This document shows positions 1 to 64,000 of a stretch of 64,000 nucleotides of DNA, piece by piece. How positions within the stretch are numbered: the first letter of the stretch is position 1; every line of letters starts with the position of its first letter. Where the stretch lies: the NCBI GenBank assembly GCA_030272155.1, contig CP126193.1:3162001-3226000 (forward strand). Reading direction: 5' to 3'. The notes beneath the pieces are model-generated. The model worked only from the letters and a program-made list of their open reading frames with translations. It searched no databases and was not told the DNA's origin. Both the position numbers and the translations under genes were made by a program. This DNA comes from Tetradesmus obliquus (taxonomy: Eukaryota > Chlorophyta > Chlorophyceae > Sphaeropleales > Scenedesmaceae).

Positions 1-1105
1 CTGCCCCTGACCAGCGCCACTGCTGCTGCCGCTGCTGCTGCTACCGCTGCTCTTCAGCTTTCTCCTCCAGCCTCCACCCATCCCCAGCATGCGCTGCTGC
101 CAGTCAAGCAGCCCACCGTTCGCCAAGCTCTCCAGCCGCAACAAACCCTCGCTAGCATCTGCTAGCATGCTGTCAAACACACCCTGCACAGACGTCATCT
201 GCTGCTCTAGCTGCTGCTCGACAGACTGCACCAGCCTCCAGGCATCATCTTGGCCCCAGTCGAGTGACAGCCCGTAGCTGCCGAGTGTGTCTGTGACGCC
301 TGCTAGCGTCTCAGGCTTAAAGGCAGGCTTGGTATTGCTGCTGCTGCTGCCGCTTCCCGTAACCCCAGCCACAGCAGCAGTCAGAGGCTTGCCATTTACT
401 GAGCCACTGATGACAACGCGCTGTGGGCTGTCACTGCTGCCAAATGATGACACTTGAATGCTGTAGGAGGTTGGCTGGCTGCTGCTGTGCTGCTCGAATG
501 CTGCACTGCCCCACGAGCCCCATGCACTGTCAGGGTCCCAAAACATAGCTGCCTCGTGTCTGTCGCTGGTGCTTGCAGGAAAGGGCTGCTGGTTGTTACC
601 CAAGCCGTCGAGGTCCAACTGGGGCACCGCAGGCTGCTGTGCGTCTGCTGCTGCGGCAGCGCGGCTGGCTACTGCTGCGGCTGCGGCTGCGGCTGCAGCG
701 GCAGCCGACGGAGACACAGCATTGCTCTGCAACTGCGCGCTTGGCGCCGGTGCTTCAATACTGCCATCTGCAGAAGCCAAGCATGCGTAAGCATGGTTTA
801 TGATAGAGCAGACAATGGCAGTTGCAGCATCTGAACTCAATGTGTAGGTGCTGTCAGTGCTACATGAGCTACAGCCAGCATGCATGCATGTGTTGACCAA
901 GCACTCAACCAACAAACACCACAAGCAATCAGGCTGCCTGTAACACTTTACGCCTGCACTGCAGCAGAAATAACACCAAATCATCTCACCGTCTTGGTCA
1001 TCAGCTGGAGGGTTCATTGCAACTGCTGGGCTGGATGGAATTTCTGGCCTGCTGCTGCTGCTGCTGCCTGCTGCTGCCTCCACCAATTGCTGCCCCTCAT
1101 AAAAC
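1..1105 (-). CDS. Unrecognised Ser/Ala/Gln-rich protein, 3' exons only (partial)
   Basis: I do not recognise this protein. Two exons can be read: 990-1105 and 1-767. The first ends in a GT donor and leaves one base, which joins the second exon after its TTCTGCAG acceptor without breaking the frame. The second exon stays open to the window edge, so the stop lies outside. The peptide has an Ala run, the segment MFWDPDSAWGSWGSAAFE, and a stretch of about 100 residues (roughly 60-300 on the DNA) rich in Leu, Gln and Glu that looks helical. The long unbroken frame in mixed-composition sequence, not just CAG repeats, is the main argument that it is coding. An upstream exon near 1220-1290 is possible but not certain. 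No signal peptide or catalytic motif is visible in this part. Confidence 0.5.
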
Positions 1106-2098
1106 CTGCATAACACATATTAAATGTTTCACTGCATGTTCGCTAAAATTTTAACACCAAGGGCCGACCTACAGACAAAATTGTGCTTCAAAGATCGAGG
1201 CACTCGCTGTACTGCCCGCAAGGTCAGCTCACCGATGGCCTTGCGCACGAGGACTCAGAGCTAATGATGCATCAAATGTTACGGACAAAAGAAAGCAGAC
1301 CGCCAAGCAACTGTTCAGCTGGTGCTTCGCCATCACACTCAGCTGCTCCGCACGGCAGCGCACTTCCAGAACTTGAACCGTTCTGCGTCAAACGCTTACT
1401 GCTAAAACTGCTTGAGCTAGATGTTTTTATACAAGCCAGCTTTGTGTGCGGAGGCAGGTCTGCACGTTAGTGGTGACTGGCGCGCTGTCAGCAGTACACA
1501 CAACGGGTGGTATCAACCCCGCTTCACTGGGAAGCATGATCGATTGGTAGAGGCTACAAACACCACACATGTCTAGCAAAATTACAGATTAAGGGCTGGT
1601 CAATGCCCCTCAAAACAAACACACAGCGAATGAAAATGAAAAGTTGCATCATGCATGGATGATCCTGTCTGTGAGGCATCCCCCGGGGATGATCCCCGAG
1701 CTCACAGCATCCTGCAACACGTCAACACCAGTAATAGAGTGTGCTGCGCAACTGAGTGAGCCCACCTACGTGACCTTGGCAAGATAAACCCAGGGCTGTG
1801 GCAAGTACAGTCGGTGAAGCACCCATGTCGCACGCCATGAAGCACATCCGCAGGTCATGGCCAGCTAGTGGCGTGTGCAGAGCATGCAGGCCAAGCAGTG
1901 TGTCAGCACCGGCACAGCACCGGCACAGAAGGCCGCCCAGCATGTGACACCGACTTCCTGCCTTCCTGCCTTGTCTTTTTAGAGGCACCATACGGCTCCC
2001 GAAGACAAATCTGCCGAGAGACACTGAATGGCAGCTAGTGGTGTGCTGCTGGCCCGGCCCGCCACAGCTCATCAAAGCTGCATTCAATGAAATGCTGC
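1106..2098. other. Intergenic / upstream sequence, no gene recognised
   Basis: No convincing exon can be joined here. It should contain the missing 5' exons or promoter of the leftward partial gene and the 3' UTR of cytochrome b561. A short palindrome CATCCCCCGGGGATG lies near 1677-1692. Confidence 0.4.
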
Positions 2099-2316
2099 TC
2101 AGCTGGCCGCAGCGCCGCCCTCCTCGTCTGCTGCATGCAGCACACTGTACTGCACCTGGGGCCTCCTGCTGGGTGCTGCATAGTGCCACATCACCAGCAG
2201 CACCGTGGCCACCAGCAGCAGCTCGGCGAGGGCCGGCAGGCGGATGAAGCTGCTGTTGACGGCCTTCTTGCCAAAGGCTTGCAGGAAGGTGGCCTTCTCC
2301 TGCAGCCCCACCTGCA

Positions 2317-2357
<41 letters not shown>

Positions 2358-4160
2358 GATGCAGCAGCGATCACTACTAAGTGCCCAGGACCTGCCAGGT
2401 AGCGGTATTCTCACGCAGTGCCGTGCTTGCAAACCTTGGATGTCTGCTCGACAGAGTCTGCCTCAGTGCTGATGGCCTGCAAGCTATGCATGGGCTGGCA
2501 ACGATCTTATTTCCGCCGGTCCAGTCCATAATCGCCATTGTTGCACAGCAGGTTACCCGCCAGTGAACAGCCAGCACAAGAGCAGCCAATTAATTGCCGA
2601 TAAGCATACATGGGTGTAAGCATGAGCACTGCGAACAGATGAAGAAGCAGCTGCAACCATGCCGGAACTGCTCTCCGACAGCTGCTGCATTTGCCGCTAC
2701 CGCTGCTGCTGCTGCTTCCTTGTACAGCTCTCACGCACCGCAGCTGCTGCCATGCCAGTGCCGTACACAGCCAGGCCCAGGAACCTGTGCAGCGGCCCCA
2801 GCGCCACCCGCTGCTCGATGGTGATGGTGGGCCACAGGTATGACGCAAAGCCCACCACGTACTGCATGGGGCAGCAGCAGCAGCAGCAGCAGCAGTGACA
2901 GGTGCTGACAGGCGGGTGACTTGATTTAGCAGCAGAGCACCTTTCCAGCAGGCAGCTGCCTCTTGTGGATGCATGGTGGTGTGTGGATCACTGCGCGGGT
3001 TATGTGGGGTGTCATGTACTGCTCTACGTCTGCGTAGATGTTGCTGATACAGCTGCATGCTCTTTCTCAGCTGCGGTGTGCCAGTGTGTGTATGGCCATC
3101 ACTGTCGACCATGCATGCCATCCCCACTGCAAGTTGCACTCTCTTGCCCCACCAGCCGCGTCAACAGCAGCCGCGCAGCGTGCTGGCGCGACTTACCAGC
3201 AAGTAGCAACCATAACACACCATCAGCTGTCTCCCAACTGCTCAAACGCCACCATTGCCTCAAACCACTGCACGCACCACTGCAAGCTGATGCCCTGCAG
3301 CACCCTCAAGCTGACACCCCCTCTCACCTGCCCGACCAGCAGCAGCAGCGCAGTCAGTCCGATGTAGCTGTGTGGGCTGTAGAAGTTTGGGATGGGCGGC
3401 TGCTTCAGTGTGTGGCTCTTCCAGGCAGCCAGGAAGCCCAGCAGCGCTGACAAGAAGGCAAGGCTGTGGAACACCCAGTGCACCTGCTTGCGCTGCGGCC
3501 TGTTGCATAAAAGAGATTAATGCATGCGGCTGATGTTACATAAAAACATGAGAAGATGTAATTTGATGGCAGAGGGCTAGGCTTTGCAGCTGCAATGTCC
3601 GTGCAGCTGCACCTTGGCTGGGGTAAGATGGGGCAGGTTCAGCGGTGGTGGTTACCAACTGCAGCTAACATCTGCATGATGTTCACACTGCTGTTCCAGG
3701 TGCCTTGGCAGCTGGCAAACTGCGGTTACAGTGCCATGCTGCAAGTGGTGCTGACGCAGCTGTAGCAAGTGAGCAGCAGCAAGCAGAAGCAGCAGCGGCA
3801 TGGGGCTCACCTGGAGTAGCTTTGCTGCCATGGTGCCTTGTACGCCAGCACAGCCTCCGTCATAAGCACCCCGAAACCCAAGGTCATGAGCACGGGGTGC
3901 CAGTTGAACAGGCGGTCTGTAGACGCTCCATCTTGCTCAGGCCTGGTGCTCACACCACCCAGCTGGTGAACCCATACTCCAACGGTGAACAGCGTCGCCA
4001 AGCCGCAAGCTCGAGCTGAAAGGCTGACAAGGCTGGTACCCGAGCCTTGTTGCGAGGAGCGTCCAGCTGCTTGTGCTTCGGCACCGAGTGCCATGCTGCC
4101 AAACTGGCCCTTGCGTGTTCGCAGTTGCTGGCCAAGGATCAAGCGACCGTCACTGCTCAT
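2099..4160 (-). CDS. Cytochrome b561 family transmembrane oxidoreductase
   Basis: Four exons (3811-4160, 3328-3499, 2739-2861, 2099-2311) join in frame to 285 residues. The product should be a di-haem membrane protein moving electrons across a membrane, typically from ascorbate. All four haem-ligand histidine positions of the family can be seen: H88 in FNWHPVLM, H124/H128 in QVHWVFH, H160 in FYSPHSYIG and H199 in LGPLHRFLG. Five to six hydrophobic segments run from about 50 to 270. The first 45 residues are hydrophilic. The length fits the family (about 230-280). Start chosen at the first ATG of the exon carrying the first transmembrane segment. Two introns end in long CTG runs just before the acceptor. 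Membrane location (plasma membrane, vacuole or other) cannot be told. Exon 3's donor (GCG|GTGCGT) is the least certain junction. Confidence 0.88.
2316..2357. repeat. (CAG)n microsatellite at b561 intron 3 acceptor
   Basis: About 13 CAG units on the plus strand, i.e. CTG on the sense strand, abutting the acceptor of the last b561 exon at 2311. Confidence 0.9.
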
Positions 4161-5257
4161 TCAGCATGATCTCGCCTACAGTGCGTTATGTGCGGTGTTG
4201 GGCCAGCAACTGAATTCTACAAACTAGCAACAAACAACATGCACAACCACCCAGGGTCCAGGCAGCGGAACACCTCACGAGGCACACCTCAGACAAGTGA
4301 GACAGGTCTATCAAGTTACCAGATTGTATGATAACCGATATTCAATAGAGGTGCGGCACGGGCATGCTCAAGCTGGCAGCAGCCAGCTGACCTGTCATTC
4401 AAGCTAGGGTTCTTGGTCTAGCTGCCAAATCCTAAAGTTCATTTGTAGGGTCTGATGCTCTCAACCAAACTATGCATGCTCCTGAAGCAGAAGTAAAAGG
4501 TGATCTACAGACAACAGCACAGCTGTTCAAGTGCTCCTGTCAGCAAGGAAAATATCCATGAATTTTGTGTGTATGGGACAAGGTGCAGATGCATCATGAT
4601 GCCACTAATTGCATAGTGCCAATGTTTCCAGTTCCACCAAGCTGTTCAATGCCCGTTGCTAGCGCTCTTGCACCGCACCAAATGTTGCTATTACTGACCT
4701 TCAACACTACATACCATGGTACATTAGACACGCATGAAGCAAAACCGCTTTCCCTTCCAGCAGCTGCCTCTTCTGCTGTACAGGAGTGTGCCACCTCCTC
4801 ATGAATGTTCCTCGGTTTGCTTCTCACTGCAGTTCCCTGTACTGCTGCTGCAGTGCACCTTGTTATGTGTGCTGCTGGCCTCCTAAATCACTGCTGGAAT
4901 CCAGGCTTGCTGGCGGCAGCTTCAGCAGCTGGCGGGAACACTGCAAGCATACAGCAGGCAGCAGAACAGCGAGCAGGAGACAAGCAGATGAGAGAGCAGG
5001 CAAGGACACTGGCACTGCTCCACTGCAATCTGCAGCCAAAAATTTAAAAGCCAACACATACGCCAGCCTGACACATGCAGAACAGTGGACGGCAGCAGAC
5101 TGCTGCTGCTGGCAAAAGACTGTTCACTGCAACGCTCAAGACATGAGGAGGAAGCGACATGCACGACAAGTCCACTGTGCAGGACTGTACAACACCGTCC
5201 CCAGCTTGCTGCAAGTCACGCGCAATAACGCACCAGCTCAACCGATTCAACTGCAGG
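4161..5257. other. Intergenic, no gene recognised
   Basis: Upstream region of cytochrome b561 and downstream region of the next leftward gene. Open frames here are short, lack plausible splice partners and match no family I know. Confidence 0.4.
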
Positions 5258-5951
5258 TCATGTTGAAGCACTGTGACAGGCAGCGAGCCCTGGAAAAACC
5301 AGTGTGACAGCGCACAAACAGCATAACAACACTGCAACTATGGCTGGCCCACCTGGGTGTCCCACCACGGCCCCTGGCGCCACGTCAATCTGCAGCCAGT
5401 ACGAGTGCTGCGCGCGCTGCAGCGACAGGTTGGCGCCAGCAGCAGCAAAGGAGGGCTGGTGCCGCGCAATGAGCGACTGCACCTGCAGGGCACCACCAGA
5501 ATGAAAATAGCCAATGCGTAAGCACATAGCAGTTCGGCATCAGTAGAGTCTTGCGCTCGACACCCCTGCTGTTGCTGCTAGAGCAGCCAGTTGTGTTGCT
5601 GATCGAGATGTGGAGCCTGTCAACATCCACAACCGCACAAAAGTTACGTGTAGCAGCACCGCACACACAGCAGACAGTCTGCCCCTGCGAAACCCTGATT
5701 CCGCATACAGCAGCCAGCTAAACCATTAGCTGCACCATCTCAACAGCTCAAGTCTAGCAGCAGCTGCTGCTGCAAGTCCAGCAGCCCGCACCTGCTGCAG
5801 CCACACGCTGTAGTCTCCTCCATCAGGGTTGATGCAGCACACGCCCAGCACAGACCCCACACATGCCGCAAGAGCCCAGCCGCCCATGCGGCCTGCAGAG
5901 GGAGGTGTCACGTACGGGTGCTGCTGCGCCGCCTACAAGTGGTTGAGCATA

Positions 5952-5988
<37 letters not shown>

Positions 5989-6806
5989 GCAGCAGAAGCA
6001 GCAGCAGCAGTAACAGTGCGGGATGCACATATGCAGCGGGCAGCATGAGAGTGTCTAGTCACAGCTTGAGCAGCAGCAGCGCTGTGCTGCAGGACTAGCC
6101 TTGCTTGTTGCACATTGCTCAACGGTGCACTCATTGCCAACACGTCAAATAAATTTAACTCAGCAGCCGCAGCGGGGGCAGTTGTCACACGGTGTTGACG
6201 ACCACAGCAGTTGCGCGTGTGCAGACACGAACAGCTGCCACACCATGGTTCACCACGCCAGCAATATGCCTGCTGTGCTACCGAGTCACATCCCCTTCAG
6301 TTGATTTCACAGCATACTGCGCTCGCGCACACGACACACATGTCACACGTGCAGTTTCTGCTTGCCCAGCCTGGCACACCCGCTGCTGCTGGTGCTGCCT
6401 CACCTGCTCCACGTCCCCCATGAAGGCCTGCCACACGCCAGGGTTGATGCGCCCCGCCAGCTGCTGCGGCACTGCTGCCGCATTGTGCTTGAGGTTGATG
6501 ATGCGCCTGGCCCCTGAAAGTGGTTGTGTTCAAGCACCCAACGCGCAGACGCAACATGTAAACTGCTTGTGTTCGAACAAACAACCGGCAGTCACATCAT
6601 ATGCACTGCTTGTGTTCAGGCACCCAACAGGCAGACGCAGCAGCATATGCACTGCTGGTCCACAGTCCACAGTTGATGGGCCTGGGTGTCACCCGCAGCT
6701 CTTGCTAGGGCAGCTGCGTTGACTGCTGCAAGGTGTTCGCACCTTGGTTCCCTTTCAGAAACTCTACCACGACCTTCTGCTGATTCTCTTGCCACGGTGC
6801 TGTCAT
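5258..6806 (-). CDS. Small protein, possibly GOLGA7/ERF4-like (palmitoyltransferase partner)
   Basis: Four exons (6743-6806, 6404-6513, 5792-5932, 5258-5482) join in frame to about 179 residues starting MTAPWQENQQ. The family is not certain. The order of landmarks resembles the GOLGA7/ERF4 domain: a VPQQLAGRINPGVWQAF block, a hydrophobic patch (ACVGSVLGVCC), then YSVWLQQVQSLIARHQ, an Asn-Leu segment and a WLQIDVA strand. In animals and yeast that family binds DHHC palmitoyltransferases at Golgi or ER membranes. The last exon either runs to the stop at 5258, giving a hydrophobic tail, or splices out at CACCCAG|GTGGGC near 5350. Intron 2 carries a CAG-rich tract near its acceptor. The exon structure is well supported. 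The name is inference. Confidence 0.55.
5953..6013. repeat. CAG-rich microsatellite in intron
   Basis: Interrupted CAG/CAA/AAG run about 20-80 bases upstream (sense direction) of the acceptor at 5933. Confidence 0.85.
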
Positions 6807-7266
6807 TGCATGCACCTAGCAGTAGCTGCTAGCTTCTTCTGCTGCTCTTCGTCCCTGCTGCCTGGTGGCCCCTCCTTGACGTGCTTGAGAGAATCAAACA
6901 ACTGATCACGCGTACGTGGGGCTGAAGGCTTTACACACCAGAGCTAACTGTCGGTGCGAGAGGTATCACCGGAAGCAAAGGAAGCGACAGCAGTCCGTGC
7001 GCTCAATGAAGCCGCCAAGTTTGCGTTCACGCTGAACAAAAAGCATGCTGCACAGCAACCGGCGCTACGCACGAGCTGAGCTTGCTCGGCACAACAAGCT
7101 CATGCACAAGTGACAAACTGCTGAGCCCTAACCATGCCCATGCGGTGCCAGGTCAGCAACTGCCAAAAATTGTAAAGGGTTGCACGAACCACACTTGACA
7201 GAAGCACACTTGCCACAGCACACATCGACATATGCTCACTCACATGTCTAAATGCTCACTGACACA
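6807..7266. other. Spacer between tandem leftward genes
   Basis: Holds the 3' UTR of the BPG2-like gene and the promoter of the next gene. On the minus strand a TGTAA motif, the usual green-algal poly(A) signal, occurs near 6932. A frame upstream of the 6806 start (FDSLKHVKEGPPGSRDEEQQ, about 6820-6897) stays open and could be an extra 5' exon. Confidence 0.35.
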
Positions 7267-10120
7267 TCACCTCCTGCTGACACTACGCCGGCGCCTCCTA
7301 TCTGGCACTGCTGCAGCATCACCCCCTGCTCCTGCCAATGCTGCAAGCACATCATCTGCCAGCTGTCCCGCCTCATCCACTGCAGCCTCATCTGCAGCAG
7401 CAGGCTCAGCTACCCTGCTACTGCGCCGCAGCCGCACACCACCAGCAGCAGTGCCAGCAGTGCGCCGCCGCCGTGCCTGCAAGCTGCTGCTGCTGCTGCC
7501 GCCTAGAACATCCTCTGCACGAGCCACAGGAGGCGCAAGCAGCACTTCTTCTGCATCATCATCATCACCATCTTCATAACCATCCGCCCCATCCTGCTGC
7601 TCATCTTCACCCTCCTCCTCCTCTGCATCCACAATGCCCTGCAGCCCAGCCGCCTCACTGCCAAAAAGTAACAACCTAACAACCTCCTCGTCTTCCCCAC
7701 TCAGCGGCTTCAACCCTAAACCCGACTTGTACGCCTCCCACTCCTGATCCGCCTCCGCAGCCGCCAGCGTCTGCCCAACTTCCACCAACTCCTCAGGCTC
7801 CTCAGAACCCTGAGGTTTAGGCGGCGGCGGGCACGGCAGCGGCGGCCGCAGAAACACCTCCACCCCCCGCGGCACCCACACCCGCAGCACAATATCCTGC
7901 TTGCTGTATGGCGCATACACACCTACCCAGCCTGGCAAGCCAGACACCGCCACATCAGCAAGGCAAGCTGCTGTAGGTATCGGAGACTTGACCACAAAGC
8001 TGTGCGGCACCAGGCCTCCACGCGCCTGCACAGACTCCTTGCAGAACAGCACGCCGCTGCCCCTGCTGGCCTTATTGCTGCTGCTGCTGCTGCTGCTGCT
8101 GGGATCTTCTGCCTGCTGCTCCTCCAGAAGTTCCTGCAGAAATTCATCCTGAGCTTCATCCTGATCTTCCTCGCCATCTTCAAAGTCAACTTCCTGGCCC
8201 TCCGCCAGCAGCGGCAGCGCATACACGCGCATGCTGCGAGGACCATAGAAGGCCAGGCTGCAGCTAGGGGGCCCTGACAGCACATCCACACGCACTAGGC
8301 CGCTCCAAATGTAGCTGGCAGTCACTGACTTAGGCTTGCTGCTGCTACGGTTGCTGATGCTGGGACCGATATCACTGCTGCTGCTGCTGCAGGTGCTGGA
8401 GCTAAAGCCATCTTCATTCGAGTCGCCCAAATCTTCCTCCTCTTGTGCGCGCAGGATGTCCAGGGGAGAAGGTGGGGAGAAGGGCAGCAGGCGCTTGCGG
8501 GGGTGCAGCAGCCGAAGCTCCGCGGGCGTGAGCATGTGGGGGATGCGGTGGTGCAAGTGCACACCCGGCGTGTCTGTGGTGAGCAGCAGCAAACATCGAG
8601 CGCAGGCGTGGTGTGAGTGGTGGCGTGTGTGCTGACACGCCAGCAAGGTTGCGTCTCACATGAGCGCAACTGCAGCTGCCCCACAGGCGGGCGGAGACGC
8701 TGCCAGCTGTGCTACTCAAACTCTGCCGTGCATCAGTGGCAGCGCTGCGCAGTGCGCCGCTGGCGCGTTCACCGTGCCATGCATCTGCAGATTGCAAAAC
8801 AGCCACCTGCTACTGCCATCAGGATAGTAGCTGCATGTTGCCATCACGGGTCGACTCACCGTACAGTGTGCCGCCCGTCTCGAAGGCCTGCAGCGGGATG
8901 AGGCCTAGCGTCGTGCCTGGCATGGCGCTCTCCACAGGCAGGTGGCGGGCGCTGGCCATGGCGGCAGCATCAAAGTTGCCGCCAGTCAGGCTGCAGTGCG
9001 ACATGAGAAAGAGGCACCACGCGCGGCAAATGGCAGCAGGTGATGTAATTGTAACCATAGTGTCAAGATGACAGCCGAGCTCCTGCAGACGCAGGCGTTG
9101 TGTAGCGGATGGGTGGCTCAAGGAGATGGCGGCCTGTATGCTGGCCTGCATGTGCATTACATGTCACCAGCACACAGCGCCCTGTGTCTCTGTTTTATCA
9201 CTACCCATGTCCTGTGTCATACCATACTGTGTTGCAACAACGCACCTGCTCATCTCCTTGAGCATGGCGCGCACAAAGGCGGACTTGCCCACATTGGCTG
9301 CGCCCACCACAAACACGTCACGCCCCTTGCGCTCCCGGCACAGCTTGCTGGTCACGGCCGCGATGCCCTCGCCGCTGTGGCTGCTGACAAGGTGCGCAGA
9401 CGTCACCTGCACAGACATGCATAGGAAACATTGTGAAACCTAGCAAAAGCATGCTGAGACCAGTTGCTGAGGGCAGAAGATGCAGTGGTGCCAACATTGC
9501 CGCCACAGTGGATAGATCACGTGTGTCGAGCGCAGCAATGCAACGCAATGCATCTGTCACTGCCGCTGCGCACAGCCTGATGCGCTGGGCAGCCAACAAT
9601 GCAACTCGAATTATTAACAGCCCACTCTGCTTGAATAGTGACTCAAGACCGCATCGTCAACTGCTAACCAAATAGCCCCACCTGCAGGCGCCGCCGTGCT
9701 GCTGACTCAGCCAGCCAGTCTGCCACCTCCTTGGGCCTGCAGCCCCCTGGCAGCAGGTCCATCTTGGTGCCCACCAGCACGATGGGGTTGCTGCCCACCA
9801 TGTCGCGCACCTGGCACCAGCAGCAGCAGCAGCAGCAGCGGCGCAAACAAAGCGTCAGCAGAGCTTGTTATCGGGTTGATGGTGAGAGATGGCAGAACAG
9901 CATGTCAGCAACACGTGTGGGATACACCTACCACACCCTGCACAAGAACTGCTGCTAGGAGCGTCCATGCAGGCTAGGCAGGGGTCCCAATGGCAGCGGC
10001 AGCAGCAGCAGCAGTACGTCGATGCCACTGCACCCCCTCTCACCTTGCTCATGAGAGTGCCGCTTGCGTCCAGCAGGTCCACCAGCAGCACCACCAGCGC
10101 CTTTACACCACGCACCTCCT

Positions 10121-10192
<72 letters not shown>

Positions 10193-11372
10193 CGAGCAGC
10201 AGCAGCAGCAGGTGAGTGTCAGCACCACATCCATGGAGTTGGATGCGCAGCAGAACTTGCATAAAATTTGCTAAAGCTCGATGCGGCGCCCGACACAGAC
10301 GCTGCGCCCACTGACCACAACAGTCAGCAGGGAGCTGTGGCTCGTGCCATCCTCTACCGTACATGCTCAGCAGACAATAGCAGTTTTTTTGCTTGCCACA
10401 GCTGTCAGCGCGCTGCTGCTACTGCTTATCACACATGCACTGTGTGGCGACTGGGTGCTGCTGCCCATGCCTGCCCAACCATGTAATAGAGCCTGTTGCA
10501 GCCAGCACTCACAGAAATCTTCTGCCGCAGCTGCTCCGGCGTCACCAGCAGCTTCCCTAGCAGCTCCAGCTGCCCATCACCCGCTGCTGCTGCTGCTGCT
10601 GCTGCTGACTCTGCGGCAGCACCTTCATACTCGCTGTCCGTTGGAATGGGTTCCTCTGCTGCCGCTGCTGCTGCTGCTGCCGTCTGCTGCTGCAGCAGTG
10701 CAGCCTGCTGCTGCGCCCAGGCCTTCTGAGTGAAGTCCTCCACAGCAGGGATCATGGCACCGTTGCACAGCCCAGAGCAGCGCAAGCACAGCACCTGCAG
10801 GCGTGCACACATGCACATGACATTGCTGTTGGTGCCAGCCCAGATGGCATGTAAGCTTGCAGCAGAGCTTACATGGGTGCTCTGCCCAACAGTAGTTGAG
10901 CTCCTGGCGGGGTTTGCTTGGCAAGCCCCAAACGCCCAAACCTGCACATGCACAGCTACCAGACATGCAGTGAGGTGCCTTGCCGGCCGCATCGCAGCAA
11001 CGTATCAGTTCAATGCTGCTGGTGCACAGCCACAGGCAGCTGCTGCAGTGCAGGCCGCACCTTGTTGAGCTGCCTGTGCTGCTGCTTGAGCAGGTACTTG
11101 TCAGGAGCCACGTAGCCAGCAGCAGAGGCCACGGCAGTCTGCAGCGGCGCGCCACAGCCGTAGCAGCAGGGCTGGCTGCTTGGCGGGAGCGCAGCAGCCT
11201 TCTTCTCCTTGATGCTGCGCTTGGCAGCAGCACCTGCGCTGCTGCTGCTGCTGCCAGCCCAGCGGCTGCTGCTGGCCGGACCATCAAGCCTGCTGCTGCT
11301 GCTGCTGCCACGGTAAGGCTCCCTTTCAGGCTGGCCCCAGCTGCCAGGCCTTGCCCTGTCACGCTGCTCCCA

Positions 11373-11405
<33 letters not shown>

Positions 11406-12523
11406 GCCAGATCCCATGCTGGGTGCATCGTCCCTGCCGTCCCTGCTGTCCCGCCTGCTGGTGCTGAATGGCCTCTCACCACGCTGCTCCCAGCTTGCCC
11501 GTCCCTCTCTGCTGGGCATGTCCCTGCTGCTGTCCCTGCTGTCCCATCCGTCCCTGCTGTCCCTCCTGTTGTACTGCTGCCTGTCATCCTGTCCCCAGCT
11601 GCCGCGCCCTCTACTGTCCCTGCTACTGTCCCTGCTGTCCCACCCATCTCTGCTGTCCCTCCTGCTGTCCTTGTTGCTGCTGTCACGCCTGTCCCTGTCC
11701 TCCCACCTCCTGTCCCTGCTGCTGCCACCAGAGCTGGGTGCAGCCCTGTCACCCCTGCTGTTGCTGCTGCTGCTGTAACTCCACTGGTCACGAGCCTCTT
11801 CAGACTGCCGCTGCTGCTGCTGCTCATCTTGCGGACGTCTGTCCCTTGGAGGTCCACTGCTGTGGCGGTCAGTGCTGCCGCCCCTGCCGCCCCTGTCAGG
11901 CTGTTCTCGCCGTGTGCTGCGTGGTCGGCTGCCATCAGAATCAAACCAGGAGCTGCTGCCGTCTTTGTCTCTGCTGCTGCTGCTGCTGCCGCCTCTACCA
12001 GGCCTGGAGCCGCTCGGCTGCCTGCTGCTGTCCCTTCTGCTGCCCCCGGCAGGCGCAGCTGGCAGCTCGCCCCAAGCACTGTCATCCACGCCGCCTTGGC
12101 TACTGCCGCCTGATGCTGCAGCTACATTTTTGAACCTTGTGCTGCTGCTGCTGCTGTTGCAGGGGCTGTGTAAGCTTGCAAGCCGCTTGGCAGGCAAGCT
12201 GCTGGGTGTGCGGGCAGCCTGAGCAGGGTGCGCTGTGTGGTGTGTGCATGCCAGCTGCTGGCACCCAGCGGCCCTGCAGAGCACGTAACACAATTAACAT
12301 ATAGTAATGGCTGTCTGGTGGTAGGCCACCTGCAGTACTGATGCAGCCTCTGAAGCAAGCAGGGAGGACTGGACATGCCAGGACACATGTGCCCTGATGG
12401 ATGCAGCTCTGGCCAAACTCTTGCTCAACCGCTGGGTGCAAGCTGCGTGCTGCCGCTCCAACACGCTCTTGTGTATGTTGCAGATGCTTTGGCGTGAGCC
12501 TACCTTCGATGCAGGCTCTGCAT
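7267..12523 (-). CDS. Circularly permuted GTPase, YqeH / BPG2 (NOA1-like) type, plastid
   Basis: Eight exons: 12504-12523, 11061-12273, 10513-10794, 10044-10118, 9682-9810, 9246-9406, 8860-8990 and 7267-8573. They give 1105 residues with every junction in phase. The GTPase motifs come in permuted order G4-G5-G1-G2-G3: GTKMDLL (about 545), GAANVGKS (about 605), PGTTLG (about 645), then DTPG (about 671). A CYGCG zinc-knuckle (about 378) and CLRCSGLCNG (about 414) precede the G domain, as in YqeH and plant BPG2. Relatives act in ribosome assembly, in plants in chloroplast rRNA processing. The leader MQSLHRRAAGCQQLA, made by a 20-nt first exon, looks like a plastid transit peptide. Unusual are the roughly 270-residue N-terminal region of Ser/Arg/Asp repeats and the acidic C-terminus ending in an Arg-rich tail. 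Known BPG2 proteins are about 600-700 residues, so this one is enlarged by low-complexity insertions. It shares its upstream region with DHAD. Confidence 0.88.
9817..9840. repeat. (CAG)n run at BPG2-like intron 4 acceptor
   Basis: Seven CAG units; sense-strand CTG a few bases upstream of the acceptor at 9811. Confidence 0.85.
10121..10212. repeat. Long (CAG)n array abutting a 3' splice site
   Basis: About 23 uninterrupted CAG units followed by a short interrupted set. On the sense (minus) strand it reads CTG and ends directly at the acceptor of BPG2-like exon 4 (10118). Confidence 0.92.
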
Positions 12524-12892
12524 GCTGAGCAGCAGGATGTGCTGCTGGTGTGGTGTGCTGCTGTTGCCACGAAGGACGGTGGTGTCGGCAGTGCCTCACG
12601 TGACGGCTGTCAGAAAGAAAATTCAACAAATGTTCCGTGTTGTCTATGTTTCGCAAAGCTTCAGTCCAACTGAGAACGTCTCGCCCACCACCACTCGTAC
12701 ATAGCACCTGAGAATGGGTCTGTGAATGTGTCGTTAGTTGAACATCGATGTTTAACAAGACTTCTGCACGAAACGGCATTCATGCTGCTGCAGTTGTTTC
12801 TGACAGTGATCAGAGAAGGGGTTTTCACCGAATTGCGTTTCCTCTGATCCAGGCCGTGACACCGGAAACTGCTTGCCATAATCATTAACACA
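12524..12892. promoter_or_regulatory. Divergent promoter region, BPG2-like / DHAD
   Basis: 369 bases separate the two start codons, which face away from each other, so both promoters and 5' UTRs must lie here or overlap. Both products appear plastid-targeted. No TATA box or named element can be assigned with confidence. Confidence 0.55.
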
Positions 12893-15800
12893 ATGAAGTC
12901 CCTCCAGTGCCAGCAGAAGGCGCAGGGCCTGCGTGCCCAGGACTCACGGAGCCGTCGGACGGCTGTGCGCGTGCAGGCCAATGGCAGCGCTCCCGAGGTT
13001 CCCCCAGGTAACAAAACAGCATTTACGTGCCTGCCGTGCAGTGCTGGTCGCAGTGCTTGTCGCAGTCGGTGTCCAGCACGACAGAAACCTCCTCCTGGCA
13101 GCAGCAGCAGGCAGCTGCAGCAGCAGCAGAACTCAGCCGGTTGAGCTGTACAGCCGGGGTGACTACTGCTGTAGTTGTTTCAGCACCGTTCCAGTTAACT
13201 TGTACCGTGATCAGCTGGATGCTGGCGCGGCAGCAGTGGCAGCAGCAGCAGTGCTGGTGCGGTGTTTTCGCACTGGCACCACCACACCCAGTGCATCATT
13301 GCTCACAAATGTGTACTGAGGTTCATCAAAAGCAAGACAGCCACAGTGAGCAGTGGAGCAGCTCAGCAGTGTCAGCAGCATGCAGCGTGCTAGCAGACTG
13401 ATCTGATGCCGCTGGACAGCTGGCAGTTGGTCAGACGATCAGGAACAGTTGCACAGTCGCATACATGACAAGCAAAGCGGGCATGTTGGGCCATGCTGCA
13501 TTTTTTAATGTTCGTACGCTGCACCTGCTGCGCGTCTTCAGGCCTCAACAAATGGAGCAGCCACATCACGCAGCCCAAGAGCCAGGGCGCGTCGCAGGCA
13601 ATGCTGTACGCCACAGGTGCGTGGTGCTTGCGCCACTCTCTCAATCTGCCAGTACACGCGCCAGCACGGCAGCCAGCGGGCAAGCAAGGCCAGCTCACCC
13701 AGTGTGCATATCTGCGGGCTTTGCAGCCGTATCTGCCGCATTGCATGTATGGTGATTCTGGCTGAGGCAGGCTCCCCAAAAAGCACGTCTGCTCCACCAA
13801 CAACCTCACCTATGCACACCACAGCAAACGCATACTGTGCGCGTCACTGACATCTCGCTTTGCTGTGTGGCACGCCATACATGCATGCTTGCCGCCTGCA
13901 GGCCTGACTGATGCTGACATGAACAAGCCTCAGGTCGGCAGTGCAAGCCTCACTCAACCACACTGTCTTCAGCAACAGGAAACTGTATACGTCACTTGAC
14001 TCGCGCTGTCTGGCACCGCACGCATGCTTGCCGCAGGCCTGACGGAGGCTGACATGAACAAGCCGCAGGTCGGCATTGCCAGCATGTGGTACGAGGGCAA
14101 CCCCTGCAACATGCACCTGCTCAACCTGGCAGAGGAGGTCAAGCGCGGCGTGGTGAGTGGGAGGGGCAGAGAGGGGATCAAATGCATGCGTTATTGGATC
14201 AAGTGCATGTTTGGGGTAGTTGGGCGTGGAGTGGAGCGGGCAGTGGAAAGCAGCGGGCAGCAATGGCGGACACAGCAGCTGCTGTTATTTGGCGGAGGTG
14301 GCCGAGCGCAGCGTGGCAACAGCTGTTGTTGGGGGCAGGGGCAGCAGAGGGAGATGAGATGAGTGTGCTGTTGCACAAGTGGTGCATATTGCATGCTGAG
14401 GTGATGCTGAAGGTGGCGTGTGTGGCTGTGATGTGCGGAATGGCAGCTACCTATGGTGGTGCTGCAGTCATCAGAGTTTGCACTGCAGGGTGGGCAGTCG
14501 GTGCACGCGAGGGGGGCTTGGCACAGCACCCAAAAGCTGCCTGCAACTAGCCAGCCATGGTTGCAAAACGCGCTTGGTGGCATGCGTCAGCCTGCTGTGG
14601 TGGTGGTGCTGTGAGGTGGCAGCTGTGACTTGCTGGTTGTGCTGTAGTGCTGTGGCTGTGTGTTGCTGGTGCTGCCTGTGCTGGCAAGGATGGCTAGTCT
14701 CGTTCGGCGTATAGGCGAGTCCCACCAAGACACAAAGCCATGCCGACAAGAATTACATCACCACCCATTGTCTGAGCCAACACAGGTCACAACACTGCTC
14801 CTGCCGTTTGAGGCATGCATGCTGTGGGATAGCACATGGATACGGCTGAAACAAAATGACATGGTTGTGGTGTTGACTGAGCTCACCGAGCCTGAAAACC
14901 ACACCAACGGTTTTGCGTTCATCAGCTAGTATCGGAGTTTTGTCTTGAGCCATCAGCAGCCATTCTACTTCTAGCTTCCTGCATGCTGCTGCTGTGATGC
15001 CCGCCACCAATTCATCTCGCCTCACCTGCCTCATCTTCGCCAACATTCGCTCTGTTTCCACCCTCCCTCCGCAGGTTGAGGCAGGCATGGTGGGTTACCG
15101 CTTCAACACCATCGGCGTGAGCGATGGCATCTCCATGGGCACAGACGGCATGAGCTTCTCGCTGCAGAGCAGGTGAGAGGCCAGCTGCTGCTGCTGCGCT
15201 GGCTGCGGTGTAGCGGCTGTGTAGCAGGGAGGAGCAAAATGCTGATCTACAGAAGTGTCAATGTGGCAGCTGACGGTTGTTGGTTTGCACTACAGCAGTG
15301 CGAGGCATGGCACAACTCTTGCTATGAGAAACAGCCACCCAAGTGACAGAACCACACAGCTACCTACTCTGTGCTGGTCTGCCACGAATGCGGCATGTAA
15401 CCAACCGCCCGCTGCACACATGTGCCGCAGGGACCTGATCGCTGACAGCATCGAGACCGTGATGAGTGCGCAGTGGTACGACGCCAACGTGTCGCTGCCC
15501 GGCTGCGACAAGAACATGCCGGGCAGCATCATCGCCATGGCAAGGCTCAACCGGCCCTCCATCATGGTGTACGGCGGCACCATCAAGCCAGGCTACAGCC
15601 AGCTGGACGGCAGCGTGCTGGACATCGTGTCGGCCTTCCAGAGCTTCGGTGAGCGCTGCTGGCTGCCTGCTGTTTGCTGTGTGAGGCTCTGTGTTGCATT
15701 ATGTTAGGGAGGCTGGCAGCGTGCTAGATTTCGTGTCGGCCTTCCAGAGCTCTGGTGCGTGGTTGCTTTGGAACATCGGAGGCTGCTTGCTGTTTGATGT

Positions 15801-18800
15801 TTTGAATCAATGCGGAGGATCTGCATCAGCGGCAGTGTGCTGGGCACCGTGTCGGCCTTCCAGAGCTTCAGTGCGTGCTTGCTTGACTTGTTGGAGATGC
15901 TTTTCTGCAGGGGAACAACTGTGTGCGTACTGCGCTTTCAGGGAAGACAAGCGCCATGCAATAGGCAGGTGTCGCGACGCAAGTGTGGTGCCTCAGCAAA
16001 ACTCAGGAGTGCCGCTTTCGCCTGCGTCGTGCGTCATCATCACTTGTCCTCATCATCACTAAACATATGCTCTGTGTCATTGCTTTCTGCAGGCGCGTAC
16101 GCAGCCGGCCTAGTGACTGAGGAGCAGCGCTTTGACATGGTGCGCCACGCCTGCCCGGGTGCCGGCGCGTGTGGCGGCATGTACACGGCCAACACCATGG
16201 CCAGCAGCATTGAGGCGCTGGGCATGAGCCTGCCCTACAGCAGCAGCATCCCTGCCACCGACCCACTCAAGCTGGACGAGTGCAGGATGGCCGGCAGGTG
16301 GGTGCGGCGAGGTGTTTAGCTGCCTGCGGTGTGGTTTAGCTTTGGTTGCTGCTTTGCCTGAGCAGCTGTGGCGATGCTGGCGGGCTCGGCAGCTACAGCC
16401 TGCACGTCTGCTGATTGTGCTTTGTGCCTACCCAACACAGCAGCGACATACTATGATAGCCAGAGGACCAACCCCATGCATGATGCAATAACAACGCACC
16501 TGACATGTGTAACATGTTATAAAATGTCATGTAACAGGTACATCCTGGAGCTGCTGAAGGCTGACATCAAGCCGCGCGATGTGATGACCTACAAGGCCTT
16601 TGAGAATGCCATGGTCACAGTCATGGCCACAGGAGGATCAACTAACGCCGTCATGCACTACATCGCCATGGCGCGCGCAGCAGGCGTGCCACTGTCGCTG
16701 GACGACTGGCAGCGCGTCAGTGACAAGGTGTGTTAGGCTGTTGGTACAGTTGGTATTCTCTGACTTGTGTGTGCTGGGCGTTCCGCTGTTGCTGGACGAC
16801 TGGCAGCGCGTCAGTGACAAGGTGGGAGCAGGGGCAGGGCGTGTTGCGAAGTGCGGCGCGGATGGTGTGCAAGGTGGCATGCACACTTGCGAATTAGTGT
16901 GTTCAAAGTCAGGCTCTGTCTTAGACACCTTTCCGTCCAGTCAAGCTGTGTCTGCAGCTATGCGCTGTCTCTTGTTTTTCGGCGGCAATTACCTAATGTA
17001 TCGACATCTGCTGTCTGTGCTGGTAGTGATGACTCGAAGCTGCTGCCCATGCCCTCTGCTCACCTCTCACCTGCCCTACCCCCCTGTATCCCGCACAGGT
17101 GCCCTTCCTGTGCGACCTCAAGCCCAGCGGCAAGTATGTGATGTCAGCGGTGACTATGCTGCTGCTGCTGCTGCCCGCATTCCCTGCATCATTCTGCATG
17201 TACCGCACAGGTGCCGTTCCTGTGCGACCTGAAGCCCAGCGGCAAGTATGTGATGGAGGACGTGCACAAGGTGGGAGGCACGCCCGCGCTGCTCAAGTAC
17301 CTCATGGCGCAGGGCTTCATCGACGGCAGCTGCCTCACAGTCACAGGTGCGCTGCCGCGCGGCGATAGGTGTGGCACAGATAGATGCTGCGCCAGACAAA
17401 GAGTGATCTGTGTTTGTGCATGCACAGGGCATCATTGATGGCTCATGCTTCACCGTCACAGGGTGGCGCCGCCCGGCAACAACAGTTGTAGCTGCTGCGC
17501 CACACATACAGATGTGATTTGTATGCACAGGGATTCATTCACGGCGTTGCCTCATTGTGACAGGTGCCACGTTGTGTCTGTGTGTGGGGGGCGGGAGGGA
17601 GGGGAGGGGTAAATGTACACATTCGATCTGCACATTGGTATTTGCGTTGGTCTGTGCTTGCAATAAGCGGGTGCATGCACTAGCTTTACATGTCTTGCAG
17701 TATCGCAGCAGCTGGCAGCACTCGCACACACCTGCCTCTAACACTCACACTCACGCACGCACACCCGCCTCACTGCCGCAGGCAAGACCATGGCTGAGAA
17801 CCTTGCGGGCTGCCCTGACCTGAAGGCTGGCCAGGATGTGGTGCTGCCTGTGGAGGCCCCCATCAAGGCCACGGGCCACCTGCAGATCCTGTACGGCAAC
17901 CTGTGCCCTGAGGGCAGCGTGGCCAAGATCACCGGCAAGGAGGGCCTGCAGTTCAAGGGCCAGGTGAGAGAGAGATCGGAGATAAAAATTGAGGGAAAGG
18001 TCTGAGGTATTGTTGAGAGAGCTGGGAGGTGAACCAAAAGGAGCATGAGCAGCACTGCCTGGTGCTAGTGGTGTGGCAAGAGGGGATTCATGGCAGCATA
18101 CACTGACCAGCCAGGGCATGGTGTCGGAACAGCGTCAGAACGTCCACAACAGCTCTGCTTCCTGGAACTAGATAGCAGTTTTTTGGAACGCCTGCCTTGT
18201 CATTCGCTTCGCGAATCCTGTACGGCTGCCCGCCACGATCATACATCATCCGTGGCCCCGCCTGCTGCTCTGGGCGCTTATTGTCACGTGCTGCTGCGCT
18301 GCAGGCGCTGTGCTATGACTGCGAGGAGGACATGCTGGCTGCACTGGAGCAGGACACTGAGAAGTTCAGGGGCAAGGTGGTCATCATCAGGTGGGATGAC
18401 GCCACCGCATGGCAGCAGCAGCAGCAGCATGTCCTATGGACCATCACCAGCAGCACTTCGCCTTGTTTCTTCATTCGGATCAGAATCACTTTGCCGTCTC
18501 TACCATCAGTAAGGCTGTTGTGACTCATCCGCTGCTGCTGCTGCTGCTGCCGCCAGGTACGAGGGCCCCAAGGGCGGCCCCGGCATGCCTGAGATGCTGA
18601 CCCCCACCAGCGCCATCATGGGCGCGGGCCTGGGCAAGGAGTGCGCGCTCATCACGGACGGCCGCTTCAGCGGCGGCAGCCACGGCTTTGTGATCGGCCA
18701 CGTCACGCCAGAGGCGCAGGTCGGCGGGCCCATCGCGCTGGTGCAGGTGAGACAGGCTGGGAGCTTGGGTTCGAGGCATGGGGCGGGGTGGCAGCTGGCT

Positions 18801-19570
18801 GTGTGTTGTGGTTGGCAGCACGTCGACGGGCCCAATGCGCTGGTGCAGGTGATGCGCTGGTGCAGGTGAGGCGCTGGGTGGCGGCTGCAGCTGCTACGGC
18901 CTTGGAATGCCACTTGTGGTGAAGCTGTAAGGAGTCCAGCTGGGGCTGGGGCTGGGCAACAGGGTGCTAGGGGAGTGCGTATGCTGTCGCATGCAGCACG
19001 CTGGTACATGTTGGCTGTGGCTGCCCAGGCGCTGCTGCAGATGATACATTGCTGCAGCTGGGGAGGGTGGCAGCTGGCAGCTGGCTGTGGCAATGGGGCA
19101 TACAGGTACAGCTTGGGGAGTAGAAGGGTTCTGCAACGCCGGCATCGGGAGCATCTTTTGTGAAAGTTTGACGACCACAGTTAAGCCGGTGTGAATTGAG
19201 CAACTCTGACTGCTCTGCTGCCATCCTCTGTTTACACTCTCTTCGCAGGACGGCGACGTCATTGCGATCGATGCGGCGAAGCGCGTGATGGACTTTGACA
19301 AATGACAACTGCAAACGTCATCTGACAAGAACACTCCACTGCTGCGGTGCCTTCCTTTGTTTGCACTCCTTACTCTCTTTGCAGGACGGCGACGTCATCG
19401 CCATCGATGCGGAGAAGCGCGTGATGGACATTGAGGGTGTGAGTGATGCTGACCTGGCGGCGCGCCGCGCTGCGTGGACGGCGCCTCCCCTCAAAGCCAC
19501 CAGCGGCACGCTGTACAAGTACATCAAGAACGTGCTGAGTGCTTCAGAGGGCTGCGTTACTGACGCGTGA
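12893..19570 (+). CDS. ilvD: Dihydroxyacid dehydratase, chloroplast
   Basis: Twelve exons: 12893-13007, 13542-13616, 14037-14152, 15075-15172, 15431-15648, 16093-16297, 16538-16727, 17211-17346, 17782-17963, 18305-18390, 18557-18746 and 19385-19570. All are in phase, giving 598 residues, close to plant DHAD (about 608). The enzyme converts dihydroxy acids to 2-oxo acids in valine, isoleucine and pantothenate synthesis in the plastid. Cysteines for the iron-sulfur cluster lie in GNPCNMH (87), PGCDKNMPG (159) and CPGAGACGG (228-234). The [16 protein letters not shown] block near the C-terminus is the active-site serine region. The first 38 residues are basic and fit a transit peptide. Nearly every intron contains decayed copies of neighbouring exon edges (listed separately), which could give aberrant transcripts. 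Confidence 0.96.
13880..13951 (+). repeat. Ghost of DHAD exon 3 start with acceptor
   Basis: Acceptor-like TTGCCGCCTGCAG followed by a close copy of the first 50 bases of exon 3 (real copy at 14037), including the flank GCATGCTTGCCGC. It loses similarity and frame after GTCGGCAGTGCAAGC. It has no matching donor. Confidence 0.85.
15711..15757 (+). repeat. Ghost 1 of DHAD exon 5 end with donor
   Basis: Copy of the last 40 bases of exon 5 (GGCAGCGTGCTAGATTTCG onward) and its donor, now TCTGGTGCGTGG. The intron sequence after it also resembles the start of the real intron, so the duplicated unit was about 115 bases. Confidence 0.85.
15826..15877 (+). repeat. Ghost 2 of DHAD exon 5 end
   Basis: Second copy (AGCGGCAGTGTGCTGGGCAC onward to GAGCTTCAGTGCGTG), about 115 bases beyond ghost 1 and more diverged. 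Confidence 0.85.
16774..16827 (+). repeat. Ghost of DHAD exon 7 end with donor
   Basis: Copy of the [10 protein letters not shown]-coding end and donor (GACAAG|GTGGGA), starting about 47 bases after the real donor at 16728. The frame is preserved in the copied segment. Confidence 0.88.
17093..17152 (+). repeat. Ghost of DHAD exon 8 start with acceptor
   Basis: CGCACAG plus a near-identical copy of [15 protein letters not shown], then diverges. The real exon begins at 17211. This is the best preserved ghost, so acceptor choice between the two may be imperfect. Confidence 0.9.
17424..17570 (+). repeat. Two ghosts of DHAD exon 8 end
   Basis: Copies at about 17424-17463 (CAGGGCATCATTGATGGCTC onward) and 17529-17570 (CAGGGATTCATTCACGGCG onward) repeat the [12 protein letters not shown]-coding end; the second is heavily mutated. 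Each ends in a donor-like sequence. Confidence 0.8.
18815..18872 (+). repeat. Ghosts of DHAD exon 11 end
   Basis: GGGCCCAATGCGCTGGTGC and a second partial GATGCGCTGGTGCAGGTGAG repeat the GGPIALVQ-coding end and its donor, 90-125 bases after the real one at 18746. Confidence 0.8.
19200..19305 (+). repeat. Ghost of DHAD exon 12 start, possible alternative last exon
   Basis: Acceptor CTTCGCAG at 19241-19248 followed by a copy of the start of exon 12. In the DHAD frame it reads [18 protein letters not shown] and then stops at 19303-19305. If used it would replace the last 61 residues by 18. The upstream 45 bases of intron are copied too. Confidence 0.85.
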
Positions 19571-21380
19571 TTGGTGGATTGGTATTGTTATACTAAAGTA
19601 TTTTGATGTGCTGAGATGGACAGGTTTTTCTCACGCTGTGTGTGTGTGGGACAGTCGCAGGTGTTGCTGCCGTTGTTATGACAGCAGGGGGTAGTTTTGA
19701 AGGTTGAAACATACATGCTGACTGGTGTGGAATTGCCTGGCCACCACTGGCTGTAGCTGGCTCGCCGTCTACACTTCTAAGCGCTTGGGAGAACCAATCA
19801 CTCGCACTGTGGGCATGTTGGTCGTGGTGTGTGGCCAGGAACTACTTGCTGTGCGGCATGTGGTCTGTCTGCAGCTGCCGGCAAACACCAGCGCTGCTGT
19901 GTTTGACATTTCTGAAGCTGCATGTAGCAGGCTGTGCCACCAGCTGTAGCAGACTGCGAGTAGCTGGTAGCTGTGCATGCTACAGCGTGTTGGTTGTGCT
20001 TGCGCCCTCAGGCATCGCATCTGTTGCTTCGAGCACTGCTGGCCAGCGCCTTCAGCAGTCACCGCCCGTGCCATGCAGCCGTGAATGTTTGCGGTAATGC
20101 CAACCCCTGCTGCGCGCTGTTTCAGCATTGCATGTGGCCATGTGGTAGATGCTGCCACCGCATGGTGTAGCGTGGCAGCAGCCGTGCTGCAGCTTGATCT
20201 GGCCACGCGACGCGGAGTTTTCGCGGAGTGCGCCTGGCCTCCACATAGGTTGAATTGTGTGTACCTTTGCACACTAGTATGAGGTGCCACGTTCACACCA
20301 TCATGGCATGATGACATGGTTGTTCCTGGGGTATTGTGGGATTACCGGGTCAACCCTGACAGGGTCAACTCTGCATAATCATCTTGTGTCCGGCACCGTG
20401 GTGTATGGTAATGCCGCATTGCAGTGATACGTTTGGTGATCGTCAATATCAGCGTGTTTATCTGCAATTCTGCATACTAGAATCGTCCTATTTATACTGT
20501 GACCCGATCCGCTGTGGGCAGGGAGCAGAAGCAGGAGCTGCACATGCTTGCAATCTGAGGTTCGGCAGCCATGGTGGCCTTTTGGGGGACCACTTCTAGC
20601 CATGTGAGTACTCATTATGCTGCATTATACTTGCAATGATTGACCTGCTTGCACGTATCAACCCTGAATACTGTGGGCAGGGAGCCCGCCATAGCTGTCC
20701 ACGACCAGCGCTGCTGGCCCAGCCCCAGTGGGGCTGCAGGGCAGGTGCTAGCAGGTGCGGCAGCCAGCTCAGCAGAGCCTGAGATGAGTGCAGATGTTCA
20801 AACAATAACCAAAGAACATATAATTGTCTGGGTCTTCTGTAAATCGTGGGCAGCGCTGTCGCGCAAGCGTCACTAGAATTGTACCGCCCAGACCATGCCG
20901 CGCAAGTCCACCCACATTCCGGTTACACACTTCTCATGCAAGCATACGCTTCACGAGAAGATAATTACAAGAAAAGACTCGTAGCTATACCTTAACTTCG
21001 CTGTCAACCCTAGCCAGAACTACCAGTATATTCCTTGTTCAAACGCTGCACTCGCCCACTGTCCCCGCCCCGTTCTGTGTCATCTGCCTGTCAATGAGTG
21101 AGTGATGATGGCCTTAACTTTACCTGACATTGCATAACGCACATGGGTACCATCACTGCATCACAGCTAAACGTCATGGCTGGCTCCGCGCGGCAACAGC
21201 GAACCAGCGCTCTGCGCATATCCCTACCGTTTTCTGTTCCGCGCGACATACTTACACGGTGTGATGCACGATCACTGCAGGCCAGCTGGTGCCAAAGTGC
21301 TGAAGTGATCACCTGGCAGCTGTACAGACTGCTGAGCTGGCTGGGCACATTGGAGGCGCTGGCATACGCTGCAGCAGGCC
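19571..21380. other. Intergenic, no gene recognised
   Basis: 3' region of DHAD and promoter region of the TauE-like gene. Composition drops toward AT-richer sequence at 20820-21010. Open frames are short and unlike known families. Confidence 0.4.
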
Positions 21381-24367
21381 ATGCCTCAATGGGTGGCAGT
21401 GGTTTGCAAAACGAAATTTCATGGAATCCTTCTGCTTGCACTGCTGGTCCTCAGCGGCCGACTTGCCAGCAGCAGCAGCAGCAGCAGCAGCAGTGCTGCT
21501 TCTGCAACCAGCAGCAGCGGCTTGTCAGATGTGCTCAGCAGAGGCCTTCTGGCTGATGCTGCTGCAAGCATTACACAGGCAACTGCTACCGCCTCCGGAT
21601 CAGCTACTAACAACAGCAGCCGCAGCAGCAGCAGCAGCAGCGGCGGCGGCCATAAGCTGGACAGTCACGGCCACGATCCTGCTGACTACCTTACTTGGCA
21701 CTGGAGGGACTGGCACAGCGGCATTGCCCTGATACTGGCTGCACTCAACTTCTTTGCGGCAGCATCCACGGGCCAGGGCGGCACTGCTGTGCTCATCCCC
21801 ATCTTCACTGCACTGCTGCACCTGCGTGAGTGGCCAGCTTGGGCGTGCAATACAGCATGGCAGCAAGTGGGCAGCTTTATGCTGCTTGTGCCTATCTTCA
21901 CAGCGCTGCTGCACCTGCGTGAGTGCCAGCAGAATGTACCATAGCATGTCTTTCTGCGCACCATGCAGACAGTCATGCTGTGGCTGGCCAGCTGGGGCGT
22001 GCAAGTATGTCACGGCAGCAAGTGGGCAGCCTGATACTGCTCGTGCCATTACGGATGGGCCACAGCAATGGTGCATCATGATCACATCATAACATACTAC
22101 CTGTGCTTACGGCAGAGCACAATGTGCTGCTGTGGTGGTCGCACAAGCAGCTTGCTTTGAATCTGATGTCTTTAACCAGGGGAGCTGCAGCTGACAACAA
22201 CCATGTTACTGTGCTGTCCTGTTGTCTGCACTGCAGCCGTCAACCAAGCTGTGGCTTGCGCCACATTTGTCATCTTCCTTGGATCCATCCCTAGGTGAGA
22301 ACTGCAGGCAGCATGCAACAGTGTGATGGCTGCTGTGCCAGCCAGCAGTGTATATACTTATCTATAAGCCGAAGTGAGCAGAAGCATGCAGCCATGCCGC
22401 AGCAACCGATGTAGCGCACTTAGCACAGCAGCTGCTGGAGGAGTTTTCACACATGTCACTTTGAGCATAGCACCTGAGGCGGAACAGCGTCTTTGAACAA
22501 CACAATGCGGCACATTCTGCAGCATACCGCATGATGTCATGCCAGCAGGCTGGGTTCAAGCTCTCTGTGCAACATTTGCTGCACTGGCTGCAGCCTGTAC
22601 CATGCTGCGGTGATGGGCCACCCCTACAACCCCGGCACCACACTCATCGACTACTCCACCATGGCCATCCTCACACCCGCAATGCTGGTCGGCATCAAAG
22701 CAGGTGAATGCAATGATGGAGCCAAACACAAATGCAGCAGGGATTGCAGGTTGGCTGCTGCAGTGAAGAAGACACATGGTACCGTGCCCTCACATCAGCA
22801 AGCCATGCATCTGCGCTACACAGCTGGCATTCGCTGTACCCAGTTGACTCACGCTGCACGTGTTACGGTTAATGCTGCTGCTGCTGCTGCTGCTGCTGCT
22901 GTGTGTGCAGGTGTGACTCTGAACAAGATGTCGCCGGAGTGGTTTGTGTCCTTCCTGCTGATTGTGGCCTACTCAGCCTCAACAGGCAAGCAGCTGCATG
23001 GCATGCTCAAGCTGAGGGTGCAGGAGGCACACATGGCTCGCCTGAAGAGGAGGTGCGGCAACACGTTATCCAAAGTAACACCAGTTGGACAGATTAAGCA
23101 TGAGCAGGATAGTGAGCAGGATGCAGCCGAGTAACAGGCAGAAGGCAGAAGGAGGTGCGGCAAGCACACTTGGCGCAGCACACAGCCGCCGTGCAGCTCA
23201 CACCCAGCAGCAGCAGCAGCAAGCAGCTAGCTGCACCTCTCAGTGACATGATGCAGCGTCTGGCACATGCAGTGGACCTGGTTTTAGGCACAGCAGTGCC
23301 TGCTCATTCCATGTGGTGCTGATGTGTGCCACCAACATGTTGCGTGATGCAGGGTTGAGCAGGAGGTGGCTGAGCTGAAAGGGCCGATCGAGCAGGATGC
23401 AGCTGCAGCACACAGCTACACAAACAGCTTTACAGCAGCAGCAGCGCCAAGCAGTGCAGCATTAGACATAACAAGCAGCCTGGCATGTGTGGAGCTGGCA
23501 GCAGCAGCGCCAACGGAGCAGGAGCTGCAGCGGCGGCAGACGCTGTGTGACTTGCAGGACGACATCGAGGAGGTAAGAAGGGTTCACCAGGCACATTTGA
23601 CTTAATCAGGGGCTATATAACACCGCATCACCCACACAGCCCTCTCAGACATGCACTCAAAGCCTGCGCTATGCAGCACAAGCCCGTCCCTGCCCAACAC
23701 GCCTACACACTGCAATGCAACCCGACACCCACTCTACCGCTGCCGCCGCCCTTTGCGCTGCCCTGCAGATGGTGCTGCTGTCTCGCGAGATGCTCAAGAC
23801 AGAGGCCCTCAGCCTGCCGCCCCACGCGCTGCAATGCGCCACAGACACCACCATCAGGTCAGCCCTAGAGCACCACGATGCAGACAGCATAGCAGGAGCT
23901 AGCCCACGAGGCGTCAGCACCCGCGGCGCATCGCCAATCTATGGCAGTAACAACGGCCTGCACATCATCTGCCCGCATGGCAACATGCAGCAGATGCCAT
24001 CACCCTGGGCAGCAGCAGCAGCAGGTGGCGGTGGAGTGCAGTTCGGAGTGCAAGGAGGAAGCCCCATGGGCCGATCTCCGCGTGTGAGCATCTCAGAGCT
24101 GACAGATGCCGAGCTGGTGCAGTTGGGTCAGGCGCTGACAAGGCCCTCAACCGGCTTGTCCAGGCATCCCTCGCTGCTGCTTGGCTGCAGCATGCCGTTC
24201 AGCCCGCAGCATCAGGATGTGGCGGCAGGCTCTGCTGCGCAGCAGCAGCCAGCGCTGCAGCGCCAGCTGAGCTGTGCAGTGGATAGGGCCCAGGAGCTGC
24301 AGGGGTGCAGCCAGGCGGTGGGAGGTGCTGGGCTGCCGGCAGGCGCATCAGCTGCAGGTTTTGATCT

Positions 24368-24403
<36 letters not shown>

Positions 24404-24904
24404 GCCATACCCATGCTTGGGAAGCCCGTTTGTCAGCCCTTTCAGCAATGCTGCCATGTATGAAGCAGCAGCTGCACCAGCACCAGCTGCGCCACAGCCT
24501 GTGCCAGTTGCGGGATCTCCAAGCCTCTCACCTGCAGCTGCAGATGCAGCAGGAGCCCTGCACCCAGCAGCACAGCAGCAGCGGCAGCAGCGCAAGCGAA
24601 GCTGGCTGGGGCGCAGCGCTGCGCAGGCCACGTTCTTGTGCTCGCTGCTGCTGTGTAGGCTGCGTGCGTGGTTGGCGCAGCAGCCGCTGCTGTTGCTGCT
24701 GCTCATCATTGGGAACTTTGGGCTGTATGTTGCCCTGTGTGTCATCTGGTCAGTGATGCCTCCCTGCCAGCTGGGGTTCTTTGTTGGTGTGGGGGTGTTC
24801 ATAGCAGCCAGTGCAGGCCTGGCAGCAGCAGCATGTTGGCTGCATTGGCCTAGAAAAGCTGGTATGCAGCCAGCCTGCTGTGGGCACATCATCCACCTGC
24901 AGCC

Positions 24905-24935
<31 letters not shown>

Positions 24936-26464
24936 GTACAAGAGCTGCCACCACCTGCTACACTGATGCCAGGGGGCCCTGCTGCAGGGGTTGCATTTGC
25001 TGAGCCGGCAGTGCGGGGCCCTGCAATGCTCCGTGAACTCACTCTGCGGCCGGTTGATGACTCAGCGCACATGCAGCCTTCCTTCACACAGCCAGCAGGC
25101 GTGACTGCTGCAGCTGGAAGCCTTGCCTCAGAGAAAACAGCAGCTGCAGCAGCAGCAGCAGCAGCAGCGCTGCCGCCCTGCAAGGACTGTGAAGCGTCTT
25201 CGGCGCTATCAGAGGCAGGCTCTGCAGCAGTGGGTGAGGTGCTGTTCAATGACATCGATTGGAGCCGCAGCCGGCTGCTGTACTTCCAGCCGCTGATGCT
25301 GCTCATTGGCGTGGCCTCGGGGATGCTGGGGGCCAGCCCCAACACGCTCTTCCTCACACCCATGCTCATCGGCTTTGGGCAACACCCGCAGGTGAGACGC
25401 TGATTGTGATTGAATGAAGGGTTCAAAAAGTAGCAGGAGAACTGGCTGCAAGTGTGTCCGGCATGCCCTTTGCCTGCATGCCATGCTCAGGTTGCTTGCA
25501 GCAATAGCCAAGGCGTTTGCGTCTTTCAGATCGCTGGCATCGACTCTTGACTCTTGCGATGTCATAACCCAGCAGCCTGCTTAGTAATGCCAGCAAAACG
25601 TGAGCGTCATGTGTGCTTACAATGCATGTCCCACCAATGCTGCTGCTGCTGCTGCAGGTGGCAGCAGCTACGCTGAAGCTGGCCCTGTTTGTGAGCAGGT
25701 GAGGCAATGCAGCGCACGCCCCATCAGCCATGAGCAGCCCTCACCAACTTGCCTCAGCCTAGGCTGAAAGCAGGCCTGGCTTCCTGCACAACTTGACTGC
25801 TGGATCACTTATCTTTCAAAACCCAACACAGCAGCTGCTGGTATTCTGCGTCCACAATGCTATTCACATCCCACCTTCCTCTGCATATCAAGGTTGCAGC
25901 AGCTGCCGATGCGTACATGGTGCTGCTGCTGTGTATCTCACGGCGTCCTGCTTTTCCATCACTGTCCTGCGTGCAGTGGCTGCAGCAGCGTGGGCTTCCT
26001 GGTCAATGGCCAGCTGGATCTGCAGCATGGCCTGGCCTTTGGCATAACAAACCTGCTGGTGAGACGCTGCAGCTGCTGCTTCTTGTGCAGCAGCAGCAGC
26101 AGCAGCAGGGGCAGGGACAGCCGTTTGACTGGCTCCATCTGCCGCCTGTTTCATCTGCTGTGAAATCCTGACCTGACAGATTCATCAGTAGAACCCAAAC
26201 GCTGTTTCATCCTGCACCTTGCTCACGCATGCGCTGCTGCTGCCGCTGCACATGCTGCGCATGCTGCAGGTGACACCGATCGGGCAGCTGGTGATGGATG
26301 TGTGGATCCAGCGCACCGGCATGTCCTCGCTCATCCTGGTGGCCAACGTGGTGCGCAACAGCCTGGCCATCCCGCTGCTGATCATCTTCAACGGCGTGCC
26401 TGGCGTGCTGGACTTGCTGCACGGCACCAGCGTGCACTTTGAGACCTACCACGTGTGCGAGTGA
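21381..26464 (+). CDS. TauE/SafE-type (sulfite exporter-like) multispanning membrane protein
   Basis: Nine exons: 21381-21825, 22237-22294, 22594-22703, 22911-23052, 23353-23572, 23769-25391, 25658-25698, 25989-26058 and 26270-26464. They give 967 residues in one frame. Start chosen at MPQWVAVV because a signal-like hydrophobic stretch (ILLLALLVLSGRLA) follows. The first half has TauE-like features: LNFFAAASTGQGGTAVLIPIF (about 125), ATFVIFLGSIP, then YSTMAILTPAMLVGIKAG. The second half repeats the theme with QPLMLLIGVASGMLGASP and the closing helix SSLILVANVVRNSLAIPLLI. Between them lies an unusual insert of over 450 residues (about 300-800) rich in Gln, Ala and Ser with two hydrophobic segments. 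Plant TauE proteins are about 450-500 residues. Substrate is unknown; organic or inorganic sulfur anions are the family precedent. Exon 8 is the least secure junction. Confidence 0.82.
21831..22046 (+). repeat. Ghosts of TauE exon 1 end and intron start
   Basis: IPIFTALLHL-coding end plus donor (CTGCACCTGCGTGAGTG) is repeated at about 21890-21920. The intron start (TGGCCAGCTTGGGCGTGCAA, 21831) is repeated at about 21985-22046. Confidence 0.82.
22873..22901 (+). repeat. (CTG)n run before TauE exon 4 acceptor
   Basis: About nine CTG units ending ten bases upstream of the acceptor at 22910. Confidence 0.85.
24370..24402 (+). repeat. Coding (CAG)n, poly-Gln in TauE-like protein
   Basis: Eleven CAG codons in exon 6 of the TauE-like gene. 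A second coding run lies at 24903-24933. Confidence 0.88.
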
Positions 26465-27203
26465 CGCTGGGCGTGAGCATGAGGTGACAGTGCATTGGTT
26501 TTGTTCCGCCATCCTAGGAGCGTAGTGCTGCGGTGCTGTTGTCTGTTTGCGAGATGGTGTATGGCAGATGCAGCAGGGGTTGAAAGGGTGGAAGCCGATG
26601 TTGTGAGTGCAAGAGAGCCTCAGTAAAGGATTGTGGCTGTGTGAAGACGGCATGCGTACCAGCCGGGTGCGTGGCACTGTCTGATGGCCAGGGGTGCACT
26701 TGAGACTGACACTTGCTGTTGCTGCGCACATTGCAAATGGTCAGGGACTGGTTCCTCAGAATAGTGATGTTGATGTGCAACACTGGCTTAGTGATTTTGA
26801 CACTATCGTAGCCTACAGTGTTGGCGCTAATGCACTATTTGGCGGGCCAGGTACTGATCTTTTAGTTGGTTGAACGTTGTGCTTTTCTTGTGTAATCAGG
26901 GAATTGCTGGGGCTTGTCATGTTGTTCGAGATTTCTCAGTTTGTTTTACTGTAGTGCTTTGGTGTACTGCTTTTCAAATGTAGCTCCTATGCAAAGTCCC
27001 TGCTGTGTGCTGCTGGTGCACACACAGTATGTGGGGGTGCAAAAGCCTCACTTACCCCCATTGTACAATACGTTGGCCTGTACGTCAGGGCGTGCAGGGC
27101 AGATCCAATGGTTGGGCATTGACGGCTTGGTTAAATCTGGTGGAGACACTGGGCTGGCATGGCGAGATATGACAACTGGATTGAGCTAGCGAGTGGCGAT
27201 TGC

Positions 27204-27420
27204 TGGCCAGACATGACACCTAGGTGACGTGGTGACACGATACACCTGGGTTAATCTGGCAAGATGCGACTGATGGCCTTTGGTGGCCAGACATGACACC
27301 GAGGTGTTGTCGTGACACGATACACCTCGGTTGACCTGGCCAGACGCATAGCTGGCCCTTACTGGCCAGACATGACATCTAGGTGATGTGGTGAGACACA
27401 CACCTAGGTTGATCTTCAGA
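27204..27420. repeat. 80-bp tandem repeat, three copies
   Basis: Units start with GGCCAGACATGACA at 27204, 27284 and 27363. Copies are diverged, the third truncated. Each contains GTGACACGATACACCT or a derivative. No coding frame is shared. Confidence 0.85.
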
Positions 27421-28581
27421 GACAGGATTACTAGTGATGTATGGACAGAGATGATAGCAGGTTGCCAGTGCGTGTGTTTGCGACAGCTGCTTGCTTGGAT
27501 GCACTGCACGTCTGTGTGAGCTACTAGTGGAGTGTGGCTGCCAAGCTGCAGCTGCATGCATTGCAACTGGGACATGGGACATGCTCGCGCGCAGCATTGC
27601 TGCTTGCCTGCTCAGCCTCGACGGCCGTCTGCGCAAAGAGGGCAAGGACTTTAAACCCTTGGAATAACGTCATTTGTTCATAGTAGTTTGGGCCGCTGTA
27701 TCTGCACGCCCCTCAGCGGCACCATGGTGTGGCCACAGTAGGGAGGGCAGCGCTGCTGGGCGGAGGCGTGCTGCCTCGTCTGGATGGTTGTGGCTGTCAT
27801 TGGCTCGAAAACGGGCTGTGTTCCCGTCATGTAACACACAAATTGTGGTTTGTAGGAGCTGCTGTCGTGCCAGTTGACAAACTGTTCAGATGCTGCGGAG
27901 GATTAATTGTAACATAAATTGTGATGGCCAGCAGCCGTGCTGGTTGGCAGCGCTGCACCATGCGGCGTGGTGCTGTGCTGGAGTGATGCGATTATGGACC
28001 AGGCATGTGTGGTTTGGTGGGTTGTCCGAGGGCTGTACTGCTCGCCCTTCTCACAAACACATCCAGGTGTGGCTGTTACCATTGCAACTTACACTGACAA
28101 ACCAACTTGCCTCGCTGCGACTAGTACTGCAGCGCCCAGGGTGGCGTTGGGACAGCACAGAAAGTTTACCATATTCATATGCACTCCCTTTAGTAAGTGC
28201 AGCGCTGCAGCCCTTTTGCTGAGTCAGCCCTTTTGCTGAGTCAGCAAAGAGGCGGGGCAGCGGATTTATGCAGGCATATTGCCAGGCTGGCAGCACCTAC
28301 AACTGGAGGGCACAATGCACTGCAATGATTGCAGCAAGCCACCAGCAGCAGAGCACAGCAACAAACAGCCCACAAGGATGACACCACAAGCTGCGCGACA
28401 TGGAGCTTGCCGCCTGCGACTGTTGCCCTCGAGGCAGGTATCTTGTAACGGTCATGTACAAATACAACGCCCGTCAAGACTTGTAGCACCCATGCAGCAC
28501 AAGCAGAGCCTGTATCAGTTGCGACAACAAATGTGCCAAATACTAGGTATGGTGTTCCTGCTTGCAAAGTTTTCCGCCGCG

Positions 28582-28611
28582 CCTATGAGGGTGGGGCAAC
28601 ACCCTCATAGG
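28582..28611. repeat. Perfect 12-bp inverted repeat (hairpin)
   Basis: CCTATGAGGGTG (28582-28593) and CACCCTCATAGG (28600-28611) around a six-base loop GGGCAA. Could be a structured RNA element or a footprint of a small mobile element. No gene is attached. Confidence 0.8.
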
Positions 28612-29269
28612 TGTGGCAACAGCAACCAGTGCCATCCCCCATGAGGCTACCCTGCAAACTTGAACAGCACGTGTTGGTGCTTTGATCTGCCCTGATATTA
28701 CTTTCCCAACCTGTCAAAACAGATGCCACACCACATTGCACACCAGGACACATTGCTGCTTAGCATGCTCTGGTGGTCCGGATGTGTCAGGATGCAACAC
28801 ACATCATATAGATGATCTGAAATACCGCTTCCAAGCTCGGGGACTGCATGCTGATGATCAAGCAGCACTGCAAACCTTCAGTGTAATCCCATTGCCATAC
28901 AATGTCGGACAAGCTACCTACAAGGCAATACACCGATCCTGTGCATAGAAGGTCCTACTGCTGATGAATATGCACCTGCACAATGCACACTGATACAGAG
29001 GATTGGGGCACACACACAATCTCAATGTCAAAGGAACCTACATCTCAAAACACGCAGGGGGACATGCGTATACGGCACTGGCTGCATACAAGCAACAGTG
29101 TTACAAACAATGTACAGTCTGTTGGTCCACTGTAACTTCAAAGTTTTGACCTGACGCTTACAACCCTCTGCTCTCTGCACGATCAAGCACGTGCGTGCAG
29201 CATGCATGCCTGCAAAGGATTCCTGCATGCACACACACATGCTGTGCATGCACAGCTGTACAAAGAACC

Positions 29270-30910
29270 TCACACAAGGATGGGATGCACCTCATGGAAG
29301 TCTGTCACAGCCTGGAACGCAGCCCCAACAGCAATGACAGCCGCATCGTCTCCCGGCAGTGCCACAATGCTGTTCACCTCTGGCTGCAGCCACAACTGCT
29401 GCCCGCCGCCAGAGCCGCTGCTGCTGTCTGACGAGGCGTTGTTTGAGTCGTCCGCTGAGCAACCGCCCCGCTGCTGCTGCTGCAGCTGCTGCTGCAGTTG
29501 CTGCTGTAGCTCTGCGCCCCGCTGGTGCCGCACATTCCCGCCAAGCTGCTGCTGCGCCCGCAGCGCATCAGCTGCTGCTGCCGCCGCATCGCTGCAGGCC
29601 GCTGCAGCCGCACTATTGCCGGCCGCCGGGCTGACAGTTTCATCGTCATCTGCTGAAGCCAGTGTAAAGCTCACAGGAAGCAAAGCCTCAGGCATATCAA
29701 GCAGCGTAGCAAGGCCATCAATGCCCACTTTGCTCTTGGTGGGCTTCAGAAGCACATCGATGCCGTTGGCTGCAAAGTAGTGTCGCGTCTGTGCTGCCAG
29801 CACTGAGCGCAGCCGCTGCGCCTTGAGGTATGCTGATGCGGGGGCGACCTGGCCTAGCTGGATCAGCGGGTACTGCAGAGCAAGCGGCAAAACACAGGAG
29901 TGCACATGATCAGAGCGTGAGGTGCTTGGCCCAGCTGGACAAGCGGGCGCTGTAGCAGGGTAGACATCAAGACAACAGCTTAGAGACGTGCTTGGGCCAG
30001 TATTGCTACATCGCAACGTGCCTGTGTAGTGCAGGGATTGCGTGCTTCTGTGTAGTTGGTGAGTGCACTGGTGACGGGCTCCAGGACAGTAGCTAATAAT
30101 ACTTCAAAAACCATCTGTGCTCATCATGTTATGCATCGAGTTTGTGACGCTGTGAAAAGATGGCAAGCCCGTTCACCCAGTGGCCGATATACCCCTCCAG
30201 CCACAGCCCCTCAAGGCAGTTGCTGCAATCCCTCACCCAATCATCCTCACAATGTGATAAATCAAGCCAATGATGCGATCAATTCAAACCACTCACCCAG
30301 TGGCTGTCCTGGTCTCTGTACCCCTCCAGCCACAGCCCCTCCAGATACTTGGAGCAGCCCTGAGCTCAACAATCGCAGCCCTTCCCAACCAGGCCACATG
30401 GCAGCACGCAATCACCCACCCAGTGGCTGTCACTGCCTGTTTTTCAATTATCTCAGCACAGCAGAAAGCAGCCACAAGAGCAGCACGCATCCACTCACCC
30501 AGTGGCTGTCCTGGTCGATGTATCCCTCCAGCCACAGCCCCTCAAGGCTCACAGCCACCTCAGCCTGCAAGATGACACTGAGCACATCCTGCACCAGCTG
30601 GTTGTTGCCCGGCGGCTGCAGCGGCCCCTTCACGCAGCGCGGCTGCTGCCGCATCAGTGCTGCAACCAGGTTGCTGCTGGTGCCGCGCAGGTAGCCGATG
30701 CACAGGGAAGATAATGCCGGGAGCTGCTGCAGGGTTGGTGGCAGCAGCAGGCCGCGCTGCCGGTACTGCTGCTGCTGCTGCTGCAGGAGGATTGAGGGTG
30801 GGGTTTGCTGCAGGGTTTGCTGGTGCTGGGTGTAGTTGAAGGAGGCTGCTGCAGCTGCAGGCTGGCGGTGTAGCCGCAGCTGTGATGCAGCATGTGAGGC
30901 GTTGCTGGCG

Positions 30911-30948
<38 letters not shown>

Positions 30949-32780
30949 CATGAGGGCGTCAGCCACCACTGCACAGTCTAGCAGCTGCCGACAAAACATG
31001 CCTGTCTTGTCGAGAGAAGGGGCCACCTGTCGTCAAAGAAAACAACGAGGCATACGCAGTATGACGAGTGCAGTGACAGATCTTCAGAATGACAGACATG
31101 TTCAGTTGTAAGTGGGGACATGGCGATAATCACACACGCTTCAGGGGCACAGATTGCCATGGAAGCAGCCTTCTGCCAGAGATCGCCGCACCTGCATTGT
31201 GCCCTGGCCTGAGATGCTGCCGCCTGTGGGCCGGTATGCAGTCACCCCAACAGTGGAGGCTGGGCACACAATGGAGCCCCAGGTCTCAGTGCCTACCGCA
31301 AACGGCAGCAGCCCTGCAGCAGCACGGCGCGGTATGGGAGTTAGGCTGATGTTGGTGCAGATTTGCCAAGTTCAAGCACAGCACCATGCCGTCAGCAGAA
31401 CATGCGGCAATGCTGCATGTAGATTGTGCCACGCATGAGCATATGAAGACAGCCGATAGGGGCAGTCAAGATACAAAGCTGAATCACGCAGCAAACACAA
31501 GGCACCACCACAGCACACTCACACCAGGCCATTCAACCCACAGCCATACCCCACCCCCCTGCGTTCCCATGTATCAGCAGCAGCCCCGCACCTGCCGCCA
31601 CCGCGACAGCCGAGCCTGCGCTGCTGCCGCAGCTGCCGGTATTAATGTTCCAGGGGTTGCGCGTGGTGATGCCGTTGAACCACACATCACCCCACGCAAG
31701 CTCCCCCGTAGCGGTCTTGGCCAGCAGCACACCGCCAGCAGCGGATAGCACAGAATAGGCCGCGCTGGGCTGCGGTTGCATCAGGAATAATTGCACGACA
31801 CAAGGTTTGCAGCAGGCAGAATGAGGTAGACCGCCAGCATAGAGAACAGCACAGCACATAACAAGACGTAGAGGATGGGAAAGCGCAGAGTGGGTCCAGG
31901 CGGCTGCAGGCATAGTAGATCATGATCACAGCAGAGATGCATCAACTGCAGAGGTGCATCAACTGCCAGCGCTGCTGCGAATGGTGCCAACAACCAAGCA
32001 GCAGCAAGCAGCAGCAGCGCTCACCTCGTTGATGGTCCTGTTCCTCAGCTGGCTGAGCCCCCAGCTGGTGGGGTAGCCAGGCACAGCCATGAGGTCCTTC
32101 AGGCCATACGGCACGCCTGTGAGCAAGCTAACGTTATGTAACATGTTACTTTTGGGTGACGTGCTGCTGCTGCGGGTGGTTGCTGCGGCTGAGGTGTTGG
32201 CTGCCTGCAGTGCTGCCTGTGCTGCTGCTGCCTGCTGGTTCGCCAGCTCGGTGGTCAAAGTGACGACTGGGTGCAGCAGCGAGTCAAACCTGGCAGGGCG
32301 GCACAGCAAACACAATGTGACACCGCAGTTGAGTCGTTAGTCACAGCTAGCCATGGTGCAAGCAGACAAAATGCGCCCTGGGCAACAGCCAGATGCAGCT
32401 GCTGCGGCTGCACACCACATGCAGCACCAACACCACACAGCAATTGCTTTGAAGAGTGCAACAGCACACACTGGGTGGTGTATTGCTACAGAAGCACTAC
32501 ACCTGCAGCAGGCTGGCGCAGCTGCCTAACCCCCTCATCCCTGGCAAACTACTAGCGCACAAACCACTAGCGCAGGTTCCCTAGGAACGCACGTCCACAC
32601 CAACACCCCATGCCCACCAAGCCCCCCTGCCCCCCGCACCTCATCAGCCGTGCCGTGAACACGCCCGCCAGCTGCTGCGGGCTCAGCCGGCCATCAGCCA
32701 GCAGCTCCGCCAGCTGCAGCAGGCTGAAGTAGGCCAGCTGGTCGGAGTTTATTCGCACCCACACCTCACTAGGCATACCC

Positions 32781-32821
<41 letters not shown>

Positions 32822-33171
32822 CCCTGCTGCTGATGATGCATTGCTGCTAGCAGCAGCAGAAGTACTGCCAGGTGTGCTGGCAGTGAGCGTGCTGCTTTTG
32901 GGGCTGTTATCAGCCGCTGTGACAGGCGCTGCTGCTGCAGAGCTTGCTGCTGGCTGAGCAGCAGCAGCAGGGGGTGAGCTGCTAGACACAGCAGGGCTGG
33001 TGAACTGCACAGCAGATTGCAGGCCTGGTGCAGGGCTGCCAATGCTTGCTGCTGCTGTTGGTGCAGCTGGAGGTTTGGCTGTGATATTTGTAGGCTGCTG
33101 CTTCAGCCCACGCAAGACCAGGATAGAGCTGTTGTCGCTGCCGCCGGCACCACCAGACACACCACCGCTGT

Positions 33172-33203
<32 letters not shown>

Positions 33204-33765
33204 CTGACCGTGCTGCCAATTGGCACACTCAGCTGTAGCCCTGTTGTGCCGTCAGCACTTGCAAACCCATTGGCACCACCCTGCTGCTGCTGCTGCTGCT
33301 GCTGCCTGTCCTGTGTTTGCTGCTGCTGCTGCTGCTGTTGCAGCTGCCGTACCGCAGTTTCATAGTCTCCAAGTGTAGGGAACATCTGGTAGGGTGACAG
33401 TCCTAGCAGGGCCTCTGTTAGAATGGTGCTTCCAAAAGGACACCCTGCTGTAGTGCCGCCGCTTGCACTTGTACTGCTGTTGAAGGTGCTGCTGTTGAGT
33501 GCTTGCTGAGCATAAGGTGAAGAGCTGCCAGCCTTGCATGCTTCAGCACTGCTGTTGCTGTTGCTGCTGCTGCTCCTTCCAGACACTAACAGTTCAATTG
33601 ACAAGTTGCGCGACACAGAAGAAACTGCTGGGCCGGGCAGGAACGCACTACTGCCGCTGCTGCTGCTACTGCTGTTGCTGCTTGCAGCGCAGCAGCTCTG
33701 CACAAACTGATCAGTCCCAGCACTCCCCCAGTCCACAAAGCAAGCAGTTGGCACAATGCTCCTTG

Positions 33766-33797
<32 letters not shown>

Positions 33798-35930
33798 TTG
33801 TTAAGGCTGGACATCGGCTGCCCCCGTAGCAGCAGCACCTGGGTGTTCTGAGGAGCCATTGCAAAGATGCTGCCAGGGTTGCTCACTGCTGCTGTGGTCC
33901 ACACCTGTAGTGCCTGTACAGTCATCAGGTTGGCTGCCAGTGCATCTGCCATATGGATCTGCATCAGCTGCTCCTGCTGCCGTGCAATGAGCTCAGCCAG
34001 GCGCGCAGCTAGCTCCGCTGGTGCTGCAGCCATGGTGTCATTGTCAGGGGTGGCTGGAGAGGGGCTTGTGGCAGTGCTGCTGTTGCTGGTGGCGGTGTTG
34101 CTGGTGTTGCTGCTGCTGCTGCTGCTGTCTTGTGCGGCGGGTAGCTGTCCAGTGCTGCTGCTGCTGGGGATGATGCTGTCTGTGGTGGTGAAGGCACCTA
34201 GAGTTGGCCCTGGGCTTGGGCTGGGTGATGGGTTGGGGCTGGCGCTGGGGCCTGTGGTGTCACTTGGGCTGGGGCTTGGGCTTGGGCTGGGGCTGGGGCT
34301 CAAAGTGGGGCTGGGGATGGGACTTGGACTTGGAATTGGGCTTGGGCTTGGGCTGGGGCTAGGGCTGGCATTGGTTGTCGGTGAAGGTGCCGGTGAGGGC
34401 GAGGAGCCGCCACCGCCGCTGCCGCTGCTGTTGCTGTCCGCAGCATCAGCGGCCAGCCTGCGCCTGCCAGGCAGCCTATTGCTGGCGTCAATCTGGCTGC
34501 TGCCTGCTCTGCTGCTGCCGCTGTAATTGCTGCTGCTGCCGTGCCAGCCTGCTGCTGTGGTGTTGATGGGGGAGCTGTCATTGGGCGCAGAGGAGGCACG
34601 GCTGAAGGGTGGCTGGTAGGCAGGCCCTTGCTGCTGCTGCTGCTGCTGCCCCTGCTGCTGCTGCTGCTGCTGCCCAACAATGCTCAGGCTTTGCGTCCAG
34701 TAGCTGGAGGTAGGGTCCAAGAAAACCCTGGACAGCAGCGCCTGCTCGTCAGCAGGGTGCAGGCCGAATGCACCTCGCAGCCTTGCTGACGTCCTGCCGT
34801 TAATAACCTCGTCACTTTCTTCTAACACGCCGTTGATCGAGATGACGAGCATGCGGCTGTGGTTGACTGGGAATGGGTCTGCAACAGCGCTGAAGTCACC
34901 AACCTGCAGCCGGGAAAGTCTGGCGGCCAAGATAGCAGCTGTGCTGTTGCTGCTGCTGCTGTTGCTGGAGGAGTTGGTTGCAGCAGCCACATTGCCCTGT
35001 GAGCTGCTGTTGGCTGCTGCTGTTACGTTTGCCTCAGCGGCAGCTGCTGCTGCTGGCAGCCTGTAGGCAAATGAAGCCGATGGGAGGTCCGACACCTGTG
35101 AGGTCACCACAGAACAAATTGAGGGGACAAACTAGGCTCAATTGATGAAGGTGGAGGCGTGCGAAGCCACCAGTGCTAGACTCAAGCTGCAGTCATCCCC
35201 ACAGAGCTGCACACATCCACCTGCAGAAGCAGCAGCAGCAGCAGCAGCACACCGCTTCAATTAGGCTGTTCAAGCCAATAACTTGTCAGCGTATGTGTGT
35301 GTCACCCGGCTCACCTGCACATAGCTGCCCAGCCCAGTCTGCACCACCAGCGAGTGAGACAGCAGGCCCATGCTATCACCCCTGCCAGGGCCGGAGTAGG
35401 AGCTGCCTTGAGGGCTTCTAGACTGGCTTGTTGGATCTGCTGCTGCTGCTGCTGCTGCTGCTGCCGCATCACCGTCTGCTGTGAGCAGCACATGGCTAGA
35501 CAGGGTGCCTCTGGAGTCCAGCAGCTGCTGCTGCCGCACAGGGATGGCTGCAGCAGCAGTAGAAGCAGCAGGCAGGAGGTGCGCAGAGTGAGAAGGTATC
35601 AGCACAATGTGACAGATCGATAAGCAAAATGCAGTGAGTTGAGGTTGTCTCTACCTGAGGCTGCGACAGGTTTCCCTATGCCAGCTGGCTGAAGTTGGTA
35701 TGCCAAAAGAGGTACCGGCGGCTCTTGTATTTGCATGCATTGTGGCATGATCCCATGATCACTACTTCGCCAAACAAATTGACTTCAATCAGCTAGTCGC
35801 CGCATGCCGTCAACAGTGCAAAGGCTTCCCAATATGGCACTCACTGTGCCGTAGCAGCAGCAGGATGGTGCTGCCAGGGTGGGCAGTAGCAGCCTCCAGC
35901 AGCTGAGACAAGCTGGCGCTGCTGCTGTCG

Positions 35931-35973
<43 letters not shown>

Positions 35974-36847
35974 TGGCAGTAAGGGGCAGGGCCTGCCTCA
36001 GGTATGCTGTCAGTGCCGCATTTGTGGGAGCAAAGACAGCCACAGGCATGCCGGCGCGTGCAATGACCCGGTGCATGAAAGGGTTGGCAGCTGCAAGGCG
36101 TGCAAAGCCACTCTGCAAGCAAGGTAGGTGGCGGTGGTGGAAGGTGTCGGCAGGAGATGAGTAGTTGCAGGTCAATACAAAAAGAAGGTGATAGCTGCAG
36201 CAGCATACGGCTGCAGGACCCGCTGCTACCACAGGACACCTGCCGGCATCAATCAAGTGGTTCAATACTATGGCCATGCAAGCTGCTGCTGGTGCTGCCA
36301 CAAGCAGCAGACAACGCCAAAAAGCGCAGCAAGGCCACAGCATCTTGCACAATCTCACCAGCTGCGGCTGCTGCCGCTGCAGCTCCGCCATCAGCTCCTG
36401 CCAGGCAGACCGCAGCTCAGCAAAGCTGCCGGGGGGCCCAGCCACACCCCCGGGGCCAAACTGCCGTGTCTCCTGCCAGCGGCTGGACACAGCAGCCAGC
36501 AGCACCTCCAGAGGCGACTTCTCTGTCTGTTTGTCCACAGCAGCATGCGGCTTGTGGCCCGGCCCGCTGCCTGAGGTACTGCTTGAGTTGCTGGTGTTGC
36601 TGCCAGGCGAGGTGCCATCACTGCTGCCCGGCCGGCTGAAGAGCTGGCCAGAGCTGCTGTTGGCTCCAGCTGGCGGCGGCTGCAGCTGCATGCTGCTGGG
36701 ATCAGTGGTGCCCCGCACAAGGCTGGTGCCGCCGTCTGCTGATCCCCTGGCTGCTGTCACAGCGTTTGCAGCCAGTGTTGCAGCTGCATTGGAGGCAGCA
36801 GGCGGGTCCTGTCCCTCCACGCCAGTTGTGTTTGACGTCCCATTCAC

Positions 36848-36897
<50 letters not shown>

Positions 36898-37091
36898 CTT
36901 GTGGCAGGGCGGGACTCTCCAGGTCGGGCCTCAGCAGCTGCAGCAGGACATTGCTTGAGGTGCTGCCTGCTGGGTCAAACACCTCGTTGCTGCTGTTGCC
37001 GCTGCCGCTGCTGCTGCTGGCTGCTGCAGCATTCGCCAGTGCATCCTTGTTCAGTTGGCGCGCAATCTCATCAGCAAGGCTGGTGTCGCCA

Positions 37092-37125
<34 letters not shown>

Positions 37126-37459
37126 TACTGCCGTTAGGCGCACTGCTCCTGCTGCTGTTGTCGCTGCTGCTACTGCTAGCGCTACTGTCGACGTCACTAC
37201 TGGTACGTGGGTTTTCAGTTGTGTCTAGTGGAATGGGTGAATGGGGCAGCAGCATGCGCTGCACCCGCTGGCCAGCCTTGCGGCCTAACAGCAGCTGCAC
37301 GGGCGGCACCTGCTGCTCCTTAACTTGACCATTGCCATGCTGCTGCTGCTGCAGCTGCCCTGCCGCTTGGCTACCAGATAAGGTTGGAGGTGCTGCTGCT
37401 GGCAGGGCCGCAGGAAGCAACCCTGCTAGCAGCAGCAGCAGTGCTATCAGCTGCGCCAT
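29270..37459 (-). CDS. Secreted fasciclin / Ser-Pro-rich / amidase-signature fusion protein
   Basis: Nine exons: 36359-37459, 35845-36112, 35315-35547, 32640-35095, 32025-32289, 31592-31769, 31192-31313, 30499-31026 and 29270-29872. All are in phase, 1917 residues. [20 protein letters not shown] is a signal peptide. About 370-530 resembles a FAS1 domain ([15 protein letters not shown]). About 535-1310 is Ser/Asn/Gln-rich with many NSS/NST sites and a Ser-Pro block (about 766-840), as in wall glycoproteins. From about 1310 an amidase-signature domain follows: Lys in PYGLKDLM (about 1417), Ser in [10 protein letters not shown] (about 1490) and the nucleophile Ser in [13 protein letters not shown] (about 1514). 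Trp replaces the usual Gly before that Ser. The amidase should hydrolyse an amide; substrate unknown. Acts outside the plasma membrane or in the ER. Two genes misjoined is possible, but phase and lack of an internal stop argue for one. Confidence 0.75.
29923..29958 (-). repeat. Ghost of the last amidase exon start with acceptor
   Basis: On the minus strand CTACAGCGCCCGCTTGTCC onward mirrors CTGCAG|TACCCGCTGATCC at the real acceptor (29873), about 80 bases away. Confidence 0.75.
30168..30448 (-). repeat. Three ghosts of amidase exon 8 end with donor
   Basis: The real end encodes [13 protein letters not shown] followed by GTGAGT (30498). Similar copies lie at about 30415-30448, 30290-30345 and 30168-30222, each with a donor-like GTGAGT, GTGGGT or GTGAAC after CACTGG. 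The 30290 copy keeps 50 bases nearly intact. Confidence 0.88.
34180..34400 (-). repeat. Coding Ser-Pro repeat region
   Basis: Degenerate 6-base repeats (GGGCTT/GGGCTG on the plus strand) encode alternating Ser-Pro within the fasciclin-amidase protein, the typical substrate pattern for hydroxyproline O-glycosylation. Confidence 0.85.
36849..36897 (-). repeat. Coding triplet run, poly-Ser
   Basis: About 16 CTG units on the plus strand encode a Ser run in the first exon of the fasciclin-amidase gene. Confidence 0.88.
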
Positions 37460-38441
37460 CAGTGGCTGCAGCGGCCCATGGCCTGCACACAGCACACGCA
37501 GCAGCCTGTACACAAGGAGGGAGGACAAGAGAGTGTGAGCAAAGGCAGCCATTGCTTTGAGGCTGCAGCGGCTATGCATGATACCAGCAATGCACATTCA
37601 TTTGCTGTCCTGCAGCCACCTAAGGGGTGTCCCCAGACACCGGCACATGGTTTCATCTGCAGCTGAGCATGCCGTCTTGTGTGATACTGTTGTGCATGCA
37701 GGATACAACTCATTCAAAGTGCCAAACAGTTGTACATGCAGGTCTGGGTGCGCAACTGATGTTCCAAAGGCCTACTGAGCAAGCAGCAACACCACACCAA
37801 CTGCTGCAGCAGTGCCTGCACCACAGCCATCCACAATCAACATCGAAATCTTACCTCTACAGCGGGATTCCCAGCTGAGCTACCGAGTGTGCCAGGCAGG
37901 AGCGCCACACGAGCTGTGCACAGCCCACAACGGCCGTTTCACTACGGCACAGAGACAAAGCTGCTGGAGCTCGAGCACTATGTCAGGATCAAAGATAGTA
38001 TTGGGGATGCGTCTGTGACAGACATCGTGCGCACCGCAAGACCAAGCAGGTAGCGCTGAGGGACCCAAAACAATGTCCAATGAATTGTCAGCGTGCGATC
38101 CGGCTGACAGACTGCTGTAGAAAGCCTCCAGCAACGCGTAAACTGGGATGGGAGATTTGCTGATGCTTCAGTCAGACTCGCTTGGACTTACCGCTGCCTC
38201 GTTCAAACGACGTTGTAACTGTACTCGACGAAATTTTGCCGCATGCTGCAACCGCAGCATAATCATTCCATGTGATTCAATAATTAAATAACATATAAAT
38301 CTCAGACGAATTGATTTTACAGACGGCATATGGCAACCTGGACAACAAGGGGCATGTGCTGCTGCTGACGTACAGCACTCCTCAACACCCCGGCCAAGTC
38401 CTGCTCTTAACCAGCTGCATCGTGTACCTCAACGCTGCAGA
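37460..38441. other. Intergenic, no gene recognised
   Basis: Promoter side of the fasciclin-amidase gene and 3' side of the epimerase gene. On the minus strand a TGTAA motif at 38317-38321, about 120 bases past the epimerase stop, is a likely poly(A) signal. AT-rich at 38250-38320. Confidence 0.5.
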
Positions 38442-38927
38442 CTACTGCACGTCCACGACCTGGAAGTTGGTGGTGGCCCTCCACGACTCCCCAGGCTGCA
38501 CAGTGATGCTCCTGTTAGTGATGGCGTTCTCCACGCACACAAAGTTCTCGTAGCTGCACAACACAGGCAGCAGCAGCGGCAAGACAGGGCCAAACACACT
38601 TCAATGTTGCGCATGTGCAGTCACATCATACAGCAATGCCCCTGATACCATCAGGATCTAGTAGATCGTGGACGCACATCAGGCATGCTTTGCAAAGTGC
38701 GTCAACTCTTTATACGGTATAGTGCAGCAGCGTTTAGAAGCGCTGAGGGCTGCGGCGGCTATTGGACAGGCACAGCATGGTGCACAGCCTGTTGCTTGCC
38801 GTCAATTATGTGTACACAACAACAGTACACATGCAGCCGCCCGCCTCACCAGGCCTTCATGGTCAGGTGGGGGTTCCACACCACAATGTCCTCCCAGCCG
38901 GTAGCGTCAATCGCAACAGCAGCACCT

Positions 38928-38978
<51 letters not shown>

Positions 38979-41900
38979 GCAACATTGCGTCAGCATGCAA
39001 GCGCTTGCTGTCCACCAGTGCACTGCAAACCCAGCCACACACCTGCAAGCCGAATGCAGGTGCAGCTAGCATGCACAGGAGGGAGCTTTGTGAAGGGTCT
39101 GTGATGGTCTGACAAGCTGCCACTGTCAAGCAAGACATCACAGAGCCGTGCTCATCTAGCAAGTACAACACATATGCTGTCCATGCCCAGCCCAGCCTTG
39201 AATGCAACGCCAGGCATGAGCTGCATCGCAGCAGCGCCTGTGATCACAGCAAGCGCTGCACTCACGCAAGCCGTACGCAAGCAGTACACATGATCAAGTC
39301 GGCATCACAGAAACACAGCAGCGCGCCACCGCACCCACCTGTGCCGACCTCCAGCTCCACGTGCTCCGGTGCCGCCAGGTACACGCTGTCCACCAGGTCC
39401 TTGCCAAAGGTGACTGCCTCGCGCTGCTCAGTGCCCTTGGCGGGGTTCTTGGGGTCCTTGGACTTGTCCAGGTAGGTCAGGCCCTTCAGGCCGGTCACCT
39501 GAGAGGGCGCGCGGTGACACAACAAATGTCACCTGAGAGGGCGCGCGGTGACACAACAAATGTCACCTGAGAGGGCGCGCGGTGACACAACAAATGTCAC
39601 CTGAGAGGGCGCGCGGTGACACAACAAATGTCACCTGAGAGGGCGCGCGGTGACACAACAAGTGTATTAATATACAGATCTGTTCGTTGCAGGGTAGCAG
39701 AGGGTCCTGCTGGGGTCCTTGCTCTTGTCCAGGTAGGTCAGGCCCTTCAGGCCAGTCACCTGAGGGCGCGCGGTAACACAACAATACAGTTTGATGTGTG
39801 ACAGGCAAGCACATGTGCATGCAGTCGAGCGCACGCGGCACGTGCTGGAGCTGTGAGGCGCCATCGCCTGGCTGCAAACAAGCTGCTGCAACAGCCGCTG
39901 CCACATCAACATGCGTGCCTCAACCTTGCCCACGCGCGGCACCTCACTGTTGTGCACCGTTGTGCAACTCAGCCTCGTCCAGATTCTACACACCTTGTGC
40001 ACAACCAACACAAAAACAAACAGCACCCTAGCCTTGCGTGCCGGGCCCGCACCCTGGCCTTGTCCACGTGAAGCACCTGACCCTACACCGACTTCAACCC
40101 ACAGGCAAAACATCATGCAGCGCTACACCCCTGTCTGCTGCACAGCGCCGCTACCAACTTAAACCCACAGGCAAAACATCATGCAGCGCACCTTGGCCTT
40201 GTCCACGTGCAGCACCTCGAAGTAGGTGTGCAGCGCGGTGGTGAACTCGAAGGGCTTATCGCCCGTGTTCATCACGCGGAAGTCGGTGCGCAGCTGCTCG
40301 CCGTGCAGCGTGACGGTGTACACCTGAGGCAGGCGAAACACATGAGGCAGTGCAGTATCAGCTTGTTAGCATACACGGCACGTAAAGGAAGCTCAGAGCA
40401 ACAGGGCTGCCAACCTGCAGTGCTGTGCAGTTTTGGGCCGCTGACATAAATTACAGCAGCGCAACACAGCATGACGGTGCTCCTGTGGCTCAGTCCCTTT
40501 CTTGCTCCATGACACCGATTGTGAGCCTTGGCCTTATGCGGCCACACCTGGTGCTACAGCGATTGTGAGCCTTGGCCTTATGCGGCCACACCTGGTGCTA
40601 CAGCGACTGCTGACACCCACCCCTGATCCGGTCACAAGAACCAACTGCAGCATCGCCCACTGTGCTCACTGCCTTGAATTTGTGTGGCCACATCGGGTGC
40701 TGCAATGGCTGCTGACATCATCCAACGGCCTGCAGTCCACCCAAACAGCATCCCCCGCTGTGCTCACCGCCTTGAACTTGTGCGGCCACATCTTGAGTGT
40801 GTAGTCGCTCTCGCTCAGCACCAGCTCCACCTCGGGGTCGCGCTCGTCAGGCTGGAAGTCGGCAGACGTGCTGGCCACCTGGAACAGTAACAACAGAACG
40901 GCGGTGCCACATGTGCTGTGCATGTTGGTTCCTTGTCGCATGTGATGTGCTTGCAGGTAGTGCTGGCAGCCGGACAGAGATGGTCAGGCTGGAAGTTGGT
41001 CGACGTGCTGGCCACCTGGCAATTGCCACACGCGTGTGCACCGGGCGGTATAACAACATAGATGTAGTTTTCAGAACACAAAATGCTTCCTGTAGTGCTC
41101 TGAAAAACAGGCAAACAGCCTAGCGTGTTTTTGGCGCTGCGATTGCTGCTACGTTTAAGCCGTTCTCGGGGTTGAGCATACAGCAGCTGATGTGGCAGAA
41201 CCCTGCTGCTGAATGAGAACACAATGACAATCCTGCTGCTGCTGCCGCCGCTGCCGAAGCTGCTGCTGCTGCTGCCGCGCACCTCCCAGTCCAGGTTGCG
41301 TGCGAAGCCATGCTGCTGCATGGCGCCTGGGCCAAACTGAGGGAAGCAGTGCGGCACACCTGATAAGCAGAGCAGAGCACAAAACACACAGCAGGGTATG
41401 AATGATCTTCACAGCGCTCCATGATGTTTGAGGTAGATACACGGCTTCTGTGTTGGCTCCAAACAAGAGAGCATCCACACATCTGCAACACTGCCGCGCA
41501 AAATGTTACTACACCACACCAACCACAGCGGCGTCTGCACACGTGGTGTCTTGTAGTTCAAAAGGAGAGCCATCCCAACGCAAATGCTTGCAGGCATGTG
41601 CCCAGGTGTGCCTCATTCCATGCTATGCTTGCCACGGCTGTTGCAGCGCCTCGCCTCACCTCCGCTGATGGGCTTGCTCTTGTCGAACACGGCATCAGGG
41701 CGCACGTACAGCACCTCGTCACCGCTGGCCTGCTTCCAGCTGCACACAGCGCCACCAAACAGGTACACCTGCAGCGCTATGCAGGATTGGTGGCAGCAGC
41801 AGCAGCAGCAGCAGCAGCAATGATTGGGGCAAGTGGGGACAGGGTTGTCTTGTGTAACGTTTGTGAAGGTATGTGCTGGTCATCAGCGCCAGAATGGTTG

Positions 41901-42929
41901 CCGCTCGGCTTTGTGCTGAGGCTCCCTTACAGTTCTATGGTGGTCTGCTGCTGCCGCTGCTGCTGCTGCCGCTGCTGCTGCTGCCGCTGCTGCTGCTGCC
42001 GCTGCTGCTGCAGCTGTCTAGCCTGCTGCTTGCTGAACAGCATTTGGTTCACGCTGCATGCGGTTCACACTGCCCACTAGCATCACTAAGGGCTGTCGCC
42101 GTGGCCCATGCCGTGATTGTAGCACTGCTGCTGCACTGCTGCATCGTGCGTTGCGTATTCTGCTGCTGCTGACCTGTGCGCTTGCGCCGCAGGCGTGCTT
42201 GAGCATCACTGTGGGCAGGCCACCCTGGCCCTCCACAAACTCCACACTACCGGGGATGCCTGTCAGAGAAACAAACAACAAACAGCAAAAGCACACGACG
42301 TTGATCACCCATTCATACAACAATGACATGATCAGGACTCCAGGTTTGATGCGTAAGAAGTCAAGTGTCTTGACGGCCGTGCCGCGCACTGCAAGTCGGC
42401 TGCACTGCTGATGCGCTGTAGAAACCCAAATTTGACAGGGAGAGGTGCTGGCAGCAGAGGCCCTGCATCAGTGCATGTTGCAGCTACGGCATCTGCAACT
42501 CTGTTCTGGATGCAGCTGCTGCAAGCTGGATGATGGGTGTCAATGCTCACCATACTTCTTCTGCATGTCAGCTACTGCTGATGCGCACACCTTGACCTGT
42601 GCACGGCGCACATCGCTGCGCACCCTGCCCCTGCTCAAGCAGCAGCAGCGCAGCATAAGCAGCGCCGTGAGAAGCACACATTGGCAGCAATGCGGCTATG
42701 AAGGAGTTGTGCATGGTACCAGGCGCTGCTCAGGTGCAAACCAGCTGTATTGGCTGTGATCCTGCTGCACAAGCACAGGATTCCTTGCTGCTGTGTTCAG
42801 TGTCGGTTGCCGGGACGTGCACATTCCGAGCAGCAATTACAAGTAGTGTAACAAAAGTTTTCAAATCTTTGGATCTTACCCGAAAGCGGGGGCACTTGGC
42901 CTGCAGCCAGACTTGATGCACGCCTGCAT
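38442..42929 (-). CDS. Glucose-6-phosphate 1-epimerase (hexose-6-phosphate mutarotase), plastid
   Basis: Ten exons: 42880-42929, 42551-42630, 42174-42259, 41660-41768, 41283-41359, 40768-40878, 40192-40323, 39339-39498, 38850-38925 and 38442-38553. They give 330 residues, all in phase. The enzyme interconverts alpha and beta anomers of hexose 6-phosphates. Expected active-site residues are visible: H125 and R129 in QHGFARNLDWE, H203 in ALHTYFEV, D252 in DLVDSVYL and E301 in ENFVCVEN. Strands YLFGGAVCSWK and DIVVWNP are typical. The first 40 residues (MQACIKSGCRPSAPAFGGRV onward) are basic and Ser/Ala-rich, fitting a plastid transit peptide. Several introns contain copies of exon edges, and one acceptor is repeated five times. 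It is head to head with Psb28. Confidence 0.93.
38928..38983. repeat. Long (CAG)n at epimerase exon 9 acceptor
   Basis: About 17 triplets (CAG with CAA interruptions); sense-strand CTG ends at the acceptor before 38925. Confidence 0.9.
39494..39663 (-). repeat. 34-bp tandem array carrying a 3' splice site, five copies
   Basis: Five essentially identical units starting at 39494, 39528, 39562, 39596 and 39630. On the minus strand each ends GCGCGCCCTCTCAG|GTGAC, the acceptor of epimerase exon 8 plus its first bases. Only the copy at 39499 leads into the exon. A diverged sixth copy is at about 39756-39790. Confidence 0.95.
39700..39770 (-). repeat. Ghost of epimerase exon 8 start
   Basis: On the minus strand a CCTCAG acceptor is followed by a copy of VTGLKGLTYLDKSKDP, then the frame decays. 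It sits upstream of the five-copy array. Confidence 0.9.
40050..40190 (-). repeat. Ghost of epimerase exon 7 end with flanking intron
   Basis: The exon-7 end EVLHVDKAK plus donor is copied at about 40051-40080, and the intron sequence after it (AACCCACAGGCAAAACATCA on the plus strand) occurs at both 40097 and 40161. Confidence 0.85.
40517..40700 (-). repeat. Three ghosts of epimerase exon 6 end
   Basis: The exon-6 end KMWPHKFKA|GTGAGC is copied at about 40660-40695 and twice more in a 44-bp tandem (40517-40560, 40561-40604) as WPHKAKA-like sequence with GCTCAC after it. Confidence 0.88.
40970..41025 (-). repeat. Ghost of epimerase exon 6 start with acceptor
   Basis: Minus-strand TGCCAGGTGGCCAGCACGTC onward copies the first 40 bases of exon 6 (real start 40878), then diverges. 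Confidence 0.88.
41944..42013. repeat. CTG/CCG compound microsatellite in epimerase intron
   Basis: Four repeats of GCTGCTGCTGCC-like units in the intron between exons 3 and 4; a pure CAG run at 41797-41820 lies nearer the acceptor. Confidence 0.88.
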
Positions 42930-43208
42930 TTTCTTCAGTTGACGGGAAAACTGCTGGAGCAATCCCCCTGTCAATTATGTGATTGATTCTAGACGCACTT
43001 AAGCTTCAAAGTCGTGGCTACGTGGTCGAATAACGTCGCGCGCACAGCAACACCTAGCACACCAGGGCACACCAGTCAGGACCTGTGGGTTACCCCAAGT
43101 CATCAGGGGCCACAACCACCTGATACTTGATTGTTTTGCGGTGAATAAGCGTTTTTTGACGATCAACAGATTACGCAGCTATTCCCACAAATACAAGCAA
43201 GCAGCACA
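42930..43208. promoter_or_regulatory. Divergent promoter region, epimerase / Psb28
   Basis: Only 279 bases separate the two start codons. It is AT-richer than its surroundings. Both encoded proteins carry plastid-type leaders. No specific element can be named from sequence alone. Confidence 0.6.
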
Positions 43209-44866
43209 ATGCAGACCGCCACACAGACACGCTCCTGCACAGGTAGTTATAGCTAATTACTGTTGAATATCATTTCTAGTGGCTTGCGACACGACGGCGA
43301 AGTTGTATCTGGGCGTTCAATTGCGAGCTGCAACTCTGTGGCGCATCGTGAAACAGCCGCAGCAAAGCACTAGCTGGTGGATCCTCTGTTGTTTTTGCAT
43401 CCTTATAGATATATATCATTGCCGTGGTGTTGACAGCGCAGCAGCTGGCCTGCACACTTCAGCGGGGACAGAGCAGCACCTGGCAGCACCAGTTAGCCAC
43501 TGGTCAGGCCAGGCCAGGCACCCCTTGCAGGACGCCCATTGCAGCAAGCAGCGAACTTCCACCACACATATTTGCAACCTTCAACTTCTCAACCCCGAAG
43601 TCACAGCAAAGCAGTAGTAGAGTAGGTGGTTGACACCTGCAGTGCTGTTCCTGTGCTTCTGTGGTGCCATTCCCTGCAGGCCTGCGGCCAGCATTTGGCG
43701 TGGTCGCACCGCGCGTGCAGCGCATGGCGGCGCAGCCCCGCCACATCTGCGACGCCGCCAAGATCCAGTTCATCCGTGGCGTGGATGAGCCCACAGTGCC
43801 AGATGTGACGCTGAAGCGGGCTCGCAGCGGCACCAGCGGCCAGGCGCTGTTTGTGTTTGACAACCCCTCCATCTTCCAGGCATCCAGCGAGCTGGGAGAC
43901 ATCACAGGTGGGTGGGCTGGCTGGCTGGCGTTGATAATGCAATGCAGAATGGCTGCCGTCAGTTGCGGTGTGTTGGCCTGCAAGCCTGCAGCCCCAGTCG
44001 TAGGCTGGCTATGGCACTGCACTGTAGGTTGACAGTCATGCAGCTGGCAGCCTCAAGCCAGCACGCCTCGATGGCTGCAGCAGCTGTCTAGTCAGCAACC
44101 TCGGCGGCAGCGCTGCCGAGCATTTGCCATGCTGTGCTGCAGTACCCTTGCCCACGCTGCCTCCTGTCCTTTTCATGCCACCAGCAGCTGCATGCAGCGC
44201 CACACGCCGCAGCTCACCGCACTGCTTCACTACTTTTGCTGCCGCTGCTGCCACCGCCACTTCCGCTATCTCCAGGTCTGTTCATGACTGACGACGTGGG
44301 CACGCTATCAACAAACACATCATTCGACCTCACTGCCGCTACTGCTGTGGTTGCTGCTGCTGCCATCATCTTGATTTAGGCCTGTTCATGATTGACGACG
44401 AGGGCACGCTGTCCACCACGGACGTGAAGGCCAAGTTCATCAACGGCAAGCCGCAGGCCATAGAGGCCAAGTACGCGATGCGCAGCCAGTTCGAGTGGGA
44501 CCGCTTCATCCGCTTCATGGACAGGTGCGGCGGGCGCTTGCTTGGGGGCTGCTGCATGGATTACTGCCTGTGCTGCAGGCGGTGCGCATGCTTGCAGGCA
44601 CACGGGGAGTCTGGCTGGCTCACAACAAAAGGGGAAGCATAGCGCATGCCAGTTAGGGTGTGTGTGGCAGGCCTGGGTGGATGTTGCCTGTGTATCACAG
44701 GCTTTACCGGGGTGCGCAGCAAACCTGGGCCCTTGAGACATGCAGGTGGCAGTAGTGGCCGGTCCCAGCGACTCAATATGATGGTGCCTGCTGCCTGCTG
44801 TCTGCTGCCTGCAGGTATGCTGAGTCCAACGGCATGGGCTTTGAGAAGACCAGCCCACAGAAGTAA
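43209..44866 (+). CDS. psb28: Photosystem II assembly protein Psb28, chloroplast
   Basis: Four exons (43209-43242, 43680-43907, 44380-44524, 44815-44866) join in frame to 152 residues. Psb28 is a thylakoid-associated factor bound to photosystem II assembly and repair intermediates near CP47. The mature protein follows the family closely: [82 protein letters not shown]. The 34-base first exon supplies [12 protein letters not shown] and joins [17 protein letters not shown] to make a basic, acid-free transit peptide. The bacterial protein is about 110 residues, which matches the mature part. Intron 2 contains a decayed copy of the start of exon 3. Confidence 0.95.
44270..44330 (+). repeat. Ghost of Psb28 exon 3 start with acceptor
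   Basis: CTCCAG|GTCTGTTCATGACTGACG onward copies the first 35-40 bases of exon 3 (real acceptor at 44379). The copy reads [14 protein letters not shown] before diverging, so the frame survives briefly. Confidence 0.88.
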
Positions 44867-46985
44867 AGTGAAGAGTTGAGGGTTTTGCAGCAGCAGGCGC
44901 TGCAGCAGTGGCGACGATCTTCACAGCAGCAGTGAACAGCAGCAGGATGTGTTATTTTGCAGAGCGCGAGATGAGGCTGTCGCTGGCGTAATATTTCTTT
45001 TGTGTGAGGAAACCTCTGGGCACAACAGGCGGGTGGTGCACGCTCTGAGCTTGTTCTGGTTCTGTGCAGCAGCTCAGCAACCTTTTGTCTTGAATGTATG
45101 AAACACGTGCTTGCAGCACAGCGAAGGTCAACACATAGCAGCAGCAGGGCGTCTAACATGCGACATAGCGGCCAGGCAGATTGCTGCCTGTACATGCGTG
45201 TGAGCCTACGCAAGCTTGCATGAGGTTTGCAGCGGGCAGTGAATCCGCTAGCAGCTCCTTGGCCAGGCCTCCTTGCCAGTGCTTGGGGAAGCAGATGCAG
45301 CTGCAGGCGGCAGCACCATCAGCACCAGCTGCAGCAGCTGCTGTTGCGATTGTGTGGCAACCAGGCTGCATGCAGGCGTTGCAGTTATGTGCGCTGATCT
45401 CGCATCCGGCCATGGTGCTTCCTGGCACTGCAGCAATATTGCATTAATCCATGTGTTGGTCACATTTATGCTAGGCCACACGTATGCGAGCTGATGTGGG
45501 CTGTTCAGGATCCCTACATCCAGCTGTTGCCATGCTGCGCACCATGGAGTGATATGTTTCACGTTTGTCGTGTCATGCTATGCATACAAATGCATGTCAG
45601 GATCTTCATATGCTGGTAGCAGTGGACAGCGTGTGCAGCAGCATGTCTGTTGGCCGTGTGTATGTGGTTAACGCCAACCGTTGCTGCGGCAGCTCGACTT
45701 GCCGAAGGATCTCTCAGCACTGGCTCGTGATATGCACAGTGGCATACTCATGATAATTGTGTTGGAAGGACGCAGCTCTTGCTTGGGTCGTGCTGCAACC
45801 TTGACCGCACTGCAACTGGCTTGGGACAAGTATATTGTTCTGTCAACGTAATGCTGGTTTCAAACTGGCGTCAGCTTCAGACGTCTGCAGACGTTGACGT
45901 CATGCATGGGTCTCAGCTCAGCTACTAGTAGGCTAGCAGCGGGTAACATTCTATACGGTTTGACATGTACAGTGAACAGCATCCATCAGCAGGCCCCATC
46001 CAATCACTATTGATTTGTAGACCGCGCTGTACGGTACACACAGAAGGTAGCATGCGCAGAATGCTGTTACAGCAGATGTCAGGCAGTCGTCGCAACACGA
46101 GTTGCCCCACAACCACATTCACACAAACACAGTATGCAGAGCCAACCAAGGCACGTGGCCGCTGCAGCATGCAGGCTGCATGCACGCTGCAATAGGCACC
46201 ATAATCATCATGATGCTACTCAAGCCATGGGGTGACGCTGCCCTATCACGGGCGCCATATGCATTATGCATGACCTCAAAGCTCATCAGGTGTGGCAGCC
46301 GCAACAGTGTTGGTAGCATGCACACCCCCCATCAGGCTAGCGCTCACCAGCAGCGACGCCATAGCTACTGCTCCCCTCATCCCCTCACAGTGGCAGAACT
46401 GCTGCCGCAACACAACGTTTTTTAACGCCAACTCAACAGCCCCTTGCAGGAAAGCACCCCCCTTGCAGGAAAACAACCCCTTGCTGCAGGAGCCGCCCCT
46501 CTCAGCCCCAATAATGCCACCATGTCATACCACTATGGTATCCCACTAGCTAGTCAGGCCACAGCAGCAACAACATAGTTGGCTGCTGTGAGTGTGGCCC
46601 CCATGTAAGCACAACACAAAGCAACAACATCAGGCACTCCTGAGTACCTAAGGCCTTTTTCAGGCCTGAACAACCATGGTTGTCAGTAACCCACCTACCC
46701 TACTTTGACCCACATCAGCAGCTGGTGACCCACCACGGGCCGCAAGCAATGCAACAAATCAAATTCCACAACTTTACACAACAGGTCCCGCCCACAAGCA
46801 TGTGCAAACACTTGTAAATGTGTCTGACTAGTACTCCCGCAGCACAGTCGGATGCTGCCGCAGGGGCAGCAGCAACAACACCAACACGGCGCAATCATAG
46901 GCCTGTCTGCTGCTGCTGCTGCTGCCGCTGCTGCTGCTGTTGTTCACTGGACACTGCGCAGCCATAACACACCTACACACCTATG

Positions 46986-47029
<44 letters not shown>

Positions 47030-47049
47030 CTGCTGCTGCCAGCAGGCCC
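44867..47049. other. Intergenic between convergent genes
   Basis: About 2.2 kb between the Psb28 and RRM/U-box stops with no recognisable gene. A minus-strand TGTAA-type motif lies near 46774. A (CTG)n run occupies about 46984-47035 just past the U-box stop. Confidence 0.4.
46984..47038. repeat. (CTG)n microsatellite downstream of U-box gene
   Basis: About 17 CTG triplets with one GGT interruption, in the 3' UTR or flank of the RRM/U-box gene. Confidence 0.88.
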
Positions 47050-47921
47050 TCACAGCAGCTCCTCCACCAGCGTCTTCACTAGGCTGTTGGGGTGCAGCAG
47101 CAAATTCGGCAGCACGCTATTCGTCATGGGGCTCGTGTTGTGGCTGCCCAGCCAGTCTACAATCGCCTTGCGCTCATACGTGATGCCGTCAGCAGCAACC
47201 ACAGGGTCCACAAACACCTCGTGAGTGATCGGGCAGCACAGCGCCTCAGAAACCTGCTCCAAGGTTTCCAGCACGCCGCGTAGCACGCCACCCTTGCCGC
47301 TGCTGCTGCTGCGCTGGCCAGACACCCCAACCCTGCCGCCGCCGCCGCTGCTGCTGATGCTGCCGTTTGCTCTGCTGGCGCCTAGAGCTGCACTGCTGGC
47401 GCCTGTAGGTGTGCCTACTGCTGCTGAGCTGCCCAGGTTGTGGCTCGCAAAGCCTAAGCGGCTCACCGGCTGATCACCTGCGGGCGATAAGTTGCCGCTG
47501 CCGGCTGACGCTGACGCTGCTGCTTCCCGCCGCTGCGCCAGCAGGTGCAACAGGTGCAGCGGGCCGCCATGCGCCGGCGCTGGCCCTGCTGGCGCTGCTG
47601 CTGCTGCTGCTGTGGTGGCGCTGGGGCTGGTGTTGAGGCCGGTGAGGTTTAGCCGCAGCTCCTCTAAACCGCTGCCTGATGTTGGCGCAACTGGCGCCGA
47701 GTGTGTTAGCCCGAGGCCGCTCACGCTGCCGCCACCGCTGGTGCTGAAGCCGCTCGGCATCTGCACAGGCGCATCCAGGGCGGAGAGGCTGGCAGCATCA
47801 GGGGCTGCTGCGAGTGGTGATGAGACAGCGAGCGTGAACGGCGGCGGCAGCCCAACGCTGCTGCTGCCCTGCAGAGCAAAGTTGACAGGCGCGCCTGTGA
47901 ACAAGCTCTGCTCATCCAGCA

Positions 47922-47959
<38 letters not shown>

Positions 47960-49820
47960 GCCTGCCGCTGCGCTGCTGCCGCCGCCGCCTGGCGTTGCAA
48001 CTGCTGCTGCTGTGCTGCTGCTGCTGCCGCTGCTGCAGTTGCTGCGCTGCTGCTGCCGCCTCCGCTGCTGCCGCCTAGGCTAGGGAAGTCCTGGGCGCTG
48101 CTGGTGTCCGGCACTGGGGTGCTGGAGCTGCAGGCAGCAACAAAAAACACGCTCGAACCACAACAAAGACAGGTGTACAGCATCAACAGCGGAAATGGAT
48201 AGCACCAGCAGGCACAACAGCCATTGGAGCAAGGCCTGGCAAACTGCAGCAGCGCAACCTCAGTGCACACAGCCCTTGCATGCGCATCTGCAAACTTCAC
48301 ACATTCACTATATGGTGATCCCAACATGCTGCCCCGAGCTGCACATTATTAAGGCGTGTGGTGCTGTCACTGATGCTGTTGCTGCTGTCGCTGCTGCGCT
48401 CACCGTGCTGCTGTGTGTGCCAGGTGTGCCTTGTGGTGCGGCTCCACCACGATGACGCTGCTCTGCCAGCGCGTCTGGTTGGCGCCTGCCACTGCTGCTT
48501 CAACGCTGTCCTCATCCATGTATGTCACCTGCGGTTGAAGGGAGCAGGCAGGTTCAGGCGGGTACAGGCACATCAGAGGTCAGGCACAGTGCGTGAAGGT
48601 GCATTTTCATTGGCACCTGGTGCTACGTCAACTGGATGCGTGTGCAGCAAGCTACAAGGCTCGGCACGCAGCAGATGACAAGAGCAAAGCGCAAAAGCGC
48701 TTGCTTCTTCCTAGCGCTGGTGTGCAATGTGTGTCTGAGCAGAAGGCCGTGGCTGCAGTGGCGCAACAGGCTGCTGCATGCAGTGCCCTGCCCCACCTGG
48801 CCAAAGTACTGGTGGTACACGTTTGGACATGACGGCATCTCACTGCAGAAGAGTGACAGGCTGATACATCTGCATGCCTTGCATCCACGCACCTGGCCAA
48901 AGTACTGGTGGTACAGGTCTGTGTCTGTCTTGCACTGGTAGATCTCCCCAAACTGGCTGAAAAAGTCGTACAGCATCTCCACATCAACCTCCTCTGACAG
49001 ATTCTGCAGCCACAGCACAGCATGGCACAGCACAGCACAGCAGGTCGACTATGTTGCTGTCTTTGAGGATGTGTGATGGGTGTGCAACACAGACACACCT
49101 GCTGCAAGCTGTGCTGAACACAGCAGCTGAGGATGCTGCTGTCAAAATGCATGATGCACCGGCATAACGCAGGGAAGCATGCATTGCTGCTGCTCACAGT
49201 AAGCACAGCTGATGACATGTGCGTGCAATGGCCATGAACAAGATTAGGCGGCAGCAGCAGCAGCAGCAGCAGCAGCGCTTGCTGTCTCACCTTGATGATG
49301 ATTTGGAACTTCAGGCTGAAGGGGCCAAACACTCTGTCCTTGTCCAGCGCAGAGTACATCAGCTTGGCGGGATGCCCATTGAACACGACAGCAAAGCGAT
49401 ACTTGGTGAGCGCCTTCTTGGCTGCAGGCGCAGCAGCAGTAGCAGTAGCAGCAGCAGCAGTAGCAGAAGCAATCAGGGTTGAGAAATGATCTGCTGCGAG
49501 GCTTTGCTCAATCGCACGGCATGCTGGGGGATGGGTCAGAAAACAGGGGCTGTGCAGCAGGGGCCGTGACACACACAACATACTACAGCAGGTGTGTTGC
49601 ATAGCATGTGGCAGCTGCAGGTGTGCTGCCGGCCGGCAGTCTCCGCACCTTCGTCATGGGTGTTGTAGTTGAGATAAGCTGACCCGATGTGCGAGTTGGG
49701 GTTGTTGTGATCGATCGGCAGCACAACCTGCAAACACACAAACAGGATGTAAGAAAGGCTGGAGACCCTGCTTGGTTTCAGAATCGAGGCAGCAACTGCA
49801 GCTGCAATGCACAACTGCGC

Positions 49821-49851
<31 letters not shown>

Positions 49852-50039
49852 TGTTGCTGCGGCAGTACTGGTTAAGCTTGCACATGCATGGTGCATGCCA
49901 GAGCTCTCCAGCCACTTGCCTTGCCAAGGGGACACATTCGCTCAAGCTTATCACGGACCAATGAAGGCGAGGCGTTGCGGTCTATGTCTCTGCAGAACAA
50001 GTTCTGCATCTTCAAGTACGGCCGCAGCGAGTCTCCCAT
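47050..50039 (-). CDS. RRM and U-box domain protein (putative RNA-binding E3 ubiquitin ligase)
   Basis: Six exons: 49920-50039, 49649-49727, 49291-49523, 48893-49003, 48404-48528 and 47050-48127. All in phase, 581 residues. An N-terminal RRM-like fold spans about 10-85 (LFCRDIDRN, GSAYLNYNTHDEG). A second RRM-like unit spans about 118-205 (FQIIIKNLSEEVDVEMLYDF, FGQVTYMDEDSVEAAV). About 225-500 is Ala/Gln/Ser-rich. The last 75 residues are a U-box: CCPITHEVFVDPVVAADGIT, YERKAIVDWL and a conserved NxxL tail. U-box proteins act as E3 ligases with E2 enzymes. Pairing with RRMs would point to ubiquitylation of RNA-bound partners, which is inference. Intron 1 has a GC donor. The start at MGDSLRPYLK is the first ATG of the first RRM exon. 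Confidence 0.82.
47921..47958 (-). repeat. Coding triplet run, poly-Gln
   Basis: About 12 CTG triplets on the plus strand encode Gln in the linker of the RRM/U-box protein. Confidence 0.88.
48788..48832 (-). repeat. Ghost of RRM/U-box exon 4 end with donor
   Basis: On the minus strand GTGTACCACCAGTACTTTGG onward plus GTGGGG copies the YHQYFGQ-coding end of exon 4 (real donor at 48892), about 95 bases downstream. Confidence 0.88.
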
Positions 50040-51186
50040 GTTGCTTGTTGCGCAACTTGCTTGTCGAACGCAGGAACAGTCACCAGCACAGGACCGGTGT
50101 CTGCAATGGCAAGAGGGCACCTATGGTGTCAGGTGAGCAGCCAGTGCTACTGCTGTTGTTGGGCTTGCTGCTGCTGTTGCTACTGCCAGCTGCCGCCCCG
50201 CATACGACCACGTGCCACACAGCCAGCAGGAAGTAGAATCTCGTACGCACATATTAATGCTTATTGTTGGATTCCAAGCTGCACTCACTGGCTAGCCTGG
50301 AGCGAACGAAATATCCCGGTGCCTGTCTGGTTGCACACCCCCGGCTGCGATGCCTGAAGGCTATCAGCTAGGCTCAACAGATGATCGAGACTGTGCCAAA
50401 GCGCTTGGAGTGCCGATTGTTGAAAGGAGAGCGAACACAAACTTTGGTAGGCTGCAGCCGGTGTCCTCAGCCTGCTAACGTGTAACCAAAAGTAATCTTA
50501 GCAGCATCACAAAGCAATGAAGTGGTGCAGTCTGCCGTTCGTAACCGACCATGTGGCCCATGACATTCTTGCCGCGCCGGTGGTGGTGTTCAGATTGCAA
50601 ATCCGCTTAGCACTGATGGCAGCGTGCAGTCTGCGCTAGATAGCAAGACGGTGCATAAAATCAATTGATTGTGTTATCTGCAATTGCAACACCTCAATGA
50701 AACGGCGGAGCGGACCAATTGCCGCCCGTCGCCCAACGGTTGCTGACACAGCCACATCACACAGCACAGGCAACTCGAGTGCAACCAGCACTACACAGAC
50801 ACTTCAGGTGCGATGTTACAACCAATATGACGTTTCTCTGTAAACACAGGTCGTGCTGAGCACAGTGATGCTTGAGCATTCCTGACAAGCAACTCCAAGT
50901 TCTGACTGTCCAGCTGACCACCACTGGCAGCCTGGCTGGGCCCTGGCGCCATGATTGATGCAAATGCACTGGAGGCAGCTGGCTGTGGTTTGCACGGCCA
51001 GAAAATGCAGCAAACCATGAAACAGATGCAATGCGCTGGGTGCCATGCAGCAACGGGCTGTCACAACAGCACACCACCCACCACATGTCATTTGCACACA
51101 CCCGGGAACAGGAAAGCAGCATTCCCTCGCGCTCCTTGCTGTGAATGAACTCACTAAGCCGATGCTGATGATGAAGGCTCCTTCGA
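50040..51186. other. Intergenic, no gene recognised
   Basis: Promoter side of the RRM/U-box gene and 3' side of the methyltransferase gene. AT-richer at 50480-50700. No exon could be supported. Confidence 0.4.
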
Positions 51187-52797
51187 TCACCCTGGCACAG
51201 CTGTAAAGCAGCACTCAGCGCCGCCATACAGCGCCACATACGTCTCCCTGCCATACCGCTCCCTCGCCAGCTGCGCTGCGGTCTGCGGCTGCCCCTGCAT
51301 GCGCCAGCCAGCAGCGCCGATTGCTGCTGCCAGCTCATCCATGCTAAAATGCCAAGCCACTTTATTTGTTGAGAAGTAGTGCTGGCTGGGCAGCCGCAGG
51401 TGTGCCTGCTGCAGCTCTGCATCAATGCAGGTGGCAGCGAGGCAGCTGCCTGCGCCTGACAGCGCACGCATGCTGCGCAGCAGCTCACAGGCCTGGTTAG
51501 CAGTTAGCAGGGCAGCAGCAGCAGCCACATTGTTGGACAGACGCATTGCCTTGCAGTTGACATGCACCAGACAGCAAGCTTCCTCATGTTCGTGGCGTCG
51601 TGCTGGCTCTGCAGTTGAGCTAAGGTGAAGTGTGTGTGCCAGCACAGCTTGATTATGCACCTTGGCAGAGCAAAGCCGCGACTGCACGGGATCACATCGC
51701 ACAACGTGCCCGACCACTTGGCTTATCACTGCAGTCAACTCCCTGTGCTGCATAACTCCTACTTGCACGCGTGTGCCACTGGCACAGCACGCCCAAGCAC
51801 TGGTGCTGCGCTTGCTGCCAGCAGTGCTCACCACATCCAGAGGCAGGTAGTACAGCAGCGCTTCAGCCACCCACACTGTGGGGCGCTGCTGCTGGAAGCC
51901 TGCCGCCTGCAGGCAGGCTGCCAGTGGCACCATTGCCAGGTCAGCAGGCACTGCGCTGTACCGCTGAGGCAGCAGAGGAAAGCGCACTCCCTGCTGGTGC
52001 TGCTGCTGCTCATGATCGGCTGCAGCAGGAGCAACACAACTTCTGCCATCACTTGCTGCTGCTGTTTGTGCCAGGCTTGCTGTGCTGCTTCCAGCAGTTG
52101 TGCTTCCTAGGTCAGCACCGCCTGGTTCTGGCGCAGTGGCTGTGGCTGCGCCTGCCTGCTGCAGCAGCTGCTGCTTCAGCTGCATCACCGCAGGCTGGTC
52201 GATTTCAAACCAGTGCACGTGCAGCAGCGGCTGCAGCCGCCACGGCTTGGTGTCCTGCAGGGCAATTGACCACAGTGATGAGTGGGCAGCCAAGGATGTG
52301 TGCCCACCCAGTGCACAATCTCTGAAGTTCAATGTTATACGCTTGGTGCGAGGACTGCGTTTCTGTAGGGTCTGAACCGGCAGCTCAAAAGTCTGCGCAG
52401 CAACGGGTGGCAGGCGGCGTTGCTGCTGTGGCCTGAAAAGCAAAATATTTGTGAAAAGTGCGTACGTGAGCCGCCCACTCACCATGCCACAGCCTATGTG
52501 CACCACCTGCACCACTCCATCACCATCCAGCTGCTGCTGCTGTTGCTGCTGCAGGAGTTGCAGCGCCTCCAAAACAAAGTCATCCATAATCCTGTTCCGT
52601 GCAGGCACGCGCAGCGAGCGGCCGGGGCCCTGCGCCTGCTGCAGCTGCTGGTAGTCTGCCAGGGCTGTGTGCAGTGCGGCGCCAGCCAGGTGCTGCGCTA
52701 GGTGGTCAACTATGATTGGTTTCTTGTTGTGGGCCAGCTCCACTGCTCGGAAGCCGGCAGTAATCTGTGAGGTGTAGCCCACTGTGTTCACAGCCAT
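51187..52797 (-). CDS. LCM-family S-adenosylmethionine-dependent methyltransferase
   Basis: Three exons (52483-52797, 51832-52254, 51187-51492) join in frame to 347 residues. The fold is that of the leucine carboxyl methyltransferase group: VVQVVHIGCGMDTKPWRL (about 95-112) is the SAM-binding motif split by intron 1, HVHWFEIDQPAVM (about 118) is the acidic motif, VWVAEALLYYLPLDV (about 232-246) motif IV, and YFSTNKVAWHF a C-terminal signature. Many members are of unknown substrate, so protein carboxyl methylation versus small-molecule methylation cannot be decided. A Ser/Ala/Gln-rich insert sits at about 140-195. The ATG at 52797 is chosen because MAVNTVGYTSQITAGFRAVE aligns with family N-termini. 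The frame stays open through both introns, so retention cannot be excluded from sequence alone. Confidence 0.78.
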   Translation of the reverse strand: MAVNTVGYTSQITAGFRAVELAHNKKPIIVDHLAQHLAGAALHTALADYQQLQQAQGPGRSLRVPARNRIMDDFVLEALQLLQQQQQQQLDGDGVVQVVHIGCGMVSGRLTYALFTNILLFRPQQQRRLPPVAAQTFELPVQTLQKRSPRTKRITLNFRDCALGGHTSLAAHSSLWSIALQDTKPWRLQPLLHVHWFEIDQPAVMQLKQQLLQQAGAATATAPEPGGADLGSTTAGSSTASLAQTAAASDGRSCVAPAAADHEQQQHQQGVRFPLLPQRYSAVPADLAMVPLAACLQAAGFQQQRPTVWVAEALLYYLPLDVVSTAGSKRSTSAWACCASGTRVQVGVMQHRELTAVISQVVGHVVRCDPVQSRLCSAKVHNQAVLAHTLHLSSTAEPARRHEHEEACCLVHVNCKAMRLSNNVAAAAALLTANQACELLRSMRALSGAGSCLAATCIDAELQQAHLRLPSQHYFSTNKVAWHFSMDELAAAIGAAGWRMQGQPQTAAQLARERYGRETYVALYGGAECCFTAVPG

Positions 52798-53255
52798 GAT
52801 GACAGCAAGAACTAGGGTGCGAATCAGGCCCAACACAGCTGTGCTACCGCTGCGCTATTGGTTCACAGGCAGTCAGCGTGTGCTTATATCACTGCTTATG
52901 GGGAGTAGAGCTCTGCTAGCTAGTGGCATGTGTTACTGGACGTGTCTTGTGGCTCTGATCAAAGCCTTTCGCAGCCTGCACAAGGCAGTAGCAGCTCACT
53001 CAGACATGGAGCAGCTCAGATGGTTCGGCAGCAGCCCACTGAGACGCGCTGTGCAGCGTAGAGGTTGCGTGGCCACTTACCTTGACAGCAGAACAGCGTC
53101 AAGGATGGCCACAGCAAAAAGGGTTTGAGGGTCTTGAGCCCAGGCTTGTCAGTTACACTTGATTTTCCGATAGAACGTCTCAGCACGACAGCCACTGCAC
53201 ATGTTGCACATGTCTGTTTGAAGCACCGAAGACGTCATATTTGAAGTTGAGTCAA
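52798..53255. promoter_or_regulatory. Divergent promoter region, methyltransferase / hexokinase
   Basis: 458 bases between opposed start codons. A TATA-like ATATAA (minus strand) lies near 52884-52889, about 90 bases upstream of the methyltransferase ATG. A GACGTCAT (ACGT-core) element lies about 20 bases before the hexokinase ATG. Functional assignment is inference. Confidence 0.5.
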
Positions 53256-54240
53256 ATGTCGTTGGATCAGAAGCAGCTTCGCAAGGTTGGGCTTGCCGGG
53301 GGAGCTCTGGCAGCAGCAGTCGCTGCTGCATATTATGGATACGATCAGTACACGAAGCGCTATCCTGTGTACAAGGAACAGTGCGCGCTGTTCAAGGAGG
53401 TATGGTGGAAGCTCAAGCAGGGTGGTTACCGAGCATCCGCACCGTTTTTCAATCGCCGAAGCACGCAATGCAAATATGTTCTTTATTTATCTTATGTTCG
53501 GATGTGTTCAGAACGACTTACTGCCAGCAGTGGGCGTGGCGCCAGTCAAACACTGTTCCGGCACGGCAGCCAAGTGCACCCACCCATCCAAACCCGTTGT
53601 ACTGTGTTGACGCAGTATGAGGCAGCCATGCTGCCTCCTCGGTCAGAGATGCAGGCTCTTGAGGATGACATCCTGAAGCAGGTGAGCCATCAGCAGCTGC
53701 AACTGCAGAAGTGGTTGCAGGCGTGCTGCTGCAAAGCTCATGCAGACAGCAGCTCCCAGCATAGCAGTACAACTGACAATCAAGTGTGCATCCTTGCAGA
53801 TGCAAACCGGCATGGACAAGGCAAACGCCAGCGACATTCTGATGCTGCCCACCTACGTGGTGAAGCTGCCAACGGGGTGAGTCTAGCGAAGCGCCTTGCA
53901 GGCACATGCAGTACAGGGGGTTACAGAGCCATGCGTAGCTGTACGGCTCAATCACACCTAGACATTGCTACTCACAGTTGTGCTGACGTGTGATGGCACC
54001 AGCTGGCAGCTCTGCTAGCCAGGAGTGGCGGTGCGTGGATCTATGGCTTTCCCGCATGGAGACTGGTGCGCAAGCAAACTGCACCTTAGTGTCCCAACCC
54101 AGCCTGAACGCTGACGTCAACACGGACCTGTCATGCCTGCTTGCAGAGACGAGACTGGCGCCTGCTATGCCATCGACATCGGCGGCACCAACTTCCGCGT
54201 GGTGTACTACAAGCTGTCAGACAAGCGCGGCGTCATTGTG

Positions 54241-54271
<31 letters not shown>

Positions 54272-57200
54272 TGCATCAAAGCCTTCAGCAGGGCAGCGCT
54301 ATCAGCGCCGCTCTTAAGCGGCAGCAGCAGCACATGACAGCAGCAGCAGCAGCAGCGACAGGAGCAGCCTATTACGCGTGTCGCCACACATATGAGGCTC
54401 ATGCTGGCAGCCTCCCCTTGTGTGGCATACACTTGCACACCAACCTGCACCCACGACGTCAATGGTATGTGCTGTGTACAAATGTACCGTATTCCTGTAA
54501 ACTGGTGCTCGCGTTCCTGCGCTTGTCTCCCGCCTGCAGGAGGAGCAGGTGATGAAGCAGGTAGCCATCCCCAAGGCTGTGTACACTGGCAGCTGCAACC
54601 AGCTCTTCGACTTCCTGGCGGAGCAGCTGGCAGACTTCATCAAGGAGCAGGAGGCGCGCCACAAGGTGATGACGGCCGGCAGCAGCAGCAGCAGGGGTGC
54701 AGGAGCAGGGGTGCAGCAGCAGCGGGAGCGCAGCAGGGATGGTTGATGCGCCAGGCAATGCTGGGATCTGCAGCTCTGGGGAGGAGCAGCAGTGCGAACT
54801 GCAAGCGTGGAAGTGCCGCAGCACCTGCCAGTGTTGTGCGCGCGCAGTCCCTTATGGCAGCTGCCCTTGTGTAAAGGTAGCAGTGCATGTTCACCCAATC
54901 ACCAACCCCAGTAACACGATGCGCTGCTGTACCACACTTGAACATAGCCTGCCCTTTGCATATGCTGCTGCTGGCTGCTGGTGCATCCTGCAGGATGCCG
55001 CCGCCAGCGCTGCGCTGCCTGTGGTGGGCTTCTGCTTCAGCTTTGCTGTGGAGCAGCAGGCGCTGAACAGCGGCAAGCTCATGGGCTGGACCAAGGGCTT
55101 TGACGTGGATGGGGTGGTGGGCAAGGACGTGGTGGCACTGCTGTCAGGTGCGGTGCTGGCTGGTTTTTGTGTTGCGTGGCGCTGCGGCGTTCTGCAGCTA
55201 GCGTCCTTGCTATTGCTGGGGCCGTAGCAGCAGCACTGGTAGCAGCAGCTTGCATTGGTTTGTCAGGAATAGGTGGGCACAAGAAAACTCGTGCAGCGGG
55301 CTCAAGGTGTAGTGCTGGTACAGCATAGCGGCAGCACACGCGGCCTGCAAGCAGCTGCTGCAGCAGAGGCTAGCCTGCTTGGTGCTTGCTTGACCCTGAT
55401 CAGCTTGCAGCATGCAGGGCTGGTGGGCCTGCAGCGTTGGCAGCAGCAGCCAGCCGCCTGCAGGTTGGGCCTTGTGCTGTAGCAGCAGTTGCGCTTGCTG
55501 CCTGTTGGTTGATACAAAATTTACAGAGCCAGGTGGCCATCAAGGGTGCGTGCAGGCGATCGCACTTGCTCCCTGCTGATCTGTGCACATGTACGCATGT
55601 GCGCATCCCTGCTGCTGCTGCGCAGAGGCGCTGGCGCGTGCCGGCAAGCCTTGCCGCGTGCTGGCGCTGATCAACGACAGCGTGGGCGTGCTAACCGCCA
55701 GCTGCTACATGGACACAGCAACAGAGATGGGCGTCATCCTGGGCACAGGCACCAACGCCTGCATCGTGGATAAGGTACGGCGCGGCGCGGACCAGGCGTC
55801 GCATGTATGTTAGAATGGGTGCGGTCTGTCACACTAATTGCTGATTATACAACAGCAGATGGCTCTTGCAGTCATGCTTTGCGTGATCTGTGCATGCAGC
55901 GAAGCTCGCTCGTGCTTCTTTGAATATTGAGGCCACACCAGCTGTGCTGGTTGAATGATGTTGAACCAAATGCTTGCCTCAGCTGACCCAATCACCACAC
56001 ACCGAACCAAACCGGACGTCCACAGTTACCCATGTGCGGCACTACCTGCACTATCGCAATGTGATGCCATAGCATATTATACATACAAGTGGTAGTGTCT
56101 GTACGTTGGGATAGCTCACCGTGTGCACACCATGCGCCGCAGGTGTCCAAGATGCCCAAGTGGAAGGTGAAGGGCGTGGAGCATGACACGCGCACCGCCA
56201 TCAACACGGAGTGGGGCTGCTACGGCAGCGTGCTGCTGCCGCGCGTGAAGGAGGACCTGGAGCTGGACGCAGCCAGCGGGCCGCAGCAGGGTGAGGCGCA
56301 GTGTACATGACATGAGCGCTTGCTGCTGCTGTGGCAGCTTCTAGCTGTGCTATTAGTGCTTCACTGCCACATGGATGGGCCAGGCGAGGCGTGATAGAGG
56401 GGCATCATCGGCGTGTTCACGCTACAATGCGGCTATGGCACGACAGACACCTGTCTGGTAGAGGCGGGGCCGCCCATGGTCTCGTTTGTGGTGTGAGTGG
56501 CATGATGGCTGTGTTTGTGCATCAGCAGGCCACACTGGCGTCAACGTCAAACGCGCAGCAGGAGATGGCCACCAGGACATGTTCAGCGCCACGCAACAAC
56601 CTGTGGCTGCTGCGTCAAGCTGTCGATGGCTGGTGTTGTGCATCTGCACTGCAACACCTGAACTCGGCAGCACGCCTTGATGCCAACATTCTGCGCTCTC
56701 AGCTGTGCACACTTTGCTGACTTGCGGTCACTTTGGCTGTCTTTTTGCCTGTATAAGCACGATCATTTTACAGTGATTTGCATGTGACGCATCTTGAAGC
56801 AATGCTAAACCAGTCTGGCCCCCTGTGTCGCTGCCGCGCAGGCAAGATGCTGATCGAGAAGCTGATGTCGGGCCTGTACATGGGCGACTGTGCGCGCCGG
56901 CTGCTGCTCAGCTTTGCGCAGCGCGCCAGCCTGTTTGGCGACGTCATCCCTGAGGCGCTCACCAAGAAGGACAGCTTCAGCACGGCAGGTGGGGGGAATG
57001 TCAGCAGCAGCAGTTGTGTCATCCCTGAAGCACTCACCAAAATGGACAGCTTCAGCACCGTAGGTGGGGGGGCAGCACCGCAGGTGGGGGGAGAGGGGCG
57101 GGGGGGGGGGGGGGGGGGGGATGCTGATGCTTGGCTTTGGCTGGCACTTGTGATTTTGTTGGTTGACTAGCGGTTGTGTCATCCCTGAAGCGCTCACCAA

Positions 57201-58658
57201 AAGGGGCAGCTTCAGCACTGCAGGTGCGGCACAGAGCAGGGCCTGGTGGACTGGCTTGGGGGCTTGGCTGCAGCGGCTTGCGGGGCTGCAGTGTGATACT
57301 GGCTGTGCAGGGTTCTAGAGGCTTGCAGTGACCATCACCACTTGCTTACAACTTATAGACAAGCAAGCACTGACGTTGCAGCTGTGTGCGTACGTGCTGG
57401 CTGCAGACCTGTGTGAGATTGAGAGTGACGTCACGCCGCACCGCAGCCACGTGGCGCGCGTGTTGCAGCAGACCATGGGCGTGTACCCCGACACAGTCAA
57501 CCTGGAGACGCGCTACCTGGTGAGACCCACAGCAGTGGCTTGTCAGCCTGGCCGCCCATCAAAGCGACAGCATACATACCAGTTTTTGTCGGTGGTGGAG
57601 CAGCAGCAGGGCAGGCAGCAGCCTCGCTGGTGTCAGCCACACTGCCTGTAGCAGCAGGCCCGTCAGTCTGGTGGTCAACCAAAGCGACAGCATACGGACA
57701 TGTTTCATCACAGTGTGCAGGTGCAGCAGCAGCAGGGCAGGCAGCAGCAAAAGTGTCAGCCTGCCTGCCTGTAGGTGACAGCTGCAACGTCCAAGCTGCG
57801 GTGCAAAATGCAGCCCGCATGCAAGTGTCAGGAAAAGGTCCCTGCTGCGTGTTGGGAGCAGCGTACAGCTCTAGCATAGCATTGACCTGTGCCACCAGAC
57901 ATCTACCGGCGCTGCAACAACCTGCACTGCACCAGCACTTATTACACACGCACTGATCCTCGCACCAGCACGCGCCCGTCACCGATGCTGCTGCTGTTGC
58001 CGGCTGCGCCTGCAGATCCAGTCCATCGTGCGCCTGGTGGTGCGCCGCAGCGCGCGCATGGCTGCGGTGCTGCTGGTGGCGGTGCTGCGGCTGCAGGGCT
58101 GGCAGGAGGCGCCGCGACGGCTGGTGGTGGCTGTGGACGGCGGGGTGTTCCTCAAGTACCACAACTGGCGCGTGTTCTTAGACACATACCTGCGGGAGGC
58201 CTTCGGTGAGCTGACTGCTGCTACAGCTTGTAGAAAGCCAAGGTGCAGTGGCGCAGCGATGCCAGTTACGTGTCTCAGGTTTGTTACGGTGTTTTCTGCA
58301 GCAACATGGCGCACAAGTTGAGGCGCAGGGGTTGGCTGGTGGTTGGGGTTGCAACAAGAGCAGCGGGCAACAGCGCATACCGCGTAGTGTTGCTGAACGC
58401 CTGCCCGTAGCTGCTATGCAGCTGCTAGCACTGCTCTGGCACAAGCCAGCAAGCAGCGCCCAACACCATTTGTTCTGTACTTGGAGTGCTTCTTTCCTTA
58501 CCTCCATAGTGCTGATGTCAACTCCCTTCTTACCGTCTCACATCCTGCTGCCAGGCTCACGCGCCAAGGAGCTGACTCGGCTGATCCAGTTCAAGCCGAC
58601 AGCAGACGGCTCCAGCTTCGGCGCAGCTGTGCTGGCAGCAGCAGCAGCCAGCAGCTAG
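53256..58658 (+). CDS. HXK: Hexokinase, N-terminally membrane-anchored (plant type B)
   Basis: Twelve exons: 53256-53399, 53616-53681, 53800-53876, 54147-54237, 54540-54665, 54994-55147, 55626-55774, 56143-56290, 56842-56988, 57407-57519, 58016-58205 and 58555-58658. In phase, 502 residues, the usual size. It phosphorylates glucose and other hexoses with ATP. Motifs: DIGGTNFRV (106-114, phosphate 1), GFCFSFAVEQQAL and WTKGFDVDG (sugar binding), LINDSVG with catalytic D237, GVILGTGTNA (phosphate 2), NTEWGCYG, and VVAVDGGVFLKY (adenosine site). A hydrophobic helix at 11-29 (VGLAGGALAAAVAAAYYGY) replaces a plastid leader, as in plant hexokinases anchored to the mitochondrial outer membrane. The intron after exon 9 has two ghost copies of that exon's end. 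The intron after exon 10 contains an internal tandem repeat of about 110 bases. Confidence 0.95.
54238..54270 (+). repeat. (CAG)n just inside hexokinase intron 4
   Basis: About ten AGC/CAG triplets begin directly after the donor GTGAGC at 54238, on the donor rather than acceptor side. Confidence 0.85.
57005..57235 (+). repeat. Two ghosts of hexokinase exon 9 end with donors
   Basis: The VIPEALTKKDSFSTA-coding end with donor GCAG|GTGGGG (56989) is copied at about 57015-57070 (donor GTAG|GTGGGG) and 57173-57230 (GCAG|GTGCGG). Both copies keep the frame. Confidence 0.92.
57100..57120 (+). repeat. Homopolymer run of 21 G
   Basis: Pure G tract between the two exon-9 ghosts. Length may be an assembly estimate. 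Could form a G-quadruplex-type structure. Confidence 0.85.
57535..57765 (+). repeat. Intronic tandem repeat, two diverged copies of about 110 bp
   Basis: CAAAGCGACAGCATAC occurs at about 57557 and 57678, and GGGCAGGCAGCAG at about 57610 and 57736, both inside hexokinase intron 10. Confidence 0.75.
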
Positions 58659-60976
58659 CTGCGTGCATGGCGGTGCGGCGCTGGCGGCAGGCGGCTGTGG
58701 CGGCGGAGCACCGCTGCAGCAGCGGCATGGCAGGGTGTGGCAGGGTGAGCTGTACAGTGCTGCTATCATGGCAGGGCGGTTGCAACCAGCAGCAGCAGCC
58801 GCTTTGCTGAAGCTGCAGCTGCAATCTCTAGCGCGATGCTTGTTAGCTGGCGGCAGCTTCGCAGCGGCGTTGTGATTGGTGGATATGGCAAGGAATGGCT
58901 AACGGGGCTGCTTCGGGGTGTGTCATGTCAGGTGTGGCTGCAGTGTACCACGTAGCTGGTGCTCCTCCCCAATAACAGCCCTGTTGCTTACATCACTATA
59001 GATATTGGGTATTCATGTCGGGGCAGCAGCAGGGGGTACTGCTGGCATGCTGATCTGCGCTCTCAGGGCATGCAATACTTGTTGCTGTTTGTACTGTTTG
59101 TGTTGTAGGGGAACCAGTTGGCATCTTTGTTGCGTGTAGCTTAGGGACGTACGTCTCTTGTCTAGTTTGCAGGGTGTTGTGTGAGAGCGAGTAGAGGCTG
59201 GGCTGTGTATGTTTCAGGGCTTGTTGTCTTGGTTTGAAGGGCATCCTATTGCTTACAGAATTTGAGTTACCGTTGTGTTGTGCTGCAAGCTGTTGCTGGC
59301 GGTCGTGCCTTGGTCCACGTGGCGGCCCATCACAGCATGCAGCTAGCTAGTTTAACGGCGTTGCTGGTGCATGAGCTGGTGGGCAGCAGCTGCTGATCCG
59401 GCCTGCGCTTGCTGCCATACCAGTGTGTTAGCAACGTCCATCTGCTGCAAAGGCGGTTTCTTGGCAGGGGTGTCGTGGCTGTGAATGCTATGAAGCAGCG
59501 GCAGCGGCAGCCGTAGCTCATACTGTGCTGCAAGGCTACATACCCGCACAGCAAAGTGCAGAGCAGCTGGCAGACCTTGGTAGTGGCAGCTTCCCGGAAA
59601 TGTTGTTGCGTCAGGCTGAAGGATCGAATGGGCTTGTCTGCTGTGTGCAGCAATTGCAAGGCTGCGCAGCTAGGGCGGCATTATGTTGTTGCATTGAACG
59701 CTGCCTGATTTGTCCACGCATGGTCTTGGCTTGACAGCTGTAAAGGGTGTGATCGCGCAAGGTGGTTGCAAGGCTGAGGCATGAGCTTGGGTTAGCAAAC
59801 AGGTTACCAGGTGTAGCACTGCAGATTGCCGCTAGCTAGCAAAGCTAAAGCAAAGCACCTGATCACAAGCCAGCGCAGGCGCGCTGCGTATCAATGACAG
59901 CCATACGTCTGCTGGAACAGAGCAATCAATTGGGTAGCAAGTGGCTTGCAGGCACCGCCTGGAGCTCTTGATGTGCAGGCTTGCAGCTGCTGTCCCAAAC
60001 CCAGCAAACCGTACAACTGCAAATTACACGTGTCAGAAGCACGAGAGTGCTCCCATACACTCAGCTGTGCTGCTGCTTGCTTGCACAGGCCAGCCAGGTC
60101 TGCCCTGCAGCCTGACATGCGCATGCCACAAACCCATGAACTTTTATTTGCTGAATCCACAGCACATATTGTGCATCAGACCACGACCCTCGACTCAAAC
60201 TGCAACCAGACCCACCAACCCAGAGGCCGGCAGGCCCAGCTGTCAACAATTGTGTTCCTCTCCCAGCCCCATGGATAAAAAAACCTGCACACCCAGACAA
60301 GTTCTTGGTGGAAATGCATATCCAGCCAGTGAAAGACCGGTCTGTGTGCCTGCACTGCGGTGCAGCCACTGTGATACAGGCGTAGCACTGCCCAACAGCT
60401 TGCCAGCTGTCAGTGCTGGCTTGGCTTCCTCACTCGCTACCGCTGCTTGCTGGACATGATGTTGCCGACTGGCATTGGTTGCTGCAACCATATGACAAAC
60501 AGCCACACACTGACAGATTGCCTTTCAGGCCTGGCTGTGCGCCAAATACACACGGGGAAGTGCAAGACGTACAATACAAGTGCCAGCACAATCACTGCAG
60601 TAAATTCACACAGTGACTGCGCCTGCCAGTTGCTGGCTATACTTGCTGCAGAGATACATGCGCCGGGCTCAACCCTTGAGCTGCATGCTGCGTTGGGTGC
60701 CAAGTACATAAGCAGCATCACAACACGTGTGATATGCAAGCAAAAGTTGCACCACAGCAGCCGGGCATGCGCCAGCTTGTGTAGAGTTGTGTTCCACTCC
60801 TCTCTTTCATGTGCATATGTGTGAAAGAGTTGTGTTCCACTCCTCTCTTTCATGTGCATGTGTGCGAGAGAGTTGTGTTCCACCCCGTTCTTCTTCATGC
60901 ACGGAAGCGCACCACGCCAACACAGATCCATGCGCCAACATACAGTTCTTGAAAGCACAGCCTGTAGCCGCAGCCT
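58659..60976. other. Intergenic between convergent genes
   Basis: About 2.3 kb with no recognisable gene. Contains a TGTAA motif near 59742 and a three-copy 43-bp repeat near its right end (listed). Expected to hold the 3' UTRs of hexokinase and NRT2. Confidence 0.4.
60784..60890. repeat. 43-bp tandem repeat, 2.5 copies, 3' of NRT2
   Basis: GAGTTGTGTTCCAC starts at 60784, 60827 and 60870. The first two units are almost identical, the third decays. It lies within 200 bases of the NRT2 stop, so probably inside its 3' UTR. Confidence 0.88.
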
Positions 60977-62876
60977 TTAGGCAGTGCCAGCCTTGACGTG
61001 CACAGCCTTGGCAGCATCCAGGTCTTTTGCTGCTGCCGCGTTGGCCCAGCCGCGCTCACTCTTGCTCTCATACGCAAACTTGAGACTGTTGGTGTGCAGG
61101 CCCTGAGACACCTCAGCGGCAGTGTACTCTGCAGCACAGCAGCAGACAGCAGTGCAGCGCAACGTGAGACAGAGCACAGCAGCATGTGGTTCCGGCCGGG
61201 GTGGTGCATGCCATGCTAATGATCGATCAGCCCCAGCTGTATGCTGCAGCATGTGCAGCAGCGCAGGGACTGTAGCACACTCAGCGCAGCCACTGTGATA
61301 CAGCAATTCTCACAGTGCTCTACAGCTTGAAAGCTGTCAGGCTGTAGAGGCAGCAGTCCACCCAGCCCTGTGCTTGCAAAATTGCATGTTTTGTCTGTGA
61401 CAGCCGTGCTGCATGCTGTGCATCATGCACTTAGTGTTGGGCCTCACCTGCCATGTAGTAGTCCTCCTCAGTGACGCCAGGCTTGGCTTTGCAGAACATG
61501 CCACCCCTGCATAACAGCAACAGCAGCAGCAGCAGGTGTCAGTCGTGTGCAAGTACAGTATGAGCAGGTGCGTGCAACCAACAGGACGTCATTGACTTCT
61601 TCTGCATCAGCAGTGCGGCGGTAACAGCGGCTTGCAAGTGGAAGACGATGCAGTGCCTCGGCTTCATAACAGGGTGATCCTTGAGACGTATCAAGCTGCC
61701 AGAAGTATTAACTCTACCAGCAGCAGCAGCAGCAGCAGGCCACTCACCACATGGGGAAGTACACGCCCATGTACATCGCCGTCATGCCGATGACCATGAT
61801 GCCCAGCCAGAAGAAGCCCTGGGTGGGCGACAGCGGCAGGTACGTGAAGAAGATGGCCTGCGTCACCGCAGCGCCCGTGTTGCCGCCGGCGCCAACTAGC
61901 CCATACACCAGGCCTGTGCTGCGCTTGCTGATAAAAGGCACCACGCCGCAGGCCAGGCCGCAGGCTTGCTGGCACCAGATGGAGAAGATGACAAGGATGA
62001 CCATGGTGGCCAGCAGGGAGTTGTAGACCGGGGTGATGCCCAGCAGCAGGCAGAAGACGCCGCCCAGGGTCTGGATGATCCAGAGCGCCCACAGCCTGCC
62101 GCGCATGCCGTAGTGGCGGGCAGCGAGGTCTGCAGGGGATGGTTTGACAGACAAGCAGAAGGTGCGGCAGCAGGTGGTCAGGTCCAGGCTCTTGTCGAGT
62201 GTGGTTGGGTTACAATCTGTGCTGCATGTGGTTGCATCAGCTGTCAAGATCTGAACGCAGCACGCCTTGCAGGCGGAGGTGTCAACGGGTGCGTGCAGGC
62301 AACCTGTACTGCAGTGCAGTACACTGTACTACAATGCAATGCAGTACACTGTACACTGATGAGCAGGCGCCCCGGCCAGCACCTGCACCTACCTGAGATC
62401 ATGCCACCTGATGCGCGTGTGAAGATGTTCATCATGCCGAAGATACTACCCAGCGCGCCTGCCAGCACGGGTGTCAGGCGGAACTGGTCGTACTGCAGGA
62501 GCAGCAGCAGCGGCAGGAGCAGCAGCAGCAGCGGAGGTCTGTCAGATGTCTAGCGTGATGACCGCAGCTTGATGTCCACACATTCCGCAACCTTCTGCAA
62601 GCCACTCCACTGCACACAGCTTCAGTGCTTTGTGTTTTATACATTGTGTCCCGTAGTGATACGTAACACGGCAAATAGCATGTCATTCTCAGCTCACCAG
62701 GTAGTACACGATCACGTTGTCCACCACCAGCTCCACTCCGAAGCAGTAGCCGTAGTTGAGGCACATGATCCAGCTGCGGTAGTTGAGCAGGGCTGCCTTG
62801 AGTGTGTTGGGGCTCCTGTCCTTGACCTTGGCCTTGGAGGCCAACAGCTCACGGAAGTTGCCCTCGGGAAGGTCCT

Positions 62877-62910
<34 letters not shown>

Positions 62911-63936
62911 TTTTGTCACATCCTGTCACCACCAGCAACTGTGTTACATCCTGTCACCATTGAGCATGTGTACCACCTGGTGCATCCAAGCACGCGGCAG
63001 CCAGCAGCAGCTGTCCAATGCACATGTAAAGCTGAAAACAACCGACTGCAGCAGCAGCAGCAGCAGCAGCAGGGGCATGGCCAGCGCCGCGTCTCACCTG
63101 AGCGAACAGCATGATGGATGCTCCCAGGATGATGTGTGCAGCAGCAGGCACAAAGAAGGCCCAGCGCCACGCAATGAAGCTCGGCTGGCTGGCTGAGATG
63201 CCCTTCCACAGCAGCGGCATCAGGAAATGAGTCACGCCTCCTCCCATGTTTCCCCAGCCTGCTGCAATGGCGTTGGCGCTGCCCACAATCTTGGTGTTGA
63301 ACATGGAGGTGCACCAGAACTGGCAGCACACAAAGGCCGCCAGGGAGAATCCGATGAACAGGCGCAGCACGATGAAGCCGGCAGCACCTGCAGGGCGTGC
63401 CATGAAAGAAGAAGCGTTGTGTCAGACTTGGATTGTGGCAGTAACAGCAGGTGTGGCAGGATGTGGGTTCTACAATACACCATGAGGTTAGCCAGAACAA
63501 GTTGTGAGCCATTGAACCAGGCCAACTGAGCAATTGCTGCACATCACTGCTGGACAGCAATGCGTGCTAGCCTAGCCTGGGGCGTATCGCCTGCAGCTGT
63601 GTTGGGCATGCTACAGGGGCGCTGCTCTGCAGCTCACCTTGCACGATGGACATGCAGAAGATGGCCGGGCTTGTGAGTAGCAGCAGGAAGCCAAAGCCAT
63701 ACCTGCAGCAGCAGCAGCAAGATGCAGCAAAGTAAGCAAGGTGTGGAGCACTGTGACATTGTTGCAGTTCAGAGACTGCTTCCCGTAGGCAGGTGCTGCT
63801 GGCGAGAAAACACACTCAGTTGCTATGCATGCAAGACCTTGCAGCTGCTGTGTGGGGGCACAAGCTGCTGCTGCAGCAACGCCTGCGCACCTTGGACCAT
63901 ACATGTCCACCATGTTGCCCATCATAACACGGGATG
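60977..63936 (-). CDS. NRT2: High-affinity nitrate transporter, NRT2 / NNP family (5' end outside window)
   Basis: Eight exons visible: 63891-63936, 63638-63702, 63098-63387, 62698-62874, 62393-62492, 61748-62129, 61448-61506 and 60977-61128, all in phase, about 423 residues to the stop. The N-terminal ~90-100 residues lie beyond 64000. It is a 12-helix MFS importer of nitrate or nitrite at the plasma membrane; in green algae NRT2 usually needs a NAR2 partner, not seen here. Both NNP signatures are present: AIAAGWGNMGGGVTHFLMP and GLVYGLVGAGGNTGAAVTQA. The C-terminus (FPMWGGMFCKAKPGVTEEDY, then GLHTNSLKFAYESKSERG) matches algal NRT2, followed by a cytoplasmic Ala/Lys tail. Introns end in CTG runs at 62879-62911, 63709-63720 and near 62500-62535. 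Confidence 0.94.
62879..62911. repeat. (CAG)n at NRT2 acceptor
   Basis: About eleven CAG units; sense-strand CTG ending exactly at the acceptor before 62874. Confidence 0.9.
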
Positions 63937-64000
63937 CTGCAGCAGAAGCAACGCAGCACAGCAGCAGCAGCAGCAGCAGCGGTGAGCAGTGTGCTTCCCT

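What the first reader, a model, noticed from the sequence alone, without database searches (positions are those of the whole stretch)
13000..58000. The same junction-spanning duplication recurs in at least eight unrelated genes of this window
Ghost exon edges occur in DHAD, TauE-like, fasciclin-amidase, G6P epimerase, Psb28, RRM/U-box and hexokinase genes (plus both exon ends in some), on both strands. They always lie beside the parent and in the same orientation, and essentially always include the exon-intron boundary. Pure random tandem duplication should also give copies internal to introns or to exons only; exon-internal ones would be selected against, but the boundary bias still looks strong. 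This could be a genome-wide mode of intron growth and a reservoir for alternative splicing. Possible drivers (inference): template slippage at transcribed R-loops, or repair of breaks at splice-junction sequences, since AG|GT is itself a short direct-repeat-like motif.
Basis: partly seen in the sequence, partly recalled or inferred. Interest (0 to 1): 0.9.

Follow-up and report, generated by a model that had tools for sequence, protein, structure and literature searches.

The report
Tandem copies of exon edges
In this alga-like genome, stretches of about 120 DNA letters that straddle the border between a gene's coding part and its intron are often repeated next door, so introns carry decoy copies of exon edges; why the decoys still look protein-coding is unsolved.

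Summary
In 304 kb (window plus six 40-kb blocks), 241 direct repeat pairs start within 600 bp of each other, against 6 inverted. Of 1030 predicted exon ends, 147 have a copy of their terminal 60 bp in the flanking 500 bp (score >=40; nulls 0). In the window I confirm seven genes, not eight. Most units measure about 98-145 bp (51 of 65 <=170 bp; median 123-125), about 50 bp exon plus 70 bp intron; the rest cluster at 200-280. About half of the intron halves are detectably duplicated, so these are tandem duplications across junctions. Junctions are enriched over random units (54/81 vs 0.32, strict exons), less in young pairs, and hardly when whole arrays are shifted. No AG|GT bias. Surprise: copy-parent differences fall on third codon positions more than a neutral copy allows (0.62 vs 0.43-0.46). 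One block has none (0/148). One similar case is published in potato (PMC4974935). Exons are predicted; there is no RNA evidence.

The parts
14037..14083 (+). DHAD exon start (parent)
13902..13948 (+). ghost of that exon start, offset 135
   Evidence: 47 bp aligned, 89%
15608..15647 (+). DHAD exon end (parent)
   Evidence: Pfam ILVD_EDD_N
15715..15751 (+). ghost 1 of 15608-15647, offset 106
   Evidence: 92%
15830..15869 (+). ghost 2 of 15608-15647, offset 222
   Evidence: 93%
16683..16727 (+). DHAD exon end (parent)
16777..16821 (+). ghost, offset 94
   Evidence: 93%
17211..17255 (+). DHAD exon start (parent)
17099..17143 (+). ghost, offset 112, two differences, both 3rd codon position
   Evidence: 96%
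17307..17564 (+). DHAD exon end and two older ghost units, about 115-bp period
   Evidence: reading; BLAST pair (69%); not among the hits
18716..18746 (+). DHAD exon end (parent)
   Evidence: Pfam ILV_EDD_C
18818..18848 (+). ghost, offset 102
   Evidence: 87%
19385..19434 (+). DHAD last exon start (parent)
19249..19298 (+). ghost, offset 136
   Evidence: 92%
   Evidence: no Pfam hit
21883..21918 (+). ghost, offset 93
   Evidence: 83%
30499..30546 (-). exon end near the amidase exon (parent)
   Evidence: this exon has no Pfam hit, Amidase is at 31593-31769
30297..30344 (-). ghost, offset 202
   Evidence: 92%
30181..30217 (-). second copy, offset 331; alignment stops 13 bp short of the junction
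   Evidence: 92%
39443..39498 (-). exon start (parent), epimerase region
   Evidence: exon without Pfam hit
39702..39759 (-). ghost, offset 261, beyond a 34-bp minisatellite
   Evidence: 93%
40194..40217 (-). epimerase exon end (parent)
   Evidence: Aldose_epim Pfam
40055..40078 (-). ghost, offset 139
   Evidence: 24 bp, 96%
40846..40878 (-). exon start (parent), epimerase region
   Evidence: exon without Pfam hit
40983..41015 (-). ghost, offset 137
   Evidence: 91%
44382..44416 (+). Psb28 exon start (parent); the two exons match profile 1-47 and 50-96, so the ghost is not needed for the domain
44278..44312 (+). ghost, offset 104
   Evidence: 89%
48893..48921 (-). RRM exon end (parent)
48797..48825 (-). 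ghost, offset 96
   Evidence: 93%
56943..56988 (+). hexokinase exon end (parent)
57018..57058 (+). ghost 1, offset 75
   Evidence: 90%
57178..57223 (+). ghost 2, offset 235
   Evidence: 89%

Best explanation
Genes in this genome undergo recurrent local tandem duplication of units of a preferred size, about 100-145 bp. Many units cross a splice junction and contain about 50 bp of exon and 70 bp of intron. Such a duplication is tolerated because the outer splice site still gives the normal mRNA (inferred; no RNA seen), so the intron gains one unit. Intron halves then diverge fast, largely by indels; exon halves stay recognisable because the parent is under selection, so old units are seen mainly as exon edges. 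Shown: direct orientation, unit size, junction inclusion, homologous intron halves in about half of the pairs. Inferred: the mutational origin (break fill-in or slippage), harmlessness, net intron growth, and persistence as the main cause of the boundary excess. Not explained by this alone: the coding-like pattern of differences.
For: 241 direct vs 6 inverted pairs within 600 bp. 225 copies of exon edges at score >=40 vs 0 in two nulls. In 65 nearest copies of parents >=90 bp, 51 have units <=170 bp with median 123 (donor side) and 125 (acceptor side); exon and intron parts are negatively correlated (-0.62), so the sum is what is fixed (only 320 bp of flank searched). Of pairs with offset <=170 bp, 25 of 52 (donor) and 21 of 48 (acceptor) have intron halves scoring above the 95% null. 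Contiguous arrays read and found by TRF: an L11-like gene (about 119-bp units, C8a 30027-30718), a ClpP-like gene (118 bp, 98% match, C1a 19320-19859), an SNF2-like gene (131 bp, C4a 31366-31962); gene names recalled from the translations, not searched. Median flanking intron 393 vs 288. Junction-free repeats exist too. A single potato gene shows the same architecture with mRNA support (PMC4974935, abstract and passages).
Against: Of 94 pairs with >=93% exon identity, 37 show no intron homology (score <12), 18 are ambiguous and 39 homologous; in the SNF2-like array two ghosts share 59/59 exon bases but, by eye, little of their intron parts. Simple TD plus neutral decay does not predict that. 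Third-position excess. TRF arrays of period >=80 (match 69-98%) are, by whole array, 15 junction to 0 intron-only (model) or 12:3 (strict), against 6.4:5.4 and 4.0:7.8 expected for one random unit, which hints at a formation bias; taking only the first unit of each the counts are 14:1 and 6:9. Intergenic loci are few: 5 of 91 vs about 19.5 expected. Mean flanking intron is not longer with a copy (383 vs 407). One block of ordinary genes has 0 of 148. Exons come from a self-trained gene finder without RNA.
Confidence: 0.6

Rival explanations
1. Junction-directed duplication: a mechanism tied to splice sites or transcription (AG|GT repeat, R-loops) makes the copies at boundaries.
For: Junction share 54/81 vs 0.32 (strict) or 71/81 vs 0.52 (model); whole TRF arrays of period >=80 nearly all cross a junction; few intergenic loci.
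Against: No AG|GT excess at junctions with copies. In the young subset 11/19 and 16/19; a two-fold visibility advantage alone would give about 0.48 and 0.68 (my arithmetic). The array-span null shows little excess, and one-interval counts with strict exons equal expectation (28/82 vs 0.33).
Confidence: 0.15
2. Shielded ghosts: arrays contract or convert often, and contraction fuses the parent to the ghost edge, so haplotypes with damaged ghosts throw lethal mutants; ghosts are thereby kept coding-like without being translated.
For: Third-position fraction 0.618 (95% CI 0.53-0.70, 43 loci) in unlabelled ghosts vs 0.43-0.46 in two sets of 200 simulations, none reaching it. Ghost-ghost differences show it too: 66/102/283 in all 116 pairs, 21/17/48 where both are unlabelled. 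Unlabelled ghosts within 150 bp have fewer position 1+2 changes than farther ones (32/902 vs 62/959, Fisher 0.004, permutation 0.012) at equal third-position change (72/443 vs 80/477).
Against: Stops occur at about the neutral rate in unlabelled ghosts (3 vs 2.1-3.1 expected); 14 of 60 carry a frameshift. No mosaic signal of exchange (1 incompatible site pair in 14 rows, some rows being the two ends of one array; low power). Needs high array instability and large Ne, both unknown.
Confidence: 0.15
3. Unequal exchange between diverged alleles: copies were already different coding alleles when they were placed side by side.
For: Would explain a synonymous excess together with a neutral stop rate and diverged intron halves.
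Against: Would need silent allelic divergence of the order of 10% (my estimate). A DHAD exon and the DHAD region match no second gene copy in the assembly. Alleles could not be examined here.
Confidence: 0.12
4. Ghosts are real alternative exons that are translated.
For: Coding-like divergence; many keep good splice sites; the gene finder labels 130 of 225 as mostly exon; over all 126 nearest copies stops are fewer than neutral (3 vs 7.8-11), though that set includes copies called exon, which cannot hold stops in frame.
Against: Offsets mod 3 are even (37/49/40) and only 16 of 126 units read through in frame; copies in DHAD, Psb28 and hexokinase would repeat a stretch inside a Pfam domain (inference); frameshifts and stops occur.
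Confidence: 0.08

Closest known systems
[quoted passage not shown]
   Same: A tandem duplication crosses an intron-exon boundary and copies splice signals into a tandem arrangement.
   Different: There one event made a new, spliced intron; here many genes, copies inside existing introns, arrays of up to about six units, a size ruler near 123 bp; no RNA evidence here.
Rogers-type AGGT duplication model of intron gain (as described in PMC4974935)
   Same: Direct tandem duplication within a gene.
   Different: The unit spans an existing junction; no AG|GT excess.
Small tandem duplications from fill-in at staggered breaks (PMC8355091, abstract and introduction)
   Same: Short direct tandem duplications.
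   Different: The paper speaks of short (<100 bp) insertions in the human genome; here 98-145 bp with arrays; mechanism untested.
Introners (PMC9860276, abstract start and one passage)
   Same: Many introns of one genome changed by inserted sequence.
   Different: The copies are local and gene-specific; distant repeat pairs within a block are rare.

Membership tests
Tandem duplication across an exon-intron boundary (potato-like) | direct copies beside the parent and crossing the junction | tested here: met
   intron half detectable in about half of the pairs
Tandem duplication across an exon-intron boundary (potato-like) | a new spliced intron arises | not testable with these tools
   no RNA data
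Rogers AGGT model | AG|GT at the duplicated exon edge | tested here: not met
   no enrichment
Introner elements | similar sequence in introns of many genes | tested here: not met
   within blocks distant pairs are rare; the DHAD region searched genome-wide gave one dispersed intron stretch, 14636-14778, outside the ghosts, plus short matches. Blocks were not compared with each other.
Minisatellite-like tandem arrays | head-to-tail units found by TRF | tested here: met
   24 arrays of period 40-300, 18 with period >=80; most single ghosts are not called by TRF
Mutually exclusive exon duplication | copy spans the whole parent exon | tested here: not met
   1 of 65 (parents >=90 bp)

The most novel reading that the evidence does not exclude
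Untranslated exon-edge copies are kept under protein-level purifying selection because unstable tandem arrays feed them back into the gene: a visible case of second-order selection on non-coding decoys, with a roughly 123-bp duplication ruler.
Probability: 0.13. Interest if true: 0.85.

Novelty: new variant of a known kind. Interest (0 to 1): 0.6.

Why it matters
It would give intron lengthening a countable mutational source and fill a genome with near-authentic cryptic splice sites about 120 bp from real ones. The narrow unit size points to a specific repair or replication step, and the coding-like divergence of copies that should be neutral is a puzzle that resequencing could solve.

Tried and rejected
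Exon-only copying: rejected as the general rule because about half of the intron halves are detectably homologous. Homeolog or paralog source: no second DHAD copy. Recursive splicing through AG|GT: no motif excess. In-frame read-through: offsets even mod 3. Gene conversion mosaics: no signal. A first gene-finder training drifted to micro-exons and was discarded; the second is used throughout. A first count of typed pairs (65 pairs: 59/55/173 by codon position, 4 stops) looked to me compatible with neutral ghosts until modelled.

Less favourable or biased tests: the unit-level test used only the interval from first to second copy and gives 53/82 (model, expected 0.52, p 0.026) and 28/82 (strict, expected 0.33); I judged it wrong for acceptor-side copies and replaced it. 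The age-stratified contrasts are biased by selecting on exon identity. The near/far contrast was thought of before the call but not written down first, and is one of several splits tried (offset, ghost number, distance from junction).

Rows dropped: blocks over 160 bp or 200 bp; offsets outside 60-170 bp (91 of 124 loci kept); hits ending more than 2 bp from the junction (187 of 225 kept); copies labelled as exon (unlabelled: 60 copies, 43 nearest); exons under 30 bp or 90 bp (strict sets). The 1030 ends include gene starts and stops; 974 have GT or AG.

Correction: my notes misplace the lipase-like array; it lies at C1a 38073-38495 (L005:8073-8495). Their L11 coordinates are reverse-strand; forward C8a 30027-30718.

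Full report
What was examined. The window lies in a 104.66-Mb, 17-contig genome, alga-like by its Psb28 gene and composition (inference; species not identified). No annotation or RNA is at hand. I used the window and six 40-kb blocks from contigs 1 (two), 2, 4, 8 and 12, 304 kb in all, with a self-trained gene finder seeded on DHAD exons. Exon calls are therefore predictions; some ghosts are called exons, so the placement tests were run with all predicted exons ('model') and with exons >=90 bp only ('strict').

Observation. Local direct repeats are in massive excess: 241 pairs within 600 bp on the same strand, 6 inverted (score >=36). A directed search of the last or first 60 bp of 1030 exon ends against 20-500 bp of flanking sequence gave 249 hits at score >=34 against 2 and 2 in reverse-complement and random-place nulls, and 225 at >=40, where both nulls are empty, on 147 ends: 112 donor side and 113 acceptor side, 187 reaching within 2 bp of the junction. 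About 181 of these are distinct copy pairs. In the window they lie in seven genes from 13.9 to 57.2 kb, with Pfam support for DHAD, amidase, aldose epimerase, Psb28, RRM and hexokinase. Ends with a copy: window 20/220, then blocks 30/128, 12/128, 33/150, 27/124, 25/132 and 0/148.

Anatomy. With parents >=90 bp and 320 bp of flank, 65 nearest copies were measured. 51 have a unit <=170 bp: median 123 (donor) and 125 (acceptor), 5-95% about 98-145, intron part mean 69, exon part mean 53, correlation -0.62. The other 14 lie at 200-289 bp, about two units. Only 1 copy spans its whole parent exon. TRF finds 24 arrays of period 40-300: 18 with period >=80 and six of 42-49 bp, none of the six at a junction. 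Reading one search shows contiguous arrays of exon edge plus intron in L11-like, ClpP-like and SNF2-like genes (names recalled from translations). For pairs with offset <=170 bp, 25 of 52 donor-side and 21 of 48 acceptor-side intron halves score above the 95% null. So the units are tandem duplications, many with strongly diverged intron halves.

Boundary bias. For 91 de-redundant loci with offset 60-170 bp, the junction share among junction plus intron loci is 54/81 (strict; random unit 0.32) or 71/81 (model; 0.52); in pairs >=93% identical it is 11/19 (p 0.019) or 16/19 (p 0.004). Shifting whole pairs (110 loci) gives 84 junction vs 47.2 expected (model) and 65 vs 34.6 (strict). Shifting whole TRF arrays gives 15 vs 13.0 and 12 vs 9.4. 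So an enrichment is real in what is visible; dense exon-intron alternation already produces a third to a half of the junction share, and longer visibility of exon-bearing units can explain a further part. A formation bias is possible but not shown. Junctions with copies do not end in AG or start with GT significantly more than others. Flanking introns with a copy have a larger median (393 vs 288) but not a larger mean (383 vs 407).

The anomaly. Nearest copies differ from parents at codon positions 94/96/290 in 1911 codons (126 loci) and, where the copy is not called exon, 33/32/105 in 603 codons (43 loci). Third-position fraction is 0.604 and 0.618 (bootstrap 0.55-0.66 and 0.53-0.70); a neutral copy with a constrained parent gives 0.43-0.47, with none of 200 simulations in any of the settings reaching the observed value. 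Copy-copy differences show the same (66/102/283; both unlabelled 21/17/48; pairs within an array are not independent). Yet stops in unlabelled copies are at the neutral level (3 vs 2.1-3.1) and 14 of 60 have a frameshift. Near copies are more conserved at positions 1+2 than far ones at equal third-position change. Either diverged coding alleles were brought together, or copies are shielded by feedback into the gene, or some are used; no result here decides.

Literature. Library searches (I saw the listings) listed no report that I recognised as genome-wide junction-spanning duplication in a green alga; the library is partial. The closest is a single potato gene (abstract and passages). For PMC3488318, PMC7730772 and PMC9860276 I saw listing entries and passages; for PMC8355091 abstract and introduction.

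Verdict.

Noticed in passing
L022-L025 (C1:6.00-6.04 Mb): No exon-edge copies at 0 of 148 exon ends although genes look ordinary (Pfam DAGAT, WD40, pseudouridine synthase) and intron lengths are usual; four local repeat loci remain. Regional difference unexplained.
   Followed up: partly
window 14636-14778: Part of a DHAD intron is 89-90% identical to two places on contig 9: a dispersed element.
   Followed up: no
window 39494-39665: Near-perfect 34-bp x5 array starting at an exon edge; a second copy of the edge with part of the repeat lies at 39711-39784.
   Followed up: partly
window 27200-27412: Intergenic 80-bp tandem array, 2.7 copies.
   Followed up: no
window and blocks: A separate class of 42-49-bp tandem arrays, six in 304 kb, none at a predicted junction.
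   Followed up: no
L005:8073-8495, minus strand: Three ghosts of one exon start carry a GTGAGT donor where the parent has GCGAGT, and each has its own acceptor tract (read; array).
   Followed up: partly
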